From Bacteroidales bacterium (lineage in GTDB: Bacteria > Bacteroidota > Bacteroidia > Bacteroidales > Lentimicrobiaceae): 64,000 nucleotides of DNA. The position numbers and the translations under genes are program-made. The notes under the pieces were generated by a model. The model had not been told where the DNA came from and did not search any database. It worked only from the letters and a program-made list of their open reading frames with translations. The stretch's first letter is position 1. Every line of letters begins with the position of its first letter. The stretch lies in the NCBI GenBank assembly GCA_024636955.1, contig JAGXGB010000003.1, forward strand, positions 1 to 64,000, written 5' to 3'. Positions 1-64,000 of the stretch are shown one piece after another.

Positions 1-5
1 AATCA

Positions 6-1067
6 TTATTTTACCACTCGGGCAAATGCTGCATGTTTACCTTCCTGTGTAATGGTCAACAAGTAGAATCCCGACTGTAACTCACCGGAATTCAGCTTAA
101 TAACATTATCTGAAACGGTGTAGTCAACAGTATATTGCCGACCAGTGATATCATGTAATGAAATTGAAACTTTATAGGGATCATAATATCCCTGGTGGTC
201 AATAAAGCATTCAGAATGTGCCGGAACAGGGTAAACACGTATGTTTTTATTTATCTCATACTCAGCAATACCAACCGGTCCACCCCAAATAAGTGAAACA
301 TATTCCGGGTTATCAATAAAAGGGTTGCGGTTATTTTGAACTTCCCAAACAGCATTATTTCGATCCGTTTCTTTTTCACTCACGGGATCTTCGATATGCC
401 ATTTCTTCATTAGGTCAAGCGCCCAAGGCTTTAATTGCGAGCCATTTACCTGTTCGCTCCCGGGCCATCCATTGTCCTCACCGTAGTAGCGGGTTGACAT
501 GTAAAAGTATGTTCGGGCAAAATCTCCTTTATACTCATCAATAGGTTCAAAAACTATACCTGAATATCCGGGAAAGTTACAGTTGCCCACCCGGCTGCCG
601 TTAAGTGATGCCCAGGTAGCAGATCCTACTTCCCCATAAGGATAATTTCCTCTTCTGCCATTTACATATCCGTCAGTAGGGTAAAGCTGGAAAAGGTCGG
701 AGTACATTGGAGCTTGGGAATCAAACCAGCTTTTTGGAAAGGAATGCTCCCTATTGTAGCAATCGCCTTCACCACTATAATTTCCGCACTGGTCACCTGA
801 AGAGAAATTATAGACATAGGGAGGGTTACCCCCCGGTACATCAGAATACATGTCCCAAACCGTTCCGTTTGACTTTTGGTCGGTACTTTGAAAATGAGTG
901 TGGAGTGAACTATAACTTTGTGCAGAATGGCCATCAATAATAGAATGTAAAATTGATTGAAGTTGCGCACCAGTTAATCCTACTGCTGAAGCATAATAAC
1001 CTGCAGGAGGCTGCGCCTGCACTGTAAAAACAAAGGAAAATAGTAGTAAAGAGAAAAAGGGCTTCAT
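6..1067 (-). CDS. Secreted endonuclease I family nuclease with T9SS-type C-terminal domain
   Basis: A 353-residue secreted nuclease of the endonuclease I (EndA/NucM) family, expected to cut DNA or RNA outside the cell. Residues 1-18 form a signal peptide ending in VQA. The family's catalytic segment is visible as NREHSFPKSW (about 105-114), followed by DLFQLYPTDGYVNGRRGNYP (about 124-143). The last 75 or so residues (from VYPVPAHSE, with HDITGRQ and the final GKHAAFARVVK) look like a type A sorting domain of the type IX secretion system, so the enzyme is probably exported across the outer membrane and released or anchored there. It lies 7 bp downstream of the MntP-like gene on the same strand and may be co-transcribed. 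The family call is firm; substrate preference is not visible. Confidence 0.9.
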   Translation of the reverse strand: MKPFFSLLLFSFVFTVQAQPPAGYYASAVGLTGAQLQSILHSIIDGHSAQSYSSLHTHFQSTDQKSNGTVWDMYSDVPGGNPPYVYNFSSGDQCGNYSGEGDCYNREHSFPKSWFDSQAPMYSDLFQLYPTDGYVNGRRGNYPYGEVGSATWASLNGSRVGNCNFPGYSGIVFEPIDEYKGDFARTYFYMSTRYYGEDNGWPGSEQVNGSQLKPWALDLMKKWHIEDPVSEKETDRNNAVWEVQNNRNPFIDNPEYVSLIWGGPVGIAEYEINKNIRVYPVPAHSECFIDHQGYYDPYKVSISLHDITGRQYTVDYTVSDNVIKLNSGELQSGFYLLTITQEGKHAAFARVVK

Positions 1068-1074
1068 GTGTTGA

Positions 1075-1635
1075 TCAGTTGATAATGTAAGTAATAAAGA
1101 AACGCAATGCTACGCCGGCAATCAATGCACCTCCTACCATAACGGTAATTCTTAGGAATGGTCGTAGGCCAAATGATTTACCAAGATAAAGAGAAGCGTA
1201 TGCAGCTATAAGTGTAACAATGAAGGTAAAAAGCGATGGTATTAATACATTTGTGCCAATAAGGCCCATGCTCAGAGCCACAAAGAATGAATTGAAACTT
1301 CCGGCAAGGCTTAAAAGCATTAAAGTTCTGTTGGAGTCTACAAGAACTATTCGCTCTTCAGGCGAAAACCTCATATTCTCAATAATGATCTTTAAGCCAA
1401 TTATGAACATCAAAACATACGCAATAACTATATAAATCCATGGCAAAGCTGATGAACTGACATTGCCAATAAAAATGCCAAGTGCTATTACTAATGCCTT
1501 CACAATAGCAAGGGCTATAGGCAGTTTTATGGGTGTGTTTTCCTTAAGCTTTGCATGTATGGCAGCACTATACCATGTGGTGGCAAAACTTTCAGAAACC
1601 AAGGCAAGTAATAATAATAACAGAATGAGAGGCAC
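1075..1635 (-). CDS. MntP-like membrane protein (putative manganese efflux family) with altered key acidic residues
   Basis: A 186-residue, about six-helix membrane protein. Its layout matches MntP: an N-terminal helix ending SESFA, a middle helix FIIGLKIIIENMR resembling the MntP segment with IIEGFR, and a second half SFNSFFVALSMGLIG resembling the SLDA(M/L)AVG repeat. In typical MntP proteins both half-repeats carry a conserved Asp. Here the first is Glu (residue 15, SESFA) and the second is Asn (residue 115, SFNSF). It may therefore transport something else, or work differently. The gene diverges from pyk and has its own TAACTTTG box 20 bp before the start. The fold assignment is by eye from spacing and motif resemblance; the substrate is unknown. 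Confidence 0.65.
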   Translation of the reverse strand: MPLILLLLLLALVSESFATTWYSAAIHAKLKENTPIKLPIALAIVKALVIALGIFIGNVSSSALPWIYIVIAYVLMFIIGLKIIIENMRFSPEERIVLVDSNRTLMLLSLAGSFNSFFVALSMGLIGTNVLIPSLFTFIVTLIAAYASLYLGKSFGLRPFLRITVMVGGALIAGVALRFFITYIIN

Positions 1636-1654
1636 GAAAACAAATTTGGAGTCG

Positions 1655-1692
1655 CAAAGTTAAGATTTTCTTAGAGTTATGTGTTAACTTTG
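1655..1692. promoter_or_regulatory. Divergent pair of identical -7 boxes between the MntP-like gene and pyk
   Basis: The Bacteroidota -7 box TAACTTTG occurs on the plus strand at 1685-1692, 14 bp before the pyk ATG. The exact reverse complement CAAAGTTA is at 1655-1662, serving the minus-strand MntP-like gene that starts at 1635. No clear -33 TTG at the usual spacing was found for either. Confidence 0.6.
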
Positions 1693-1705
1693 TGTACTAT
1701 CGATA

Positions 1706-3136
1706 ATGCCCCTTATGCGAAAAACCAAAATAGTTGCTACCCTTGGCCCTGCTTCAAATACGCCTGATAAGATCAGAAAATTAATGCTGGCCGGTGTAAA
1801 TATATTCCGTTTAAATTTCTCCCATGGCGACCATGCTACTCATGCTCAGTCATGTGCCATAATTGCTGAACTGAATAAAGAGTTGGATTTGAATGTAGGT
1901 ATTCTTGCTGATTTGTCAGGGCCAAAGATCCGTACAGGCGAAATTGAGAATGGTAGTATGACACTGTTGCAAGGTGATACGGTATCAGTTCTATCCCGTG
2001 ACCTTTTATGCAAGCCGGGGCAGATATGTTTGAACTATAAGCATTTTGCTGTTGATGTTCAGCCTGGTGAATATATTATGCTCGATGATGGTAAGATTCT
2101 TCTTAAAGCTATAAGTACTGACCATATAGACACAGTTGAAGCATTGGTAGTGCAGGGTGGGATATTAAGCTCACGCAAAGGTGTAAACCTGCCTGACACA
2201 AATTTGAAATTGCCCAGTTTGAGCGCAAAGGACTTGGATGATCTGGATTTTATAATGAGCCTTAACGTGCATTGGGTGGCTCTTTCATTTGTTAGAACGG
2301 CAAAGGATATTGAGGAACTCAGAAACAAGATAAGGGAATATAACCTAAAAGATTATCCCAGGATAGTTGCAAAAATTGAGAAACCTGAGGCTGTTAGAAA
2401 TCTGGACGCTATCATTAAGGCTTCCGATGCTTTGATGGTCGCTCGTGGTGATTTGGGTGTAGAGTTGCCGCTTGAGAAAGTGCCGATAATCCAGAAACAG
2501 ATAATCAGACAAGCAGGTGCTGCTTCAAAGCCGGTTATTGTAGCAACACAGATGATGGAAGGTATGATTGAAAACTTCAGACCTACACGCGCTGAAGTTA
2601 GTGATGTAGCAAATTCTGTGCTTGATGGTGCGGATGCTTTGATGTTAAGTGGCGAAACCTCTGTTGGCAAGTTTCCTGTTGAAACCGTTGATACGATGAA
2701 TAGGATTATAATGGATGCTGAAGTTCTTGATGATATCTACTACCAAACGGGTCACAATCCACCTCCAATGGAGAGAACAGTATCTGATTCAATTATCATT
2801 GCCGCTGGGGAGCTTGCGCAACGTGTTGATGCAAGAGCAATTGTTGCAATGACTCATACCGGGTATTCTGCTTTTAAGCTTTCAAGCCATCGGCCTAAGG
2901 CGGGTATATTTATTTTCTCCAGCAGCAGGCACTTGTTGAATACCTTAAGCATGGTATGGGGCGTAAGGGCAATTTATTTTGAAGATTTTACTAACACTGA
3001 TATGGTCATGGCTCAAATGCGTGAGAAGCTTATGAACATTAACCTCATCAGCAAGGGTGACTATGTGATCAACATATCAAGTATTCCAATGGGTCAACCA
3101 GGGAAAACGAATATGTTGAAGCTAACAATAGTTTAG
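1706..3136 (+). CDS. pyk: Pyruvate kinase
   Basis: Converts phosphoenolpyruvate and ADP to pyruvate and ATP, the last step of glycolysis, in the cytoplasm. The 476 residues carry the family's landmarks in order: TKIVATLGPAS near the N terminus, RLNFSHG (35-41), the B-domain region around KIRTGE, then KIEKPEAVRN, the metal-binding MVARGDLGVELP, and the ADP-site helix TRAEVSDVANSVLDG with DALMLSGETSVGKFP. Length matches ordinary bacterial pyruvate kinase, with no extra PEP-utiliser domain. ATG 1706 is taken; the second Met (MRKTKI, 1715) is equally possible. A TAACTTTG box lies just upstream, and a 22-bp tandem repeat starts directly after the stop codon. Confidence 0.97.
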   Translation: MPLMRKTKIVATLGPASNTPDKIRKLMLAGVNIFRLNFSHGDHATHAQSCAIIAELNKELDLNVGILADLSGPKIRTGEIENGSMTLLQGDTVSVLSRDLLCKPGQICLNYKHFAVDVQPGEYIMLDDGKILLKAISTDHIDTVEALVVQGGILSSRKGVNLPDTNLKLPSLSAKDLDDLDFIMSLNVHWVALSFVRTAKDIEELRNKIREYNLKDYPRIVAKIEKPEAVRNLDAIIKASDALMVARGDLGVELPLEKVPIIQKQIIRQAGAASKPVIVATQMMEGMIENFRPTRAEVSDVANSVLDGADALMLSGETSVGKFPVETVDTMNRIIMDAEVLDDIYYQTGHNPPPMERTVSDSIIIAAGELAQRVDARAIVAMTHTGYSAFKLSSHRPKAGIFIFSSSRHLLNTLSMVWGVRAIYFEDFTNTDMVMAQMREKLMNINLISKGDYVINISSIPMGQPGKTNMLKLTIV

Positions 3137-3223
3137 TGGGCATTGAGTGCATAGATAGTCGGCATTGAGTGCAAAAATTGTGGGCATTGAGTGCATAGAT
3201 AGTCGGCATTGAGTGCAAAAATT
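3137..3223. repeat. Tandem array of four 22-bp units (two 44-bp super-units)
   Basis: The 13-mer GGCATTGAGTGCA recurs at 3139, 3161, 3183 and 3205, exactly 22 bp apart. The remaining 9 bp alternate between two versions (TAGATAGTC and AAAATTGTG), giving a near-perfect 44-bp super-repeat present twice. It begins on the base after the pyk stop codon and lies between the convergent pyk and comF genes. Confidence 0.95.
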
Positions 3224-3294
3224 CTAATATATTAAGGTTAATATTCCTTGGGCAATAAGGGTATAATATTCAAGCAATTCTATAAAAAAACTAC

Positions 3295-3990
3295 TTAGTG
3301 CAGCGCACACGCGATTGAGCAGATGCTGATTTTTATATCAGGGACCCCCATTAGTATCTGTGCGGCAGCCTCAATAGTAGATCCTGTAGTAATAACATCA
3401 TCTACCAGTAGTACATGTTGTCCGGCAAGTGTATTACTATCCTTTAACGCAAAAATTTCTTTCACATTTTCCCATCTGCTAAACCTTGCCTTGTGTGTTT
3501 GAGTTTCAGAATCAGTGGTTCTTACTAATGATGTTGTATCTACATCAGCATTCATTGGAACGGCTAAGCCTTTGGCAAACCATTCAGCTTGGTTGTAGCC
3601 TCTTAATGCCTCTTTTTTGGGGTGAAGTGGAATCGGAACGATGTAGATGATGTCCCTAAACATTGGGGATTGCAATAGTTTCTCACCGTAAATTGTTCCT
3701 ATGAAGTGTCCGATTTTTTTGTAACCTAAATATTTGAATTGGTGAATCAGATGTTGAACTTTGCCCCCCTTTGTAAAATAGTAATAAGATGCCGCTGCAT
3801 TGATGTGAATTTTCCCGACGAATTGATTTGCAACAGGGTTGTCTGTCATTAAATGAAAATGAGTTTGTGGCAAGAGAAACATGCATTCAGTGCATAAGCA
3901 CTCTTCATGATGTAATAGAGGATTATCGCAGCTAAAACAGAGTCGTGGATAGAAGAGTGATACAACGTCCTGCACGCAGTCTTTTAGCAT
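3295..3990 (-). CDS. comF: ComF family phosphoribosyltransferase-like protein
   Basis: A 231-residue ComF/GntX family protein, linked in other bacteria to DNA uptake or use of external DNA. The N terminus has a zinc-binding-type cysteine set (CFSC at 18-21 and CTEC at 33-36). The middle has PIPLHPKKEALRGYNQAEW, the family's PxPLH...RGxNQAE motif. The C terminus has the PRPP-binding loop VLLVDDVITTGST. The enzymatic reaction of this family is not settled. It lies downstream of the PpiD-like gene with a terminator between them, so it is probably transcribed separately. No -7 box was found upstream. Confidence 0.9.
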   Translation of the reverse strand: MLKDCVQDVVSLFYPRLCFSCDNPLLHHEECLCTECMFLLPQTHFHLMTDNPVANQFVGKIHINAAASYYYFTKGGKVQHLIHQFKYLGYKKIGHFIGTIYGEKLLQSPMFRDIIYIVPIPLHPKKEALRGYNQAEWFAKGLAVPMNADVDTTSLVRTTDSETQTHKARFSRWENVKEIFALKDSNTLAGQHVLLVDDVITTGSTIEAAAQILMGVPDIKISICSIACALH

Positions 3991-4071
3991 AAGGGATGAT
4001 ATAAAGCAGACTATAGTTTAGTTGATATAAATTTAGAAGATATTTCTATTCCAATGGTAGGTATAAAATAA

Positions 4072-4094
4072 AAAAGCTCCTATAAGGAGCTTTT
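4072..4094 (-). terminator. Rho-independent terminator after the PpiD-like gene
   Basis: Nine-base arms AAAAGCTCC and GGAGCTTTT with a 5-base loop, followed on the minus strand by a T-rich run. It sits 19 bp beyond the stop of the PpiD-like gene. Confidence 0.85.
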
Positions 4095-4112
4095 CTATTT
4101 TCTTGATTTATT

Positions 4113-6242
4113 TTAGTAGAACATTAAGCGATGATCTTCAATTTCTGATCTTTTCTTAAGAGCGTCATTAATCTCCCTCTGGCTTCTGGTAGTAAATGCG
4201 TTTGACATCATTCTCTTTTCAGTGGTGTAATCGTCTTTTGCAGTTACCTCATTAATCTTATCGATCACTAGCACAAAAACGCCCTGATTGCCTTTAATAG
4301 GCTTTGACATTTCACCAGCCTTAAGGTTGAAAATTGAGCCAAGAACTTCATCCTCTTTACCAAATCCAGGTAAGTTGCTTGCTCCTAATGAAATATCGGC
4401 TGTATCAACAGACATTGCAAGTGCAGGATAGTTTTTCTCAAGGTCAGCTTTTGACTTAACCTCAGAATTTATTTGCTCTATAAGTTTCTCTGCTTTCTTT
4501 TCACGAAGAACCATAGGTTCAATAAATTCTTTAATCTGCTCAAGTGTTGGATTGCCTTTTTCGCGAACTTCAGTTATAATAGCTACTATAAAGCGGCCAT
4601 CAAGGTCAAATACGTTTGAAACGTCCCCTTTTTCAATGTCTTCAGTAAATGACCAGCGAACAATTTCACGAGCGTTTTGTAAGCCGGGTAATGTGTTTTG
4701 ATCAACACTAATACGTTCAGCAACACGCTTTGTTAGTTTATTTTCTTCTACTTGCTTATCAAAGCTTTCCTGATCTTTTGCACTAGCTGCAAATTGGCTT
4801 GCCTGGGTATAAATATCCTGCATTGTACGTGAGCTGGCTTCAATTGCACGCTTAACAAAGGCAACCCTTACTTTCTTGGTAGGTGTTGTTTTACCGGTAA
4901 TCTTGATAATGTGATAGCCAAATTGTGTTTCAACTATAGTTACATCACCTACTTTTCCATCAAGTACAGCTGTGTTAAATTCTGGCACCATGGCACCATC
5001 AGCAAACCAGTTTAAATCACCGGCAGTTTTTGCAGCAGTTTGGTCTTCATTGACAGTTGAAGAAGCAATTTCATTGAATTTTGCACTGTTGTTTTTTACA
5101 ATGTTGTATACACTATCAGCTTTCGCTTTAGCCTGTTCCTTTGTTAGCTTGGTGTCAGGATTAACATTAGTACCTTGATAACTAATAAGAATGTGACTTG
5201 CCTTTAGTGAATCAGGGCGCACTTGGGTTTCTACCAGTCGAGCCATTTGATATAGGTTATTCTCAATATATGGTCCGAAGGTTGTACCTATTGGAGAATT
5301 AAACATTAACGAATCAAGCTGGTATGGTAGAGTTCCTTTTTTATACCATGTGCTGTCATACCTTTCATCAGAAACTGAATTAACGAAATCTTTTGCATTT
5401 TCAACAGCTATAAACTCAGCATAAAGGGCGTTAACGTCCTTATTGATTTTATCACGATCATTGTCTGATGCAATGATATCAAAACTTACATATTCAATAT
5501 CCCTGGAGGCTTCTTGCTGATATTTATACTTATTTTCCTCATAAAACTTTTTATAGTCAGCATCTGTCAAAGAAATTAAACTATCAGCAATAGCAGTATA
5601 AGGTAAACTATAGAAACGTACTGTTGCAGTAGTGCTACGGTTTTTATAGTCGCGTTCAGCAAATGCCTTTGGTACATAGAAAGCCTTTGAAACAAGGGTA
5701 CGATATTTAGTGTTTAGCCTATCCTCTTTAATAGCTTTTTCTATGGCGAGGTAGCGTTGTTTCATTTGAGGGTCAACTCTGTCAAGATTCTGAAGGAAGT
5801 TTACAACAGTTGCAGCGTCAAATTGACCAGTTTGAGGGTCACTAAAGCTTTGCCTGATATATTGATGTGGGTTCTTACCCCTTACAAGTTCATCAAGCTC
5901 TTCAGTAGTAACAGTTATTCCCAGTTCTGAAACTTGCTCCTGAAGGAGGGTTTCTGACAATACCTGATCCCAGGTTTGTTGCCTGATTTGGAATTGTTCT
6001 TCTTGAGTTAAACTTTCTTTGCCTGTATTAATTTGCTGAGTCTCAATGTTCTGTTCAACTCTTTGGTTGAAGTCGGTATAAAGAATCTTTTCACCATTAA
6101 CTTCACCTATCAGGTTAACGCCTCGTCCTCTTCCAGGAGTTCTGTTAGAAAGAAAATCACCAAGTACAAATGCAGCAAGCGCTATACCTATGATTATGAT
6201 AAGAAGTCCTGAACGTTTTCGAATATCTCCGATTAATGCCAT
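4113..6242 (-). CDS. PpiD/SurA-like membrane-anchored peptidyl-prolyl isomerase foldase
   Basis: A 709-residue periplasmic folding factor. One N-terminal membrane helix (about 13-31, LLIIIIGIALAAFVLGDFL) anchors it. A SurA_N-type chaperone region follows. A parvulin (PPIC) domain lies around residues 345-455, beginning with KASHILISY and ending with FGYHIIKITGK. The long C-terminal half resembles the chaperone part of PpiD. It would help outer-membrane and secreted proteins fold after crossing the inner membrane. It is the last gene of a minus-strand envelope cluster (coaX to ppiD), has its own -7 box just upstream and a strong terminator behind it. Length is slightly above that of E. coli PpiD. 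Confidence 0.9.
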   Translation of the reverse strand: MALIGDIRKRSGLLIIIIGIALAAFVLGDFLSNRTPGRGRGVNLIGEVNGEKILYTDFNQRVEQNIETQQINTGKESLTQEEQFQIRQQTWDQVLSETLLQEQVSELGITVTTEELDELVRGKNPHQYIRQSFSDPQTGQFDAATVVNFLQNLDRVDPQMKQRYLAIEKAIKEDRLNTKYRTLVSKAFYVPKAFAERDYKNRSTTATVRFYSLPYTAIADSLISLTDADYKKFYEENKYKYQQEASRDIEYVSFDIIASDNDRDKINKDVNALYAEFIAVENAKDFVNSVSDERYDSTWYKKGTLPYQLDSLMFNSPIGTTFGPYIENNLYQMARLVETQVRPDSLKASHILISYQGTNVNPDTKLTKEQAKAKADSVYNIVKNNSAKFNEIASSTVNEDQTAAKTAGDLNWFADGAMVPEFNTAVLDGKVGDVTIVETQFGYHIIKITGKTTPTKKVRVAFVKRAIEASSRTMQDIYTQASQFAASAKDQESFDKQVEENKLTKRVAERISVDQNTLPGLQNAREIVRWSFTEDIEKGDVSNVFDLDGRFIVAIITEVREKGNPTLEQIKEFIEPMVLREKKAEKLIEQINSEVKSKADLEKNYPALAMSVDTADISLGASNLPGFGKEDEVLGSIFNLKAGEMSKPIKGNQGVFVLVIDKINEVTAKDDYTTEKRMMSNAFTTRSQREINDALKKRSEIEDHRLMFY

Positions 6243-6269
6243 TTGTTGTTAAATTTTTTAAATAGGGTG

Positions 6270-6277
6270 CAAATTTA
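6270..6277 (-). promoter_or_regulatory. -7 promoter box of the PpiD-like gene
   Basis: TAAATTTG on the minus strand fits TAnnTTTG, 28 bp before the start codon. No good -33 element is visible. Confidence 0.5.
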
Positions 6278-6357
6278 CAAATAAACTGATAGGATAAAAA
6301 TAAAAATCCTTTAGAGGCTATATTTTTGTAAATAAAGGTGATACAACTAAAAGTTGG

Positions 6358-7698
6358 TTATTTAGAACCCCTGATTGTTGTTGTTTCATTTATCCAGCAA
6401 CCAACAGTATATGATTCACCTTCTTGCATATCCCGGAAAAAAAGATCGCTTGATGGTGGATAGTATTTTACATACTGAGCAATCTTTTCATTTGCTTGTG
6501 ATTCAACACTTCCATCTACTGATTTTGCCTTAATATATTTATCTATAGCAGCCCAAAACACTGTTTTTCCACCAAGGTCATCAACATCGCATATACCTGC
6601 ACTCATAGCATAAAGATCACCGATAATGATATATGCTTTGCCTTCATTTGGATTTAACTGAATTATTTTTTGCGCTGTACTTCTTGCCTGACTGTAGTTT
6701 CTGTTATTACTATGAATTCCTGCGAGGGCATATAGTGCTTTAATCTTTTCAGCTGGATCAGTATAGAGCTCTGCCGCTTCCTGCATGTAAGCTGCTGCAT
6801 TGTTCAGATCATTATTTTGGATTGAAAGACGACCCATTAAATATGCCGACTGTGCACCCGGTTCAAGCTTGTGAAGGTTGCCTGCAGCTCTGTAGAAAAG
6901 ATCACCCTCACCAGTACAGTTTTTACGGTCGAGTATTGTTGTAATATTTCTAAGTAAAACTGTGTCATTTGGTGTTTCTTGAAATTTCTTTCCATAAATG
7001 TTCACCAGGTCAGTGCATGAAGCATGTGGTTCAATTAAGATTTCTATGTTCGCCTTTACGTTTACCCAATTAGTTAAAGTTTTTTCATCTGAGGCAGCTT
7101 GGGCAATATTTTGGTCAACTATCGAAATGACCTTATCATAAACAGTAAAAATCTCACTTTTATCAATTGAGTCAATCATTGCTAACTGGATGGCAGTAGT
7201 TAAGTAATAAACTAAAACTGCGCCTTCTGAATTATTTCCTTGAAGTTCAACCGAACGCGCTATCCATGGAAATACTTGAACAGCCATTAAGGGATTGTTG
7301 GTGAGTGCATCAACACCTTTTCGTCCAAGTACATATCCTTCTCTCCCATAATACTTAATGCGCTGATCATATACCATCATTAGCGTATCAATTAGCTTAA
7401 AGCGTAATGAGTCATCTTTAGCTTCCTCTATCTGGTTGTCAACGATCTTAATTCCGTCAATGTAAATGTTTTGTGTAAGTGTAGGGCAATTGAAGAACAC
7501 CCACCTCCAATGGGGTAATGCATACGCATATAGCTTAATTTTAAAATATTCTCTGTAAAGAGACAGCTGTTCCCGGCACAATAATGAATCGGTTGTAGTG
7601 GGGTTTTGTTGCATTGTATCCTCAACAGGATTGCTTTGTGCTTTAATGTTGCTGAATTGAAAAACAACTAACAGTAGGAGGAGTAATTTGAGTTTCAT
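6358..7698 (-). CDS. TPR-repeat periplasmic protein, paralogue of the 9768-11123 gene
   Basis: A 446-residue protein with a signal peptide (residues 1-20, ending IKAQ) and a C-terminal half of tetratricopeptide-like helical repeats (for example AYLMGRLSIQNNDLNNAAAY and GKAYIIIGDLYAM). It is similar over its full length to the TPR protein encoded at 9768-11123. Both have LSLYRE-(F/Y), PHWRWVF-NCP, IDTLMMVYDQRI, YVLGRKG and the same ending YTVGCWINETTTIRG. Such proteins usually serve as scaffolds for protein assembly; the exact role is not known. It has its own promoter, part of which lies in a 22-bp tandem repeat. Confidence 0.85.
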   Translation of the reverse strand: MKLKLLLLLLVVFQFSNIKAQSNPVEDTMQQNPTTTDSLLCREQLSLYREYFKIKLYAYALPHWRWVFFNCPTLTQNIYIDGIKIVDNQIEEAKDDSLRFKLIDTLMMVYDQRIKYYGREGYVLGRKGVDALTNNPLMAVQVFPWIARSVELQGNNSEGAVLVYYLTTAIQLAMIDSIDKSEIFTVYDKVISIVDQNIAQAASDEKTLTNWVNVKANIEILIEPHASCTDLVNIYGKKFQETPNDTVLLRNITTILDRKNCTGEGDLFYRAAGNLHKLEPGAQSAYLMGRLSIQNNDLNNAAAYMQEAAELYTDPAEKIKALYALAGIHSNNRNYSQARSTAQKIIQLNPNEGKAYIIIGDLYAMSAGICDVDDLGGKTVFWAAIDKYIKAKSVDGSVESQANEKIAQYVKYYPPSSDLFFRDMQEGESYTVGCWINETTTIRGSK

Positions 7699-7732
7699 GC
7701 TCTTAAGTTTATAACATTTAATAAATAAAGGA

Positions 7733-7765
7733 CAAATGTACTATATTTTATCTAAATGAAACAAA
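7733..7765 (-). promoter_or_regulatory. Promoter of the 6358-7698 TPR gene
   Basis: On the minus strand a TTTG (7762-7765) is followed after 21 bp by TACATTTG (7733-7740), matching the Bacteroidota -33/-7 pair, 35 bp before the start codon. The -33 element lies inside the first unit of the 22-bp repeat. Confidence 0.65.
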
Positions 7766-7797
7766 TACGTATTGGAAATGAAACAAATACGTATAGG
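7754..7797. repeat. Two tandem 22-bp units
   Basis: The 18-mer AAATGAAACAAATACGTA starts at 7754 and again at 7776. The full 22-bp units differ at one base (ATTGG against ATAGG). It lies in the gap between the CNNM/CBS gene and the TPR gene and overlaps the -33 region of the latter. Confidence 0.95.
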
Positions 7798-7841
7798 AGC
7801 TTAAGGCAACACAAATAACGTTTAATATACCTATTGTGCTA

Positions 7842-9104
7842 TTAGCCTGTACGAACAAGCACTTGCTCAATCTTCGAATCAGAAGCTTTGGTAATTAAAA
7901 AAGTCAGATTCCCAATAACTATTTCTTCATTTTCAGAAGGAATATTTTTGTGGATGAAAATGATGTACCCTGCAACTGTTTTATATTCATCTGATTCAGG
8001 CAAGCCAAGGTTATATTTCTCATTTAGATAATCGATGTCAAGTCTGCCTGATACAAGATACTCATGCTCATTTAATTGTTTGTCCTCAAATTCTTCTACA
8101 TCGTACTCGTCTTCAATATCACCAAATATTTCTTCTAGTATATCCTCAATTGTCAGCATACCTGCAGTACCGCCAAATTCATCAACTACAAGTGCAACAC
8201 TCTTTCTTTCCCTTATAAATGTATTAAGCAAACTGTCAGCGGCCATAGTCCCTGGAACTATAATAACAGGTTTAACTATTTCATCAATAGTTGAAGGTTT
8301 AGCAAACATATCATAAGAATGGGAATAGCCAATAATGTCATCAATTGACTCTTCATAAACAAGTATTTTAGAGTGCCCTGATTCAGTGATCATCTCAATC
8401 AGGCTTTGAATGGAATCATCTTTTTCAATTGCAATAATCTCATTACGTGGTACCATGAAATCACGTAGTTTAATATTGCTGAGATCACGGGCATTCCTAA
8501 ACATCTGAAGTTCCTGAAAGTCTTCCATACCATGTGATGGCTCAAGGTTCGTTTCATTAATCAGGTTATCGAGATCAAATGTGCTAAAGGTATATTCCTT
8601 TTTATCTATGCTAACACCAAACAAAAAACGCAGAATAAACTCTGCAAGAAAAATAAACAATTTTATTACTGGAAAAAATACTAAGTAAACTATATAAACC
8701 GGTAATGCAAAAGCCTTCAGTATATTATTGGGGTTAATCCTGAACACTAATCGGGGTAACACTTCAGCAATAATAAAATAAGTTAGAGCCAGTACTGTGA
8801 TTTCAATCAAGATGGTTAACGGATGCGAAGTGTATGTGGGATTAATAACCTCTGATATAGCAAATTTGAATAATTTATCTGCATATATGGCGTAAGCAAC
8901 TAAAGCTACTATGTTGCCAAGCCACAAGGAGCTAACAAAGACAGCGGGATTCTTTACAAAACGAGATAAGATAGATGCTGAAAATAGTTTTCGGCCTTTA
9001 TCTACTTCTATTTTAAGTTTATTGGATGAAGCAAATGCTGTTTCAATACCTGAAAAGAATGCTGATAAAAGTAATGAAATAATGACAGGAGTCAAAGGTT
9101 GCAT
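7842..9104 (-). CDS. CNNM/CorC-type membrane protein with CBS pair (HlyC/GldE-like)
   Basis: A 420-residue protein of the DUF21-CBS-CorC_HlyC architecture. About four membrane helices make up the DUF21/CNNM part (residues 1 to about 160), with the family hallmark FFSGIETAF near the N terminus. A cytoplasmic CBS pair follows (about 215-330), including MVPRNEIIAIEKDD and the strongly conserved VVDEFGGTAGMLTIEDILEE. A C-terminal transporter-associated domain ends the protein. The family is implicated in magnesium or cobalt export, and in Bacteroidota a member (GldE) affects gliding; which applies here cannot be told. It lies in the lptC cluster. A TAACTTTG box is 20 bp upstream. Confidence 0.9.
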   Translation of the reverse strand: MQPLTPVIISLLLSAFFSGIETAFASSNKLKIEVDKGRKLFSASILSRFVKNPAVFVSSLWLGNIVALVAYAIYADKLFKFAISEVINPTYTSHPLTILIEITVLALTYFIIAEVLPRLVFRINPNNILKAFALPVYIVYLVFFPVIKLFIFLAEFILRFLFGVSIDKKEYTFSTFDLDNLINETNLEPSHGMEDFQELQMFRNARDLSNIKLRDFMVPRNEIIAIEKDDSIQSLIEMITESGHSKILVYEESIDDIIGYSHSYDMFAKPSTIDEIVKPVIIVPGTMAADSLLNTFIRERKSVALVVDEFGGTAGMLTIEDILEEIFGDIEDEYDVEEFEDKQLNEHEYLVSGRLDIDYLNEKYNLGLPESDEYKTVAGYIIFIHKNIPSENEEIVIGNLTFLITKASDSKIEQVLVRTG

Positions 9105-9123
9105 TTAGAAATGATTACTGATA

Positions 9124-9131
9124 CAAAGTTA
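9124..9131 (-). promoter_or_regulatory. -7 promoter box of the CNNM/CBS gene
   Basis: TAACTTTG on the minus strand, 20 bp before the start codon, in the short gap after lptC. It suggests an internal promoter in the cluster. Confidence 0.5.
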
Positions 9132-9144
9132 ATGAATTATTGCT

Positions 9145-9768
9145 TCATTGATTTTCATTAACATACATTTCACCTCTTGGCTTACGGATGCGCCAATGGT
9201 TGAATCTTTCATCCGATTGCATTCCATCGCCGTATAAGATTTTGTCCGGGGTTGTAATTTTGACGAAAACATCAGAAAACACTTTCTTAGTATTCTGGTT
9301 CCACACCAAATGTTCAGTGTTGAGTTGCTCCCCCTTGAGGTGGTTGATAACTATTACATCTGATTTTGCTTCCATGATTTTTTCAATTTCTTTATTAATA
9401 CCATACCTGGCAGTAATTTCTGTTCTGATTAAATCCGGATTCAATGAATCAAAAAAAACAACTTTAAACCCTTCAGGGAATTTGACAGTAGCACCTTTGC
9501 TACTCTCATACCGATATAAAATTGGAGCTGTTAACTTATATTTTAGGTTACCATTTTCACTTTCAGCAATAGATACATTTTTAGCATACATGCTGGGAAT
9601 TGTATCTTCTGGAATAAAACTGCGAACATCTTCAAGATCGTTCTTACAACCTGACATGAAAACAATTGCCATCATTAAAACAAAAGGTGTAATTACAAGA
9701 TTGAACTTGTAATTACACTTGTATTCACGTTTGCCTAAAGCAGTAAAATTAAAACAGGATATGTCCAC
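9145..9768 (-). CDS. lptC: LPS export ABC transporter periplasmic protein LptC
   Basis: A 207-residue LptC-type protein that would pass lipopolysaccharide from the inner-membrane LptBFG complex to the periplasmic bridge. A basic stretch and hydrophobic segment end in the lipobox-like FMSGC (about residue 41), suggesting a lipoprotein. The rest is the beta-jellyroll of the family, with AKNVSIAESENGNLKYKLTA, then IEKIMEAKSDVIV, LNTEHLVWNQ and YGDGMQSDE. The frame starts at a GTG that overlaps the stop of the upstream TPR gene (TAGTG), a sign of translational coupling; the true start could lie a few codons downstream. The other lpt genes are not in the window. Confidence 0.88.
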   Translation of the reverse strand: MDISCFNFTALGKREYKCNYKFNLVITPFVLMMAIVFMSGCKNDLEDVRSFIPEDTIPSMYAKNVSIAESENGNLKYKLTAPILYRYESSKGATVKFPEGFKVVFFDSLNPDLIRTEITARYGINKEIEKIMEAKSDVIVINHLKGEQLNTEHLVWNQNTKKVFSDVFVKITTPDKILYGDGMQSDERFNHWRIRKPRGEMYVNENQ

Positions 9769-11123
9769 TATTTGGCACCTCTGATGGTTGTAGTTTCATT
9801 TATCCAACATCCCACTGTGTATGATTTACCTTCCTCTAATTCACGGAAGAAAAGGTCTTCGGTAACGGGGAAGTATTTAGAATACTGGCTGATTTTGCTA
9901 TTTGCTTCATCAATAATTGATGGGTCAACACTTTTAGCCTTTTGATACATGTCAATGGCAGCCCAAAAAACTGTTTTACCTGAAAGGTCATCCTCAGTAC
10001 ACATGGAGGAACTTGCAGCATATAGATCGCCGATGAAGAGATATGCCTTACCATATGAGGGGTTAAGCTGTAATATCTTTTGCGCACTTGATCGAGCCTG
10101 TGGATAATTACGTTGCTCGTAATTTACAGCTGCAAGCATATTCAAGGCCCTGATCTTATCTTCATTATTATCAGCTAATTCCACAGCCTCATTCAGATAA
10201 TCAAAGGCACTTTGTAACTGTTTTTTCTCACGTGATAAAGTACCCATAAGGTAAGCAGACTTCGCTCCCGGACTCAGCTTATGTAATCTCTCAGTAGCTG
10301 TGAAGAACAGATCACTGCTGGTACAGTCTTTCCTTTCAAGCATGTTGGTTATCTTCTCCAAAAGTTCAACATCATCAGGTGATTCTTTAAATTTCCTTGA
10401 ATATAGACTGATTAAATCCTCACATGAGGCGAATGGTTCAAATGCAGCTTCTATATTGGCATTAATACTATTCCATGTAGCAACCTTTTTCGGGTCAGCC
10501 TGATTTATGGAAAGGTTATGTTCAATGATAGTGCTTGCTTGGTCATAACCCTCAACTACGGCAACTTTTTCAAGTTTCTGGGCTTGCACCATGCCCAGGA
10601 TTGTTTGGAAGTAGTATGCTAATGTAGCTGATTCGGTTTTATCTCCGCCTATCTCAACAGCTTTTTTAAGAGTCTGGTAGTTTTCTTCAATATTTTCTGG
10701 TCGGTAGGTGGTCATTTCAATACCTTTACGTCCTAATACATAAGCTTCACGGTTAAAGCTTACGATTCTCTGGTCATACACCATCATCAAAGTATCAATA
10801 TAATTATTGCGCAAAACCGGATCTTTTGATTCTTCTATACGAGCCGAAACAAGCTTAGCGCCATCAATGTAAAGGTTTTGTGAGGAAAGCGGGCAATTAT
10901 TGAAAACCCAGCGCCAGTGTGGAAATGCATCTTTGTAATTATTCTGTTTATAGAATTCCCTATATAGAGAAAGATGTACTATACATGATGCTGAATCAGC
11001 GCCGTATTTTGGACCTGTTGCAGTTGCAGTTTCGGCCTCTTCACCATTCTGACCAACAGCAGAGCCCAGTGAGAAGAGTCCTAAAGTTACAAAGGTCAGA
11101 ATTACGATTATGCTTTTTTCCAT
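9768..11123 (-). CDS. TPR-repeat periplasmic protein, paralogue of the 6358-7698 gene
   Basis: A 451-residue exported protein. Its signal peptide (residues 1-24, ending SAVGQ) is followed by a helical N-terminal half and TPR-type repeats in the second half (for example SAYLMGTLSREKKQLQSAFD and GKAYLFIGDLYAAS). Closely parallels the other TPR protein three genes downstream and shares the same C-terminal block YTVGCWINETTTIRG. It lies between the outer-membrane protein gene and lptC; its stop codon overlaps the lptC GTG start. The conserved position beside lptC hints at a role in envelope assembly, but no function can be read from sequence. Confidence 0.85.
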   Translation of the reverse strand: MEKSIIVILTFVTLGLFSLGSAVGQNGEEAETATATGPKYGADSASCIVHLSLYREFYKQNNYKDAFPHWRWVFNNCPLSSQNLYIDGAKLVSARIEESKDPVLRNNYIDTLMMVYDQRIVSFNREAYVLGRKGIEMTTYRPENIEENYQTLKKAVEIGGDKTESATLAYYFQTILGMVQAQKLEKVAVVEGYDQASTIIEHNLSINQADPKKVATWNSINANIEAAFEPFASCEDLISLYSRKFKESPDDVELLEKITNMLERKDCTSSDLFFTATERLHKLSPGAKSAYLMGTLSREKKQLQSAFDYLNEAVELADNNEDKIRALNMLAAVNYEQRNYPQARSSAQKILQLNPSYGKAYLFIGDLYAASSSMCTEDDLSGKTVFWAAIDMYQKAKSVDPSIIDEANSKISQYSKYFPVTEDLFFRELEEGKSYTVGCWINETTTIRGAK

Positions 11124-11163
11124 TTTGTCTTAATTTTACTTGTCGAGTTAAACATTTAAGCTT

Positions 11164-12444
11164 TTATTCATATTTCCGTATCACAAACCAACGTTCAAAA
11201 ATAGAAAGCCCTAATGTGAATTTAACGTAATTTTCATTAATTAAGTTTTCTTTTTCTGTACCTCTTGATCCAAGTTCAACTGCAAAATTAATTGTTGAGC
11301 TTGTACGTGGTAACGGTAACCCTACACCAAAGCTTATGCCAAACTCATCAATGCGTTGACCCCTAAGTTCTAAATACCCGTTTGAGTATCGAATTCCTCC
11401 TCTATATGTTACGCGGTTAAAATAACTTGAAACTGTTGATGTGGAAGGATTATAGAAGCCGCCTAATCCAAATTGCATGTTATTTACAAGGGGTTGTGGG
11501 GATGCAATAAATTTAAACTTTTCCCATTGCCTATATGAAAAATCACTTCCTAAAAGCCACTTGTTCCCTTTTCCAAAAGAAAACCCTGCACTTATAGAAG
11601 TGGGTAAAGTAATTTTCTCTTTTGAATTTTCTGCATAGGCCAAAGTGTCCCTAAAAGTTTCAACATTGATTGAATTCTTTACGTAAGTATAACTCAATTC
11701 ATCAATTGTTGCATTTATGTCAGTCTGATTAAAAACACTTGCACCAATAGTATATCTATATCCGTTTTCTAATATCTTATGATACATAAGTCCATAGTTG
11801 AAAGTTATATCATGTACTTTCGAGGACAAATTAGTTTTGGAATTGAATTTATAGGCAGATTCAGGAAATTCTACTGCAGTAGTATGATTCATAGTCCCAA
11901 ATAGATAACCAACATTAAGACCAATACTTAAGTATTTGGTGATTTTGTAACTGGCACCTACATAAAACTGGTTTGTACCACCACTTCCCTCATATATATT
12001 ACTATAGTTGCTGAAAACTGTATCAATTTGATTATCAGTCATTTTATATCCGGTGGCACTATAAGGCATCAAACCAAAACTTGCTTTTAACTTTCCTGTT
12101 ACTGGAAACCCAAACAAAAGGTTTCCCAATGAAGCATAATCAGAAGATTGCGACTGAGTTGTGGTTGAAAGATTGGAAAGCTTTCCATGCATGCTAACGT
12201 CAAAAACAAACGATAGGGTATCAAATGCGGTGTAGGATGCCGGATTGGCCGGGTTTACAAAAAAGGGATTGTAGATACCTTGATTAATACCCCCCATAGC
12301 CATATTGTTTACATGGGTATTTTGGAATAATTCCCCGATACCAAATCGTGAATAGGGTGAACTGATACGGTTCTGGCCTTTTGCTGTGTTAATGCTCAGA
12401 ATGGCAATAAATAACAGCAGTACTAAAGTAAGTTTATTTTTCAA
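11164..12444 (-). CDS. Outer-membrane beta-barrel protein (FadL/OmpP1-like)
   Basis: A 426-residue predicted outer-membrane barrel with a signal peptide (residues 1-23, ending TAKG). RISSPYSRFGIGEL follows and is typical of a Bacteroidota outer-membrane family found beside coaX. The body alternates amphipathic strands rich in aromatic residues and Gly/Ser/Asn turns (FGLMPYSATGYKM, YRGGIRYSNGYLELRG). It overlaps the end of coaX by 11 bp, so the two are translationally linked. It may be a porin or hydrophobic-substrate channel; the substrate is unknown. The call to the FadL-like group is by architecture only. Confidence 0.75.
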   Translation of the reverse strand: MKNKLTLVLLLFIAILSINTAKGQNRISSPYSRFGIGELFQNTHVNNMAMGGINQGIYNPFFVNPANPASYTAFDTLSFVFDVSMHGKLSNLSTTTQSQSSDYASLGNLLFGFPVTGKLKASFGLMPYSATGYKMTDNQIDTVFSNYSNIYEGSGGTNQFYVGASYKITKYLSIGLNVGYLFGTMNHTTAVEFPESAYKFNSKTNLSSKVHDITFNYGLMYHKILENGYRYTIGASVFNQTDINATIDELSYTYVKNSINVETFRDTLAYAENSKEKITLPTSISAGFSFGKGNKWLLGSDFSYRQWEKFKFIASPQPLVNNMQFGLGGFYNPSTSTVSSYFNRVTYRGGIRYSNGYLELRGQRIDEFGISFGVGLPLPRTSSTINFAVELGSRGTEKENLINENYVKFTLGLSIFERWFVIRKYE

Positions 12445-13186
12445 GGTTGTATTGTAATATTAGTTTTAAACCATTGAGTACAAGATTTTCTGATGCAAAG
12501 ATGTTACTTTTAAGCTTTTTATCAAAATATGAGGCATCTCCACCTGTTAATATTGTAATCAATCCATTGTATTTGTTTTTATATTCTGTTATAAATCCAT
12601 CCATTTCAAATAAAGCACCACGTATTACTCCCGACGATATCGACTCATAAGTATTTGAACCTGTGAGGATGTCATTTTCACTTGCCTCATATAACGGTAA
12701 TCTAACTGTGAAAGTATTCAAAGCCTTAAATCTGAGGTTTAATCCAGGAGAAATGCTTCCTCCAATATATTCTTTATCTTTATTTATAAAGTCGTAAGTA
12801 ATTGCAGTGCCTGCATCTATTACCAAAATATCTTTTCCCGGAAACATTTGCGAGGCTGAAACTACTGCTGCAAGCCTATCTTTACCAAGGGTTTCAGGAG
12901 TAGTATATTTGTTTATAACAGGAACAGGAGTAGTGTGATCAAGAATGATCCATTCCAATGAATCCAATAAGCTTGTGATTTTTTCGGGTGCATTTGATAC
13001 TGAGCTAATGATTGCCCCTTTTAGATCAGATGTTTCCCTAAGGACTGCTTTAGCTTCGGGTTCACCGAAGGTTGTGAAACTTCTTAGCCAGATAATATTA
13101 TTATTTACAAACAGAGCCAACTTCGTTAAAGTATTGCCCTGATCTATAACTAAAAAGTTGTTGTTTGCTGTACTATTTGAATCCAT
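12434..13186 (-). CDS. coaX: Type III pantothenate kinase
   Basis: Phosphorylates pantothenate, the first committed step of coenzyme A synthesis, in the cytoplasm. The 250-residue protein has the ASKHA-fold motifs of type III enzymes: the phosphate-binding DQGNTLTK (15-22), TPETLGKDRLAA (pantothenate site region), VIDAGTAITYDF and GGSISPGLNLRFKAL. Length is normal. It heads the minus-strand cluster coaX-OMP-TPR-lptC-CNNM-TPR-ppiD and overlaps the next gene by 11 bp. A TAATTTTG box lies about 50 bp upstream. Confidence 0.95.
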   Translation of the reverse strand: MDSNSTANNNFLVIDQGNTLTKLALFVNNNIIWLRSFTTFGEPEAKAVLRETSDLKGAIISSVSNAPEKITSLLDSLEWIILDHTTPVPVINKYTTPETLGKDRLAAVVSASQMFPGKDILVIDAGTAITYDFINKDKEYIGGSISPGLNLRFKALNTFTVRLPLYEASENDILTGSNTYESISSGVIRGALFEMDGFITEYKNKYNGLITILTGGDASYFDKKLKSNIFASENLVLNGLKLILQYNLEK

Positions 13187-13236
13187 TAATTTTGATAAAC
13201 GTTCGGGGGTGTTATGTGATATTTATCAACCCTTTG

Positions 13237-13244
13237 CAAAATTA
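13237..13244 (-). promoter_or_regulatory. -7 promoter box of the coaX cluster
   Basis: TAATTTTG on the minus strand fits TAnnTTTG, about 50 bp before the coaX start. No -33 TTG at the expected distance was seen. Confidence 0.5.
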
Positions 13245-13282
13245 CCCTTATTTAATCTGTTACGAGATTTTTTTTTAAAATA

Positions 13283-13313
13283 TTTGTTAAATTCAATTTC
13301 TTACTTACCTTTG
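13283..13313 (+). promoter_or_regulatory. Promoter of tRNA-Phe
   Basis: TTTG at 13283-13286, a 19-bp spacer, then TACCTTTG at 13306-13313: an almost ideal Bacteroidota promoter. It would start transcription a few bases before the tRNA at 13327. Confidence 0.85.
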
Positions 13314-13326
13314 CAAACTCAAATGA

Positions 13327-13399
<73 letters not shown>

Positions 13400-13405
13400 C
13401 AACAG

Positions 13406-13432
13406 AAAAGCCGATCATTGATCGGCTTTTTT
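13406..13432 (+). terminator. Rho-independent terminator after tRNA-Phe
   Basis: An 11-bp perfect stem AAAAGCCGATC / GATCGGCTTTT with a 3-base loop and a trailing T run. Confidence 0.92.
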
Positions 13433-13485
13433 GTGTATATTATTTTCTCGGTTTGGTGATAGTCTTGTTAGTGAGTAGGGCCAAA

Positions 13486-13722
13486 TTAGTCAGCAAGTAC
13501 CAGCACATGGTTGTTTTCAACCTGCACAGTGCCACCTTTAATTTCAATAAGAGTTATCTTACTCTCAGTATCTTTAATTTTTATGGAACCCTGCTTTAAT
13601 GCAGCTACCATTGGAGCGTGATTATCAAGTACTTCAAATGAGCCGCTGGCCCCTGGGAACTGCACCAACGTTACTTTCCCATTATAAACTGATTTTTCAG
13701 GCGTTATTATTTCAAGGGTCAT
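13486..13722 (-). CDS. atpC: F1 ATP synthase epsilon subunit (short form)
   Basis: A 78-residue epsilon subunit consisting of the N-terminal beta-sandwich only (MTLEIITPEKSVYNGKV, LVQFPGASGSFEVLDNHAPM, IKGGTVQVENNHVLVLAD). The C-terminal helical domain that inhibits hydrolysis in E. coli is absent, a form common in Bacteroidota. It is 10 bp downstream of atpD. It would couple rotation of the gamma subunit to the F1 head. Confidence 0.95.
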   Translation of the reverse strand: MTLEIITPEKSVYNGKVTLVQFPGASGSFEVLDNHAPMVAALKQGSIKIKDTESKITLIEIKGGTVQVENNHVLVLAD

Positions 13723-13732
13723 AACGTGAAAT

Positions 13733-15316
<1,584 letters not shown>

Positions 15317-15481
15317 TTAAATCGCATCAGTCATATGTGTCAATAAAGCTATCATTCTATTCAAATTTACTGATTTTGGTTACAATATTCATACAATATT
15401 TCGTATTTTGGCTGCCCGAAGCAATATTCATAAATCTGATCGTTTATTTTACAATTGATAATAAATCAAAACTCTTCAAAA

Positions 15482-17161
15482 ATGCGAGACTTTAAGCTTA
15501 CTATTATGTTATTGGCTGGTGCCCTGCTCATTAGCAGTGCTTCAATAGCATGCACAAATTTCTTAATCACAAAAGGAGCCACTACTGATGGCTCTACTAT
15601 GATTACTTATTCCGCTGACTCACACGTTTTATACGGCGAACTATATTATCGTCCGGCTGCTGATTATCCTGCAGGTACCATGGTTGATATATACGAGTGG
15701 GATACAGGTAAATACCTGGGTAAAATTAAGCAAGTACCACACACCTACCTTGTGGTTGGTAACATGAATGAACACCAATTATCAATAGGAGAAACCACCT
15801 ATGGTGGTAAACCTGAACTACAAGACACTACCGGTATAATTGATTATGGTAGTCTGATGTATTTAGCATTACAGCGTGCTAAAACTGCTCGTGAGGCAAT
15901 CAAGGTTATAGGCGATTTGCTGGCTGAGAATGGCTATTACAGTTCAGGCGAGTCATTTTCTATTGCTGATCCTAACGAAGTATGGATCATGGAGATGATT
16001 GGAAAAGGTTCACCAATTCAAGTTAAAGATAAAAGAAACCGCGTCCGTACCACTCATAACAAAGGCGCTGTATGGGTAGCAATGCGTATTCCTGATGGAT
16101 ATATATCAGGTCATGCCAATCAGGCACGTATTACTACTTTCCCGCTAAATGATCCTGATAATTGCATTTATGCTCCTGATGTAATCAGTTTTGCCCGTGA
16201 ACGCGGGTGGTATACAGGTGAGGACAAAGACTTTAGCTTCTCTGATACATATGCTCCTGTAGATTTTGGTGGAGCCCGCTTTTGTGAAGCCAGAGTTTGG
16301 GCTGGATTTAACAGGGTTACACAAGGCATGGATAAATACATTGAATATGCAAAAGGTCATGACCTTTCAAACAGAATGCCTCTATGGGTTAAGGTCGACA
16401 AGAAACTAAGTGTTCAGGATGTCATGGGACTCATGAGAGATTATTATCAGGGAACAGAACTTGATATGACAAAAGATATAGGTGCCGGCCCTTACAAATC
16501 AATCGTACGCTGGCGTCCAATGACATGGAAAGTTGATGGTGAGGATTACTTCCATGAAAGGGCTATTTCTACTCAACAAACCGGATTTTCATTTGTAGCA
16601 CAGTCACGTGGCTGGCTACCAAATCCTATAGGAGGAATACTTTGGTTTGGTGTTGATGATACATATAGCACTGTTTATGTGCCTATGTATTGCAGTATGA
16701 CCGAGGTGCCCCATTCATTTGCTGTTGGCAATGGTTCAATGATGACATTTAGTGATGATGCTGCATTCTGGGTTTTTAACCAGGTGTCAAACCTTGCATA
16801 TACAAGGTATAGCGATATGATTCCTGAAATCCAAAAAGTACAGTTAGCTCTTGAAAACAAGTTTTTAGAACATACTGCAGTGGTTGATAAGGCAGCGCTT
16901 ACACTCTATAATAAAGATCCCAAAGAAGCTGCAAAGTTTCTTACTGAGTATTCGGTAAATCAGGGAAACAGTACAGTAGCGCGTTGGAAAGAGCTTTATG
17001 CTCACCTTTTTACCAAATTCCTTGATGGAAATATCAAAGTTAAAGATGGAAACAACCAGAACCCTAAAGTTAAGTTCCCGGGTTACGATGAAACATATTA
17101 CAAGATGATCATCGAAAAAACTGGTGACAAGTTTAAAGCACCTTCAGGCGCTGGTCACTAA
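15482..17161 (+). CDS. Exported C69 family dipeptidase
   Basis: A 559-residue N-terminal-nucleophile peptidase of the PepD/C69 group, which splits dipeptides. The signal peptide (MRDFKLTIMLLAGALLISSA) ends just before Cys24-Thr-Asn-Phe. In this family the exposed N-terminal Cys is the catalytic nucleophile, and the GATTDGSTMITYSADSH that follows is typical. Further family blocks include GNMNEHQLSIGETT, ANEV-like PNEVWIMEM and TTHNKG. The longer frame (15455) adds nine residues before the signal peptide and is unlikely. It stands alone between the divergent atpDC and a hairpin terminator. It probably acts in the periplasm in peptide use. Confidence 0.9.
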   Translation: MRDFKLTIMLLAGALLISSASIACTNFLITKGATTDGSTMITYSADSHVLYGELYYRPAADYPAGTMVDIYEWDTGKYLGKIKQVPHTYLVVGNMNEHQLSIGETTYGGKPELQDTTGIIDYGSLMYLALQRAKTAREAIKVIGDLLAENGYYSSGESFSIADPNEVWIMEMIGKGSPIQVKDKRNRVRTTHNKGAVWVAMRIPDGYISGHANQARITTFPLNDPDNCIYAPDVISFARERGWYTGEDKDFSFSDTYAPVDFGGARFCEARVWAGFNRVTQGMDKYIEYAKGHDLSNRMPLWVKVDKKLSVQDVMGLMRDYYQGTELDMTKDIGAGPYKSIVRWRPMTWKVDGEDYFHERAISTQQTGFSFVAQSRGWLPNPIGGILWFGVDDTYSTVYVPMYCSMTEVPHSFAVGNGSMMTFSDDAAFWVFNQVSNLAYTRYSDMIPEIQKVQLALENKFLEHTAVVDKAALTLYNKDPKEAAKFLTEYSVNQGNSTVARWKELYAHLFTKFLDGNIKVKDGNNQNPKVKFPGYDETYYKMIIEKTGDKFKAPSGAGH

Positions 17162-17182
17162 GGCAAATCTGGCCGATTTGTT

Positions 17183-17211
17183 GAAGAGGTACATATACTT
17201 ATGTGCCTCTT
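17183..17211 (+). terminator. Hairpin behind the C69 peptidase gene
   Basis: Arms GAAGAGGTACA and TGTGCCTCTTC pair over about 11 bases with one mismatch-type pair. A weak T-rich tail follows. It starts 21 bp after the stop codon. Confidence 0.6.
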
Positions 17212-17436
17212 CTGCTTTATTGCAAATTACCCAGTTCAATTCTTTTTCAAACTTTCAAATATCATGATATTATAATCCTTCTCCCTTTCAAACAAACTAT
17301 AATCAGCTTTCTATTATAGCTCAAAAATCCAGGTATTCTTCTGCTTCGCGCTGATAAACTTGGCAATGCAACACTTGTGGTATATTTAAAAATGCATCAT
17401 CTTGATATGGTTGGCTGATAATTGCCTTCACATTTT
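17212..17436. other. Non-coding stretch without recognised content
   Basis: Part of the 389-bp gap between the C69 gene and the 17551 gene. It holds one perfect 14-bp palindrome (AATATCATGATATT, 17259-17272) but no RNA gene, repeat or credible open frame that I can see. Confidence 0.5.
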
Positions 17437-17469
17437 TTTGAAACTTAGGAAATAAAAACCTTAATTTTG
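17437..17469 (+). promoter_or_regulatory. Promoter of the 17551 membrane coiled-coil gene
   Basis: TTTG at 17437-17440, a 21-bp spacer and TAATTTTG at 17462-17469. Transcription would begin near 17476, which excludes the frame start at 17467 and supports ATG 17551. Confidence 0.7.
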
Positions 17470-17550
17470 CGTATCCAATTGTGGTGCTTAACAAGTTATG
17501 TTAAATACTGCGTTAGTTTCAATTGTAAATTTACATACCCTATCAATAAT

Positions 17551-18465
17551 ATGGAAACTCTTTCAGAAAATAGAAAGACCAATAAAAGGAATCCACTCCT
17601 TCTCGTAATTGTAATCCTTATTGCAGCAGTTGCTTTACTTGCATGGCTATTGCTGTCAACCCGGTCAAAGCTAGGGAATATGATTGAGGAGAAAGAAAAT
17701 CAACGAGTAGAACTGCAGTATGAACTCGATTCCCTCATTACAGAACACAATGAAATGAAGGAAGGCTATGGAGCTTTATCTGATTCCTTATCATCGCAGG
17801 ATAGCCTAATTCAAGCAAACGCGGTTGAAATCAGGAAACTGCTTGATACACAGTACGAATTTTACAAAGTGAAAAAGAAGCTTGACAGATTGCGGGTAAT
17901 ATCTCAAGGATATCTTAAGCAGATGGATTCACTATACAATGTGAATAGAGAATTGCGTGAAGAGAATGAGCAAATACGCACAAGTTATAGACAAGAACAA
18001 GAGAAATCCAGCACCTTACAAAAGGACAAAGCAGTTCTTACAGAAAGGGTTACCCAGGCAGCCTATTTGAAAGCATATAAAATAACAGCAACCGCGGTAA
18101 AAGGTAGTGGTGAAAAAGAAAGACCAGTTGATAAAGCTAGGCGTGTTGAAAAGATAAAGGTTTGTTTTACTCTTGGTGAAAACCCCTTAATAAGCTCAGG
18201 AAGAAAAGATATTTATATCCGAATTGCAGGACCTGATAATAAAATATTAGCCCGAGGTGTTGGTGATGAGTACTCTTTTAAATACAAGGGAGAAGTGCTG
18301 CAGTATTCATCCAAGCATACACTCAATTACATTAATAAAGCAATTGATGTGTGCGATTATTGGAATAACCGTTCATCAAATGAGGACATGCAAGTTGGAA
18401 CTTACGTGATAACTGTATATGCTGACGAGGAAGAAATAGGTCAAAGCACATTTGAGTTAAAGTAA
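17551..18465 (+). CDS. Membrane-anchored coiled-coil protein of unknown function
   Basis: A 304-residue protein that I do not recognise. A short basic N terminus is followed by one membrane helix (about 15-36, NPLLLVIVILIAAVALLAWL). A charged, heptad-like coiled coil runs from about 40 to 165 (QRVELQYELDSLITEHNE, KVKKKLDRLRVISQ, REENEQIRTSYRQEQEKS). A compact C-terminal domain of about 120 residues follows, with strand-like segments (KIKVCFTLGENPLISSGRKD, KDIYIRIAGPDNKILARG, GTYVITVYADEEEIG). Topology suggests the coiled coil and domain lie in the periplasm. It is monocistronic: promoter before it and a terminator about 155 bp after it. The start at 17551 is set by the promoter. Confidence 0.8.
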   Translation: METLSENRKTNKRNPLLLVIVILIAAVALLAWLLLSTRSKLGNMIEEKENQRVELQYELDSLITEHNEMKEGYGALSDSLSSQDSLIQANAVEIRKLLDTQYEFYKVKKKLDRLRVISQGYLKQMDSLYNVNRELREENEQIRTSYRQEQEKSSTLQKDKAVLTERVTQAAYLKAYKITATAVKGSGEKERPVDKARRVEKIKVCFTLGENPLISSGRKDIYIRIAGPDNKILARGVGDEYSFKYKGEVLQYSSKHTLNYINKAIDVCDYWNNRSSNEDMQVGTYVITVYADEEEIGQSTFELK

Positions 18466-18620
18466 ACATTGAAGCATTTGGAGAGTTCAATATTAAGATC
18501 CTAAATTAATGCAGTGAGAATATTAAGAGATAAAATTAAAGTGCATTTGCTGAGCTGTTAAAGATTTCAAAACATCATAGAGATGCTTAAAGATTAAGCT
18601 GATAAACCATCAGAGAGTAT
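18446..18620. repeat. Degenerate direct repeats, about 32-bp spacing
   Basis: Segments containing GCA(T/G)TT or CATCA followed by a GAG...TTAA(A)GA core recur loosely from the end of the 17551 gene to the terminator. The spacing is irregular (about 28-37 bp). It looks like a decayed array; the call is weak. Confidence 0.35.
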
Positions 18621-18621
18621 T

Positions 18622-18655
18622 AAGAGAAGTTCCTTAGGGGGCTTCTCTTTTTTTT
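18622..18655 (+). terminator. Rho-independent terminator
   Basis: Arms AAGAGAAG and CTTCTCTT, a 12-base loop rich in C/G, then a run of T. It ends the transcript from the 17551 gene. Confidence 0.85.
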
Positions 18656-18736
18656 AGGTGTATACCTAACAACTTTCGGTGTATTGTGTTAATAATTAAT
18701 TTATAATCATGAAATTTTACAAGGCTATAACTGTGT

Positions 18737-18750
18737 AGTATTTAAATACT
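18737..18750. repeat. 14-bp perfect palindrome abutting the 22-bp array
   Basis: AGTATTTAAATACT is its own reverse complement and ends one base before the first unit of the seven-unit array. Confidence 0.7.
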
Positions 18751-18751
18751 T

Positions 18752-18905
18752 ACATCAGCAATAAGTAGATCAGGCATCAGCAGTAAGAAGAAAAGGTATT
18801 AGCAATTAGTAGATCAAGCATCAGCAGAAAGTAGAAAAGGCATTTACAGAAAGTAGAGAAGGTATTAACAATAATAAGAGAAGGTATCAGCAATAAATGG
18901 AGAAG
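18752..18905. repeat. Seven tandem 22-bp units upstream of tetR
   Basis: Units start at 18752, 18774, 18796, 18818, 18840, 18862 and 18884 with no insertions. The consensus is roughly G(C/T)AT(C/T)AGCA(A/G) followed by (T/A)AAGTAGA and (G/A)AAG. Divergence between units is marked but the 22-bp register is exact. Because 22 is not a multiple of 3 and stops occur, it is not coding. It lies between a terminator and the tetR promoter. Confidence 0.95.
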
Positions 18906-19005
18906 GTAATTGAGTTAAGAATCCTACATCTCATCAATTTTTTATTCAATGTTAATAAATAGTTAAATTTCAGGAAACTGTCAAAGTATATATTGTTTCC
19001 TTAAC

Positions 19006-19013
19006 TATCTTTG
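19006..19013 (+). promoter_or_regulatory. -7 promoter box of the tetR-efflux operon
   Basis: TATCTTTG fits TAnnTTTG and lies 20 bp before the tetR ATG. No -33 TTG at the normal distance was found. Confidence 0.6.
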
Positions 19014-19032
19014 CCGCCCAAATTATCTTTTA

Positions 19033-19635
19033 ATGGATCAAAAGTTAATAAATATAATAGAAGGTTCAATCAAGTTGTTCAAGAAGTATGGTTTAAGGAG
19101 GATCTCAATGGATGAGATTTCCAGATCAATGGGTATGTCAAAGAAAACTTTATACCAGTATGTAGAAAACAAGGACGACTTGATAACCAAAGCATTGGAG
19201 TTTGTAATTGAAAAGAACACTTTTAATGTAATAGAAGAGAATGAGAAACTGAATGCAATAGATGTTCTTCTTGAAATCAGCCGGATGGTAAGAATGGAAA
19301 CTCTTGAAATAAATCCTGTTGTTGTGTTTGACCTTCATAAGTATTACCCGGTTATTTATCGCAATATTTTTGTTAAAAAGCGCGACATTATTTATGGTGA
19401 TATCTGCAAGAACTTTAACCGTGGCATGAAAGAAGGCATCTATAGAACAGATCTTGACATTGATATGGTTGCACGGCTTTACGTAAAGAACTTAATGGAA
19501 ATACACGACCCCGAATTCATCAATGCACCTTTCTCCAGGATTTTTCAGGTGATGTTTGATAGTCATATCAGATCAATAGTTAATCATAAGGGATTAGCTT
19601 ATTACGAACAGCAAATAAAACCACAGACAATATAA
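19033..19635 (+). CDS. TetR family transcriptional regulator
   Basis: A 200-residue TetR-type regulator. The DNA-binding helix-turn-helix is at about residues 25-48 (ISMDEISRSMGMSKKTLYQY), with the usual KDDLI continuation. The C-terminal ligand-binding half is not assignable. It is the first gene of an operon with TolC, membrane-fusion and RND genes (6 bp to the next), so it most likely represses that efflux system and itself, released by a substrate of the pump. No operator palindrome was identified with confidence. Confidence 0.92.
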   Translation: MDQKLINIIEGSIKLFKKYGLRRISMDEISRSMGMSKKTLYQYVENKDDLITKALEFVIEKNTFNVIEENEKLNAIDVLLEISRMVRMETLEINPVVVFDLHKYYPVIYRNIFVKKRDIIYGDICKNFNRGMKEGIYRTDLDIDMVARLYVKNLMEIHDPEFINAPFSRIFQVMFDSHIRSIVNHKGLAYYEQQIKPQTI

Positions 19636-19641
19636 CTAAAC

Positions 19642-20940
19642 ATGAAAATACCATTGCACTACACTGTATTGGCTCTCCTGCTCCTTACAGTTCCTTTAGG
19701 ATCAAATGCGCAGGAAGGCATGAACTTTAGCCTTAAAGAAGCTCAGGATCATGCTCTGATCAATAGCACAGATTTAAAGAATGCTGAAATTGATCTTCAA
19801 CTTGCAAAGAAGAAGATATGGGAAACTACCGCTATAGGACTACCTCAAGTAAGTGGACAAGCAAGTTATCAGCATATTTTTGAATTGCCTGAACTGGTAA
19901 TTCCTGAAATGCCGCCGCTTCCCTTGGGTGTAAAAGATAATACAACAGTTGATTTAACAGTCAGTCAGTTGGTATTTAGCGGAGAGTATCTTGTTGGTCT
20001 CCGCGCCTCCAGAGTATTCTATATGATATCTGACCAGGCCAAGGAAAAAACAATCTATGACACCCGTGAATCAGTGGCAAACACCTATGCTCTCGTGCTG
20101 ATGCTTCAGAGCAACCTTGATGTGATGGATCAGTCGCTTGAGAATCTTAATACCATGCTTAATGAAATGCGTGAAATGAACAAGCAGGGTTTTGTTGAAT
20201 TGACTGACGTTGACCAGATAGAGCTCACCACTCTCACCTTGCAGAATGGCATAAGTTCAATGGAAAGACAGATCAAGGGTGCAACTGATTTGCTTAAATT
20301 CCAAATCGGTTATCCTATTGACAAGGAGATCAACCTAACTGATAACCTTGAAACAATGGCAAGTGAAGTAAATCTTGAAACATTGGTATCCAATGGATTC
20401 AAGATTGAAAATAACATTAATTACAAAATTATGGACACTCAAGTTAAGCTTAACAAGCTTAATCTTCAGCGTGAACGAAGTACATATCTACCTAGCCTGG
20501 CTGCAGTATACAACCATCATGAAAATTTTAATGAGAATGCACTTGACTTTAATCCCAAGGATCTTTTCATGCTATCACTTACAGTCCCAATCTTTTCCAG
20601 TGGGCAGCGCTATGTTAAAGTACAACAACGAAGCCTTGAGTATGATAAAGCTGTCAATAATAAAAACAACGCCGCACAGGGGCTTCAGCTAGAATACATA
20701 AACGCCCGTAATGAAATGCTTAATGCTTATGAAACATACAACAACGTTAAGAAAAACCTTGAACTTACCAATCGAATTTACGATAAGACACTTATAAAGT
20801 TTAGGGAAGGTCTATCATCCAGCATGGACCTTACTCAGGCACAAAATCAATTACTATCAGCTCAGAGTGAATACATCAATAACATGAATGCATTGCTTAG
20901 TGCTAAGAACAAAATGACCAAATTAACCACCATTCAATAA
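19642..20940 (+). CDS. TolC-like outer-membrane efflux channel
   Basis: A 432-residue outer-membrane factor of tripartite efflux pumps. The signal peptide ends SNAQ (about residue 24). Two long helical repeat halves follow, each ending in a family-type segment (for example LDVMDQSLENLNTMLNEMRE and EGLSSSMDLTQAQNQLLSAQ). It would form the trimeric exit duct across the outer membrane, joined to the membrane-fusion protein and the RND pump encoded next. It is 6 bp after tetR and 11 bp before the fusion-protein gene. Confidence 0.93.
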   Translation: MKIPLHYTVLALLLLTVPLGSNAQEGMNFSLKEAQDHALINSTDLKNAEIDLQLAKKKIWETTAIGLPQVSGQASYQHIFELPELVIPEMPPLPLGVKDNTTVDLTVSQLVFSGEYLVGLRASRVFYMISDQAKEKTIYDTRESVANTYALVLMLQSNLDVMDQSLENLNTMLNEMREMNKQGFVELTDVDQIELTTLTLQNGISSMERQIKGATDLLKFQIGYPIDKEINLTDNLETMASEVNLETLVSNGFKIENNINYKIMDTQVKLNKLNLQRERSTYLPSLAAVYNHHENFNENALDFNPKDLFMLSLTVPIFSSGQRYVKVQQRSLEYDKAVNNKNNAAQGLQLEYINARNEMLNAYETYNNVKKNLELTNRIYDKTLIKFREGLSSSMDLTQAQNQLLSAQSEYINNMNALLSAKNKMTKLTTIQ

Positions 20941-20951
20941 TACAGCAAATC

Positions 20952-22085
20952 ATGAAACTAATACATAAACTACAAGCAATTGCATTGCTGATTTTCTTTA
21001 TTACCTCATGCGCAAGTCCTTCAGGTAATGTAGATCAAAAGAAAAAGGAATTGGAAGAACTTAAGAAAGAGCGTTCAGCATTAGATACAAAAATTCATAG
21101 CCTCGAATCAGAACTTAAAATTGGTGATGAAATAACAGATAGAATTGTAAGTGTGAAAGTAACTGATGTTAAAAAGGAATCTTTCAGTCACTTTGTTGAA
21201 GTTCAAGGTAGAATTGATGGAGAAGATAACATTGGTGTTTCAGCTCAACTACCGGGGGTGATAACTGCAATTTATGTTAAGGAGGGTGATAAAGTAAGAA
21301 GGGGAGAAGTGCTTGCAATAATTGAAAGTAGTGCTTTGCAGCAACAATATGAAAGTGCACGTACTCAATTAGAATTTGCAACCAATGTGTACAATAAGCA
21401 AAAAGCTTTATGGGATCAGCAAATAGGTAGTGAAATTCAATTCCTGACAGCTAAAAGCAACATGGAAACTGCTGAAAAAGGAGTGGCTTCACTTCGCGAG
21501 CAACTCGAAATGAGTAAAATCAAATCTCCAATAAATGGAAGCGTAGAAGAGGTCAACCTTAAAGTTGGTCAAATGGCTTCTCCCGGAATGCCAGCTATCA
21601 GAGTAGTCAATTTTTCAAGTGTAAAAGTTATTGCTGACATTGCAGAATCATATGCATCAAAGGTTAGACCCGGTGCAAAGGCGATAGTGTCAATTCCTGA
21701 CCTCGGCAAAGACATAGAAGCAAAAGTTGACTTCACCAGTAAGTATATTAATCCTGTTAACAGAACATTCCTCACTGAAATACGCCTGAAACCGGGTGAT
21801 ATTGAATATAGGGCAAATATGATAGCAAGGGTTAGGATCAATGACTACACCAACGATGATGCGGTGGTTATACCTGTTTCAGTGCTTAAAGAAACCACTG
21901 ATGGAACTTTTATATATGTCGCTGAGAGCGTAAACGGAATGTACCAGGCCAAAAGACGTATTGTTGAAGTAGGCCAAACATACAACGGAAATGCTGAGAT
22001 CACCAAAGGGTTAAAACCTGGTGATAAAGTTGTGACTGCTGGATATAATAGCCTGGTAGATGGTCAGCCACTGAAGATATCCTAA
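20952..22085 (+). CDS. RND efflux membrane-fusion lipoprotein (AcrA/HlyD family)
   Basis: A 377-residue periplasmic adaptor. The lipobox FITSC (about residues 16-20) indicates a lipoprotein. A short coiled coil follows (KKKELEELKKERSALDTKIH), then a biotinyl/lipoyl-like half (QLPGVITAIYVKEGDKVRRG), a helical hairpin, the second lipoyl half (IKSPINGSVEEVNLKVGQMA) and beta-barrel/membrane-proximal domains (GLKPGDKVVTAGYNSLVDGQ). It bridges the RND pump and the TolC-like channel. Confidence 0.93.
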   Translation: MKLIHKLQAIALLIFFITSCASPSGNVDQKKKELEELKKERSALDTKIHSLESELKIGDEITDRIVSVKVTDVKKESFSHFVEVQGRIDGEDNIGVSAQLPGVITAIYVKEGDKVRRGEVLAIIESSALQQQYESARTQLEFATNVYNKQKALWDQQIGSEIQFLTAKSNMETAEKGVASLREQLEMSKIKSPINGSVEEVNLKVGQMASPGMPAIRVVNFSSVKVIADIAESYASKVRPGAKAIVSIPDLGKDIEAKVDFTSKYINPVNRTFLTEIRLKPGDIEYRANMIARVRINDYTNDDAVVIPVSVLKETTDGTFIYVAESVNGMYQAKRRIVEVGQTYNGNAEITKGLKPGDKVVTAGYNSLVDGQPLKIS

Positions 22086-22111
22086 ACTGACTCCTTAAAT
22101 CTATCTATGCT

Positions 22112-25100
22112 ATGAAAAATAATAAAATCAAGGAGTTTTTTGCGACAAGCTGGGCTATTGATAACAAAACGAGTATTTATGTTCTAACAATGTTCATAAC
22201 CCTGCTCGGCATCTACAGTTATCAAACGATCCCCAAAGAGCAATTTCCTGAAATAGTAATTCCAACTATTCTCGTTAACACTGTTTATCCAGGTACTTCA
22301 CCCGAGGATATTGAAAATTTGGTAACCCGTCCTATCGAGAAACAACTAAAAGGCATAACAGGTGTAAAGAAAATTACCAGTAACTCATTACAGGATTTTT
22401 CGGTGATAGCTATTGAGTTTAACACTGATGTGCCTGTTCCTGATGCAAAACAGCGCGTTAAGGATGCTGTAGACAAAAGTATGAGTGATCTGCCGAATAA
22501 CCTGCTGGATGATCCTCAGGTTATGGACATTGACTTTGCAGAAATACCTATTATGTACATTCAGATTTCGGGTGACTATGACCTGGTTCAGCTTAAGAAA
22601 TATGCAGAAATAGCTCAGGATCGAATTGAGGCCCTTAATGAAATCACACGTGTGGATATTGTAGGCGCATTGGAGCGCGAAATCCAGATAAACGTTGATC
22701 TTTATAAAGCACAGGTATCAAGGGTTACAATGAGTGACATTGAGCGTTCAGTAGCATCCGAAAACCTGACTATGTCAGCCGGAAACATCACTACCAACGG
22801 TTCAAAAAGAAGTATCAGGATACAGGGCCAATTTGAAGATATGGAAACCATACGCAACATTGTGGTAACCTCTTCAAGTGGAGCACTTGTATATTTGAAA
22901 GACGTGGCAGAAGTAAAAGACTCTTTTAAAGAGCAGGAAAGCTTCTCAAGGCTCTTTGGTAAGAATGTAATTACGCTTAATGTGGTTAAAAAAAGTGGCA
23001 AGAACTTACTTGATGCTTCTGATAACATACACAAAATACTTGATGATGAATTGATCAACAAGCGTTTCCCAACTGACCTAAGTGTTGCCATATCAGGTGA
23101 ACAGTCGCGGTACACGCGTAACACACTTGCTGAGTTGAATAATACAATACTGTTCGGCTTTATTCTTGTTACAATAGTACTTATGTTTTTCATGGGTATA
23201 ACCAATGCTTTCTTTGTTGCATTGGCTGTGCCACTTTCAATGTTCCTGGCGTTCATGGTAATGCCTGCTATTGGCTTTTCAATGAACATGATAGTAATGT
23301 TCGCTTTTATTTTTGCTCTCGGAATTGTAGTTGATGATGCTATTGTAGTTATTGAGAACATACACAGAGTTCATCGAAATGAGCCTAACATCATTCTTGC
23401 TGCAAAACATGCTGCAGGTGAAGTATTCCTTCCAATCATGTCAGGTACGCTCACTACACTTGCGCCATTCTTCCCATTAGCATTCTGGCCTGGTATTGTG
23501 GGGGAATTTATGTTTTATATTCCTGTAACTCTTATTATTACACTATTCGCATCCCTTTTTGTTGCCTATATAATCAATCCGGTATTTGCAATTTCTTTCA
23601 TGAAGCATGAGTATGTTAAACATGATCTGTCAAAGGACCGTCGTAAGGCAATGTTCTGGATCGTTCTACTTCTTATTGGAGCCGTTTTTGGTTATATACT
23701 GTATTTTGCCTCGAAAAGCACAACGGCATTTGGATTTGCTAATTTCTTTGTATTCTTCGCTGCTTTGATCATACTGTTCCACACCGTCATCAATCCTTAT
23801 ATCAAGTGGTGGCAAAACAAGGGATGGCCATACCTTATTGGATTATATGAGCGTCAGCTACGGTATTTTATTGCAGGGAACCGACCTCAATGGCTGCTTA
23901 CTGGTATCATCGGCCTCCTATTTTTTACTTTCTTTTTGTCAGGAGCAGCGGGTATTAAGGTGCTATTTTTCCCTGACAATATGCCAAATAGCATCTTTGT
24001 TATGATTCAAATGCCAATAGGTACTGATCAAAAAGTTACTGACTCAGTTACCAGGGTAGTTGAAGGCAAAGTAATGGCTATACTTGGAGAAAACAATCCG
24101 GCAGTAGAATCAGTAATTGCAAATGTGGCTCTGGGGGCAGGAGATGAAATGGATTTTTCCCGCTCCCTTAGCTCAGAAAAAGGGAAAGTAACAATTAACT
24201 TTGTAGAATATAAGTACCGTAAAGGTGCCAATACCAACGATTATCTTGATCGTATTCGTAAAGAAGTACGTGACATACCGGGTGCTGAAATTTTTTCAGT
24301 GAAAGAGAGTGGTGGTCCACCAACCGGAAAACCTATTAATATAGAAATCACAGGTGAAGACTTACCGGCTCTGATCCGTGATGCATACGCTTTCAAGAGT
24401 TACCTTGATTCAATTCAAATTCCCGGTGTTGAGGAATTGAAGAGTGATTTTCTTGAAACTAGTCCTGAAATTGTAATAAATATCGACCGTCAAAGAGCTA
24501 ACCACGAAGGTGTAAGCACCGGCCAAATAGCAATGGAGTTACGTACTGCGGTTCTGGGAAATGAAATATCCAAATTCAAGGATGAGGAAGATGAATATCC
24601 AATCCAACTCAGATACTCAAAAGAGACCCGTGATAATATCAACAATCTCATAAATATTCCAATCACATACCGTGATATGAATACCGGAATACTCAGGCAG
24701 ATTCCTCTTTCATCACTCGCAACCATAGATTACGGAACCTCATACGGTGGTATAAAAAGGCAAAATCTGAAAAGGATTATTACGCTGTCGAGTGAGGTAA
24801 CTACAGGGTATTCTCCAAATGACATAGTTCCTCAGATTGAGGCACTGGCTGCTGATTTTCCTACTAGTGAAGGCGTACAGATTAAAATGACTGGTGAACA
24901 GGAAGATCAGGCCGAATCAGCATCTTTCCTTGTTATGGCCATGATGATTTCAATCGGATTAATATTTTTCATCCTCATAACCCAGTTCAACTCATTCAGT
25001 AAGGCTATCATAATACTCAGCGAAGTAGTTTTTAGTATCATTGGTGTATTGCTAGGGATTGTAATATTTAACATGGATGTGTCAATTATTATGACCGGCC

Positions 25101-25528
25101 TTGGTATAGTAGCATTAGGAGGTATTGTAGTGAGGAATGGAATTTTGATTGTGGAATTTACTGATGTATTGCGTGAACGAGGCTTGCGTACCCGTGAGGC
25201 AATTGTTCAGGCCGGACTTACACGTATTACACCCGTTATCCTTACTGCAACAGCCACTATACTTGGTTTGATACCTTTAGCACTTGGATTTAACCTAAAT
25301 TTTGTAACCATGTTTACTGAGCTTAACCCACAAATACATATGGGTGGCGATAATGTAATGTTCTGGGGTCCACTTGCGTGGTCAATCATTTTTGGATTAT
25401 CTTTCGCTACTTTTCTAACACTGATTTTTGTTCCTGCCATGTATCTCTTCTCCTATGAGAACAAAATACGATTAAGCAGGTGGAAATCAAACAGAACAGC
25501 AAAGCGATTAATTAAATCTAAAAGTTAA
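22112..25528 (+). CDS. RND family efflux pump (AcrB-like)
   Basis: A 1138-residue inner-membrane proton-driven exporter. N-terminal helix and porter domain begin with PKEQFPEIVIPTILVNTVYP and GTSPEDIENLVTRPIE. The fourth membrane helix has ALGIVVDDAIVVIEN, with the Asp pair used for proton relay. The second half has VVRNGILIVEFTDVLRERG and TRITPVILTATATILGLIPL. It is somewhat longer than AcrB, with an extended membrane/loop segment near residues 505-620. The substrate (drug, lipid or metabolite) is not evident. It is the third pump component of the tetR operon. Confidence 0.95.
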   Translation: MKNNKIKEFFATSWAIDNKTSIYVLTMFITLLGIYSYQTIPKEQFPEIVIPTILVNTVYPGTSPEDIENLVTRPIEKQLKGITGVKKITSNSLQDFSVIAIEFNTDVPVPDAKQRVKDAVDKSMSDLPNNLLDDPQVMDIDFAEIPIMYIQISGDYDLVQLKKYAEIAQDRIEALNEITRVDIVGALEREIQINVDLYKAQVSRVTMSDIERSVASENLTMSAGNITTNGSKRSIRIQGQFEDMETIRNIVVTSSSGALVYLKDVAEVKDSFKEQESFSRLFGKNVITLNVVKKSGKNLLDASDNIHKILDDELINKRFPTDLSVAISGEQSRYTRNTLAELNNTILFGFILVTIVLMFFMGITNAFFVALAVPLSMFLAFMVMPAIGFSMNMIVMFAFIFALGIVVDDAIVVIENIHRVHRNEPNIILAAKHAAGEVFLPIMSGTLTTLAPFFPLAFWPGIVGEFMFYIPVTLIITLFASLFVAYIINPVFAISFMKHEYVKHDLSKDRRKAMFWIVLLLIGAVFGYILYFASKSTTAFGFANFFVFFAALIILFHTVINPYIKWWQNKGWPYLIGLYERQLRYFIAGNRPQWLLTGIIGLLFFTFFLSGAAGIKVLFFPDNMPNSIFVMIQMPIGTDQKVTDSVTRVVEGKVMAILGENNPAVESVIANVALGAGDEMDFSRSLSSEKGKVTINFVEYKYRKGANTNDYLDRIRKEVRDIPGAEIFSVKESGGPPTGKPINIEITGEDLPALIRDAYAFKSYLDSIQIPGVEELKSDFLETSPEIVINIDRQRANHEGVSTGQIAMELRTAVLGNEISKFKDEEDEYPIQLRYSKETRDNINNLINIPITYRDMNTGILRQIPLSSLATIDYGTSYGGIKRQNLKRIITLSSEVTTGYSPNDIVPQIEALAADFPTSEGVQIKMTGEQEDQAESASFLVMAMMISIGLIFFILITQFNSFSKAIIILSEVVFSIIGVLLGIVIFNMDVSIIMTGLGIVALGGIVVRNGILIVEFTDVLRERGLRTREAIVQAGLTRITPVILTATATILGLIPLALGFNLNFVTMFTELNPQIHMGGDNVMFWGPLAWSIIFGLSFATFLTLIFVPAMYLFSYENKIRLSRWKSNRTAKRLIKSKS

Positions 25529-25545
25529 ATTTATTAGCGTAATCT

Positions 25546-27354
25546 ATGAAATCAAACAGGCTATCTCTGCTTGTAAGTATAGTTCTGGTAATAGCCGTTG
25601 TAGTCATCAGGTTAACTGATGCACCTGTAAAGATGCTCACCTGGGATGTCTTCGGCTATTATCTATATTTACCGGCTCATTTCATTTATGATGATCCTGC
25701 ACTTACCAATCATCAGTGGCTTGATGAGATCATAGAAAAATATCAACCATCACCAACACTTTATCAGTTAGTTGACCTCCACAACGGGTCAAGACTTATA
25801 AAGTATTCATCAGGGATGGCAGTGCTATATTCGCCGTTCTTTTTCCTCGCGCATTGGCTTGCACCTCTGATGGGGTATCCTGCTGACGGCTTTTCATTGC
25901 CTTATCAAGTAATACTAAGCATAGGAGGTATTTTGTGGGCCATTGTGGGTATTTTCCTTTTCAGAAAGCTACTTCTTATGCTTTTTAATGATAAGATTAC
26001 TGCTCTTCTGCTGGTGCTGACAATAGCAGGGACTAACTACTTTCACCTTGCTTCAATTGATGGGACCTTGCTAACCCATAATTACTTATTTACCCTGTAT
26101 GTTTTATTGATAATACTCACTATTAACTGGCATTCGCAACCAACATTAGCCAAGGCTTTATTATTAGGCATTGTTGGTGGGTTCATATCTCTTATCAGAC
26201 CTTCTGAAGCAGTTAGTTTTTTAATTCCTCTGTTGTGGTCAACTGGTACTAAACAGGCTTTTAACTACAAACTCAATTTGTTGAAGAAATTTCCTCTTCA
26301 TCCGTTTATTGTTCTTATTGTAGCATTAATTGTTGGGTCAGTTCAGTTTTTTTACTGGAAGTCTTTAACGGGCCAATGGATATACTATTCATACAGCAAT
26401 AACCCCGGTGAAGGGTTCATGTTCTTTCCTCCATACATTATTGACTTCCTCTTCAGTTTCAGAAAAGGATGGTTGCTTTATACTCCTATTATGATAGGAG
26501 CAATCCTTGGTCTCATTGTAATGTTCAGAAAGCAACGGGAACACTTACCGGCAGTAATCGCTTACCTTTTTCTAACACTTTGGATTATTTCAGCATGGAC
26601 AGCATGGTGGTACGGCGGCGGTAGTTTTAGTTCACGTTCTATCATTCCATCTTATGCATTGCTGGCTATACCGCTTGGTTATCTGGTATTAGAAATAAAT
26701 ACATCCAGGTGGAAGTGGCCTGCACTATTTGTTGCATCTTTCTTTGTTTTGCTTAACCTCTTCCAATCATGGCAATGGGAACAAAGGATCATAGATAGGG
26801 AACGCATGACCAGGGAGTATTACTTTGCCATCTTTGGGAAAACAAAAGTTGACAGGGAAAAGCTTGACCATTTACTATTGGTCGACAGAAGTACTGAAAC
26901 TAATGAAGTTCCTCAGCACCTTGAGCGTTATGATGGAAAGGTTATTTATGAAAGCCAGCATATTTTGAACTCTGACACAGCAGAGGCTTTAGTGCTCAAC
27001 GGGAATAATCAATTTTTCCCGGGGCCTGATCAAATGTTTAAAGACATTACTGAAAGTGACCATGTTTGGATAAAATCAAGTGTTGAAATATGGTTACCTG
27101 AAACTTATCAGGGTTCCCTTCCTTTACTGGTGGTTACATTCCATTATAATGGTCAAGCTTACAAATACAGGGGTGTGTCAATAGATGAAAGCGAAGTCGT
27201 TACCCAACGCTGGATTCCTCTTACATATTGGTACCTGAGTCCTGAAGTAAGAACACCTGACGACAATCTGAAAGTGTATGTATGGCACAACGACAGTTCA
27301 CCTATATATGTCAGAAACCTGAAAGTGGAAGCTTTTGAACTTAAAATGTTGTAA
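25546..27354 (+). CDS. Multi-spanning membrane protein, GT-C glycosyltransferase-like
   Basis: A 602-residue protein with roughly ten membrane helices in the first two thirds and a soluble C-terminal domain (about 430-602). After the first helix it has an Asp-containing loop (TWDVFGYYLYLPAHFIYDD). Helices and loops later carry WYGGGSFSSRSIIPSYALL. This layout, an acidic first periplasmic loop plus many helices, recalls GT-C enzymes that use lipid-linked sugars, but I see no decisive motif. It begins 17 bp after the RND gene and may share its transcript. The function is tentative. Confidence 0.6.
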   Translation: MKSNRLSLLVSIVLVIAVVVIRLTDAPVKMLTWDVFGYYLYLPAHFIYDDPALTNHQWLDEIIEKYQPSPTLYQLVDLHNGSRLIKYSSGMAVLYSPFFFLAHWLAPLMGYPADGFSLPYQVILSIGGILWAIVGIFLFRKLLLMLFNDKITALLLVLTIAGTNYFHLASIDGTLLTHNYLFTLYVLLIILTINWHSQPTLAKALLLGIVGGFISLIRPSEAVSFLIPLLWSTGTKQAFNYKLNLLKKFPLHPFIVLIVALIVGSVQFFYWKSLTGQWIYYSYSNNPGEGFMFFPPYIIDFLFSFRKGWLLYTPIMIGAILGLIVMFRKQREHLPAVIAYLFLTLWIISAWTAWWYGGGSFSSRSIIPSYALLAIPLGYLVLEINTSRWKWPALFVASFFVLLNLFQSWQWEQRIIDRERMTREYYFAIFGKTKVDREKLDHLLLVDRSTETNEVPQHLERYDGKVIYESQHILNSDTAEALVLNGNNQFFPGPDQMFKDITESDHVWIKSSVEIWLPETYQGSLPLLVVTFHYNGQAYKYRGVSIDESEVVTQRWIPLTYWYLSPEVRTPDDNLKVYVWHNDSSPIYVRNLKVEAFELKML

Positions 27355-27465
27355 ATTTGTATTATGATCATGATTGCGGTGATCAATAATTAAAACCATT
27401 TGAATCAGCTTGCAGCATTATAAACCCTTTTACAAGTTAATGCTCAGCAACAATAATTTAAAGAT

Positions 27466-27930
27466 ATGTTCAATACCCGTAGGATGCGTACGCCTGATTG
27501 GTACATAGCCTGGACAATGGTAATACTTCAATTTGTCATGCTGGGAGTATTGGTCTTTACCGGTTCTTTAATTCCTGATAAATGGTGGACAATAATGCTT
27601 ATGCTACTTGGAGCTTTTTTTGGCTTATGGGCAATATATACAATCCGACTGGGTAATCTAAGCATTTTACCTTATGTGAAAGAAGGTGGAATAATGGTAG
27701 CCAAAGGCCCTTACCGTTTTATACGTCACCCAATGTATACAGGACTGATTCTAATTAGCTGGGCATTGGTGGGTGGTCATTTCACATATTTCAGACTCAT
27801 AGCAGCAGCAGTGTTAACCTTAGCCCTGATTATAAAGCTTCATTTAGAGGAAACTTATCTGAAAAAAGCATTTGCTCCATACACTGAATACACAAGGCAA
27901 ACCAAGAAACTTATACCATTTATATACTGA
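27466..27930 (+). CDS. Isoprenylcysteine/phospholipid methyltransferase-like membrane protein
   Basis: A 154-residue integral membrane protein of the ICMT/PEMT-like group. It has about four helices and the family's C-terminal signature: GPYRFIRHPMYTG, then EETYLKKAFAPYTEYTRQTK and a Pro close to the end. Members use S-adenosylmethionine to methylate lipids, quinone-like or unknown small molecules; the bacterial substrate here is unknown. The preceding gap of 111 bp has no clear promoter. Its stop codon lies inside the first unit of a 22-bp repeat. Confidence 0.85.
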   Translation: MFNTRRMRTPDWYIAWTMVILQFVMLGVLVFTGSLIPDKWWTIMLMLLGAFFGLWAIYTIRLGNLSILPYVKEGGIMVAKGPYRFIRHPMYTGLILISWALVGGHFTYFRLIAAAVLTLALIIKLHLEETYLKKAFAPYTEYTRQTKKLIPFIY

Positions 27931-27959
27931 CCAACAGAAAAACTTCTACTGACCAACAG
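27926..27959. repeat. Direct repeat with 22-bp offset across the ICMT-like stop codon
   Basis: ACTGACCAACAG occurs at 27926-27937 and at 27948-27959. The first copy contains the TGA stop of the plus-strand gene. The second runs up to the end of pheS on the other strand. Confidence 0.8.
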
Positions 27960-27966
27960 TAAATGG

Positions 27967-28989
27967 TTAAAGAGCTGACCCAAATTGCTTTAAAAAGCGC
28001 ACATCATTTTCCGAAAAAATCCTTAGGTCCTTCACGTTAAAAACCAGGTTGGTAATACGTTCCACACCTATGCCAAAAGCAAAGCCTGAATATTCTTCAG
28101 GGTCAATGCCGCAATTGCGCAATACTGCCGGATTCACCATCCCACAGCCCAGTATCTCAACCCATCCGGTATACTTACAAAAACTACATCCGTCACCTCC
28201 GCACAGATTGCATGAAATATCCATTTCAGCAGATGGTTCAGTAAATGGGAAATAAGATGGTCGCAATCTGATACGTGTATCTGAACTGAACATTTCCTTG
28301 GCAAAGTACATCATAGTCTGCCTTAGATCAGCAAAGCTTACATTCTTGTCAATGTATAAGCCTTCAACCTGATGGAAGAAACAGTGGGCTCTTGCTGATA
28401 TCGCCTCATTACGATAAACTCTTCCGGGGAAGGTCATCCTTATTGGAGGTTTGGTGGTTTCCATCACACGCACCTGCACACTTGAGGTGTGGGTTCGTAA
28501 TAAGATATCCGGATCTGAACCTATAAAGAAGGTATCCTGCATATCACGGGCAGGATGTTCAGGTGCAAAATTTAGTGCTGAGAAATTATGCCAGTCGTCT
28601 TCAATTTCTGGGCCTTCAGCGACTGTATAACCTATTCGTCCAAAAATGTCAATAATTCGTTTGCGGATAATCGCTAGTGGATGGCGTGAGCCTGTATGTT
28701 CATCAGTTGCAGGAAGCGTAAGGTCGAGCTTTTTTTCTGGCTTCCTGCCAACAGCACCAACCGTTTCCTTAAGTTCGTCAAGCTTCTGCTGAACTGATTC
28801 CTTAAGCTCATTCAACAGTTTGCCCATCTCCCTGCGTTCCTCAGGAGCCACTGTTTTAAACATGGCAAACAGGTCGTTAAGTATCCCTTTCTTCCCTGCA
28901 AATCTTATCCTGAACTGTTCAAGTTCATCAGCTGATGAAGTGATAAAGGCATTAATCTCAGCCAGGTGTTTTTCTATTTCTTGTTTCAT
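27967..28989 (-). CDS. pheS: Phenylalanyl-tRNA synthetase alpha subunit
   Basis: Charges tRNA-Phe as part of an alpha2-beta2 enzyme. The 340-residue protein has an N-terminal coiled coil (about 1-85) and a class II catalytic core. Motif 2 is visible (FPGRVYRNEAISARAHCFFH) and so is motif 3 (GFAFGIGVERITNL). A cysteine-rich insert CNLCGGDGCSFCKYTGW lies before EILGCGMVNPAVLRNCG, probably a zinc knuckle. pheT is not in the window. It lies downstream of two cyclophilin genes, with a hairpin in the 48-bp gap before it. Confidence 0.96.
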   Translation of the reverse strand: MKQEIEKHLAEINAFITSSADELEQFRIRFAGKKGILNDLFAMFKTVAPEERREMGKLLNELKESVQQKLDELKETVGAVGRKPEKKLDLTLPATDEHTGSRHPLAIIRKRIIDIFGRIGYTVAEGPEIEDDWHNFSALNFAPEHPARDMQDTFFIGSDPDILLRTHTSSVQVRVMETTKPPIRMTFPGRVYRNEAISARAHCFFHQVEGLYIDKNVSFADLRQTMMYFAKEMFSSDTRIRLRPSYFPFTEPSAEMDISCNLCGGDGCSFCKYTGWVEILGCGMVNPAVLRNCGIDPEEYSGFAFGIGVERITNLVFNVKDLRIFSENDVRFLKQFGSAL

Positions 28990-29000
28990 ATAATCTTAGC

Positions 29001-29040
29001 TAAGCATAATATAATCAAGGTGTTAACCTGGTTATGCTTA
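29001..29040. other. Hairpin between cyclophilin and pheS
   Basis: TAAGCATAA (29001-29009) and TTATGCTTA (29032-29040) are perfect inverted repeats, with an inner AGGT/ACCT pair. One arm includes the stop codon of the cyclophilin gene. It lacks a T run, so it may be an RNA-stabilising or attenuating hairpin rather than a simple terminator. Confidence 0.6.
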
Positions 29041-29673
29041 TTTAACAACGGTGATTTTCATTTTTACGTCTTTAACCGGACGATCACCTGCTGCTGTTTG
29101 AACAGCTGCAATTTTATCAATTACTTCCAGTCCCTTGGTCACTTCACCAAATACAGTGTAATCATCATCAAGGTGAGGTGTTCCGCCAATGGTGCTGTAT
29201 ACTTTTCGACGTTCAGCCGATACTTTTTTCCCTGTTTGCTTTTCAAACATATCAATTTGCGCGGGCTGCATTACCATACCGTGTACTATATAGAACTGTG
29301 AACCTGACGAAGCTTTTTTAGGATTCACCTGATCACCTTTGCGTGCAGCAGCCAATGCACCTTTCTTATGGAAATGTGCAGGTACAAACTCTGCAGGAAT
29401 TGTATAACCGGGGTCATTCATCTTGCCTTCCTGTCCACCACCCTGAATCATAAATTTATTAATTACACGATGGAATATGGAACCATTGTACCAACCCTGC
29501 TTTACAAGCTTCAGGAAGTTATCGCGGTGTCCAGGAGTATCATCATAGAGTACAGCGGTCATGTTACCATATTCGGTTTCTATTAGTACAGTAACAGGTT
29601 TAGTTGACTTGGTTTGTCCGAATGCTGTTATAAAGAACAATAGTGCAATTACTGCCAAAGTTGTTTTCTTCAT
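29038..29673 (-). CDS. Exported cyclophilin-type peptidyl-prolyl isomerase
   Basis: A 211-residue cyclophilin with a signal peptide (residues 1-19, ending AFGQ), so probably periplasmic. It catalyses proline isomerisation during folding. Active-site segments are clear: FHRVINKFMIQGGG, SSGSQFYIV and FGEVTKGLEVIDKIA. A short insert (HGMVMQPAQIDMFEKQTGKK) separates two core strands. The gene sits 38 bp downstream of a second, longer cyclophilin gene; the two share sequence and probably arose by duplication. Confidence 0.93.
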   Translation of the reverse strand: MKKTTLAVIALLFFITAFGQTKSTKPVTVLIETEYGNMTAVLYDDTPGHRDNFLKLVKQGWYNGSIFHRVINKFMIQGGGQEGKMNDPGYTIPAEFVPAHFHKKGALAAARKGDQVNPKKASSGSQFYIVHGMVMQPAQIDMFEKQTGKKVSAERRKVYSTIGGTPHLDDDYTVFGEVTKGLEVIDKIAAVQTAAGDRPVKDVKMKITVVK

Positions 29674-29711
29674 TGTATCAGTTATTTTTGATTTGTTTAC
29701 TTAATTTGTGA

Positions 29712-30608
29712 TTACTCTTTCAATAAATACACCTTCATTGAAATGTCTTCAAGAGGCCTGTCGTTTTCATCTCTTTTAACTGCGGCTATCTTGTCAACTA
29801 CTTCAAGCCCTGAAATAACTTCACCAAAAATAGTATAGTTGCCATCAAGGTGAGGTGCACCTCCTGTGGTTTTGTATATCTCACGTCTTTCAGGTGAAAT
29901 CTTAAACGGAGTCATTAATGCGTATTCCATGTCCATCATGCCATTCAGTGTATCAAGCAAAAACTTGAAACGAACTGGATCTTCACGTTCGTCGGCGGCC
30001 AAAAATTCAGCGCGTAATGCTGTATTTTCAGGCCTGTTCATGATATTAACGAAGATACGTTGCTTGATAAGGGAATACTGTTTTTTCTCTACCGCATCAA
30101 GCGTACTGTCATTAAACAGCTTCCCTTGTACTATGTAGAACTGTGAACCTGATGAAAGCCTTTCAGGGTTAACGTCATCACTTTCTCTGGCAGCAGCAAG
30201 CACTCCCTTTACATGCATATGTGAAGGTAATATCTCAGCAGGTATATCATACCCTGGGCCTCCGTTGCCTAATTCAATACCAGGAGCAGCTCCTTTGGAA
30301 TCAGGATCACCACCTTGTATCATAAAACCTTCTATAACCCTGTGAAACAAGGTGCTGTCAAAGTATCCCTCGTTGGCCAGCATAATAAAGTTGTTGCTAT
30401 GAAGTGGTGTATCTTTATACAGCTTAAGATAAATATCACCCTTGCTGGTTGATATTACTACAGTTTCATCCATCAACATTCCCTGTTGTGCAGTATTATC
30501 AACTGATGTACCTTGCTGATGGGTATCTGATTGCGCTGATACTCCCGTATGAAGGGTCAGCAAAAGCAAAATAAAACCAATATTCTTTATTACATCGAAT
30601 AACTTCAT
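29712..30608 (-). CDS. Exported cyclophilin with extended insert
   Basis: A 298-residue cyclophilin-type isomerase with a signal peptide ending VSAQ (about residue 26) and a Gln-rich linker. Core motifs are FHRVIEGFMIQGGDPDSKGA, SSGSQFYIVQG and FGEVISGLEVVDKIA. It is about 90 residues longer than its neighbour, mainly through a helical insert after the FYIV strand (LFNDSTLDAVEKKQYSLIKQ and on). Likely a periplasmic folding helper. A TAAATTTG box lies 18 bp upstream of the start, so it probably has its own promoter after tdk. Confidence 0.93.
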   Translation of the reverse strand: MKLFDVIKNIGFILLLLTLHTGVSAQSDTHQQGTSVDNTAQQGMLMDETVVISTSKGDIYLKLYKDTPLHSNNFIMLANEGYFDSTLFHRVIEGFMIQGGDPDSKGAAPGIELGNGGPGYDIPAEILPSHMHVKGVLAAARESDDVNPERLSSGSQFYIVQGKLFNDSTLDAVEKKQYSLIKQRIFVNIMNRPENTALRAEFLAADEREDPVRFKFLLDTLNGMMDMEYALMTPFKISPERREIYKTTGGAPHLDGNYTIFGEVISGLEVVDKIAAVKRDENDRPLEDISMKVYLLKE

Positions 30609-30625
30609 AACCAGATAATTCTTGG

Positions 30626-30633
30626 CAAATTTA
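30626..30633 (-). promoter_or_regulatory. -7 promoter box of the cyclophilin genes
   Basis: TAAATTTG on the minus strand fits TAnnTTTG, 18 bp before the start codon of the longer cyclophilin. Confidence 0.5.
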
Positions 30634-30675
30634 ATGAAAATTGGCTAACCATTCATCTGTCAGTCCAGGTGGAGG

Positions 30676-31254
30676 TCACTTCTTCCGTTCCAGCTCATAG
30701 CAGGAACGACAAAGCGGCTCATAGCTATCAGTTTCTCCCAGTACAACAAGTTTCTGTTCATCAGACTTCCTATACGAATATTGTGCCAGATTACCGCAAC
30801 GGATACAGATAGCATGTACTTTCGTCACATATTCTGCAGTTGCCATTAAAGCAGGCACTGGCCCGAATGGTTTTCCTGAAAAGTCCATATCCAGCCCTGC
30901 AACAATTACCCTTATGCCCTGCCCGGCCAGTTTATTACAAACATCAACAATCTCATCGTCGAAGAACTGAACTTCATCAATTCCTACCACATCAATTTCA
31001 TTGGTGAGAAGTAGAATTTGAGTAGCCGAACTTACCGGTGTTGAAAGAATAGAATTTTCATCATGTGATACTACATTGAACATGTCATAACGGGTATCAA
31101 TGCCCGGCTTAAAGATCTCAACCTTTTGCCTGGCAATGCGTGCACGGTTTAAACGGCGAATCAGTTCTTCAGTCTTGCCTGAGAACATTGATCCGCAAAT
31201 TACTTCAATCCACCCGCGGCGTTGATGTGAATGATTTGAACTTTCGAGAAACAT
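30676..31254 (-). CDS. tdk: Thymidine kinase
   Basis: Phosphorylates thymidine to dTMP in the salvage pathway. The 192-residue protein is a type II (TK1-like) kinase. The P-loop is [11 protein letters not shown], the lasso and substrate regions are [13 protein letters not shown] and [19 protein letters not shown], and a zinc ribbon is formed by CIRC and CRSC near the C terminus. Length is normal. It is divergent from the 31424 gene across a 169-bp gap in which I found no clear -7 box. Confidence 0.96.
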
Positions 31255-31423
31255 TATTTATAACTCCACAGATTTCTTAGTACTTTTATAGGCTGTTTCA
31301 ATTACAGTAAAATGCTGATATTGTGCTGAACATTAGTTCTAATGATCGAATTATTATCAGGCTGCAATGTACAAAATTTCATTATTGTAACGTTAGTGAA
31401 ACAATATATCAAGATATTCTGAC

Positions 31424-32617
31424 ATGGAAAGAAAACTGAATGAGCTTGCAAATCTGGTAGAAAAATTAAATGACCGAATAATAAAAGCAAAGGAAAGCAA
31501 TGCAATTAGTGCTATTGAAACGGATATAATGCTCCACCTGCTTCGTCAATGCTATCTTGTAACAGAACAACTAAAAACTACTGAAAGTGACTCTGAAAAG
31601 CCCAAGTCAGAGTATGTTGCCCCAGTTGTTCAGGTTATACAGGAATCAAGAGAGGTACAACACGAAAAAGCCGGGGAGGTCACTCATTCTCAAGCTAGGG
31701 AGCAAGCGCAACCAGCAGTTGAATCGTATAGTAAAACAGAGGAAGTTATTGTTGTTCAGCCCGAACCTGCTGAAGAAAATGATGATTTTCAGACAGAACA
31801 TGTGGGTGAATTTATTGCTCCTCAGTCAGTACCTGTTGAAGAATTTAATATTCCTCAGCCCGAACCAGTAGAAGAGGTTAATGTTCCTCAGCCCAAACCA
31901 GTAGAAGAGGTTAATGTTCCTCAGCCTGAACCTGAACCACAAATTATGTTGCCTATTGAAGAGATACCGGTAATGTCGTTTGCCAAGGTTGAAGTACCTC
32001 ATGATATTCAACCCGATCCCCAGTCGCATATTGATGAAAGCTCAACCACAAATATATACAGCGCAGTTGGTGCAATAGCACCAATAACCCCTGAACCTGC
32101 TGAGCCTGTTAAATCCGACTATCAAAGCCATGCCGGAACCTACTCTCGCGATACAAATTCTGACAGACAGGCTTCAATATCATCATCACAACAGAATACG
32201 CAAAGTAGCTCATTTAACCAAAAACAGGATACTATAACACCAATGAAGACTGCCAGACAAACCGGCGACCTGTTTGGTGGACAAACAATTGCTGACAAGC
32301 TAAAAAATGAAGCGCCTTCGCTCATTGATAAAATAAATGAAGGCAGACAAGATCAAACATTGGCCCACAAGATGCAGTTAAAGCCAATCAATGACCTTAA
32401 AACTGCTATCGGGATAAATGAAAAGTTTCAGTTTGTGAATGATCTGTTTGAAGGGAGAATAGATCTCTATAATGATGCTATCAGCAGATTGAATAACTGC
32501 GGTTCAGCATTTTCAGCTGATTCTATTATGGATGAATATCTGGCAGCTCATGGTTGGAATACTAATGCTGAAGCCTATGTTAAACTAAGAACCTTCATCA
32601 CAAGGCGCTATCTCTAA
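31424..32617 (+). CDS. Hypothetical protein with Pro/Glu-rich 11-residue repeats and conserved C-terminal helical domain
   Basis: A 397-residue, probably cytoplasmic protein. It has a short helical N terminus (ERKLNELANLVEKLNDRI), then a long disordered, acidic, proline-rich middle (about 60-280). The middle contains four 11-residue repeats of the type PQPEPVEEVNV. A C-terminal helical domain of about 110 residues follows, with LKTAIGINEKFQFVNDLFEG and ISRLNNCGSAFSADSIMDEY. I recall similar C-terminal domains as widespread in Bacteroidota hypothetical proteins, but know no function. It is 11 bp upstream of the M28 peptidase gene and probably co-transcribed with it and rsmI. Confidence 0.8.
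   Translation: MERKLNELANLVEKLNDRIIKAKESNAISAIETDIMLHLLRQCYLVTEQLKTTESDSEKPKSEYVAPVVQVIQESREVQHEKAGEVTHSQAREQAQPAVESYSKTEEVIVVQPEPAEENDDFQTEHVGEFIAPQSVPVEEFNIPQPEPVEEVNVPQPKPVEEVNVPQPEPEPQIMLPIEEIPVMSFAKVEVPHDIQPDPQSHIDESSTTNIYSAVGAIAPITPEPAEPVKSDYQSHAGTYSRDTNSDRQASISSSQQNTQSSSFNQKQDTITPMKTARQTGDLFGGQTIADKLKNEAPSLIDKINEGRQDQTLAHKMQLKPINDLKTAIGINEKFQFVNDLFEGRIDLYNDAISRLNNCGSAFSADSIMDEYLAAHGWNTNAEAYVKLRTFITRRYL
31820..31951 (+). repeat. Four in-frame 33-bp repeats within the 31424 gene
   Basis: Units start at 31820, 31853, 31886 and 31919. The second and third are almost identical at the DNA level (one changed codon, Glu to Lys). Each encodes 11 residues such as PQPEPVEEVNV; the outer units are diverged. 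Confidence 0.9.
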
Positions 32618-32628
32618 TCAATGCGTAT

Positions 32629-33930
32629 ATGAATATCAAAAAACTCTGCTTTTCTCTTGTTTTCTTACTCTCAGTCTCACTACTTACTACCCCTCATTTG
32701 CTGGGTCAGAACATTCAAAAGGCCCGGCACATTATGGATACACTTTCTTCTCCTTCAATGTTTGGAAGAGGGTATGTAAATAATGGAATTGGGATTGCAG
32801 CCGGGTTTATTAAGTCGGAAATGGGCAACATAGGCTTGAATTCATTTGAGCCGGGTTACATGCAGGATTTTGAGGTTAATGTTAAAACTTACCCTTCAAT
32901 AGTTGACTTAAAAATAAATGGCAAATCATTAATCCCTGGCAGTGAATTTTCAATTGTTTCGGGCAGTCCCACAGTAAAACGCAGTTATGATGTGGTTGCA
33001 ATTGACTCTTCCTTATTCAAGTCAGCAAGGAGATTTAAGAAATTCAAAAAGAAAGATCTCAGTAACACGCTGGTAATGTATAACCCATCAGAAATGAAAG
33101 GGAAAGCCAGGAAAGCTGCACATACAATGCTTATGAATAATTCTGTCAATTGTGCCGGTTTCATTCATATCAATGATAATAGCAGCATTGCCTGGAGTGT
33201 TTATGCTATGGAGGAAGTAATACCTTTCCCAATAATTGTTGTTCTTTCTTCAGCCTTACCCGAAAAACCTTCTATAGCTGAAGTTAACGTTGAGCTCAAA
33301 GCAATAAATGATTACGAAGTTAGTAACGTAATTGGTTATATACCTGGATCTTCGCAGCCTGATTCATTTGTAGTAGTAACTGCTCATTATGATCACCTGG
33401 GTATGATGGGCAGCAAAACCTATTTTCCAGGTGCTAATGATAATGCCAGTGGTGTTGCCATGATGCTTGATATGGCTAACCATTATATGAAAGAAGAAAA
33501 CAGATTGCCGTATAGTATTGCATTTATGGCTTTCGCATCCGAAGAAATTGGCTTAAAGGGCTCATATCATGCGGCTGAGCATCCACTCTTTCCTTTGGAA
33601 AACATCAAGTTCTTACTGAACCTCGATATGGTTGGCACAGGTAGTGAAGGTATAACCATGGTTAATGGCGTTCAATTTCCATTATTGTATGATAAGATGG
33701 TAAAGATAAATGCTGATAATGAATACATTATGAAAGTGGCCAATCGTGGAGAAAGTTGTAATAGTGATCATTGTCCGTTTTATAAGTTGGGTGTACCTGC
33801 AGTGTTTATCTATTCAAATGGCAACGAGCATAAGGAATATCACAATATAAACGACCAGGCGCAGAAAGTGCCTTTTTCAGAATACGAGGATATTTTCAGG
33901 TTGTTGCGCGATTTCATAAACCAATTATAA
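32629..33930 (+). CDS. Exported M28 family zinc aminopeptidase
   Basis: A 433-residue secreted metallopeptidase. The signal peptide ends LLGQ (about residue 27). An N-terminal PA-like insert domain precedes the catalytic core, in which zinc ligands are visible: VVVTAHYDHLG, PGANDNASGVA, MAFASEEIGLKG with the Glu general base and ligand, LLNLDMVGT and NEHKEYHNIND. It would release N-terminal residues from peptides in the periplasm or outside. It is 11 bp after the repeat-bearing hypothetical gene and 15 bp before rsmI. Confidence 0.92.
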   Translation: MNIKKLCFSLVFLLSVSLLTTPHLLGQNIQKARHIMDTLSSPSMFGRGYVNNGIGIAAGFIKSEMGNIGLNSFEPGYMQDFEVNVKTYPSIVDLKINGKSLIPGSEFSIVSGSPTVKRSYDVVAIDSSLFKSARRFKKFKKKDLSNTLVMYNPSEMKGKARKAAHTMLMNNSVNCAGFIHINDNSSIAWSVYAMEEVIPFPIIVVLSSALPEKPSIAEVNVELKAINDYEVSNVIGYIPGSSQPDSFVVVTAHYDHLGMMGSKTYFPGANDNASGVAMMLDMANHYMKEENRLPYSIAFMAFASEEIGLKGSYHAAEHPLFPLENIKFLLNLDMVGTGSEGITMVNGVQFPLLYDKMVKINADNEYIMKVANRGESCNSDHCPFYKLGVPAVFIYSNGNEHKEYHNINDQAQKVPFSEYEDIFRLLRDFINQL

Positions 33931-33945
33931 TTAAACCACCATATC

Positions 33946-34611
33946 ATGGCTAAACTCTTTATTGTACCTACTCCTGTCGGGAATCTTGAGGACATTACTC
34001 TCAGGGCGATCAGGACATTGAAAGAGGTGGGCCTGATACTTGCTGAGGACACAAGGAAAACTGGAATACTGCTGAAACATCACGGAATCGACAATAGGAT
34101 GCAATCGCATCACCAACATAATGAACACCATACCGCAGAGCTTATCGCCCAACGTATTAATTCAGGTGAAACTGTTGCATTGGTTACCGATGCTGGCACA
34201 CCCGGTATATCTGATCCCGGATTTCTTCTTATACGTACATGTGTTGAAGCAGGTATTGATGTTGAATGTTTGCCGGGAGCTACAGCTTTTGTTCCTGCAT
34301 TAGTGTGTTCAGGATTACCCTGCGACAGGTTCTACTTTGAAGGCTTTCTGCCTCATAAGAAAGGAAGGAATACCCGGTTAAATTACCTTGCAAAACTCGA
34401 TCAAACAATCGTTTTGTATGAATCACCATTCAGGCTGGCGAAAACCCTTACCCAGCTTGCTGAGACCTTAGGTAATGAAAGAAAAGCATGCGTATCAAGA
34501 GAGATTTCCAAAATATTTGAAGAACACAGGCGAGGTACATTGGAGGAGCTTGCCTTGCATTATTCACAACATGAGCCAAAAGGTGAAATTGTAATTACAG
34601 TTGGTGCTTAA
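33946..34611 (+). CDS. rsmI: 16S rRNA (cytidine-1402 2'-O) methyltransferase
   Basis: Methylates the ribose of C1402 in the 16S rRNA decoding centre with S-adenosylmethionine. The 221-residue protein shows the tetrapyrrole-methylase-fold hallmarks: LFIVPTPVGNLEDITLRA, LAEDTRKTGILLKHHGI, VTDAGTPGISDPGFLLIR, LPGATAFVPALVCSGLP and FEGFLPHKKGRN. It lacks the extra C-terminal domain found in E. coli RsmI, a common short form. Its last codons and stop form the start of a 66-bp-offset repeat. Confidence 0.95.
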   Translation: MAKLFIVPTPVGNLEDITLRAIRTLKEVGLILAEDTRKTGILLKHHGIDNRMQSHHQHNEHHTAELIAQRINSGETVALVTDAGTPGISDPGFLLIRTCVEAGIDVECLPGATAFVPALVCSGLPCDRFYFEGFLPHKKGRNTRLNYLAKLDQTIVLYESPFRLAKTLTQLAETLGNERKACVSREISKIFEEHRRGTLEELALHYSQHEPKGEIVITVGA

Positions 34612-34694
34612 AATCAAGGAATTGCAAGAACAGAATGTGCCTGAAACCGTAGAATTGTAATTTCAGCGGGAGCTTAAAATTCAGTAAATCATAA
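34585..34694. repeat. Diverged duplication of the rsmI 3' end, 66-bp offset
   Basis: The segment AATTGTAATT(A/T)CAG...GCTTAAAAT around the rsmI stop (34587-34614) recurs at 34653-34680, exactly 66 bp later (3 x 22). The copy includes the TAA. Identity between the two copies is high for about 28 bp and fades beyond. Confidence 0.8.
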
Positions 34695-34728
34695 ATGCCT
34701 TTCAAACGACTTATATAACAATAAGAGC

Positions 34729-35175
34729 TTAGAACCAATTCTGTTGTTTTCCAAAATTAACAGCATCGGCAATTATTATATTGTGGTCAAAGCCTAACTG
34801 AGGAATCTGCCCAATATCAAACCACTTGCAATCAGCTGCATCATCATTCGCTTTAGCATGCATACTCTCATTACTGAGCATGCCTGTATATGCTACAGTA
34901 ATCGTACGATGTCTGGGATCCCGATCAACAGCACCATAGGTATGAAATTGCTGAAGTGCAACATCAGTTATTCCGGTTTCCTCTTCCAATTCTCTTGAAG
35001 CTGCAGTTTCCAGCGGTTCGTCCATCTCAATGAAGCCGCCCGGAATGGCCCACATACCTTCAAAAGGTGGATTGGCTCTTTGAATCAGCAAAACCTGAGT
35101 AGTGCTTCCGGTTTTCCTGAAAACTATAGCATCGGCCGTTACTGTAGGCCTGGGGTAATCGTAATTATATGACAT
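34729..35175 (-). CDS. Nudix hydrolase
   Basis: A 148-residue Nudix protein that would hydrolyse a nucleoside diphosphate linked to another group. The Nudix box is complete: GGFIEMDEPLETAASRELEE continuing into TGI, followed by YGAVDRDPRHRTITVAY. PxGxW-type region FEGMWAIPGG precedes it. The RDPRxRT motif is typical of ADP-ribose or ADP-sugar pyrophosphatase relatives, but substrate cannot be fixed by eye. It is convergent with rsmI and 65 bp downstream of the ElbB-like gene on the same strand. Confidence 0.9.
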   Translation of the reverse strand: MSYNYDYPRPTVTADAIVFRKTGSTTQVLLIQRANPPFEGMWAIPGGFIEMDEPLETAASRELEEETGITDVALQQFHTYGAVDRDPRHRTITVAYTGMLSNESMHAKANDDAADCKWFDIGQIPQLGFDHNIIIADAVNFGKQQNWF

Positions 35176-35240
35176 CAGTTGAATCTTTACCTACTGACAA
35201 TGAACCATTACAATTTGTTCACGGTCTACTAAACAGGCTA

Positions 35241-35891
35241 TTATTGCAGGTCGTGAAGAATAGCACTTATCAAATTGCTTGTACCAAGTTCTATCTGAAG
35301 AATATTGGCATCAAGCATGTAACATGGAGTTGTGTAAATCAACCGATGACTATCTTTTACAACTTCTCCATGTGTGGCTTTCTTATGTATAGAACCCATC
35401 AGTACAACATTATCAGCTGTTTCTTTATCATTGCCGATAGTTACTTCCACATTTCCGAGTATTTTCGATAAAACTACCGGAGAAATGCACATGGCGCCGA
35501 TTGGCTTTTGAAGTGAAACCATATCCTTCACTGCCTTTTCAACATCAGGATTTACAGTGCATTTAGCGCCATCAAATGCATAAGTGCATAAGTTCTTGGC
35601 AACACCAAAACCACCGGGTAGTATCAGTGCATCAAAGGATCTTGCCTGGAATTCACTAAGTGGCTTGATATTTCCACGTGCAATACGGGCTGATTCGGTT
35701 AACACATTCCGCTTTTCTTTCATCTCCTTACCTGTAACATGGTCAATAACATGATGTTGCAACACATCAGGAGCAAATATTTCATAATCGGCACCATGTT
35801 TTTTGATGGCCAATATAGTAAGTACTGATTCATGGATCTCTGCACCGTCGTATACACCACTTCCCGACAGTACTACTGCAAACTTCTTCAT
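35241..35891 (-). CDS. elbB: ElbB-like DJ-1/PfpI superfamily protein (isoprenoid biosynthesis glyoxalase type)
   Basis: A 216-residue class I glutamine-amidotransferase-like protein of the ElbB group, in E. coli annotated as a glyoxalase linked to isoprenoid synthesis. Motifs are VVLSGSGVYDGAEIHE at the N terminus, LILPGGFGVAKNLCTYAFDG, the nucleophile elbow IGAMCISPVVL and TTPCYMLDA near the end. The longest frame begins at 36056, but MKKFAVVLSG at 35891 matches the family start. The extra 55 residues are unlike coding sequence. Confidence 0.9.
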   Translation of the reverse strand: MKKFAVVLSGSGVYDGAEIHESVLTILAIKKHGADYEIFAPDVLQHHVIDHVTGKEMKEKRNVLTESARIARGNIKPLSEFQARSFDALILPGGFGVAKNLCTYAFDGAKCTVNPDVEKAVKDMVSLQKPIGAMCISPVVLSKILGNVEVTIGNDKETADNVVLMGSIHKKATHGEVVKDSHRLIYTTPCYMLDANILQIELGTSNLISAILHDLQ

Positions 35892-36092
35892 ATTCCTATA
35901 TTTTAACTTATTAACGATGCTAACCTTACATGAAGGCAAGGATTTACTAAACTTTTTTACCCGTTCAAAGTTCAAATATAAGAAATTATAATGGGCATTA
36001 AAAGCCACTGGCGTTAATTTGTTAATTTTACGAACACAATAGAATAGGCCGGTCATTTGTTATTAATTAATTAACCTTTTAACAAGCAGATT

Positions 36093-36776
36093 ATGTGCGG
36101 ACGCTTTTCACTTACTTCCGACGAACAGCAAATAAATATGTTCTTCGAGCTGGCAGGAGGCAATGCACCATATGTGCCCCGTTATAATGGAGCGCCCACA
36201 CAGCAATTACCGGTGATAACCAGCGAAAAACCATTACGTCTGCAACTATTCAGGTGGGGCTTGATTCCCCGATGGGCAAAGGAAATGTCAAAGATGCCAC
36301 TGATAAACGCCAGGAGTGAAACCCTTGAAGAAAAACCTTCATTCAAGACAGTATTCCGTGAGCGTAGATGCCTGGTTCCTGCCGATGGGTTTTATGAATG
36401 GGTGCATTCAGGTAAGAAATATCCATACCGATTTACCTTGAAGGATGAATCATTATTTGCTTTTGCAGGAATATGGGATTGCTGGAAAAAACCAACTGGT
36501 GAAATGATTAACTCATTCGCCATACTTACAACCGATGCCAACGAAACAATGCACCTCATTCATGATAGGATGCCTGTTATACTTGAGAAGGAAAATTATA
36601 ATACATGGCTTGGAAATAACAGTACAGAAGAATTGAAAAGTTTGCTCAAGCCATTTCCGTCTGAAAAGATGAAGAAATACCGAGTGCCTGAAACTGTGAA
36701 TAAAACTACAGCTGAGGGACCTGAATTAATTGTTGAATGTGAACCAATGGATTTTTTCAATGGCCAGTTATTTTAA
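36093..36776 (+). CDS. SRAP domain protein (HMCES/YedK family), abasic-site DNA crosslinker
   Basis: A 227-residue SOS-response-associated peptidase family protein. It is known to form a DNA-protein crosslink at abasic sites in single-stranded DNA through Cys2. The landmark N terminus MCGRFSL is intact. The active-site set follows: NARSETLEEKPSFK, RCLVPADGFYEW with the catalytic Glu, and IHDRMPVIL with the conserved His. Single-gene unit on the plus strand; no LexA-like site was recognised upstream. Confidence 0.94.
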   Translation: MCGRFSLTSDEQQINMFFELAGGNAPYVPRYNGAPTQQLPVITSEKPLRLQLFRWGLIPRWAKEMSKMPLINARSETLEEKPSFKTVFRERRCLVPADGFYEWVHSGKKYPYRFTLKDESLFAFAGIWDCWKKPTGEMINSFAILTTDANETMHLIHDRMPVILEKENYNTWLGNNSTEELKSLLKPFPSEKMKKYRVPETVNKTTAEGPELIVECEPMDFFNGQLF

Positions 36777-36827
36777 TGGCGGCATAATTGTTGTTCGATT
36801 TTTATCAATGGAAATACACTGTAAAGC

Positions 36828-37352
36828 ATGAAAAACAGCATAACTCTTTTCTTCATTTTACTGCTCATTATAGTTTCATGTCAGAAATATGAGGAATATC
36901 CTCTTGAACCTCAGGTTAAATTTGTTGAATTCCTGATGTTACGTGATGCGCAGGGCATCGATCAAAGGGGAATACTACGCCTTAGCTATACTGATGGCGA
37001 TGGTAATATTGGACTTACAAAAGATGATACTGTAGCACCATACGATTACAACCTTTTCATCAAGTATTTTGAGCTGCAGAATGGAGTGTTTAAGGAAATA
37101 TTCCTGATTACTTCAAGAGTGGTAAACGATACCACAATAGTATACGACACAGCTACTTTTAATGGGCGTATTCCAATCCTTACTCCCGCAGGTAAGAATA
37201 AAGCCATAAGAGGGGAAATTGACGACACTTTGTTTGTGAATAATCCTCTTTCGAATTTCGATACAATCAAATTTGAAGCATACATAGTTGACCGTGATCT
37301 CAACAAGAGCAACACCGTATCAACGCCTCCTATGCTGGTTAAGAAAAGATAA
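36828..37352 (+). CDS. Lipoprotein of unknown function
   Basis: A 174-residue lipoprotein: signal sequence with lipobox IIVSC (about residues 14-18), then a beta-rich domain. It has LSYTDGDGNIGLTKDD, a calcium-site-like Asp/Gly cluster, and IKFEAYIVDRDLNKSNT. Similar short lipoproteins are common in Bacteroidota; I cannot assign a role. It is followed by a strong terminator 50 bp downstream. Confidence 0.82.
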   Translation: MKNSITLFFILLLIIVSCQKYEEYPLEPQVKFVEFLMLRDAQGIDQRGILRLSYTDGDGNIGLTKDDTVAPYDYNLFIKYFELQNGVFKEIFLITSRVVNDTTIVYDTATFNGRIPILTPAGKNKAIRGEIDDTLFVNNPLSNFDTIKFEAYIVDRDLNKSNTVSTPPMLVKKR

Positions 37353-37402
37353 GACTTCTTTTATTTTTCGATTCATTCCCGTTTTCATAATTTATTTCAA
37401 GG

Positions 37403-37427
37403 GGTGGCTTTTTTAAGCCACCTTTTT
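37403..37427 (+). terminator. Rho-independent terminator after the lipoprotein gene
   Basis: Perfect 8-bp arms GGTGGCTT / AAGCCACC with a TTTT loop and a following T run. Confidence 0.92.
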
Positions 37428-37463
37428 ATTGTTCATGTAAATTTGGGTTATGTTAGGTTCATC

Positions 37464-37536
37464 TCTACCTTTTCTCTACCTTTCCTCTACCTTTGGTCTA
37501 CCATTGGTCTACCCTTAGGGTAGAGAAACCGTAGAG
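37464..37536. repeat. 11-bp tandem repeats with inverted 11-bp partners
   Basis: TCTACC starts at 37464, 37475, 37486, 37497 and 37508, always 11 bp apart. Inverted copies follow: GGTAGA at 37519 and CGTAGA at 37530, also 11 bp apart. The centre TCTACCC-TTA-GGGTAGA is a perfect 7-bp-arm hairpin. It lies between a terminator and the promoter of the transglutaminase-like gene. Confidence 0.95.
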
Positions 37537-37585
37537 AAAATGTAATACAAATGTATCGAAATACTTAACTTAACAATACTTTTTA

Positions 37586-37613
37586 TTGTCAGATAGATAT
37601 CTTCTTACATTTG
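37586..37613 (+). promoter_or_regulatory. Promoter of the transglutaminase-like gene
   Basis: TTG at 37586-37588, 17-bp spacer, TACATTTG at 37606-37613. It overlaps the TTG codon that opens the longest frame (37611), so translation must start later, at ATG 37638. Confidence 0.7.
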
Positions 37614-37637
37614 CTTGTAGAAAAAAGTCCCCCTACT

Positions 37638-40346
37638 ATGAGGTATACTCTCCTATTAGCTTCAATGGTTGCAATTCTTTTTAGCAACTGCACAGGTGAA
37701 AAACATTTCATTTCTGATAAAGACTATCGCAAACAGGTTGAGGATCAGTTTGAGGTTAGACGTCAGCTTGCCCATAACAGGGATTCAGTTTTATTTGATG
37801 TTTTCAATAAGCCACTGTCATTGAAGCAAAAAGAGGCTCTTGAGTTTCTTTACGCTTATATGCCTTTAAGTGACCTGGCCGATTATAGCGGTGAATACTT
37901 TTTGCAACAGGTTGACCTTTCATTAATGGCCCTTGATACATTCAGTTGGAGTAAGGGCATTCCCGAAGATATATTCCGTCACTTTGTATTACCGGTGAGG
38001 GTTAATAATGAAAATCTTGATACTGCGCGTATTGTGTTTTTCAAAGAGTTAAAGGATAGGGTAAAAAACCTAAGCATGGCCGATGCTGCCCTTGAGGTGA
38101 ATCACTGGTGTCATGAAAAAGTTAACTATCGTTCAAGTGATGCACGCACATCTTCGCCGCTTGCATCAGTATTAAACTCATTTGGCAGGTGTGGTGAAGA
38201 ATCAACTTTCACCGTAGCGGCTATGCGTTCAGTAGGTATCCCGGCCCGGCAGGTATATACACCCCGTTGGGCTCATACTGATGACAACCATGCATGGGTG
38301 GAGGTTTTTGTTGATGACAAGTGGCAATATTTAGGAGCCTGCGAACCTGAGGCAGTGCTTAACAGGGGCTGGTTTGACGGTCCGGTTAAAAGAGCTATGA
38401 TGGTTCATACCAATGTCATAGGTAAGTATGCCGGTAGTGAAAATGTAATTGAACAGAAGGATTTGTATACTAAAATCAACAGCTTATCTGCTTACACAAT
38501 TACACATCCCCTGATTGTGAGAGTTGTTGATAAGGACAACGTTCCCGTTGAAGATGCCAAAGTTGAGTTCAGGATTTATAATTATGCCGAGTTCTATCCT
38601 ATGGTTGTGAAGCAGAGTGATAAAAATGGAATGGCAGAACTTGAAACCGGTCTGGGTGATTTGCAGGTATGGGTATCAAAAGATAACATCTATGGATATT
38701 CACACGTGTCAGTTGGACAAGTGGACACCCTTGTTATCAAACTTACCCGAAGCATTGGAGAGGCATATATTGAAACTGCAAATAATGTTCCGCCGGTAGA
38801 AAAAGTAGTTGAATCGCTACCAGTTGCCAGGCAGGAAGAGAATAGCCGTCGATTGGCAATCGAGGACTCGATAAGAAATGCTTATATGGCCACCTTCATG
38901 TCGCCACAACAGGCTGAGGCATTTGCCATAGAACTTGATCTGGATACAGCCATCGTGAAAAAATTGATTGCATTAAGCTATGGCAACTGGCGTGAAATTA
39001 CTGAATATATGCGACAGAATTCTGCCAGGCCCTTGATGACTGACCTGCTGGAATCAATAGCTGAAAAAGATATAAGAGATACTCCTGCTGAATATTTAAA
39101 TGATCATCTGCTGAATGTTAATACCTTTTTCAAACCGGTAGATTATGATGGAAACGTAGTTGATAGTTTAAAATTACAGGAGAATGGTTTACCGGAAAAT
39201 GATGTTTTCAATGAAGAAGGTCGATATGAAAATGCTGTATTTAATGAAGGCATCTTATCAGCCCGGGTATTGAACGAATTGATTCGCCCCTGGAGAGGAT
39301 ACTTGCAAGAGAAGTTTGATAAAGATTTTGCCTCAAGGGCTCAAGCTGATATCAGAGTAGTGACTGATTGGATTAAAGACAATATTACCGTTAATACTAC
39401 TGACAATTATATGGGTTGTCCATTATCACCTATTGGCGTTTATGAACTTCGGGTAGCTGATATACGATCACGGAATATTTTCTTTGTGGCTATGTGTCGC
39501 AGTCTGTTTATACCTGCAAGGATTGACCGCGCAACTTTTCAGCCACAGATTTTTAAGGATGGTGATTGGTTAAACATTTCCTTTGAAGCCGAAGAAGCGC
39601 CTGTGAAAAGTGCGAAACTTGAACTTGTAAATGATATTTCAAATCCACTTAAGCCCATATACTCCATCCATTACACACTTCAAAAATTTGTAGAAGGTCG
39701 GTTTACAACTCTTGATTATGAGGGCAGCGGATCAACTGAAGCGTTCCCTGTTACTTTCGATCTTGAGCCTGGATACTATCTGCTAATGACCGGACATAGG
39801 AGAAACGACGGGAGTGTGGCAATAAGATCTCAGTATTTTACTCTTAATAAAGGTGATAATCTAAGCCTGCCACTATTACTTCAACCAATTGACCAGGTGG
39901 TGGATGTAAAGGGGATTATTGATTCAAGCCAGATGATTCAAGCCTCACGAGACAGGGCGATTTCCATAATGGAGCTTGTAGGAGAAAAGGGTTTAATATT
40001 GGCATTTATAAATCCTGCCAATGAACCAACGCGACATGTTATGAGTGATATACCTCTATTGAAATCCGATTTTGAAAAGTGGGGCGGTAATATAGTATTT
40101 GTGGTCCCCTCATCTTTAAATACAAAGGACTTTAATGCCGATAATTACACGAACATGCCTGCCTTAAGCAAGTTTACAGTCGACAAGGATGAGAAGCTCA
40201 TAAAGTCGGTTATGAAATCAACAGGTCAAAAGTCTATGCCTGCTTTGCCTTATGTGATGTTTGTAAATGCAAATGGTGAAATAACCTTCCTTTCATCCGG
40301 ATACCGGATCGGAATAGGGGAAAACTTGCTTAAAGCTGCCCGCTAA
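37638..40346 (+). CDS. Large lipoprotein with two transglutaminase-like domains
   Basis: A 902-residue lipoprotein (lipobox LFSNC about residues 14-18). The first transglutaminase-like domain (about 130-270) has the Cys site FGRCGEESTFTVAAMRS and the His site DDNHAWVEVFVDDKW. The usual third-residue Asp position reads LGACEPEA instead. A second, diverged domain (about 600-680) has MGCPLSPIGVYELRVADIRS and FFVAMCRSLFIPARID. Between them are Ig-like strands and a helical part; a thioredoxin-like C terminus follows. It may process peptides or crosslink proteins at the cell surface. Similar proteins occur in Bacteroides; no function is proven. Its end overlaps the convergent dehydrogenase gene by 17 bp. 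Confidence 0.85.
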   Translation: MRYTLLLASMVAILFSNCTGEKHFISDKDYRKQVEDQFEVRRQLAHNRDSVLFDVFNKPLSLKQKEALEFLYAYMPLSDLADYSGEYFLQQVDLSLMALDTFSWSKGIPEDIFRHFVLPVRVNNENLDTARIVFFKELKDRVKNLSMADAALEVNHWCHEKVNYRSSDARTSSPLASVLNSFGRCGEESTFTVAAMRSVGIPARQVYTPRWAHTDDNHAWVEVFVDDKWQYLGACEPEAVLNRGWFDGPVKRAMMVHTNVIGKYAGSENVIEQKDLYTKINSLSAYTITHPLIVRVVDKDNVPVEDAKVEFRIYNYAEFYPMVVKQSDKNGMAELETGLGDLQVWVSKDNIYGYSHVSVGQVDTLVIKLTRSIGEAYIETANNVPPVEKVVESLPVARQEENSRRLAIEDSIRNAYMATFMSPQQAEAFAIELDLDTAIVKKLIALSYGNWREITEYMRQNSARPLMTDLLESIAEKDIRDTPAEYLNDHLLNVNTFFKPVDYDGNVVDSLKLQENGLPENDVFNEEGRYENAVFNEGILSARVLNELIRPWRGYLQEKFDKDFASRAQADIRVVTDWIKDNITVNTTDNYMGCPLSPIGVYELRVADIRSRNIFFVAMCRSLFIPARIDRATFQPQIFKDGDWLNISFEAEEAPVKSAKLELVNDISNPLKPIYSIHYTLQKFVEGRFTTLDYEGSGSTEAFPVTFDLEPGYYLLMTGHRRNDGSVAIRSQYFTLNKGDNLSLPLLLQPIDQVVDVKGIIDSSQMIQASRDRAISIMELVGEKGLILAFINPANEPTRHVMSDIPLLKSDFEKWGGNIVFVVPSSLNTKDFNADNYTNMPALSKFTVDKDEKLIKSVMKSTGQKSMPALPYVMFVNANGEITFLSSGYRIGIGENLLKAAR

Positions 40347-41502
40347 GACTCTCAACGCCAGCCTCTGTCATAAGATCAACCACTCTGCGATAATCGTCAG
40401 CATCAAGCTTATGCACATTGGTGGCCACATTATTATACGCCATTACCCTGATAATTTCATCCTTATCGGCATTTGGAACCGCTTCATGAAGCCTTATCGG
40501 GCAATCCATCAAACGGAAGAAACTCTCGAGGCGCTCAATAGTGAGGTCTACGTTAGATGTGTTAAAGATATTTTGGCCCAGATATGATATTCTGTCGGCA
40601 ATTCTATCTTTCTGTAGCCTTAGCCATGCAGGGTAAACAATGGTTAACGATGCACCATGAGGCACATCATAGAGCAATGATAGTATATGTCCAATATTAT
40701 GAACGCCCCATTCACCTGAAGCCCTGCCTTGCATAGTCAAGCCATTCAAGGCCATGGTTGATGCGAACATTATCCTGGCCCGAAGTTCATAATTGGTAAG
40801 GTCCTTAAGCAGATCCTGTCCATTTTCAATAGCCTCCTTTATGATAGCAAATACAAAACGGTCAGCCAGTGTAGCTTCACCTTTTCCGAAGTAAGCTTCT
40901 AAACAATGGGCTATCAGGTCGGCTATACCGTATGCTGTGTAGTTATACGGAACACTCATGGTAAAAGTTGGGTCAAGGAATGAGTGCTTTGGAAACATCA
41001 GATCGTGACCATAACTACCTTTTCTTTGGGCTTGATGATTTGAAATCACAGCAAATGGATTCATCTCAGAGCCGGTTGCAGCAAGTGTAAGCACTGCAAT
41101 TAATGGTATAGCTGATTTAGGAGACGGTGCTTCCCTGGTGAAATAGTCCCATGCAGTATCATTGTAAGGAATACTTACAGATATCATTTTTGCCGAATCG
41201 ATTACACTTCCTCCACCAACAGCCAGTACAACATTTACTCTGTTTTTTCGTCCTAAAGCAGAAGCTTTATCTACATCCTCAATTATTGGATTCGATTTTA
41301 TTCCGCTATACTCAAACACCTTTGCACCAACCTTATCAAGTTCGTTCTTAACCACATTGTAAAGACCATTCTGTTTTATGGAATTCTTACCATAAACCAG
41401 CAACACTCTATCGCCGTATTTACTGATGGTTTTACCAAGATCGTTTAACACCTGTTTGCCAAAATGCAGAGAGGTGGGATTATAGGCAATGAAATTTTCC
41501 AT
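40330..41502 (-). CDS. Iron-containing alcohol dehydrogenase (YqhD/BDH-like)
   Basis: A 390-residue group III alcohol dehydrogenase, probably NAD(P)H-dependent reduction of aldehydes. The N terminus NPTSLHFGKQVL, the cofactor loop LAVGGGSVIDSAK, TLAATGSEMNPFAVISN and the metal-ligand region (AHCLEAYF, GVHNIGHILSLLYDVPHGAS with His ligands) match butanol dehydrogenase/YqhD relatives. Its 3' end overlaps that of the transglutaminase-like gene. Upstream is RNase R on the same strand, 40 bp away. Confidence 0.93.
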   Translation of the reverse strand: MENFIAYNPTSLHFGKQVLNDLGKTISKYGDRVLLVYGKNSIKQNGLYNVVKNELDKVGAKVFEYSGIKSNPIIEDVDKASALGRKNRVNVVLAVGGGSVIDSAKMISVSIPYNDTAWDYFTREAPSPKSAIPLIAVLTLAATGSEMNPFAVISNHQAQRKGSYGHDLMFPKHSFLDPTFTMSVPYNYTAYGIADLIAHCLEAYFGKGEATLADRFVFAIIKEAIENGQDLLKDLTNYELRARIMFASTMALNGLTMQGRASGEWGVHNIGHILSLLYDVPHGASLTIVYPAWLRLQKDRIADRISYLGQNIFNTSNVDLTIERLESFFRLMDCPIRLHEAVPNADKDEIIRVMAYNNVATNVHKLDADDYRRVVDLMTEAGVESLSGQL

Positions 41503-41542
41503 GAACGCTAATAGATTTATTTATAGGTTGAATGATAACGTT

Positions 41543-43843
41543 TTAACGCTTACGACCTTTTGGTTTATTGGTTTTCTGCCGTTCTTTGTTCTTATTGAAA
41601 GGTTTACTGCCTTTATTTCTTTCTGACTTCCGCGGAAATGAATTAGCTGTGGCGAAGAAATCATCCTTGCCATTGCCCCCATCCTTATCAGCCAGTGTAA
41701 AGTCCATTTGTTTTTTTTGAAGGTCAACACTATGAACCTTTATTTCAATTGGATCACCTAGTCTGAATTCCTTGCCTTTATGCTGACCCACTACTTTGTA
41801 GGCGTCCTCATCAAGATAGTAGAAGTCGTCGTCCATGTTTCTCATAGAGATCATGCCTTCGCACTTATTACCTTCAAGCTCCACATAAATACCCCACTTA
41901 CTTACTCCTGATATCAGGCCCTTAAATGATTGACCGATCTTATCCTGCAGGTATTCAGCCTGTTTGTATTTAACTGATGCCCTCTCAGCCTCAGCAGCCT
42001 TGCGTTCCATATCAGAGCTATGACTGCAGTATTCTTCATATTCATCCTTATCAGCTGATTGCATTCCGTTAAGATAACCTTCAAGCAACCTGTGCACCAT
42101 CAAGTCGGGATATCGCCTGATGGGTGAAGTGAAGTGTGTATAGTATGGGAACGATAGTCCATAATGGCCAATATTGACGGTTGAATACACAGCCTTGGCC
42201 ATGGTCCTTATGGCAATTTGCTCTATCATTGCTTCTTCACCTTTCCCTGAGATTTGCTCAAAAAGATTGTTAAACGATTTAGATAGCTGTTTGTGTGAGC
42301 CGATATTCATTTTATAGCCCAGCTTCGCGAGGAATTCAGCAAACTTGCTAAGTTTCTCAGGGTTTGGCTCGTCATGTATTCTATATACAAAGGTCTTGGC
42401 ATCTTTTTCACCTCTCTTCTTGCCGATCTTTTCAGCTACAGTCCTGTTAGCCAGAAGCATGAAATCTTCAATTAGCATATTTGCTTCCTTTTGCTCCTTG
42501 ATGTAGGTATCAATAGGTTTTCCGGTTTCATCAAGAATAAATTTAACTTCCTGACTTTTAAAAGCAATAGAGCCTTTCTTGAATCTTTCCTCTCTTAATT
42601 TAGTAGCCAGATCGTTTAGAATGAGCAGTTCTTCCTTAAAATCGCCTTCCTCCCCTTCAATCATCTTCTGAACTTCTTCATAGCTATAGCGTCGGTTACT
42701 GTTGATAATTGTTTTGCCATACCATTCGCTGTGTATTCTTGCCTGATCATCAAGCTCAAATACTGCTGAGAAGCATAGCTTATCTTCATTGGGGCGCAGT
42801 GAACATACATTGTTTGACAACTTCTCAGGAAGCATAGGGATGGTGCGGTCAACCAGGTAAACAGATGTTCCACGCTCGTATGCTTCTTCATCTATTGGCG
42901 TTCCTTGTTTAACATAGTGCGATACATCAGCAATATGCACTCCAACTTCCCAAAAGCCATTATCTTTTTTCACCAATGAAAGGGCATCGTCAAAATCCTT
43001 AGCATCAGGAGGGTCGATGGTGCATGTCCATATATTCCGGAAGTCTCTTCTGGTTTTTATTTCTTCTTTAGAAATTTCAAATGGTATTTTTTCAGCTTGT
43101 TGGAGGGAGCTTTTTTTAAATTCAAGAGGGAACTCAAAGGAAGCAAGGATGGAATTCATTTCCACATCATTGTTTCCGGGGCTTCCCAGCACTTGTATTA
43201 TTTCTCCGAAAGGGTTCTTTGAGCGTTCAGGCCACTCAGTAATTTTAGCAATTGCTTTTTGCCCGTTCTTTCCGTTATTCAATGATTCATTAGGGATGAA
43301 GATGTCAAAAGGCATATTTGCTTCATCAGGAATGAGGAAAGCAAACTTCCCTGTTATTTGTATTTTACCAACGAATTGATTCTTGAACCGGTGCAGAACC
43401 TCAATAATTTCACCTTCCTGCTTATGATCTTTACGCATTGGAAACAGGCGTACTTTAACAGTATCACCATGTAATGCATGCCCGGTGTTGTTAGATGAAA
43501 TGAAGACATCATCACTGAGATCCTTTGAAATCACGTAAGCTTTGCCGGTTTGTTTCATGTCAACCTTGCCTTCCACAATAGTTTGCTGGAACTTTTCAGC
43601 CACAAGCTCGGGATTGTATTGATACTTGCCGCGGTTTAAGGCAATAATAATTCCTGCATTTTCTAGTGATTCAATGATCTTTGTTACAAGTTCTTTGCTA
43701 ACTTTGTCGGATACTCCCAGCATATGGGAAACTTGCCTGAAGTTATATGCTTTTTGAGGATTTGTTAAAAATAACTCTTCAACCAGCTTAACAAAAGGGT
43801 TATGAGGTGCCGTGGTAGTTTTAGCTGTTTTATTTTTAGCCAT
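41543..43843 (-). CDS. rnr: Ribonuclease R
   Basis: A processive 3'-5' exoribonuclease acting on structured RNA. At 766 residues it has an N-terminal helical domain, cold-shock-type OB domains, the RNB catalytic core (IDPPDAKDFDDALSL and YTHFTSPIRRYPDLMVHRLL) and an S1 domain (GLISGVSKWGIYVELEG). It ends in a basic Lys/Arg-rich tail. The longest frame starts at 43909, but MAKNKTAKTT at 43843 is the natural N terminus; the extra residues are upstream sequence. Monocistronic or followed by the dehydrogenase gene. Confidence 0.95.
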   Translation of the reverse strand: MAKNKTAKTTTAPHNPFVKLVEELFLTNPQKAYNFRQVSHMLGVSDKVSKELVTKIIESLENAGIIIALNRGKYQYNPELVAEKFQQTIVEGKVDMKQTGKAYVISKDLSDDVFISSNNTGHALHGDTVKVRLFPMRKDHKQEGEIIEVLHRFKNQFVGKIQITGKFAFLIPDEANMPFDIFIPNESLNNGKNGQKAIAKITEWPERSKNPFGEIIQVLGSPGNNDVEMNSILASFEFPLEFKKSSLQQAEKIPFEISKEEIKTRRDFRNIWTCTIDPPDAKDFDDALSLVKKDNGFWEVGVHIADVSHYVKQGTPIDEEAYERGTSVYLVDRTIPMLPEKLSNNVCSLRPNEDKLCFSAVFELDDQARIHSEWYGKTIINSNRRYSYEEVQKMIEGEEGDFKEELLILNDLATKLREERFKKGSIAFKSQEVKFILDETGKPIDTYIKEQKEANMLIEDFMLLANRTVAEKIGKKRGEKDAKTFVYRIHDEPNPEKLSKFAEFLAKLGYKMNIGSHKQLSKSFNNLFEQISGKGEEAMIEQIAIRTMAKAVYSTVNIGHYGLSFPYYTHFTSPIRRYPDLMVHRLLEGYLNGMQSADKDEYEEYCSHSSDMERKAAEAERASVKYKQAEYLQDKIGQSFKGLISGVSKWGIYVELEGNKCEGMISMRNMDDDFYYLDEDAYKVVGQHKGKEFRLGDPIEIKVHSVDLQKKQMDFTLADKDGGNGKDDFFATANSFPRKSERNKGSKPFNKNKERQKTNKPKGRKR

Positions 43844-44043
43844 AATGGTGTAATATATCTGTAAAGGTATAATATTTCTTTCATAGTACTCAGCACATGT
43901 CAGCTGCATACGTATGAATAGTCTTATAACACTTTATTGCACATTTTTATTAGAAAGACAGTTACTTTTAATTACTTTGTTGATTAACAGCATGGCAATC
44001 TAGATAAGATTGGCATTAAACTATCAGGGGATCTGGATCAAAA

Positions 44044-44415
44044 ATGACGAAAAAGAGAATTCTTATTGCGGAAGACAATCTCATTAACCAAAAAGTAGCG
44101 ATGCTGATGCTTAAGAAGTTAGATCAGATAATTGATTTGGCAGAAAATGGCTCAGTTGCTGTTGAAAAGTTCAGACATGAAACTTATGATTTGGTCCTTA
44201 TGGACCTGCATATGCCTGAGCTTGATGGTTTTGAGGCTACAATGCAGATACGGGAAATAGAGCAAGAAGAAAACAGGCCCGTTAAGGTTAAAATATATGC
44301 TATGACTGCAAGTTCACTGCATGATGAAAGTGAGAATTGCTTGAAGGCAGGAATGGATGGTTACCTGGGTAAACCATTCAGGAATGAAGATGTTATGGCA
44401 TTATTGGCGGGTTAA
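44044..44415 (+). CDS. Single-domain response regulator (orphan receiver)
   Basis: A 123-residue stand-alone receiver domain. Acidic pocket ILIAEDNLINQKVA, phosphoacceptor region YDLVLMDLHMPELDGFEAT, the conserved Thr/Ser in YAMTASS and the Lys in GYLGKPF are all present, so it should be phosphorylated. The sequence style (AEDNLINQKVA) resembles receivers of hybrid histidine kinases more than CheY. No kinase is adjacent. It stands between divergent RNase R and the convergent ABC gene, with which its 3' end overlaps by 23 bp. Confidence 0.93.
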   Translation: MTKKRILIAEDNLINQKVAMLMLKKLDQIIDLAENGSVAVEKFRHETYDLVLMDLHMPELDGFEATMQIREIEQEENRPVKVKIYAMTASSLHDESENCLKAGMDGYLGKPFRNEDVMALLAG

Positions 44416-46141
44416 TAGCCTTACCTGGAATTGCATCTATCAACTGGCGGGTATATTCCTGCTCAGGTGAGTCATATATCTTATCAGCATTGCCCTGCTC
44501 CACTATTTTACCATTTTTCATTACGAGTATCCTGTCCGACATGAATCTTACAACCGAGAGATCATGCGATATGAAGATATAGGTAAATCCAAACTCACTT
44601 TTAAGATCGTTAAGTAAATTCAGCACCTGTGCCTGCACTGAAACATCAAGAGCTGAAACTGACTCATCACAAATTACAAAAGCAGGATTTAACACCAGTG
44701 CTCTCGCTATGCATATTCTCTGACGTTGACCACCTGAAAACTGATGCGGATATCGGTTAAAGTGCTCAGGCGACATGTTCACGCGCTCAAGCAGTTCCAT
44801 TACTTTATTCTTACGCTCACGGTATGTTCCAAGTATTTTGTGTGCAATTAGCGGCTCTATAATTGCTTGCCCGATGGTTAATCGCGGATTCAGGGAAGAG
44901 TATGGGTCCTGGAAAACTATTTGCATGCGTTTCCGCATTTCCCTTAGGTTCTTAATGTTCAGCGACCCCACATCATTGCCTTCAAAGCCAATTTTACCCG
45001 AAGTTGGTTCAATTAATCTCAGTAGTGATCTTCCTAAAGTTGTTTTACCACAGCCTGATTCCCCAACAAGCCCAAGTGTTTCACCTTTAAATACATTGAA
45101 ACTTACGTCTTCAACTGCCTTAAAAAATGTCCTTTCCTTTTTATACCATTTCTTAGGTAAAGGATAGTGCACTGAAAGATTCTCCACCTTCAGCAAGGGA
45201 GTGCCATCGTATAGTAATTTATGCCTCAATTGCCTTTCATCAGGTGATTCAACAATAATTTCAGGAGTGCCTGCCGTATCCATGAAGTCAGCCACAGTAG
45301 GTAGCTTTTTTAGCCTTACATTCATTGAAGGCCTGCATGCCATAAGTCCTTTGGTATATGGTTGAGCGGGGTGGCTGAAAATGTCAGATGACCTTCCCTG
45401 CTCAACTATTTCTCCTTTCCTCATCACAATCACCTGATGAGCAATTTCTGATATAACTCCCAGGTCGTGACTAATAAAGATAAGGCTCAGGTGTAAACGT
45501 TCCTGCAAATCTTTCAGCAGCTTTAGTATTGACTTCTGTACTGTAACATCAAGGGCAGTTGTGGGCTCATCAGCAATGAGAATTTCAGGTGAACATGCAA
45601 TTGCCATAGCAATCATTACCCGTTGTTTCTGTCCGCCTGAAAGTTGATGAGGATATGCGTTGAAGGCATACAAAGGGTCGGGGAGCATTACATCCCCGAA
45701 GAGCTTCAGAGTGTGTGATTTTGCTTGTTTTTCAGAGTATTTCAAGTGTAACATCACTGACTCTGAAATCTGTTTCCCGCATTTCATAACAGGATTCAAT
45801 GAAGTCATTGGTTCCTGAAAAATCATGGCTATTTTGTTGCCACGAACCTTCCTTATTTCGGCTTTAGGCAATTTTATAAGGTTAGATGGTATTCCACCAC
45901 TATTAAACTCGATGGAGCCATTGTCAATGCGACTCATTTTATCAGGCAACAGTTGCAATATTGAAAGTGAGGTTACAGACTTTCCTGAGCCGCTTTCACC
46001 AACAATACCTAAAGTTTCGCCTTTATTCAGAGTAAAAGAAACGTTGTTTACTGCTTTAGTCCAGCCACTTTCGTCACGAAAAGAGATGCTAAGATCCTTA
46101 ACGCTGAGAATAGTATTGTCTGTTTTGTCCGGCTGGTACAT
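44393..46141 (-). CDS. Fused dipeptide/oligopeptide ABC transporter ATPase (DppD-DppF type)
   Basis: A 582-residue protein with two complete ATPase domains. Domain 1 (about 10-265): Walker A GIVGESGSGKSVTS, signature LSGGQKQRVMIAMA, Walker B ILIADEPTTALD. Domain 2 (about 315-565): GLVGESGCGKTTLGRS, FSGGQRQRICIARA, FVICDESVSALD. Each is followed by the peptide-transporter-type tail (AQPYTKGLM, EQEYTRQLID). It would power import of peptides or related solutes together with membrane and binding subunits that are not in the window. It lies downstream of rodA, 17 bp away. Confidence 0.94.
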   Translation of the reverse strand: MYQPDKTDNTILSVKDLSISFRDESGWTKAVNNVSFTLNKGETLGIVGESGSGKSVTSLSILQLLPDKMSRIDNGSIEFNSGGIPSNLIKLPKAEIRKVRGNKIAMIFQEPMTSLNPVMKCGKQISESVMLHLKYSEKQAKSHTLKLFGDVMLPDPLYAFNAYPHQLSGGQKQRVMIAMAIACSPEILIADEPTTALDVTVQKSILKLLKDLQERLHLSLIFISHDLGVISEIAHQVIVMRKGEIVEQGRSSDIFSHPAQPYTKGLMACRPSMNVRLKKLPTVADFMDTAGTPEIIVESPDERQLRHKLLYDGTPLLKVENLSVHYPLPKKWYKKERTFFKAVEDVSFNVFKGETLGLVGESGCGKTTLGRSLLRLIEPTSGKIGFEGNDVGSLNIKNLREMRKRMQIVFQDPYSSLNPRLTIGQAIIEPLIAHKILGTYRERKNKVMELLERVNMSPEHFNRYPHQFSGGQRQRICIARALVLNPAFVICDESVSALDVSVQAQVLNLLNDLKSEFGFTYIFISHDLSVVRFMSDRILVMKNGKIVEQGNADKIYDSPEQEYTRQLIDAIPGKAINPPIMP

Positions 46142-46158
46142 AATGGTTATTAAATTTC

Positions 46159-47418
46159 TTAGAGCAATGCATTCCTGTTCACATCCTGCTTAATAAAGAT
46201 AAATAACAATATGGTAAAAGCCCATAATGATGATCCGCCATAGCTGAAGAAGGGGAGAGGAATACCAATTACAGGTACAAGTCCTATTGTCATTCCTATG
46301 TTAATCATAAAATGGAAGAACAATATGGATGCGACTCCATAACCATACACTCTGCTAAAATCCGAACGTTGTCGTTCGGCCACAATCACTATTCTGAGCA
46401 GTAGCAATATAAATAGTGCAACAACAACAGTGGAGCCTAAAAAGCCCCATTCCTCGCCTACTGTACAGAAAATGAAGTCAGTGCTTTGTTCAGGAACGAA
46501 ATTATACTTGGTTTGAGTTCCATTGAGATAACCTTTTCCAAAGAATCCTCCTGAACCAATTGCTATTTTTGACTGATTTACATTATATCCTGCACCTTTG
46601 AGATCGAGAGTTTTTCCAAGCAATACATTGATTCTGGCTTTTTGGTGATCACCAAGCATCTTCTCCACACCTACTTCAACACTATATGTTAACGCGATTC
46701 CAAGAATTACCAACCCGATTAGACTCATAATATTTTTGCGATTCCTTTTCATGAAGAATAACAACAAACCTGCAAGTCCAAGAATCAGAAACACTACAAA
46801 AAGAGTACCCGCCATAAGTGTTGATATTGCAATAAAAACTACTAAAAGGCCAGCGAGCAGGAAATTACCCGAAAGTCCCATTCGATATAAAACTAGTATG
46901 AATGATCCATAAACCAGAGCTGAGCCGGTGTCATTTTGCAAAAGGATCAGCCCTGATGGTATTGCCATCAATATCAAGGGAATTATTTTATTCTTAGTTA
47001 GGGATAGGTTTAGATGTTGGCTACTGAAGAATTTTGCAATAGCAAGGCACGTTGCAAACTTGGCAAATTCAGCCGGCTGGATACTAAATCCCCCTATTTG
47101 AAACCAGGATTTCGATCCTGATATTTCAGTTCCAATTCCTAAAACTACTAACAACAGTACTATCATGAAACCATAGATCAGATAGGCGAAAGTGCTAAAG
47201 AAGCGTGAATCAGTTAGTAAAATAAGAAGGCCAAGAAAGAGAGAGCTGATAATCCATATTAACTGTTTGCCATAGCTTTGGGTTATGTCAAATATGCTAT
47301 TGTAATCTTGATTATAAACAGCAGCATATATATTGAGCCAGCCAAGAACAACCAGCAACAGGTAAAGTCCTGTAAGTGGGAAGTCAATATTGCCGAATAT
47401 GTTATTTCTTTCGCGCAC
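46159..47418 (-). CDS. rodA: Rod shape-determining peptidoglycan polymerase RodA
   Basis: A SEDS-family glycosyltransferase that polymerises lipid II during cell elongation, working with PBP2. The 419 residues form about ten membrane helices. Family blocks are QPAEFAKFATCLAIAKF, LLQNDTGSALVYGSFILVLY, the extracellular GSGGFFGKGYLNGTQTKYNF, PEQSTDFIFCTVGEEWGFLG and PLPFFSYGGSSLWA near the end. It is 5 bp downstream of mrdA, a classic pairing. Confidence 0.95.
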   Translation of the reverse strand: MRERNNIFGNIDFPLTGLYLLLVVLGWLNIYAAVYNQDYNSIFDITQSYGKQLIWIISSLFLGLLILLTDSRFFSTFAYLIYGFMIVLLLVVLGIGTEISGSKSWFQIGGFSIQPAEFAKFATCLAIAKFFSSQHLNLSLTKNKIIPLILMAIPSGLILLQNDTGSALVYGSFILVLYRMGLSGNFLLAGLLVVFIAISTLMAGTLFVVFLILGLAGLLLFFMKRNRKNIMSLIGLVILGIALTYSVEVGVEKMLGDHQKARINVLLGKTLDLKGAGYNVNQSKIAIGSGGFFGKGYLNGTQTKYNFVPEQSTDFIFCTVGEEWGFLGSTVVVALFILLLLRIVIVAERQRSDFSRVYGYGVASILFFHFMINIGMTIGLVPVIGIPLPFFSYGGSSLWAFTILLFIFIKQDVNRNALL

Positions 47419-47423
47419 TTAAA

Positions 47424-49226
47424 TTAGTATAATTTGGATGTCATCATTTTCTCTTCTACTGCCGGACGCTTAATGGTACCGGTAATGTATTTTTCCATCA
47501 TTAGTGATGCTATTGGTAGTGCCCAGGTAGAGCCAAAGCCTGCATTTTCTATAACTACTGCAATAGCGATCTTTGGATTTTCAGCAGGTGCAAATGCCAT
47601 GTAAAGGGAGTGGTCGTCACCATGAGGATTCTCAGCAGTTCCTGTTTTCCCCGCCATAGTAACACCTTCAATTTGCGACCATCGCGCAGTACCAAGAGTA
47701 GCAACCTGTCGCATTCCTTCAATTGCGATTTCAAAGTGTTTTTTGTCAATAGTTGATACACTTGTTGCAAATACTCTCTTTTCTGACTGGGAGGTGCCGA
47801 TAGTTTTCACTACATGTGGTGCAATATATGTTCCTCTGTTAGCCATTGTTACAGCATAATTTGCCAGTTGCAATGGTGTAACCAGTATTTCACCCTGTCC
47901 AATTGAAAGTGATCTGATGGTCATGGAATTCCAATGGCCTTTACCGTATATTTTATCAAAAGTTTCTGCCGAAGGAACGTTCCCTGAAAGCTCAAACTGA
48001 AGGTCAGTGCCTAGTTTCTTTCCAAATCCGAGACTCATAACATGGTTTCGCCATGATACATAGTTATCACGTATGCTACCATGCCCGGAGTTGTTTATAA
48101 ACGATTTAAACACTTGCCAGTGGAAAGGATTGCAGGATTGATTAATAGCTACATATACATCAAGAGGTGACTGATGATCGTGCGTGCACCTGATAGGCGA
48201 TGAACCTTTACCCTGACAAGTGTATCGGGTGTCAAGAGTCAGTAGTCCCTCCTGTAAGCCGATAAGATCATTTACCATCTTAAAGGTTGAGCCTGGAGGG
48301 TAGGTTCCCGCCATTGCCCTGTTCAAGAGAGGCTTCACCGAATCTTCTGAAAGTAATTTAAAATTCTTACCCCTAACCCTTCCTACCAAAAGATTTGGAT
48401 CATACGCCGGACTTGAGATAAAAGCAAGAATTTCACCTGTTGATGGTTCAATGGCAACCACACTGCCCATCTTTCCTGCCATCAGCTTTTCACCGTACTC
48501 CTGAAGATCACCATCAATACTCAGATAAAGATCCTGACCTGCAATTGAGGCTGTATCATGTTTACCTTCATTAAAGCTGCCAACTTCGCGGTTATGCACA
48601 TCCACCATCTTGATCTTAAGCCCTTTTATGCCGCGCAGTTCTTCCTCATAAGCTTTCTCAATCCCACTTACACCAATGTAATCACCTGATTTGTAATAAG
48701 GGTTTTTATCTATAATACCCTGGGTTACTTCACCAACATATCCAAATAAGTGAGCACCAATTGCTTTGGGATACTTACGCAGCGTACGAGGTTGTACAAA
48801 GAAACCCTTGTAGCGATACATCTTTTCTTCAAGATATCCATAGGTTTCTTTTGATATTTGTTTCTCGAACAGGCTGGGCTTATACCTTGAATATTTTTTC
48901 GCTTTATTTAGCCGTTCCCTGAAACCCTCAACTGATATCTGCAATAAGTGGCAGAATTCAGCAGTATCAATCTCTTTAACCTGTGCAGGGAGCACCATGA
49001 GGTCATAAACTGCTTCATTATAAACCAACAATTTACCATTACGATCATAAACTAGTCCGCGTGCGGGATATTGTGTTACATACCTCAACACATTGTTGTT
49101 GGCCGAAAGTGTATAGCTATCGTCAATTACCTGGATGTAAAAAAGCCTTATAATATATATTGCGCCGATTACGATAAATATAGCTATTACCGTTTGTGCA
49201 CGTGATACATTTGACTTCTGCGCCAT
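47424..49226 (-). CDS. mrdA: Penicillin-binding protein 2 (elongation-specific transpeptidase)
   Basis: A class B penicillin-binding protein that crosslinks peptidoglycan during elongation with RodA. The 600 residues have one N-terminal membrane helix (about 11-31), a pedestal domain (YPARGLVYDRNGKLLVYNEA) and a transpeptidase domain. Active-site motifs are PPGSTFKM (SxxK), NQSCNP (SxN) and MAGKTGTAE (KTG). Lies 15 bp after cysN, an unusual neighbour; the mreBCD genes that often precede it are absent here. Confidence 0.95.
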   Translation of the reverse strand: MAQKSNVSRAQTVIAIFIVIGAIYIIRLFYIQVIDDSYTLSANNNVLRYVTQYPARGLVYDRNGKLLVYNEAVYDLMVLPAQVKEIDTAEFCHLLQISVEGFRERLNKAKKYSRYKPSLFEKQISKETYGYLEEKMYRYKGFFVQPRTLRKYPKAIGAHLFGYVGEVTQGIIDKNPYYKSGDYIGVSGIEKAYEEELRGIKGLKIKMVDVHNREVGSFNEGKHDTASIAGQDLYLSIDGDLQEYGEKLMAGKMGSVVAIEPSTGEILAFISSPAYDPNLLVGRVRGKNFKLLSEDSVKPLLNRAMAGTYPPGSTFKMVNDLIGLQEGLLTLDTRYTCQGKGSSPIRCTHDHQSPLDVYVAINQSCNPFHWQVFKSFINNSGHGSIRDNYVSWRNHVMSLGFGKKLGTDLQFELSGNVPSAETFDKIYGKGHWNSMTIRSLSIGQGEILVTPLQLANYAVTMANRGTYIAPHVVKTIGTSQSEKRVFATSVSTIDKKHFEIAIEGMRQVATLGTARWSQIEGVTMAGKTGTAENPHGDDHSLYMAFAPAENPKIAIAVVIENAGFGSTWALPIASLMMEKYITGTIKRPAVEEKMMTSKLY

Positions 49227-49241
49227 TTATCCTAGTCTCCC

Positions 49242-50513
49242 TTAAAGTACCATACCAACACCAACTGTATTGTTGGTTGCTTCATCAATTACAATTATAG
49301 CCCCTGTACGTCTGTTTGCCTTATAGGAGTCAATAAATACAGGCTTTGTTGTACGGATTGTCACGCATGAAATGTCATTAAGACCTACATTGAAATCTTC
49401 AAGATGTTCCATGTTATTCACATTCACTTTGTATTTAACCTCTTTGATCATGCAGCGAACATCGCGTGTAGTATGCTTTAGTGCGTATTTACTGTTCAAC
49501 TGAAGAGGCTTTTCACTCATCCAGCACATCATTACATCAAATTCCTGTGATACCTGTGGTAAGTTGTCAGGCTTAACCAACATATCGCCTCTACTTACAT
49601 CAATATCATCATCAAGTGTTAAAGTTACTGATTGTGGGGCAAAGGTTTCAGGTAAAGTGGTATTGTAAGCGTCAATTGACTTGATCTTACTTCTAAGCAT
49701 TGAAGGTAAAGCAACTACATCATCGCCGGGCTTAAATATTCCGCCTGCAACCCTTCCTGCATATCCCCTGTAATCATGGAATTCATCTGATAAAGGTCTG
49801 ATAACATACTGTATAGGAAAACGCGCATCCAACATGTTATGGTCATTTCCAATTTCTATATTCTCGAGGATATTCATCAGTGTGCCGCCTTTATACCATG
49901 GCATATTTGATGAAGGTTCCACTACATTATCGCCCAGTAAAGCACTGATTGGTACTATTGAAATGTCCCTTAGGTCAAGCTTCTTTCTGAATTCTGCATA
50001 TCCAGCCATAATTGTATCAAACATCTCCTGCTTGAAATCAACAAGGTCCATTTTATTGATGCAAACAATGATGTGGGGAATTTGGAGAAGTGAGGCAATA
50101 TAAGAGTGTCGGCATGTTTGTTCTGTTACACCATGCCTTGCATCAATAAGGATTATGGCAGCATTTGCCGTTGAAGCACCGGTAACCATGTTCCTTGTAT
50201 ACTGAATGTGACCCGGTGTATCAGCAATAATGAACTTGCGTTTTGGAGTAGCGAAATAACGGTAAGCTACATCAATAGTGATGCCTTGTTCGCGTTCTGC
50301 TCTTAATCCATCAGTTAGAAGTGCGAGGTCAACATGTTCATTTCCCCTGCGGATGCTTGCCCTTTTTATTGCTTCAAGCTGATCTTCAAATATTGATTTA
50401 CTATCGTATAATAACCTGCCTATCAAAGTGCTTTTGCCATCATCAACACTGCCTGCAGTGGTGAAGCGCAGTAGCTCCATGTCAAGATATCCTTTGGTTG
50501 AAAAGTCAGTCAT
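49242..50513 (-). CDS. cysN: Sulfate adenylyltransferase subunit 1 (GTPase)
   Basis: The regulatory GTPase of ATP sulfurylase, driving adenylyl sulfate formation by CysD. Motifs: G1 TAGSVDDGKSTLIGR, switch region AEREQGITIDVAYRYF, G3 ADTPGHIQYTRNM, G4 INKMDLVDF. About 423 residues. It does not carry a fused APS kinase, which is a separate gene (cysC) here. The frame opens at 50558, but MTDFSTKGYLDMELLRF at 50513 fits the family N terminus better. Order on the minus strand is cysC, cysD, cysN, then mrdA. Confidence 0.92.
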   Translation of the reverse strand: MTDFSTKGYLDMELLRFTTAGSVDDGKSTLIGRLLYDSKSIFEDQLEAIKRASIRRGNEHVDLALLTDGLRAEREQGITIDVAYRYFATPKRKFIIADTPGHIQYTRNMVTGASTANAAIILIDARHGVTEQTCRHSYIASLLQIPHIIVCINKMDLVDFKQEMFDTIMAGYAEFRKKLDLRDISIVPISALLGDNVVEPSSNMPWYKGGTLMNILENIEIGNDHNMLDARFPIQYVIRPLSDEFHDYRGYAGRVAGGIFKPGDDVVALPSMLRSKIKSIDAYNTTLPETFAPQSVTLTLDDDIDVSRGDMLVKPDNLPQVSQEFDVMMCWMSEKPLQLNSKYALKHTTRDVRCMIKEVKYKVNVNNMEHLEDFNVGLNDISCVTIRTTKPVFIDSYKANRRTGAIIVIDEATNNTVGVGMVL

Positions 50514-50631
50514 AATTGTTTGTACTCCATTTAATTCGATCATTTGCTTTAGTGACATGTATGAGGTTTTCTTAACTCATGTGGGCAATTATTAACTGTT
50601 ACAAGATAAGCAAAGTATAAGAGCTTACTAA

Positions 50632-51549
50632 TTAAAAATACCCTTCCTTTTTCCTGTCTTCCATAGCAGCTTCTGACCTTTGATCATCAGCTCTGCCTCC
50701 ACGTTCAGTAATACGGGTAGCAGCAATTTCATCTATAATATCTTCAATTGAATTTGCAGTTGAAAGCGTTAAGCCGGTACATGAAATGTCGCCAATAGTA
50801 CGGCATCTCACAGTCTTCATCTCGTATGATTCACTTGGTTTGAGCTTCATAAAGGGTGCTTTTGCAAGCCACTGTCCATCGCGATAGAATACTTCCCTTT
50901 GATGTGTAAAGTAAAGGTTTGGCAAGTCAATATTTTCTTTCATGATGTACTGCCAAACATCCATTTCTGTCCAATTGCTTATAGGGAATACCCTGAAATG
51001 CTCACCCGGATTTTTCCTTCCGTTGAATATGTTCCAAAGTTCAGGCCGTTGGTTCTTGGGATCCCATTGTCCAAACTCATCCCTATGTGAAAAGAATCGT
51101 TCCTTTGCCCTTGCCTTTTCCTCATCACGCCTTCCACCTCCCATAGCAGCATCAAACTTATACTTTTCAATTGTATCAAGAAGAGTTGTAGTCTGCAGAA
51201 TATTTCGACTGGCATTTACCCCTGTTTCTTCAACTACTCTTCCTTTGTTGATACTTTCCTGCACCGAACCTACATACAATACGGCGCCTATTTTATTTAC
51301 CAGTTCATCGCGGTAAACGATGGTTTCTTCAAAGTTATGACCTGTATCAATATGAAGCAAAGGGAATGGAAGCTTAGCAGGATAGAAAGCTTTTACTGCA
51401 AGGTGTGTCATTACAATTGAGTCCTTACCCCCCGAAAACAAGAGAACCGGTCGCTCAAACTGTGCTGCAACTTCACGTATTACATAAATTGACTCATATT
51501 CCAGCTCTTCGAGATGCGTAAGATTATATTTGCTTTTCATGCCGCTCAA
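50632..51549 (-). CDS. cysD: Sulfate adenylyltransferase subunit 2
   Basis: The catalytic subunit of ATP sulfurylase: ATP and sulfate to adenylyl sulfate. The 305-residue protein has the PP-loop LLFSGGKDSIVMTHLA, then FPLLHIDTGHNFEETI, RRDEEKARAKERFFSHRDEF and FPISNWTEMDVWQYI. It ends with GRADDQRSEAAMEDRKKEGYF-type residues, standard for CysD. Its start overlaps the end of cysC by 26 bp, so translation is probably coupled. Confidence 0.96.
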   Translation of the reverse strand: MSGMKSKYNLTHLEELEYESIYVIREVAAQFERPVLLFSGGKDSIVMTHLAVKAFYPAKLPFPLLHIDTGHNFEETIVYRDELVNKIGAVLYVGSVQESINKGRVVEETGVNASRNILQTTTLLDTIEKYKFDAAMGGGRRDEEKARAKERFFSHRDEFGQWDPKNQRPELWNIFNGRKNPGEHFRVFPISNWTEMDVWQYIMKENIDLPNLYFTHQREVFYRDGQWLAKAPFMKLKPSESYEMKTVRCRTIGDISCTGLTLSTANSIEDIIDEIAATRITERGGRADDQRSEAAMEDRKKEGYF

Positions 51550-52099
51550 TTAATGGTAATAAATAACTATACAGCTCATTTATTGACTGTTGTGGATTAA
51601 AATCAGCAGTATAGAGTGTAATATCCGGATTTTCAGGTATATCAAAAGGAGCGCTTACGCCAGTAAAATCACTTATCTCACCTTTGCGCGCTTTTTTGTA
51701 CATGCCTTTTACATCACGTTGTTCACAAACTTCGAGAGGCGCATCCACAAATACATTAACAAAATTATCTTCCCCAACAATCTGCAATGCCAATTGCCTA
51801 AGTTCTTCAGTAGGTGTAATGAAAGCACAAACCGTGATGACACCTGTTTCGGAAAACAGCTTAGCAATTTCCGCTATTCTCCTGATATTTTCGTAACGAT
51901 CGTGAAGTGAAAAGCCTAAGTCACTGCATATCCCCTTACGGGTAATATCGCCATCAAGCATCCTGACAAGATAGCCTGACTTATTTAACTTAGCTTCAAG
52001 TCCTGTTCCAATGGTAGTTTTACCTGAGCAAGGCAATCCGCTTAACCAAATTACAACTCCATGCTGTTTGCTGCTATTATCTGACTTATCAATTTTCAT
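51524..52099 (-). CDS. cysC: Adenylyl-sulfate kinase
   Basis: Phosphorylates adenylyl sulfate to PAPS, the donor for sulfation or for reductive assimilation. The P-loop is WLSGLPCSGKTTIG, followed by LDGDITRKGICSDLGFS, a family-typical DGDxxR segment, and later VFVDAPLEVCEQRDVKGMYK. The longest frame begins at 52126, but a TAGTTTTG box at 52124-52131 overlaps that start, so the second Met (52099, MKIDKSDNSS) is preferred, giving 191 residues. First gene of cysCDN; no PAPS reductase is present in the window. Confidence 0.92.
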   Translation of the reverse strand: MKIDKSDNSSKQHGVVIWLSGLPCSGKTTIGTGLEAKLNKSGYLVRMLDGDITRKGICSDLGFSLHDRYENIRRIAEIAKLFSETGVITVCAFITPTEELRQLALQIVGEDNFVNVFVDAPLEVCEQRDVKGMYKKARKGEISDFTGVSAPFDIPENPDITLYTADFNPQQSINELYSYLLPLIERHEKQI

Positions 52100-52123
52100 C
52101 CCGGTATTTATGTATTCTGCAAG

Positions 52124-52131
52124 CAAAACTA
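52124..52131 (-). promoter_or_regulatory. -7 promoter box of cysCDN
   Basis: TAGTTTTG on the minus strand fits TAnnTTTG. It decides between two cysC starts. No -33 partner is evident. Confidence 0.45.
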
Positions 52132-52148
52132 CGACTATTTAATAAGGA

Positions 52149-52173
52149 AAAAGCCACGAAACCTGTGGCTTTT
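52149..52173 (-). terminator. Rho-independent terminator behind wza-wzc
   Basis: Arms AAAAGCCAC and GTGGCTTTT, 7-base loop, with a further T on the minus-strand side. It lies 5 bp beyond the wzc stop and before the cysC promoter. Confidence 0.85.
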
Positions 52174-52177
52174 CAAT

Positions 52178-54637
52178 TTAGCTTACGGAGGTTTTTTTCT
52201 TACCTTTCTTCTTTTGTTTCCCGGTTACATCCTGGTCATCATCAGTATAATAACCATACCCTGATCCATAACCATAACCATACCCATAACCATGCCCATA
52301 ACCGTAACCGTAACCATAACTGTTGTTATCAGTTTTCACATCATTTATGAGTATAGAAATGTTTTTGAAATCCCTCTTTTGAATATCGGTAATAATTGTT
52401 TCAAAAATTTTCTTGTTAGTGAAATTCTGCCTTGTTACAAACACGCTTGCATCAGCATACTTCATTAAAAGGAAGGCATCAGTTACAATCCCAACAGGTG
52501 GAGTGTCAATGATGATAAAATCATATTCCTGCTTAAGGTGGTTTAGAAGTTCATCGTTTTTAGGAGAGGCAATTAACTCTGCGGGGTTTGGCGGTATTGG
52601 ACCAGCAGCCATAAAGTCGAGATTTGCTACTGATGTTTTTTGAATTATCTCAGCTAAACTGCTTTTGTTAATCAGGTATGAACTTATACCTTCAGTGTTT
52701 GAAAGCTTGAAATCCTGGTATATTTTAGGTTTTCTTAGGTCATATCCCATAATCAGGGTCTTTTTGCCATATAAGGCAAAGATAGATGCCACATTCATTG
52801 CAGTGAAGGTTTTCCCTTCATTTACCATAGTGGAGGTGATGAGAATAACCTGCTTATCAATGTTCTTAGTAAAGAATTGTAAATTTGTACGTATGAGCCT
52901 GAATGATTCAGCAATTGACGACTTAGGAAAATCAGCCACAACAAGTTTACTGCTTTTACCGCTGTGAATTACATGTCCAAGGATTGGAAGCGAAGTTATT
53001 TTTTCAATATCCTTCTTATCCATAATCTTATCATTTAAATAATCCTTACCGAGTATGAAACCAATAGGAAGGATAATTCCAATAAGCAGTGCAATTGTAT
53101 AGTTCAATGTTCTCTTTGGCAGAACAGGTGTCATTTCAAGTGGATCAGCTATATCTAGTACTTCATTATCAGGCATGTTTGAAGCCCTTGTGATCTGGGC
53201 ATCTGACCTTTTCTCAAGAAGGAAAGTATAAATAGCATCATTAAGTTTAAACTTACGTTCTATACCAAACAGCATTCTCTGGGTTGTTGGCAACTGGCTG
53301 ATTTTACCTGACATTGCATTTATGCGCCTGTCAATATCGCGGATTGCTATGTTAGACGTGTTAATGATATTTTTAATGTTTTCGGCCAATGTCCGCTTGT
53401 TAATATTAATACGATTATCAAATGATGCAATGATTGGATTTTTCTCCTTGGCCATAAGTCGGGCTTCACCGCGTTCAGCATATAATGTGGTGAGTTCCGT
53501 TATAAGCCTGGTTAATACCGGATCTTCAATTCCCATAGAAGAAGGAACAGTAAGGCCGGTTATGTCATTTCGATTACTTTTTAAATAGTCGCTCAGGTAG
53601 GTGTAATACTGGTTTTTTACAATAAGTTCCGCTTTCTGTTGTTCAAGGTCTTCCATTCTTTGGAATACCTGTTGCGACTGAAAGTCAAGATCCATCACTT
53701 CATTTGTAGTCCTGAACTGTTGCAGGTCGCTTTCTGCTATCTTAAGCGAGTCAGTAATTCCAAGCAATTGGTCATCGATAAATATTATAGTATTTGTTGC
53801 TATTTGGTTTTTTCTTTCAAGACTTCTCTGCAGGTACTCGGTTGTTAAAGCATTTAAAAAATCAGATGCTTTTTGCACGTTATTGCTTTGGAGGGATATT
53901 TCAACAATTGATGCTTCCCTGTTAATTGGTTCAATTGTAAAGGTGCTGAATTCCTTAGTGAGGTCTTCAATTTTGTTAAACACAAAAAACATATCGCTTT
54001 TCAGATGCTCATCACCCAGGAAATTAGGATTCAGGATTATCCGAAAATTATGATACTCTCCAGTTATCTGTTCACCAAATTTAAATGTCCCACCAATATT
54101 AAGAGGCTTTGTTATAGGAACTTCTTTCCTCTGCCTTGTATAATAATAAGATGACACTTTTTCACCTTCTGTTGACAACTCAAATTCCTGGTTGCTCTTG
54201 ATAGTTATCTTAAATTTCAAACCAGCAGGCTGAGGATTAAGTGTATCAATCAAAACAGTAAATGGCGATTCATCATAGAGCTCCCTGATAATGAAATTCT
54301 CTTCTATGAAGTAGGATATGTCAAAATCAAGTGATCTAATAGCCCGGGTGATTAGTGAGCGTGATTTCAACACCCCTATCTCATTTTCAATGCTCTGTGC
54401 ATTTTTCATATTTCCCAGACCAAGTAAAGCCTGTGCATCAAAGGCTGACTTTTCATCTTTGATCAGTATAGTAGTACCAACCTTATAAATGGGCTTAGTG
54501 TATTTGTTAAATAAGTAGGCAACAGCTAATGACAGCACTATAGCAATGATAAAAAGATACCAATACCTATAAAACTTAAAAAAGATTTGTTTTAAGTCAA
54601 TGACTTCTTCGTTTAACTCGTAATTATTATTGTCCAC
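52178..54637 (-). CDS. wzc: Wzc-type polysaccharide co-polymerase with BY-kinase domain and Tyr-Gly tail
   Basis: An 819-residue inner-membrane protein controlling polysaccharide chain length and export. Its Wzz domain has membrane helices near 26-46 and about 500-520, with a long coiled periplasmic region between. The C-terminal tyrosine kinase has Walker A ITSTMVNEGKTFTAMN, Walker A' LIMGYDLRKPK and Walker B DFIIIDTPPVG. The tail carries 11 tyrosines in an alternating Tyr-Gly run (starting near SYGYGYGYGHGYG), followed by an acidic and then a Lys-rich end. Tyr clusters are the autophosphorylation sites of BY-kinases. It is 8 bp after wza; no glycosyltransferase genes are adjacent. Confidence 0.94.
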   Translation of the reverse strand: MDNNNYELNEEVIDLKQIFFKFYRYWYLFIIAIVLSLAVAYLFNKYTKPIYKVGTTILIKDEKSAFDAQALLGLGNMKNAQSIENEIGVLKSRSLITRAIRSLDFDISYFIEENFIIRELYDESPFTVLIDTLNPQPAGLKFKITIKSNQEFELSTEGEKVSSYYYTRQRKEVPITKPLNIGGTFKFGEQITGEYHNFRIILNPNFLGDEHLKSDMFFVFNKIEDLTKEFSTFTIEPINREASIVEISLQSNNVQKASDFLNALTTEYLQRSLERKNQIATNTIIFIDDQLLGITDSLKIAESDLQQFRTTNEVMDLDFQSQQVFQRMEDLEQQKAELIVKNQYYTYLSDYLKSNRNDITGLTVPSSMGIEDPVLTRLITELTTLYAERGEARLMAKEKNPIIASFDNRININKRTLAENIKNIINTSNIAIRDIDRRINAMSGKISQLPTTQRMLFGIERKFKLNDAIYTFLLEKRSDAQITRASNMPDNEVLDIADPLEMTPVLPKRTLNYTIALLIGIILPIGFILGKDYLNDKIMDKKDIEKITSLPILGHVIHSGKSSKLVVADFPKSSIAESFRLIRTNLQFFTKNIDKQVILITSTMVNEGKTFTAMNVASIFALYGKKTLIMGYDLRKPKIYQDFKLSNTEGISSYLINKSSLAEIIQKTSVANLDFMAAGPIPPNPAELIASPKNDELLNHLKQEYDFIIIDTPPVGIVTDAFLLMKYADASVFVTRQNFTNKKIFETIITDIQKRDFKNISILINDVKTDNNSYGYGYGYGHGYGYGYGYGSGYGYYTDDDQDVTGKQKKKGKKKTSVS

Positions 54638-54645
54638 AGATCAGC

Positions 54646-55434
54646 TTATTTAAGAAAGTTCAGAATTAAAAGTGTAGTTGTGATAGTCGATAGTACTATT
54701 GAATATGGGAATGCTGTAAATGCAAAGGTCTTGCTCTTCAGAGGTTCCACATATACTACATCATCAGGTTGCAGATAGTAACCGGGCAACTCTAGTAAAG
54801 TGTCCTTTAGAAGGTTAACCCTTAAAATTTCTGTTCCACCACTCTTTGTTTTTCTAATGATTTTAACATCAGCACGGTTGCCATAATCAGTTAGGTCACC
54901 ACCAAGGCTCAGAGCTTGAAAAATATTTAATTTGTCCTGGTATACTGTAAAAGTGCCGGGGCGGGCAACCTCACCCAAAACACTAACTTTAAAATTCACA
55001 AGTTTAACTGTAATTGTAGTCATCTGATAGAAATCATCCATAATCTTCTGGAGCTGATCCCGTACATCATTAACTGATAACCCAACAACAGGTACTTTTC
55101 CAATTACCGGGAATCTGATAAAACCTGAATCGTTTACCTGATAACTTTTCAGATATATTCCCATTTCACTCTGCATCTGGTATTCAGTCCTTTCACTTCC
55201 ATCAAAAGAAGTCATGTTTTTAGGGTCAAGGCTGGTTACATTGATATAAAGGAAGTCGCCGGGTTGCAGTTTATAGGTAGCAAGGTCGTTCTCGTATGTG
55301 GCGTTTCCAGCTGAATAAGTGCTTTTATTCTGCAGATAGATAGTTTTTTTAGTTGAAATACATGAGCTAAGAGTAATAGCTGCAAAAAGTACTATTAGGA
55401 GTTGTGTTAAAACAGCGTTACATGGTTTTTTCAT
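54646..55434 (-). CDS. wza: Wza-type polysaccharide export lipoprotein
   Basis: A 262-residue outer-membrane export lipoprotein: lipobox TLSSC (about residues 21-25), a polysaccharide export domain (YKLQPGDFLYINVTSLDPKN), then an SLBB domain (VSVLGEVARPGTFTVYQDKL, ALSLGGDLTDYGNRADVKII). A C-terminal membrane-like helix (YSIVLSTITTTLLILNFL) ends the protein. It would form the channel for capsular or exopolysaccharide together with Wzc. First gene of a two-gene unit; a TACTTTTG box lies about 100 bp upstream. Confidence 0.94.
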   Translation of the reverse strand: MKKPCNAVLTQLLIVLFAAITLSSCISTKKTIYLQNKSTYSAGNATYENDLATYKLQPGDFLYINVTSLDPKNMTSFDGSERTEYQMQSEMGIYLKSYQVNDSGFIRFPVIGKVPVVGLSVNDVRDQLQKIMDDFYQMTTITVKLVNFKVSVLGEVARPGTFTVYQDKLNIFQALSLGGDLTDYGNRADVKIIRKTKSGGTEILRVNLLKDTLLELPGYYLQPDDVVYVEPLKSKTFAFTAFPYSIVLSTITTTLLILNFLK

Positions 55435-55535
55435 TCGAATGCATTTTTCTTTAATAAATTAATATAAAGATGAAGGAATTTACTCAATTGCTAGCCTACC
55501 AATTAATTACATCTAGCGTTACTTTTATGGGTTAG

Positions 55536-55543
55536 CAAAAGTA
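55536..55543 (-). promoter_or_regulatory. -7 promoter box of wza-wzc
   Basis: TACTTTTG on the minus strand, fits TAnnTTTG. It would give a leader of about 95 nt before the wza start, long enough for RNA-level control, though no known motif was seen. Confidence 0.45.
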
Positions 55544-55590
55544 TTCATTTTTATTTATATAAAATGAGCATTGAGCACCTCACATAAAAA

Positions 55591-56904
55591 TTAATTTACA
55601 ACTTTCCCTCTCAAGGTTGCTGTAGTACATGATATTACTTCTACCTGCACATAATCGCCTTGTTTATGATGTTGGGCAGGAAATACAACCACTTTATTCT
55701 GACTGTTCCTACCCGACATTTCTTCCTTTGATTTCTTTGAAATATTCTCAACCAGCACCTCAAATGTTTTTCCAATGTCCTTCAGGTTGCTCTGATATGA
55801 CAGTTCCTGCTGCAAATCAATGATTTCCTGCAATCGCCTTCCTTTTACTTCTTCGTCAATATCATCCTTGTACTTTTTGGCCGCCAGAGTATTAGGGCGC
55901 TCAGAATACTTGAACATAAAGGCATAGTCGTAACCCACCATTTTCATGAGTTCCATGGTTTCAATATGATCTTCCTCACTCTCAGAGCTGAAACCTGCAA
56001 TAATATCAGTTGAAAGTGCGCAATCAGGTATTATCCTTTTAATAGTATTAATCTTTTCGAGGTACCACTCACGGGTATACTTTCGGTTCATAAGTTTAAG
56101 CATACGATCGCTTCCTGATTGAACCGGCAAATGAATGCTTTTGCAAATGTTTGTATGCCGTGCAATGGTCTTAATCAAATCATTGGAGATATCCTTAGGG
56201 TGTGAAGTTGCAAACCTTACTCTGAGTAAAGGATTTACCAATGCTACCTTTTCAAGCAGTTGAGCGAAGCTTGTGCCATCTTCACTATTATATGAGTTAA
56301 CATTTTGCCCTAATAAGGTTACTTCGCGCACACCTTCGTTAAAAAGCCGTTGTGCTTCTTCTACAATAGTTTGTGGGGTGCGGCTTCGCTCCTTACCTCT
56401 TGTGAATGGCACTACACAGTATGAACAGAAGTTTTCACATCCACGCATAATAGAAATAAAGGACGATACACCTTTTGTATGTATTGGACTGATATCAGCA
56501 TAGGTTTCATCCATTGATAGAATTACATTCACTGCTTTTTGGCCTGTTTCAGCTATATTAAGCAGCCTTGGCAGATCGCGGTAGGAATCAGGGCCAACTA
56601 TCATATCAACTAATTGTTCCTGTTCAAGCAATTCCTCCTTAAGTCGTTCAGCCATACAACCAAGCAAACCAATTTTAAGTCCGGGATTGATTTTTTTATA
56701 TCTCTTAAATTCTCTGAGTCTCGCCCTTATGCGTTGTTCAGCGTGCTCTCTGATTGAGCAGGTATTTACAAAAATCAAATCAGCATCAGCAATATTCTCG
56801 GTAATTTCAAATTCATGATCAGTCATGATGGACCCAACAATCTGGCTGTCAGAGAAATTCATCTGGCATCCATAGGTCTCCATATATAGTTTTCGTTTCT
56901 CCAC
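55591..56904 (-). CDS. miaB: tRNA-2-methylthio-N6-dimethylallyladenosine synthase
   Basis: A radical-SAM methylthiotransferase modifying A37 of tRNAs that read UNN codons. The 437-residue protein has the N-terminal UPF0004 cluster domain (METYGCQMNFSDSQIV, NTCSIREHAEQRI, GLLGCMAERL with three Cys ligands), the radical-SAM motif IMRGCENFCSYCVVPFTRG and a TRAM domain at the C terminus (VFPAQHHKQGDYVQVEV). Order and length are those of MiaB. It is divergent from topA. Confidence 0.96.
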   Translation of the reverse strand: MEKRKLYMETYGCQMNFSDSQIVGSIMTDHEFEITENIADADLIFVNTCSIREHAEQRIRARLREFKRYKKINPGLKIGLLGCMAERLKEELLEQEQLVDMIVGPDSYRDLPRLLNIAETGQKAVNVILSMDETYADISPIHTKGVSSFISIMRGCENFCSYCVVPFTRGKERSRTPQTIVEEAQRLFNEGVREVTLLGQNVNSYNSEDGTSFAQLLEKVALVNPLLRVRFATSHPKDISNDLIKTIARHTNICKSIHLPVQSGSDRMLKLMNRKYTREWYLEKINTIKRIIPDCALSTDIIAGFSSESEEDHIETMELMKMVGYDYAFMFKYSERPNTLAAKKYKDDIDEEVKGRRLQEIIDLQQELSYQSNLKDIGKTFEVLVENISKKSKEEMSGRNSQNKVVVFPAQHHKQGDYVQVEVISCTTATLRGKVVN

Positions 56905-56970
56905 TTGATCGATTAACTTTAATTCATATTTGAATGACTATTATGACAAGTAGTCAAAAATGACAGTTTG

Positions 56971-56988
56971 CAAAAATAAGTATTTTTG
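56971..56988. promoter_or_regulatory. Palindromic pair of -7 boxes between miaB and topA
   Basis: CAAAAATA-AG-TATTTTTG: a -7 box on each strand facing outward, separated by 2 bp. The minus box is 67 bp from miaB; the plus box is 126 bp from topA. No -33 elements at normal distance were found. Confidence 0.45.
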
Positions 56989-57113
56989 AACCGCCTCATT
57001 ATTAAATTGTTGTAAATAAAAATCACAAGTTTGCAAAACCATTCCATTTTTAATGCTTTACTTTGTGCCCGTTTTCAGAAATATTACTGTCGGCTTAATC
57101 CTTAATTCAACTT

Positions 57114-59495
57114 ATGTCAAAAAATCTGGTTATCGTAGAATCCCCTGCAAAAGCAAAGACTATAGAAGGTTTTCTGGGCAAAGACTTTACTGTTAAATCG
57201 AGTTTTGGTCACATCCGTGACTTATCGAAAAAGCAATTAGGTGTTGACATTGAACACGATTTTGAGCCTAACTACGAAATATCACCTGATAAGCAAAAGT
57301 TAATAAAGGAACTAAAGAAACTGGCCAATGAAGCTGATATTGTGTGGCTTGCATCTGATGAAGACCGCGAAGGAGAAGCTATTTCATGGCATTTGAAAGA
57401 AGCCCTTTCACTTGATGAAAAGAAAACAAAACGTATCGTATTTCATGAGATTACCAAGAGTGCCATAACCCACGCTATTAACAATCCGCGCGGTATTGAC
57501 AAGAATTTGGTAGATGCTCAACAAGCCCGGCGAGTACTTGACCGTTTGGTTGGTTTTGAGATTTCACCTGTTCTTTGGCGCAAAGTAAAACCTGCCCTTT
57601 CAGCCGGCCGTGTGCAATCAGTTGCAGTGCGACTGATCGTAGAACGTGAAGATGAGATTAAGTCGTTCAACTCATCTTTTAATTATAGGGTGACCGCTAC
57701 ATTCATTCTTCAGGATAATGCAGGAAAGAATTCTATTGGTGCTGAATTGTCAAAAAGATTTAACACTGTTGAAAATGCTTATGGCTTTATGGAAAAATGC
57801 CTCGGCGCCCGCTATAATGTAAGTGACGTTGAAACAAAACCTGCTAAGAAGTCACCGGCCCCACCGTTCACTACTTCTACGCTGCAACAGGAGGCCAGCA
57901 GAAAACTCGGTATGTCAGTTGCCCGCACTATGCTTGTGGCCCAAAAGCTTTATGAAAGCGGTAAGATAACATACATGCGTACTGACTCGGTCAATTTGTC
58001 AAATACAGCAATTGATATGGCTAAAAAAGAAATTTCAGGCTTTTTTGGCGATAAATATGTGAAGGTGCGCAATTATACTACTAAATCAAAAGGCGCACAG
58101 GAAGCTCATGAAGCAATACGCCCAACTGATTTGCACAAACAAAAGGTTGGTGGTGATGCCTCGGAACAACGCTTATACGACTTAATCTGGAAAAGAACGA
58201 TAGCTTCACAGATGGCCGATGCTGAACTTGAACGCACTACCGTGAATATTAATATTACCAATAATTCCAAAGTATTAGAAGAAAGGTTTATTGCAAAAGG
58301 TGAGGTTATTAAGTTTGACGGCTTCTTGAAAGTTTATCTTGAGTCAACTGACGATGAAGCAGCAGATGAGGATGAAGGATTATTACCTCCAATTAAAACG
58401 GGTGATGAACTTGATCTTAAGGAAATGCTTGCTACTCAGAAGTTCACTCAACAACCACCGCGTTATACAGAAGCCAGCCTGGTAAAGAAACTTGAAGAAC
58501 TTGGTATTGGACGTCCATCTACATATTCACCAACCATCTCAACTATCCAGAAAAGGGAGTATGTTGTTAAGGAAGACAGGCCGGGTACTAAAAGGGAGTT
58601 TGATCTTATCACCTTAAAGAATGATAAGATAGCCCGCGAAAGAAAATCAGAAAATACCGGTGCTGAAAAGTCTAAGCTTTTCCCTACTGAGATAGGCACT
58701 TTGGTTACTACTTTTTTGATGCAGTACTTTGAGAATATCCTCGACTACAATTTTACAGCCAATGTAGAAAAGGAATTTGATGATATCGCACAAGGACTAA
58801 AGGTCTGGAACCAGATGATCAAAGAGTTCTATAAGCCATTCTCACTTCAAGTAAAGCAAACGATGGAGACATCGGAGAAAGTTAAGGCGGAACGACTTTT
58901 AGGCGTTGACCCTGAAAGCGGGAAGAACGTGTATGTGAGAATCGGTCGCTTTGGTCCAATGGTTCAAATTGGTGAGGCTGAGAATGAAGAAAAACCAAGG
59001 TTTGCAGGTTTGAAGAAAGGCCAAACAATGGAATCAGTAGATCTTGAAGAAGCACTCAAACTTTTTGATTTCCCCAAACCACTGGGCATGTATGAACAGG
59101 CAGAAATGACAGTTGCCATTGGTCGTTTTGGTCCTTATGTAAAACACAAATCAGCTTTTTACTCATTGGCAAAAACTGATGACCCATCTTCCATTGATGC
59201 TGAACGTGCCATTCAAATTATTGAGGACAAACGTAAGAAGGAAAGTGAGCGTTTAATCAAGCAATTCACTGAAGATGAAACTATTCAGGTATTAAATGGT
59301 CGCTACGGACCTTACATTGCGCAAGGCAAAAACAACTACAGGATACCCAAGAGCACCGATCCGAAATCACTTACATTTGAGCAAGTTAAGGCTATTATAG
59401 GCACTTCGGGCGATGCACCAAAGAAAAGTGCGAAAGCAAAAGCTTCTCCGGCAAAGAAAACCAAAGCTACCACAACTAAAAAGGCGAAGAAGTAA
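57114..59495 (+). CDS. topA: DNA topoisomerase I
   Basis: A type IA topoisomerase relaxing negative supercoils. The TOPRIM domain is VIVESPAKAKTIEGFLG with ASDEDREGEAISWHL. The active-site Tyr is in ITYMRTDSVNLS. The 793-residue protein lacks the Cys4 zinc ribbons of E. coli TopA; instead the C-terminal part has repeats of the IGRFGP(M/Y)V type (YVRIGRFGPMVQIGE, VAIGRFGPYVKHKSA, LNGRYGPYIAQGK) and a basic Lys/Ala tail. This is the common Bacteroidota form. A 33-bp-spaced repeat and a palindrome follow the stop. Confidence 0.97.
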   Translation: MSKNLVIVESPAKAKTIEGFLGKDFTVKSSFGHIRDLSKKQLGVDIEHDFEPNYEISPDKQKLIKELKKLANEADIVWLASDEDREGEAISWHLKEALSLDEKKTKRIVFHEITKSAITHAINNPRGIDKNLVDAQQARRVLDRLVGFEISPVLWRKVKPALSAGRVQSVAVRLIVEREDEIKSFNSSFNYRVTATFILQDNAGKNSIGAELSKRFNTVENAYGFMEKCLGARYNVSDVETKPAKKSPAPPFTTSTLQQEASRKLGMSVARTMLVAQKLYESGKITYMRTDSVNLSNTAIDMAKKEISGFFGDKYVKVRNYTTKSKGAQEAHEAIRPTDLHKQKVGGDASEQRLYDLIWKRTIASQMADAELERTTVNINITNNSKVLEERFIAKGEVIKFDGFLKVYLESTDDEAADEDEGLLPPIKTGDELDLKEMLATQKFTQQPPRYTEASLVKKLEELGIGRPSTYSPTISTIQKREYVVKEDRPGTKREFDLITLKNDKIARERKSENTGAEKSKLFPTEIGTLVTTFLMQYFENILDYNFTANVEKEFDDIAQGLKVWNQMIKEFYKPFSLQVKQTMETSEKVKAERLLGVDPESGKNVYVRIGRFGPMVQIGEAENEEKPRFAGLKKGQTMESVDLEEALKLFDFPKPLGMYEQAEMTVAIGRFGPYVKHKSAFYSLAKTDDPSSIDAERAIQIIEDKRKKESERLIKQFTEDETIQVLNGRYGPYIAQGKNNYRIPKSTDPKSLTFEQVKAIIGTSGDAPKKSAKAKASPAKKTKATTTKKAKK

Positions 59496-59560
59496 GCTCG
59501 ACACACAAGCAGTTAAGCTTCAGAACTCAATAAACACACAAGTGGTAAGACTTAAATTCG
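59493..59560. repeat. Diverged direct repeat after topA, about 33-bp offset
   Basis: CACACAAG occurs at 59502 and 59535 (33 bp apart), each followed by a (T)TAAG-CTT-like stretch with one indel. The array starts at the topA stop codon. Confidence 0.65.
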
Positions 59561-59579
59561 TAATCCACTGACTACCTGA

Positions 59580-59601
59580 TTCAAAAAACCTGGTTTTTGA
59601 A
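59580..59601. terminator. Palindrome behind topA, possible bidirectional terminator
   Basis: TTCAAAAAACC and TGGTTTTTGAA form a nearly perfect 22-bp inverted repeat about 85 bp beyond topA. A short loop and A/T runs suggest termination; the strength is uncertain. Confidence 0.5.
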
Positions 59602-59739
59602 ATGGTCCACAGTACTGGATCCAAAGATTGGCAAGGTGACTTACATAAGTTTTCAGGGAGGATACAATAAAGCATTGAAAGATTTTCAAATCAACGCCCT
59701 GATTTATCGGCAGGTATTCCAAACTTCATAAAAATTCCG

Positions 59740-59747
59740 TACGTTTG
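59740..59747 (+). promoter_or_regulatory. -7 promoter box of the arginase-like gene
   Basis: TACGTTTG fits TAnnTTTG and ends 17 bp before the ATG at 59765. Confidence 0.55.
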
Positions 59748-59764
59748 AACTTTCAATCATACGG

Positions 59765-60940
59765 ATGGACCTTTCTATATACTTTGAACCTGTACCTATA
59801 AGTGTGACCAACCTTATCACACCCGGAAAAACCTGCTTAGGTGATGTAATGAGAATTTACCGGCTTGAAGGCCAGTTTCCTCAAACTTCTGATTACGATA
59901 TAGCACTTATTGGGGTTCCTGATGACAGGGGAGCAATTAATAACGAGGGCTGCAACGATGCGCCTGACGAGGTTCGCAAGTATCTTTATGATCTTTATCA
60001 GGGTTCGTGGAAATCAAAAATTGCTGATCTTGGAAACCTGAAGCCCGGACATTCGGAAGCCGACACTATATTTGCCCTTGCCGAGGTGATGGCACTTCTT
60101 ATTGGTAATAAAATTTTACCGGTAATCATTGGAGGCAGCCAGAGTCTTACTTATGCCATGTATAAGGCATATGAGCAAATGGAAAAGATCATCAACGTTG
60201 TGGTCATCGATCCGAGGTTCGACCTTAAAAGTGAGGAAACCACTGACTTACATTCAAGAAATTACCTCAGTCAGATCATCCTGTTAAAGCCAAACTACCT
60301 CTTTAACTATACAAATATCGGATACCAGACATATTTTGTTGACCAGTCAGAAATAGACCTTATGTCAAAGCTTCTATTCGATAGTTATCGGTTAGGACAA
60401 ATAAATAGCGATTTTAAGGAGATAGAGCCTCTTGTGCGCAATGCTGACATGATATCATTTGACATGGGAGCTATAAAGTCATCTGAAGCACCCGGTAACG
60501 GCAATGCTTCACCCAATGGTTTCACGGGTGAGCAGGCTTGTCAGGCAGTAAGATATGCTGCGATGGGTGAAAAGCTTTCATCAATAGGCTTTTTTGAATT
60601 AAACCCTTCTTATGATAGGAATGGAACAACTGCTTATCTTCTTGCGGAGATGATCTGGTATGTGTTTGAGGGATTTAACCAGCGTAAGAATGACTTCCCG
60701 GCACCTAACAGTGATGAGTTTATCAAGTACACTGTACCTACTGCTGATTTTAAAGATGGTATTATTTTCTTTAAAAGTCGCAAAACTGATCGTTGGTGGA
60801 TGGAAGTCATCTGCGGAGATGATAATCAAGTAAAATTTGCAAGCCATTATATGGTTCCATGCTCTTACAAAGATTACCTCACAGCTTGCAACAATGAAAT
60901 ACCTGACAGGTGGTGGCAGGTTTATCAGAAATTAATGTAG
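59765..60940 (+). CDS. Arginase/formimidoylglutamase-fold protein with missing metal ligands
   Basis: A 391-residue member of the ureohydrolase (arginase-like) superfamily, placed by length, the DIALIGVPDDRGAINNEG-type N terminus and three aligned signature regions. In active enzymes these read GGDHS, DAHxD and SxDxDxxDP. Here they read GGSQS, DPRFD and SFDMGAIKSS, so several manganese ligands (the His of GGDH, the His of DAHxD and the second Asp of SxDxD) are replaced. Downstream APGNGNASPNGFT still matches the family. It is probably not a standard arginase; it could be a pseudoenzyme or bind differently. Similar genes are commonly annotated formimidoylglutamase. Its last codons are part of a 33-bp repeat. 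Confidence 0.75.
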   Translation: MDLSIYFEPVPISVTNLITPGKTCLGDVMRIYRLEGQFPQTSDYDIALIGVPDDRGAINNEGCNDAPDEVRKYLYDLYQGSWKSKIADLGNLKPGHSEADTIFALAEVMALLIGNKILPVIIGGSQSLTYAMYKAYEQMEKIINVVVIDPRFDLKSEETTDLHSRNYLSQIILLKPNYLFNYTNIGYQTYFVDQSEIDLMSKLLFDSYRLGQINSDFKEIEPLVRNADMISFDMGAIKSSEAPGNGNASPNGFTGEQACQAVRYAAMGEKLSSIGFFELNPSYDRNGTTAYLLAEMIWYVFEGFNQRKNDFPAPNSDEFIKYTVPTADFKDGIIFFKSRKTDRWWMEVICGDDNQVKFASHYMVPCSYKDYLTACNNEIPDRWWQVYQKLM

Positions 60941-61019
60941 TACTATCAAGTGGTTTATCAGAAGTTACTATGGTGTCATGAAATGATTTATCAGAAATTA
61001 ATGTAGTATTATCAAGTTA
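60921..61019. repeat. Three tandem 33-bp units across the arginase-like stop codon
   Basis: TTTATCAGAA starts at 60921, 60954 and 60987, exactly 33 bp apart. Units 1 and 3 are nearly identical over the full 33 bp; unit 2 is more diverged. Unit 1 contains the last codons and TAG stop of the arginase-like gene. The array ends 7 bp before the next ATG. Confidence 0.95.
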
Positions 61020-61026
61020 TAACAGT

Positions 61027-62322
61027 ATGATGAAGCAAATTATCTTTTCAATAGTGCTCCTTGCAACACTTGGAGTGTTTGCCTACAGCATGAAGCGATT
61101 GTGGTATAACTTTTCACTTACCCACAAATATCCAGTTGGCAATTGGGGTGAGCGCTTTATAATAATGCTCAAGGTGGCAATAGGGCAAACAAAGATTTTC
61201 AGATATCCTATCGCAGGGTTTTTCCATGCGCTTGTATTCTGGGGGTTTATTGTCATTACACTTGGAAGTATTGAGATGGTAGTTGACGGCATCATAGGAC
61301 GAGAACGCGTATTTGCACCAACAGGCTGGTTTTATGATTTCGTAACCGCATCGGGTGACATTATGGCTTATGTGATCATCGTAAGCATACTGGTTTTTAT
61401 AGGAAGACGTCTCTTTATTAGGATCAAAAGGTTTTACGGCATTGAGATGAAGCCCAAATCAAAGATCGATGCCCTGATAGCCCTTACAATCATTCTCCTG
61501 TTAATGGTTTCACTTGCCGGATTAAACCTGGCATATTACCAGATGCATACTGCTGATTATGAAGGGCTTTACCCGATAAGCGCATTACTTGCTCCTTCAC
61601 TATTTGGTGGATTAAATGCACAAGGGTTGCATATTATCCATGAAATTAGCTGGTGGAGTCACATCCTTCTTATTTTCCTATTTGCAAACATTCTTCCTTA
61701 TTCAAAGCACTTTCATGTATTTACTTCTGTCCCCAATGTATTTCTTACCAGATTGGGTCCTTTAGGCTACCTGCAGAATATGCCGGCAATTACTTCTGAG
61801 ATAAAATACATGCTTTACCCTGAAACAGCAGAAGTACCCGCTGAAGCAGGAACAGTTAGATACGGCGTTAAGGAAAGCAATGATGTAACCTGGAAGAATT
61901 ACCTCGACTCATTAGCTTGCACAGAATGCGGACGCTGTACGGATAATTGCCCTGCCAACATCACAGGTAAGAAGCTTTCGCCCCGTAAGATATTTGTTGA
62001 CCTGAGGGCTCGAATGAAGGAATATGCCGCAGGAACACGCGAAAAAGGAATGACTTTTGAAGACGGCAAGTCATTCCTACACACCTATGTTACAGCCGAA
62101 GAGCTATGGGCATGTACAACCTGCAATGCCTGCGCAACGGAATGCCCGGTCAACATTAATCACCCTTCACTTATTCTTGACATGCGCCGCTTCATGGTAA
62201 TGGAGGAAGCAGCCGCACCGGCAGGACTAAACGCCATGTTTGCCAATATAGAGAACAACGGCGCTCCGTGGCAATATCCACCTGAAGACAGGCTAAACTG
62301 GCTTAATGATCTCAATAAGTAG
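61027..62322 (+). CDS. Membrane-bound iron-sulfur oxidoreductase subunit (NarI-like plus two [4Fe-4S] sites)
   Basis: A 431-residue inner-membrane electron-transfer protein. The first two thirds hold about five or six helices with His residues able to bind heme b (FFHALVFWGF, LHIIHEISWWSHILL). The C-terminal third has two [4Fe-4S] motifs, CTECGRCTDNCP and CTTCNACATECP. It matches the NarI-like and HdrD/GlpC-like N-terminal parts of membrane iron-sulfur oxidoreductases such as the EtfAB:menaquinone oxidoreductase (EMO, DUF224) family. The matching CCG-domain part is the separate next gene. Likely passes electrons from a soluble carrier to menaquinone; the partner is not visible. Confidence 0.85.
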   Translation: MMKQIIFSIVLLATLGVFAYSMKRLWYNFSLTHKYPVGNWGERFIIMLKVAIGQTKIFRYPIAGFFHALVFWGFIVITLGSIEMVVDGIIGRERVFAPTGWFYDFVTASGDIMAYVIIVSILVFIGRRLFIRIKRFYGIEMKPKSKIDALIALTIILLLMVSLAGLNLAYYQMHTADYEGLYPISALLAPSLFGGLNAQGLHIIHEISWWSHILLIFLFANILPYSKHFHVFTSVPNVFLTRLGPLGYLQNMPAITSEIKYMLYPETAEVPAEAGTVRYGVKESNDVTWKNYLDSLACTECGRCTDNCPANITGKKLSPRKIFVDLRARMKEYAAGTREKGMTFEDGKSFLHTYVTAEELWACTTCNACATECPVNINHPSLILDMRRFMVMEEAAAPAGLNAMFANIENNGAPWQYPPEDRLNWLNDLNK

Positions 62323-62427
62323 CACGTATCAGGAGACCATTCTGTACAAAACCGGAAACCACTTAGTATACAATCAGGATAGATTTAAATACAACGAGAA
62401 GTCATTTTAGTAAACAACCAGAGGACA
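62319..62427. repeat. Degenerate array of five ~22-bp units filling the gap between the iron-sulfur genes
   Basis: Units starting at 62319, 62341, 62363, 62385 and 62406 (22, 22, 22, 21 bp) share a pattern of the type TTAGTATACAA-CAGGA. Identity is low (about half the bases between neighbours for the first units) but the register holds from the stop codon of one gene to 4 bp before the next ATG. Confidence 0.6.
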
Positions 62428-62430
62428 ACA

Positions 62431-63249
62431 ATGAAAAACATAGATACATATACTGTTCAGGTAATGGCTGATATGGCCGCTGAAGGTAAATCACCCGAGT
62501 ACCTGTTTTGGGTAGGTTGTGCAGGCGCTTTTGATGCACGTTATAAGAAAGTTACTGTAGCCTTTGCCAAATTACTATTGCACGCCGGTGTTGATTTCGC
62601 AATTCTTGGAAGTGAAGAAACATGTAATGGCGACCCTGCCCGAAGAGCAGGTAATGAAATGCTCTTTCAAATGCAGGCACTGCAGGTAATTGAGAAGCTA
62701 AACACATACAAGGTCACCAAAATACTCACCTGTTGCCCGCACTGCTTTAATATCTTCAAAAACGAATATCCTGATCTTGGTGGACATTATGAAGTGATTC
62801 ACCACACGGTATTTCTTGAAAACCTTATCAATAACGGCAAACTCAAAGTAAACAAAGAAGTACTGAGCCAGAAAAGTATAGTGTATCACGACCCCTGTTA
62901 CCTTGGAAGAGGAAACGACATATACGAATCGGCCCGGCAAATAAATGCAGCTGTCACAAGTAAAACTTTGGAAATGCCACGCAGCAGGAGCAAGGCACTG
63001 TGCTGCGGTGCCGGTGGTGCTCAAATGTTCAAGGAAGCTGAACCCGGAAACAAAGAAGTATATATTGAAAGAACAGAAGAAGCCCTCCAAACTGGCGCTA
63101 ACATAGTAGCAACTTCATGTCCTTTTTGTATGACGATGATCACTGATGGCATCAAGTATAAGAACAGGGAAGATGAAGTGAAGAATATGGATATTGCGGA
63201 GATATTGCTTGCCAGTTTGTTAACCCAACAAGATGAAAAGTTATCATGA
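62431..63249 (+). CDS. HdrB-like (Fe-S)-binding protein with two CCG domains
   Basis: A 272-residue cytoplasmic protein with two cysteine-rich CCG domains, as in HdrB/HdrD, GlpC and LutA. Domain 1 has FWVGCAGAFDARYKK, SEETCNGDPARR and LTCCPHCFNIFKNEYPD. Domain 2 has VYHDPCYLGRGNDIYE, ALCCGAGGAQMF and TSCPFCMTMI. The domains bind [4Fe-4S] or noncubane clusters that handle electron pairs. With the preceding gene it forms a split version of an HdrD/EMO-like complex at the menaquinone pool. Its stop codon overlaps the next ATG (ATGA). Confidence 0.88.
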   Translation: MKNIDTYTVQVMADMAAEGKSPEYLFWVGCAGAFDARYKKVTVAFAKLLLHAGVDFAILGSEETCNGDPARRAGNEMLFQMQALQVIEKLNTYKVTKILTCCPHCFNIFKNEYPDLGGHYEVIHHTVFLENLINNGKLKVNKEVLSQKSIVYHDPCYLGRGNDIYESARQINAAVTSKTLEMPRSRSKALCCGAGGAQMFKEAEPGNKEVYIERTEEALQTGANIVATSCPFCMTMITDGIKYKNREDEVKNMDIAEILLASLLTQQDEKLS

Positions 63250-64000
63250 GACTTATCCTTATAATTCTTAATTTCTGCCTGATTCAACAAATCTCACAAG
63301 CTATTGAATGGCAAGAAATTGCTGCTGGAGGAAGTAAATGTTATTCTGTAGTTACTGATAAAGCAGGAAATGTTTATTCTATTTACGAAGCTTGGGATTA
63401 TAATTATGATTGTTTCGATACGATTAAAATAGCAAGGACACTTGAGGGTAGGAATTTATTTTTAGTAAAGTCAGATTCAAATTTCAATGTTGAATGGATA
63501 AAACCATTGGAAACAACCTGGTGTTTTTTTAGTCCAAAATTGTATGTGGATAATAATGAGGATATCATAATTTGTAGCGAGTTCAAATACCGTTTCTTAT
63601 GTGATACTATTGATATTAATAACTCATCCTCTGAAGAGACGCCGGGCTTCATTATGAAAATTAATTCTTTTGGTGAAATTGAGTGGATAAATTTCATCCT
63701 TTGGGCTTGGTATCCTGATATTAATGATCTAGCTTTTGATAAGGATAATAACATATTCATCACTGGAGACTTTGTCGACAAGATGTATCTCTGTGATTTT
63801 ATTAACAACGAAATTATAAAGCGGGATTCACTTTATTCTGATTCACAGACAGGGTATATTATAAAATATTCTTCGGAAGGTAAGTTTTTAACCGCAAATA
63901 AGTTGGAAGGATCTCAACTTGTATTAAGAGCCATACTGGTTGATAAGAATAACAATATTTATGTTGCAGGCTGGATGTCAGGTTATTATAAGTATGATGG
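63246..64000 (+). CDS. Secreted protein of unknown function, partial (runs off the window)
   Basis: An open frame begins at ATG 63246, overlapping the TGA of the HdrB-like gene by four bases (ATGA), and stays open for 251 codons to the window edge. A signal peptide is visible (MRLILIILNFCLIQQISQA). The mature part has repeats typical of SBBP/beta-propeller-like secreted Bacteroidota proteins: SVVTDKAGNVYSIYEA, LAFDKDNNIFITGDF, ILVDKNNNIYVAGWMSG. Each is followed by an Ile-Lys strand (FIMKINSFGEIEW, GYIIKYSSEGKFL). Base composition is more A+T-rich than its neighbours. The C terminus, where a T9SS domain might be, is missing. Confidence 0.75.
   Translation, partial: MRLILIILNFCLIQQISQAIEWQEIAAGGSKCYSVVTDKAGNVYSIYEAWDYNYDCFDTIKIARTLEGRNLFLVKSDSNFNVEWIKPLETTWCFFSPKLYVDNNEDIIICSEFKYRFLCDTIDINNSSSEETPGFIMKINSFGEIEWINFILWAWYPDINDLAFDKDNNIFITGDFVDKMYLCDFINNEIIKRDSLYSDSQTGYIIKYSSEGKFLTANKLEGSQLVLRAILVDKNNNIYVAGWMSGYYKYD

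Follow-up and report, generated by a model that had tools for sequence, protein, structure and literature searches.

Unrelated tandem repeats on exact multiples of 11 bases hint at DNA duplication measured in helix turns

Why should tandem repeats that lie in different gaps between genes, and whose units differ from one locus to the next, share periods that are multiples of 11 bp? The question is raised by a 64,000-nucleotide stretch of a Bacteroidales genome (hereafter the window), in which the first-pass annotation had picked out ten such repeats. For each of them the best same-lag run (lags 8-70) was compared with those of 200 dinucleotide shuffles of the segment. Eight were reached by none of the 200 shuffles (3139, 7754, 18752 and 27926, all with 22 bp; 34587 with 66; 37464 with 11; 60921 with 33; and the coding repeat at 31820 with 33), while two (59502 and 62341) stayed at chance level (Table 1). 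TRF, an independent program, reported 25 rows in the window, many with other short periods; those at multiples of 11 were 3134-3223 (22/44), 7754 (22), 18753-18908 (22/44/66), 31808 (33), 37463 (11) and 60919 (33).

Table 1. Repeat features of the window, with positions counted from its first base
Feature	Position	Strand	Description
Class II array	3137..3223		44-bp unit x2.0; copies identical, each made of two 22-bp half-units
Class II array	7754..7798		22-bp unit x2.0, 96% identity; flanked by two minus-strand ORFs
Class II array	18753..18908		22-bp unit x7.1; identity 0.70-0.77 whatever the copy distance
Class II duplication	27925..27963		22 bp; 17 aligned bases (94%)
Coding repeat	31789..31932	+	33-bp units of 11 residues each, within an ORF
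Class II duplication	34587..34680		66 bp offset; 86% over 28 bases
Class I element	37462..37535		five CTCTACCTTTN-like 11-bp units, central dyad CCCTTAGGG, then inverted 11-bp units; hairpin predicted
Earlier-noted 33-bp repeat	59501..59542		9-base match; P 0.145, no excess over shuffles
Class II array	60919..61017		33-bp unit x3; copy 1 lies partly in the 3' end of an ORF that ends at 60940
Earlier-noted 22/22/21 repeat	62332..62427		P 0.99, no excess over shuffles

The survey was extended to the window's own genome, of which 61 pieces were sampled (1.07 of 3.22 Mb, with gaps of at least 25 bp totalling 101.6 kb); two shuffled sets served as controls for the array detector, and array periods were tested against moduli 5-30. 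At threshold 16 this sampled third yielded 119 intergenic arrays and the two shuffled sets none (lowering the threshold to 13 gave 148, and 2.0 per shuffled set). Multiples of 11 accounted for 56 of the 119 (22 arrays with period 11, 15 with 22, 10 with 33, 5 with 44, and 2 each with 55 and 66), a count that supersedes the 32 of 80 found earlier in 737 kb by a less strict detector. The second peak lay at period 7 (28 arrays), and the genome is tandem-repeat-rich in general, with periods 9 and 10 present too.

With the window left out, periods in the range 15-70 bp were exactly divisible by 11 for 31 of 52 intergenic arrays, where 4.6 would be expected (p 8.6e-20); six lay one base short of a multiple, two one base beyond and 13 elsewhere. 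Within the tested range only the modulus 11 and its double, 22, were significant. The spectral optimum of these periods was at 10.9-11.05 (0.69), as against 0.44 at 10.5, and the 10.5-bp phase of B-DNA was rejected on this ground as the exact step. TRF placed 33 of 79 arrays outside the window on multiples of 11, 26 of the 33 with zero indels. Neither a period histogram without enrichment nor an equal repeat density in shuffled sequence, the outcomes that the first-pass annotation had named as contrary to its claim, was observed, and on the sampled third the quantised periods are confirmed as a real, genome-wide phenomenon. Ordinary slippage, with the enrichment a product of chance or of the detector, could draw on the general abundance of tandem repeats (periods 7, 9 and 10), but its probability is next to negligible: the excess outside the window has a p of about 9e-20, two programs agree on it, the shuffled sets held no arrays at threshold 16, and the same detector placed only 3 of 14 arrays of pooled relatives on multiples of 11.

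These relatives, a comparison that the first-pass annotation had proposed, were parts of nine members of the genus (122.9 kb of gaps). For periods of 15-70 bp their 3 of 14 stands against 34 of 55 in the own genome, a moderate contrast (Fisher p 0.014), and the array counts are further apart, at 55 in 101.6 kb and 14 in 122.9 kb. Among near-identical (young) duplications with a period of at least 15, multiples of 11 made up 20 of the 47 intergenic cases and 6 of the 18 coding ones in the own genome, and 0 of 9 and 1 of 7 in the relatives G001, G008 and G003 taken together; for coding arrays as a whole the counts were 10 of 40 and, in the same three genomes, 1 of 16. Forty of 54 named loci were scanned as well: 25 mostly titled Bacteroidales or Bacteroidetes gave 8 arrays and no multiple of 11 (threshold 14), two from the same genus gave no arrays, and 13, mostly Clostridia, gave 6 arrays, one of them with period 11.

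The arrays are two distinct phenomena, which we term Class I (period 11) and Class II (22, 33, 44, 55 and 66 bp). The description of the unit sequences as unrelated, with no single dispersed family, holds for Class II, where 31 of 41 arrays have no relative at any other place sampled, but not for Class I, where 21 of 24 have one; the single cause that the first-pass annotation had envisaged for all loci had merged the two, the period-11 arrays being dispersed inverted-repeat elements.

Class I consists of dispersed families of inverted 11-bp arrays that are predicted to form long hairpins (z -4.3 to -10.0 for the six elements folded). Its inverted-partner score averages 14.2 against 8.6 in shuffled sequence, and a small dyad within each 11-bp unit was rejected (2.88 matched pairs, compared with 2.90 once the units were shuffled). 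Family A gave 19 match rows at 10 places and family B 12 at 11, and among the 21 genomes searched both were found in the own genome only. The element of the window (RNA fold z -5.2) shares a 27-base match (37508-37534) with a family A locus (L049) and has relatives at L019, L049 and L148; it is absent from the matches of a whole-genome search with family A. As dispersed, intergenic, hairpin-forming palindromes present in many copies, Class I elements are similar to REP/BIME and MITE-like palindromes as generally understood, from which they differ in that their arms are 11-bp tandem arrays and no REP-associated transposase was found. The REP-associated Y1 transposase (PF01797) gave no match in the own genome (93% complete) and is present in 10 of 13 genomes searched, and such a transposase as the driver of Class I was rejected accordingly. 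The 11-bp direct repeats also recall iteron and parC-type sites, but no partition or initiator gene adjoins Class I at six family A-type loci: a Pfam scan of the 10 proteins beside them returned no partition or replication-initiator family.

Could Class II be derived from Class I? All arrays might have begun as Class I-like 11-bp repeats that later expanded by unit groups and decayed, an account that we regard as quite improbable. It is favoured by the presence of Class I in the same genome, by the 22-bp similarity kept in five of seven 44- and 66-bp units, by three of the 32 shorter units (22 or 33 bp), whose lag-11 identity is at least 0.40, and by a 22-bp array of G003 (L184) that by eye resembles paired 11-mers. 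The other 29 of the 32 are without such similarity, and hidden 11-bp repeats were rejected on this count as the general make-up of 22- and 33-bp units, the three being exceptions; across consensus units of the 41 Class II arrays, lag-11 identity (0.282) is at the level of other lags, and lag-22 identity in the nine units of 44-66 bp is 0.494. Inverted partners are few in Class II (8.8 against 7.7 shuffled, where Class I differs far more from its shuffles), and G008 has Class I-like arrays and no multiples of 11 above 15, G018 two Class II-like arrays and no Class I (small samples in both). RNA structure as a general Class II feature was rejected on the folding of two arrays in the window (3130-3230 with z -3.0 and 18750-18895 with z -0.3), and Rfam at the gathering threshold found one tRNA and nothing else in the whole window.

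With three of the 41 Class II arrays set aside (one side without a gene), 20 of the remaining 38 have a stop codon no more than 30 bp away, and 12 of the 38 have a start at that distance or less. The position just behind stop codons is hence a fair description but an unspecific one, since proximity to stops is equally common for period 7 (20/41) and other periods (17/35). In the window, the array at 3137 starts directly behind the stop codon of a pyruvate kinase ORF (1706-3136), the duplication at 27925 reaches into the 3' end of an ORF ending at 27930, and at 34587 the end of an ORF (stop at 34611) recurs downstream; in the sample, 10 of 41 arrays overlap coding DNA by 5 bp or more. Convergent gaps are enriched (11 of 38 arrays in 15% of gap bases, p 0.02), and divergent ones hold fewer (4 of 38 in 25%, p 0.06). 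Gaps with Class II arrays are also longer than their counterparts: those with the arrays at 3137, 7754 and 60919 measure 158, 143 and 86 bp, as compared with syntenic gaps of 14 and 47 bp in G003 for the first two and of 36 (G008) and 55 bp (G003) for the third. Overall, four comparable gaps span 86-184 bp in the own genome and 14-55 bp in relatives (five comparisons, medians 143 and 36 bp), whereas the 49 comparisons at array-free gaps gave 115 and 99 bp (p 0.006). At the nine places compared, the relatives' gaps proved free of arrays.

These contexts bear on the main rival for Class II, selection for helical phase, in which locus-specific sites of protein binding or bending would retain only same-face duplications. 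The exact spacing across many copies (the 26 of 33 indel-free TRF arrays) and the A-tract periodicity of the genome, which peaks at 10.9, argue for it, as do invariant columns in excess of a random placement of changes in three of nine multi-copy arrays, a pattern that would fit a selected site and that shared ancestry would give as well. It is nonetheless rather unlikely: because unit sequences differ between loci, many different binding proteins would be needed, and the rarity of arrays in divergent (promoter) gaps as against convergent ones, the array-free gaps of relatives, the average lack of excess lag-11 identity within units and the multiples of 11 in coding DNA (10 of 40, against 1 of 16) all argue against it. 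The first-pass annotation had left duplication in helical-turn steps and phase selection side by side; the quantum of 11 that it read off is borne out, and duplication is the better idea for periods of 22-66 given the unrelated sequences, the compact gaps of relatives and the depletion in divergent gaps.

We favour, with a probability of roughly 0.43, a lineage-specific mutational process in which any local DNA is directly duplicated in tandem in whole multiples of 11 bp, with paired nicks, fill-in and end joining as the likely machinery. Local DNA would be duplicated irrespective of its sequence, in steps of 11 bp or about one turn of an (underwound) helix; new copies would persist where gene function permits, and most 44- and 66-bp forms would stem from later duplication of unit groups. 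A rigid enzyme complex on one face of the helix may nick both strands a whole number of turns apart, and filling-in of the staggered break and joining of its ends (by Ku) would leave a tandem copy whose length equals the distance between the nicks. Mutation rather than selection, the paired nicks, the end joining and the helix turn as ruler are all inferred. That the duplication machinery has a ruler of one helical turn built in, giving lengths of n x 11 bp by a mutational or a programmed route, we put forward tentatively.

Single factors were considered as causes. Ku is encoded in the own genome and in 3 of 13 genomes overall, and was rejected as a sufficient cause, since G003 and G007 carry it and have few arrays. 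Among 17 TopA sequences, own-specific changes at conserved positions (agreement of 15 or more of the 16 relatives) occur only from residue 632 on, and a changed TopA core was rejected by this comparison. Helix pitch alone does not explain the quantum, because G005 has the same A-tract peak at 10.9 and its two arrays include no multiple of 11; A-tract pitch was rejected as sufficient on that basis. Whole-copy array ends, as junctions without microhomology would give, are only mildly in excess (12 of 41 against 7.3 expected in Class II; 7 of 28 against 5.3 for other periods), too slight an excess to establish a blunt join. A mobile element or integrase that left target-site duplications of whole helical turns behind would explain fixed-length duplications, the signature of staggered integration, and would accord with counts that fall with length (15, 10, 5, 2 and 2 for 22, 33, 44, 55 and 66 bp). 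We consider it highly improbable, as copies are contiguous, with no insert between them, in the arrays inspected, and the genome has no Y1 (REP-associated) transposase, in a search that covered Y1 only.

How do the arrays compare with known systems? In the literature searched (open-licence papers, by titles and abstract openings) no match was found for tandem repeats in multiples of 11 bp. Bacterial VNTRs and minisatellites, as generally described, have intergenic head-to-tail copies with their own unit at most loci; the arrays here are likewise head-to-tail, with units of about 10-100 bp, but their unit lengths are multiples of 11, and we know of no minisatellite set with an 11-bp ruler. CRISPR arrays differ, as unique spacers are lacking here and copies are contiguous in the arrays inspected. 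The repeats of Borg elements are similarly pervasive, independently arisen, genome-specific and located in both gaps and genes; in the accessible portion of their description (PMC9879509) they differ in divisibility by three in ORFs, an A-bias, copies that are perfect and partial repeats at the flanks, with no mention there of an 11-bp quantum. Intergenic heptamer repeats (TAACTGA) share one fixed period at many intergenic loci, but have period 7 and one common sequence according to the part of the source consulted (PMC4679880), and the period-7 peak of the own genome is separate; unlike such STRR-type repeats, Class II has periods of 22-66 and mostly unique units. The 10-11 bp A-tract periodicity has an equal length scale and is discussed alongside the pitch of the supercoiled helix, yet in the excerpts available (PMC7537859, PMC3940949, PMC4060949) it is a weak base-composition signal with no discrete tandem copies. 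A mutational precedent is the topA R168C mutator of Escherichia coli, a TopA mutant in which, as far as the available part of the report goes (PMC6954433), tandem duplications arise de novo and pre-existing repeats are not needed; its lengths are 2-19 bp as against 22-66 in 11-steps here, and the conserved part of TopA is here without own-specific change.

The same source, in that part, presents the origin of tandem repeats from non-repeated DNA as an open question (PMC6954433). Unrelated repeats on exact multiples of 11 bases hint that DNA is duplicated here by a process that counts helix turns, and quantised duplication lengths offer a direct handle on repeat origin, with the step length placing limits on possible enzyme geometries. 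Relatives with a weaker or absent signal provide a natural comparison for locating the gene responsible. If the helical-turn ruler is true, intergenic DNA in this lineage would grow in quantised steps, through a process with helical-turn control of length.

Within the sampled third of this Bacteroidales genome (3.22 Mb, 83 contigs, 93% complete), which comprised 61 pieces (the window, i.e. bases 1-64000 of contig C43, and 60 further stretches; together 972.8 kb of coding DNA and 101.6 kb of intergenic DNA, as delimited by a simple 80 aa ORF rule rather than a gene finder), a simple ungapped lag detector (threshold 16) recovered 119 intergenic arrays, against 0 in two shuffled sets. The first-pass annotation's claim that intergenic repeats here have periods in multiples of 11 bp held at this scale, as 56 of the 119 arrays did so. 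With the window excluded, multiples of 11 made up 31 of 52 arrays of period 15-70 (4.6 expected), and among the moduli 5-30 tested there only 11 and 22 were significant. TRF, an independent program, assigned 33 of 79 arrays to multiples of 11 (26 of the 33 without indels) and also listed the main arrays that had been picked out by eye in the window. The best real-valued period was 10.9-11.05, with a poorer fit at 10.5. Eight of the ten original examples withstood dinucleotide shuffling, those at 59502 and 62341 did not, and no TRF array was found in the degenerate A-rich stretch that precedes a 22-bp array and had been flagged as a misfit.

Among individual periods, 7 was the most frequent in the sampled genome (28/119 intergenic arrays); many of the heptamer arrays, at several loci, were TTAGCCT/CTAACCC/AAGGCTA-like and reached up to 45 copies. 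Period-9 and -10 arrays with a common GTTCAA/TTGAAC core lay at five loci. Genome G001 had its own period-8 arrays (6 of its 15; stretches L063, L067 and L072), several of them GATTCAAA-like. In five coding arrays a 33-bp unit corresponded to 11-residue repeats.

Period-11 arrays (Class I, of which families A-E are a part) mostly had relatives elsewhere in the sample (21/24). In many of them the units to the left and right of a dyad at the centre (in several copies of family A, CCCTNAGGG) are oppositely oriented, and the elements are thus predicted to fold into long hairpins (z-scores of -4.3 to -10.0 for the six elements folded). Across three genomes an inverted unit lay within 90 bp of 21/29 period-11 arrays (5.8 expected), or 10/22 by a stricter score. 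Families A and B occupied 10 and 11 places, respectively, in their own genome and were found in none of the other genomes among 21 searched (12 of these genus members); the period-11 arrays of G008 and G003, by TopA the closest among the genus members compared (85% and 80%), had other sequences, with an inverted unit in 3/3 and 1/2. These features suggest that Class I is a rapidly changing type of palindromic dispersed element. The window's Class I element was missing from the matches of a whole-genome search with family A. Another dispersed palindrome, around GGACAGGTC / GACCTGTCC, recurred beside or within arrays (stretches L051, L135, L053, L050, L020, L043 and L151).

Coordinates and units of the repeats and of the Ku gene (L numbers, sampled stretches)
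Feature	Location	Unit or character
Class I family A		GTAGNSTAACC
Class I family B		ACAAGGTTGAT
Class I family C		CGTTCGCATAY
Class I family D		AAGACGCTTAT
Class I family E		ACATAGAGATG
Class I element	window 37462-37535	similar to L019, L049, L148
Degenerate stretch	window 18446-18620	A-rich
Class II duplicated pair	window 34587	gene end including stop codon
Coding array	window 31789-31932	33 bp
Coding array	L007 2018	33 bp
Coding array	L018 2490	33 bp
Coding array	L045 11448	33 bp
Coding array	L051 1844	33 bp
Heptamer array	L061 16598-16910	7 bp
GTTCAA/TTGAAC array	L043 11464-12021	9 or 10 bp
GTTCAA/TTGAAC array	L151 13589	9 or 10 bp
GTTCAA/TTGAAC array	L057 12411	9 or 10 bp
GTTCAA/TTGAAC array	L020 11622	9 or 10 bp
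GTTCAA/TTGAAC array	L137 3009	9 or 10 bp
Ku gene	G000:C11, L012 1419-1952	

Class II arrays (periods 22, 33, 44, 55 and 66) mostly lacked relatives in the sample (31/41, threshold 13). Their consensus units had an 11-bp internal identity (mean 0.282) at the level of other lags, except that 3 of the 32 units measuring 22 or 33 bp had at least 0.40. As 5 of 7 units of 44 and 66 bp retained 22-bp similarity (0.58-0.82), most of these look like higher-order lengths, and 22, 33 and 55 like primary ones. Inverted partners were near background (8.8 vs 7.7; strong in 2/34). The annotated position behind stop codons was borne out for 20/38 arrays (within 30 bp; 12/38 lay as close to a start) and proved unspecific, being equally common at period 7 (20/41) and the remaining periods (17/35). 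Class II was enriched in convergent gaps and tended to depletion in divergent ones. Coding DNA was overlapped by 5 bp or more in 10/41 arrays.

Syntenic comparisons with G008 and G003 (58, at 51 gaps) suggest that the arrays are insertions arisen in this lineage. At array-bearing gaps (nine comparisons: five Class II at four gaps, two Class I at one gap, one period 7, one period 26) the medians were 158 bp here and 36 bp in the relatives, where no array was found, as against 115 and 99 bp for the 49 array-free comparisons (p 0.001). The Class II comparisons gave 158/14, 143/47, 86/36, 86/55 and 184/34 bp (p 0.006); the period-26 gap showed no expansion (90 vs 103 bp). Multiples of 11 accounted for 34/55 arrays of period 15-70 here and 3/14 in parts of nine pooled genus relatives (122.9 kb of gaps; Fisher p 0.014), a moderate contrast between this one genome and the relatives sampled. 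One of the three came from G003 and two from G018, a hint resting on two arrays within 8.7 kb of gaps. In 25 named loci, whose titles mostly read Bacteroidales or Bacteroidetes, there was 1 array of period 15-70, a non-multiple.

Young near-identical duplications were multiples of 11 in 20/47 intergenic and 6/18 coding cases, compared with 0/9 and 1/7 in G001, G008 and G003 together (coding arrays: 10/40 vs 1/16). Since the signal appears in these young duplications and spans mutually unrelated sequences, gaps of all three orientations and genes, a duplication process fits better than a shared binding function. Selection for phased sites, the main rival, would account for the invariant columns exceeding random in 3 of 9 multi-copy arrays, an excess that shared ancestry could equally produce. 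We give the duplication process somewhat over two chances in five, slightly reduced because the contrast with relatives is moderate and stop-codon nearness unspecific.

Mutated TopA can give de novo tandem duplications in E. coli (PMC6954433); the TopA encoded here had no change before residue 632 at positions common to at least 15 of 16 relatives. Ku occurred in this and two more of the 13 genomes searched, and its presence among relatives did not predict arrays. Array ends were only mildly biased to whole copies. Duplications may arise by staggered nicks, made by a hypothetical enzyme, followed by fill-in and joining, so that their length would equal the nick spacing; a ruler of one helical turn would be the natural outcome of an enzyme complex working on one face of the DNA.
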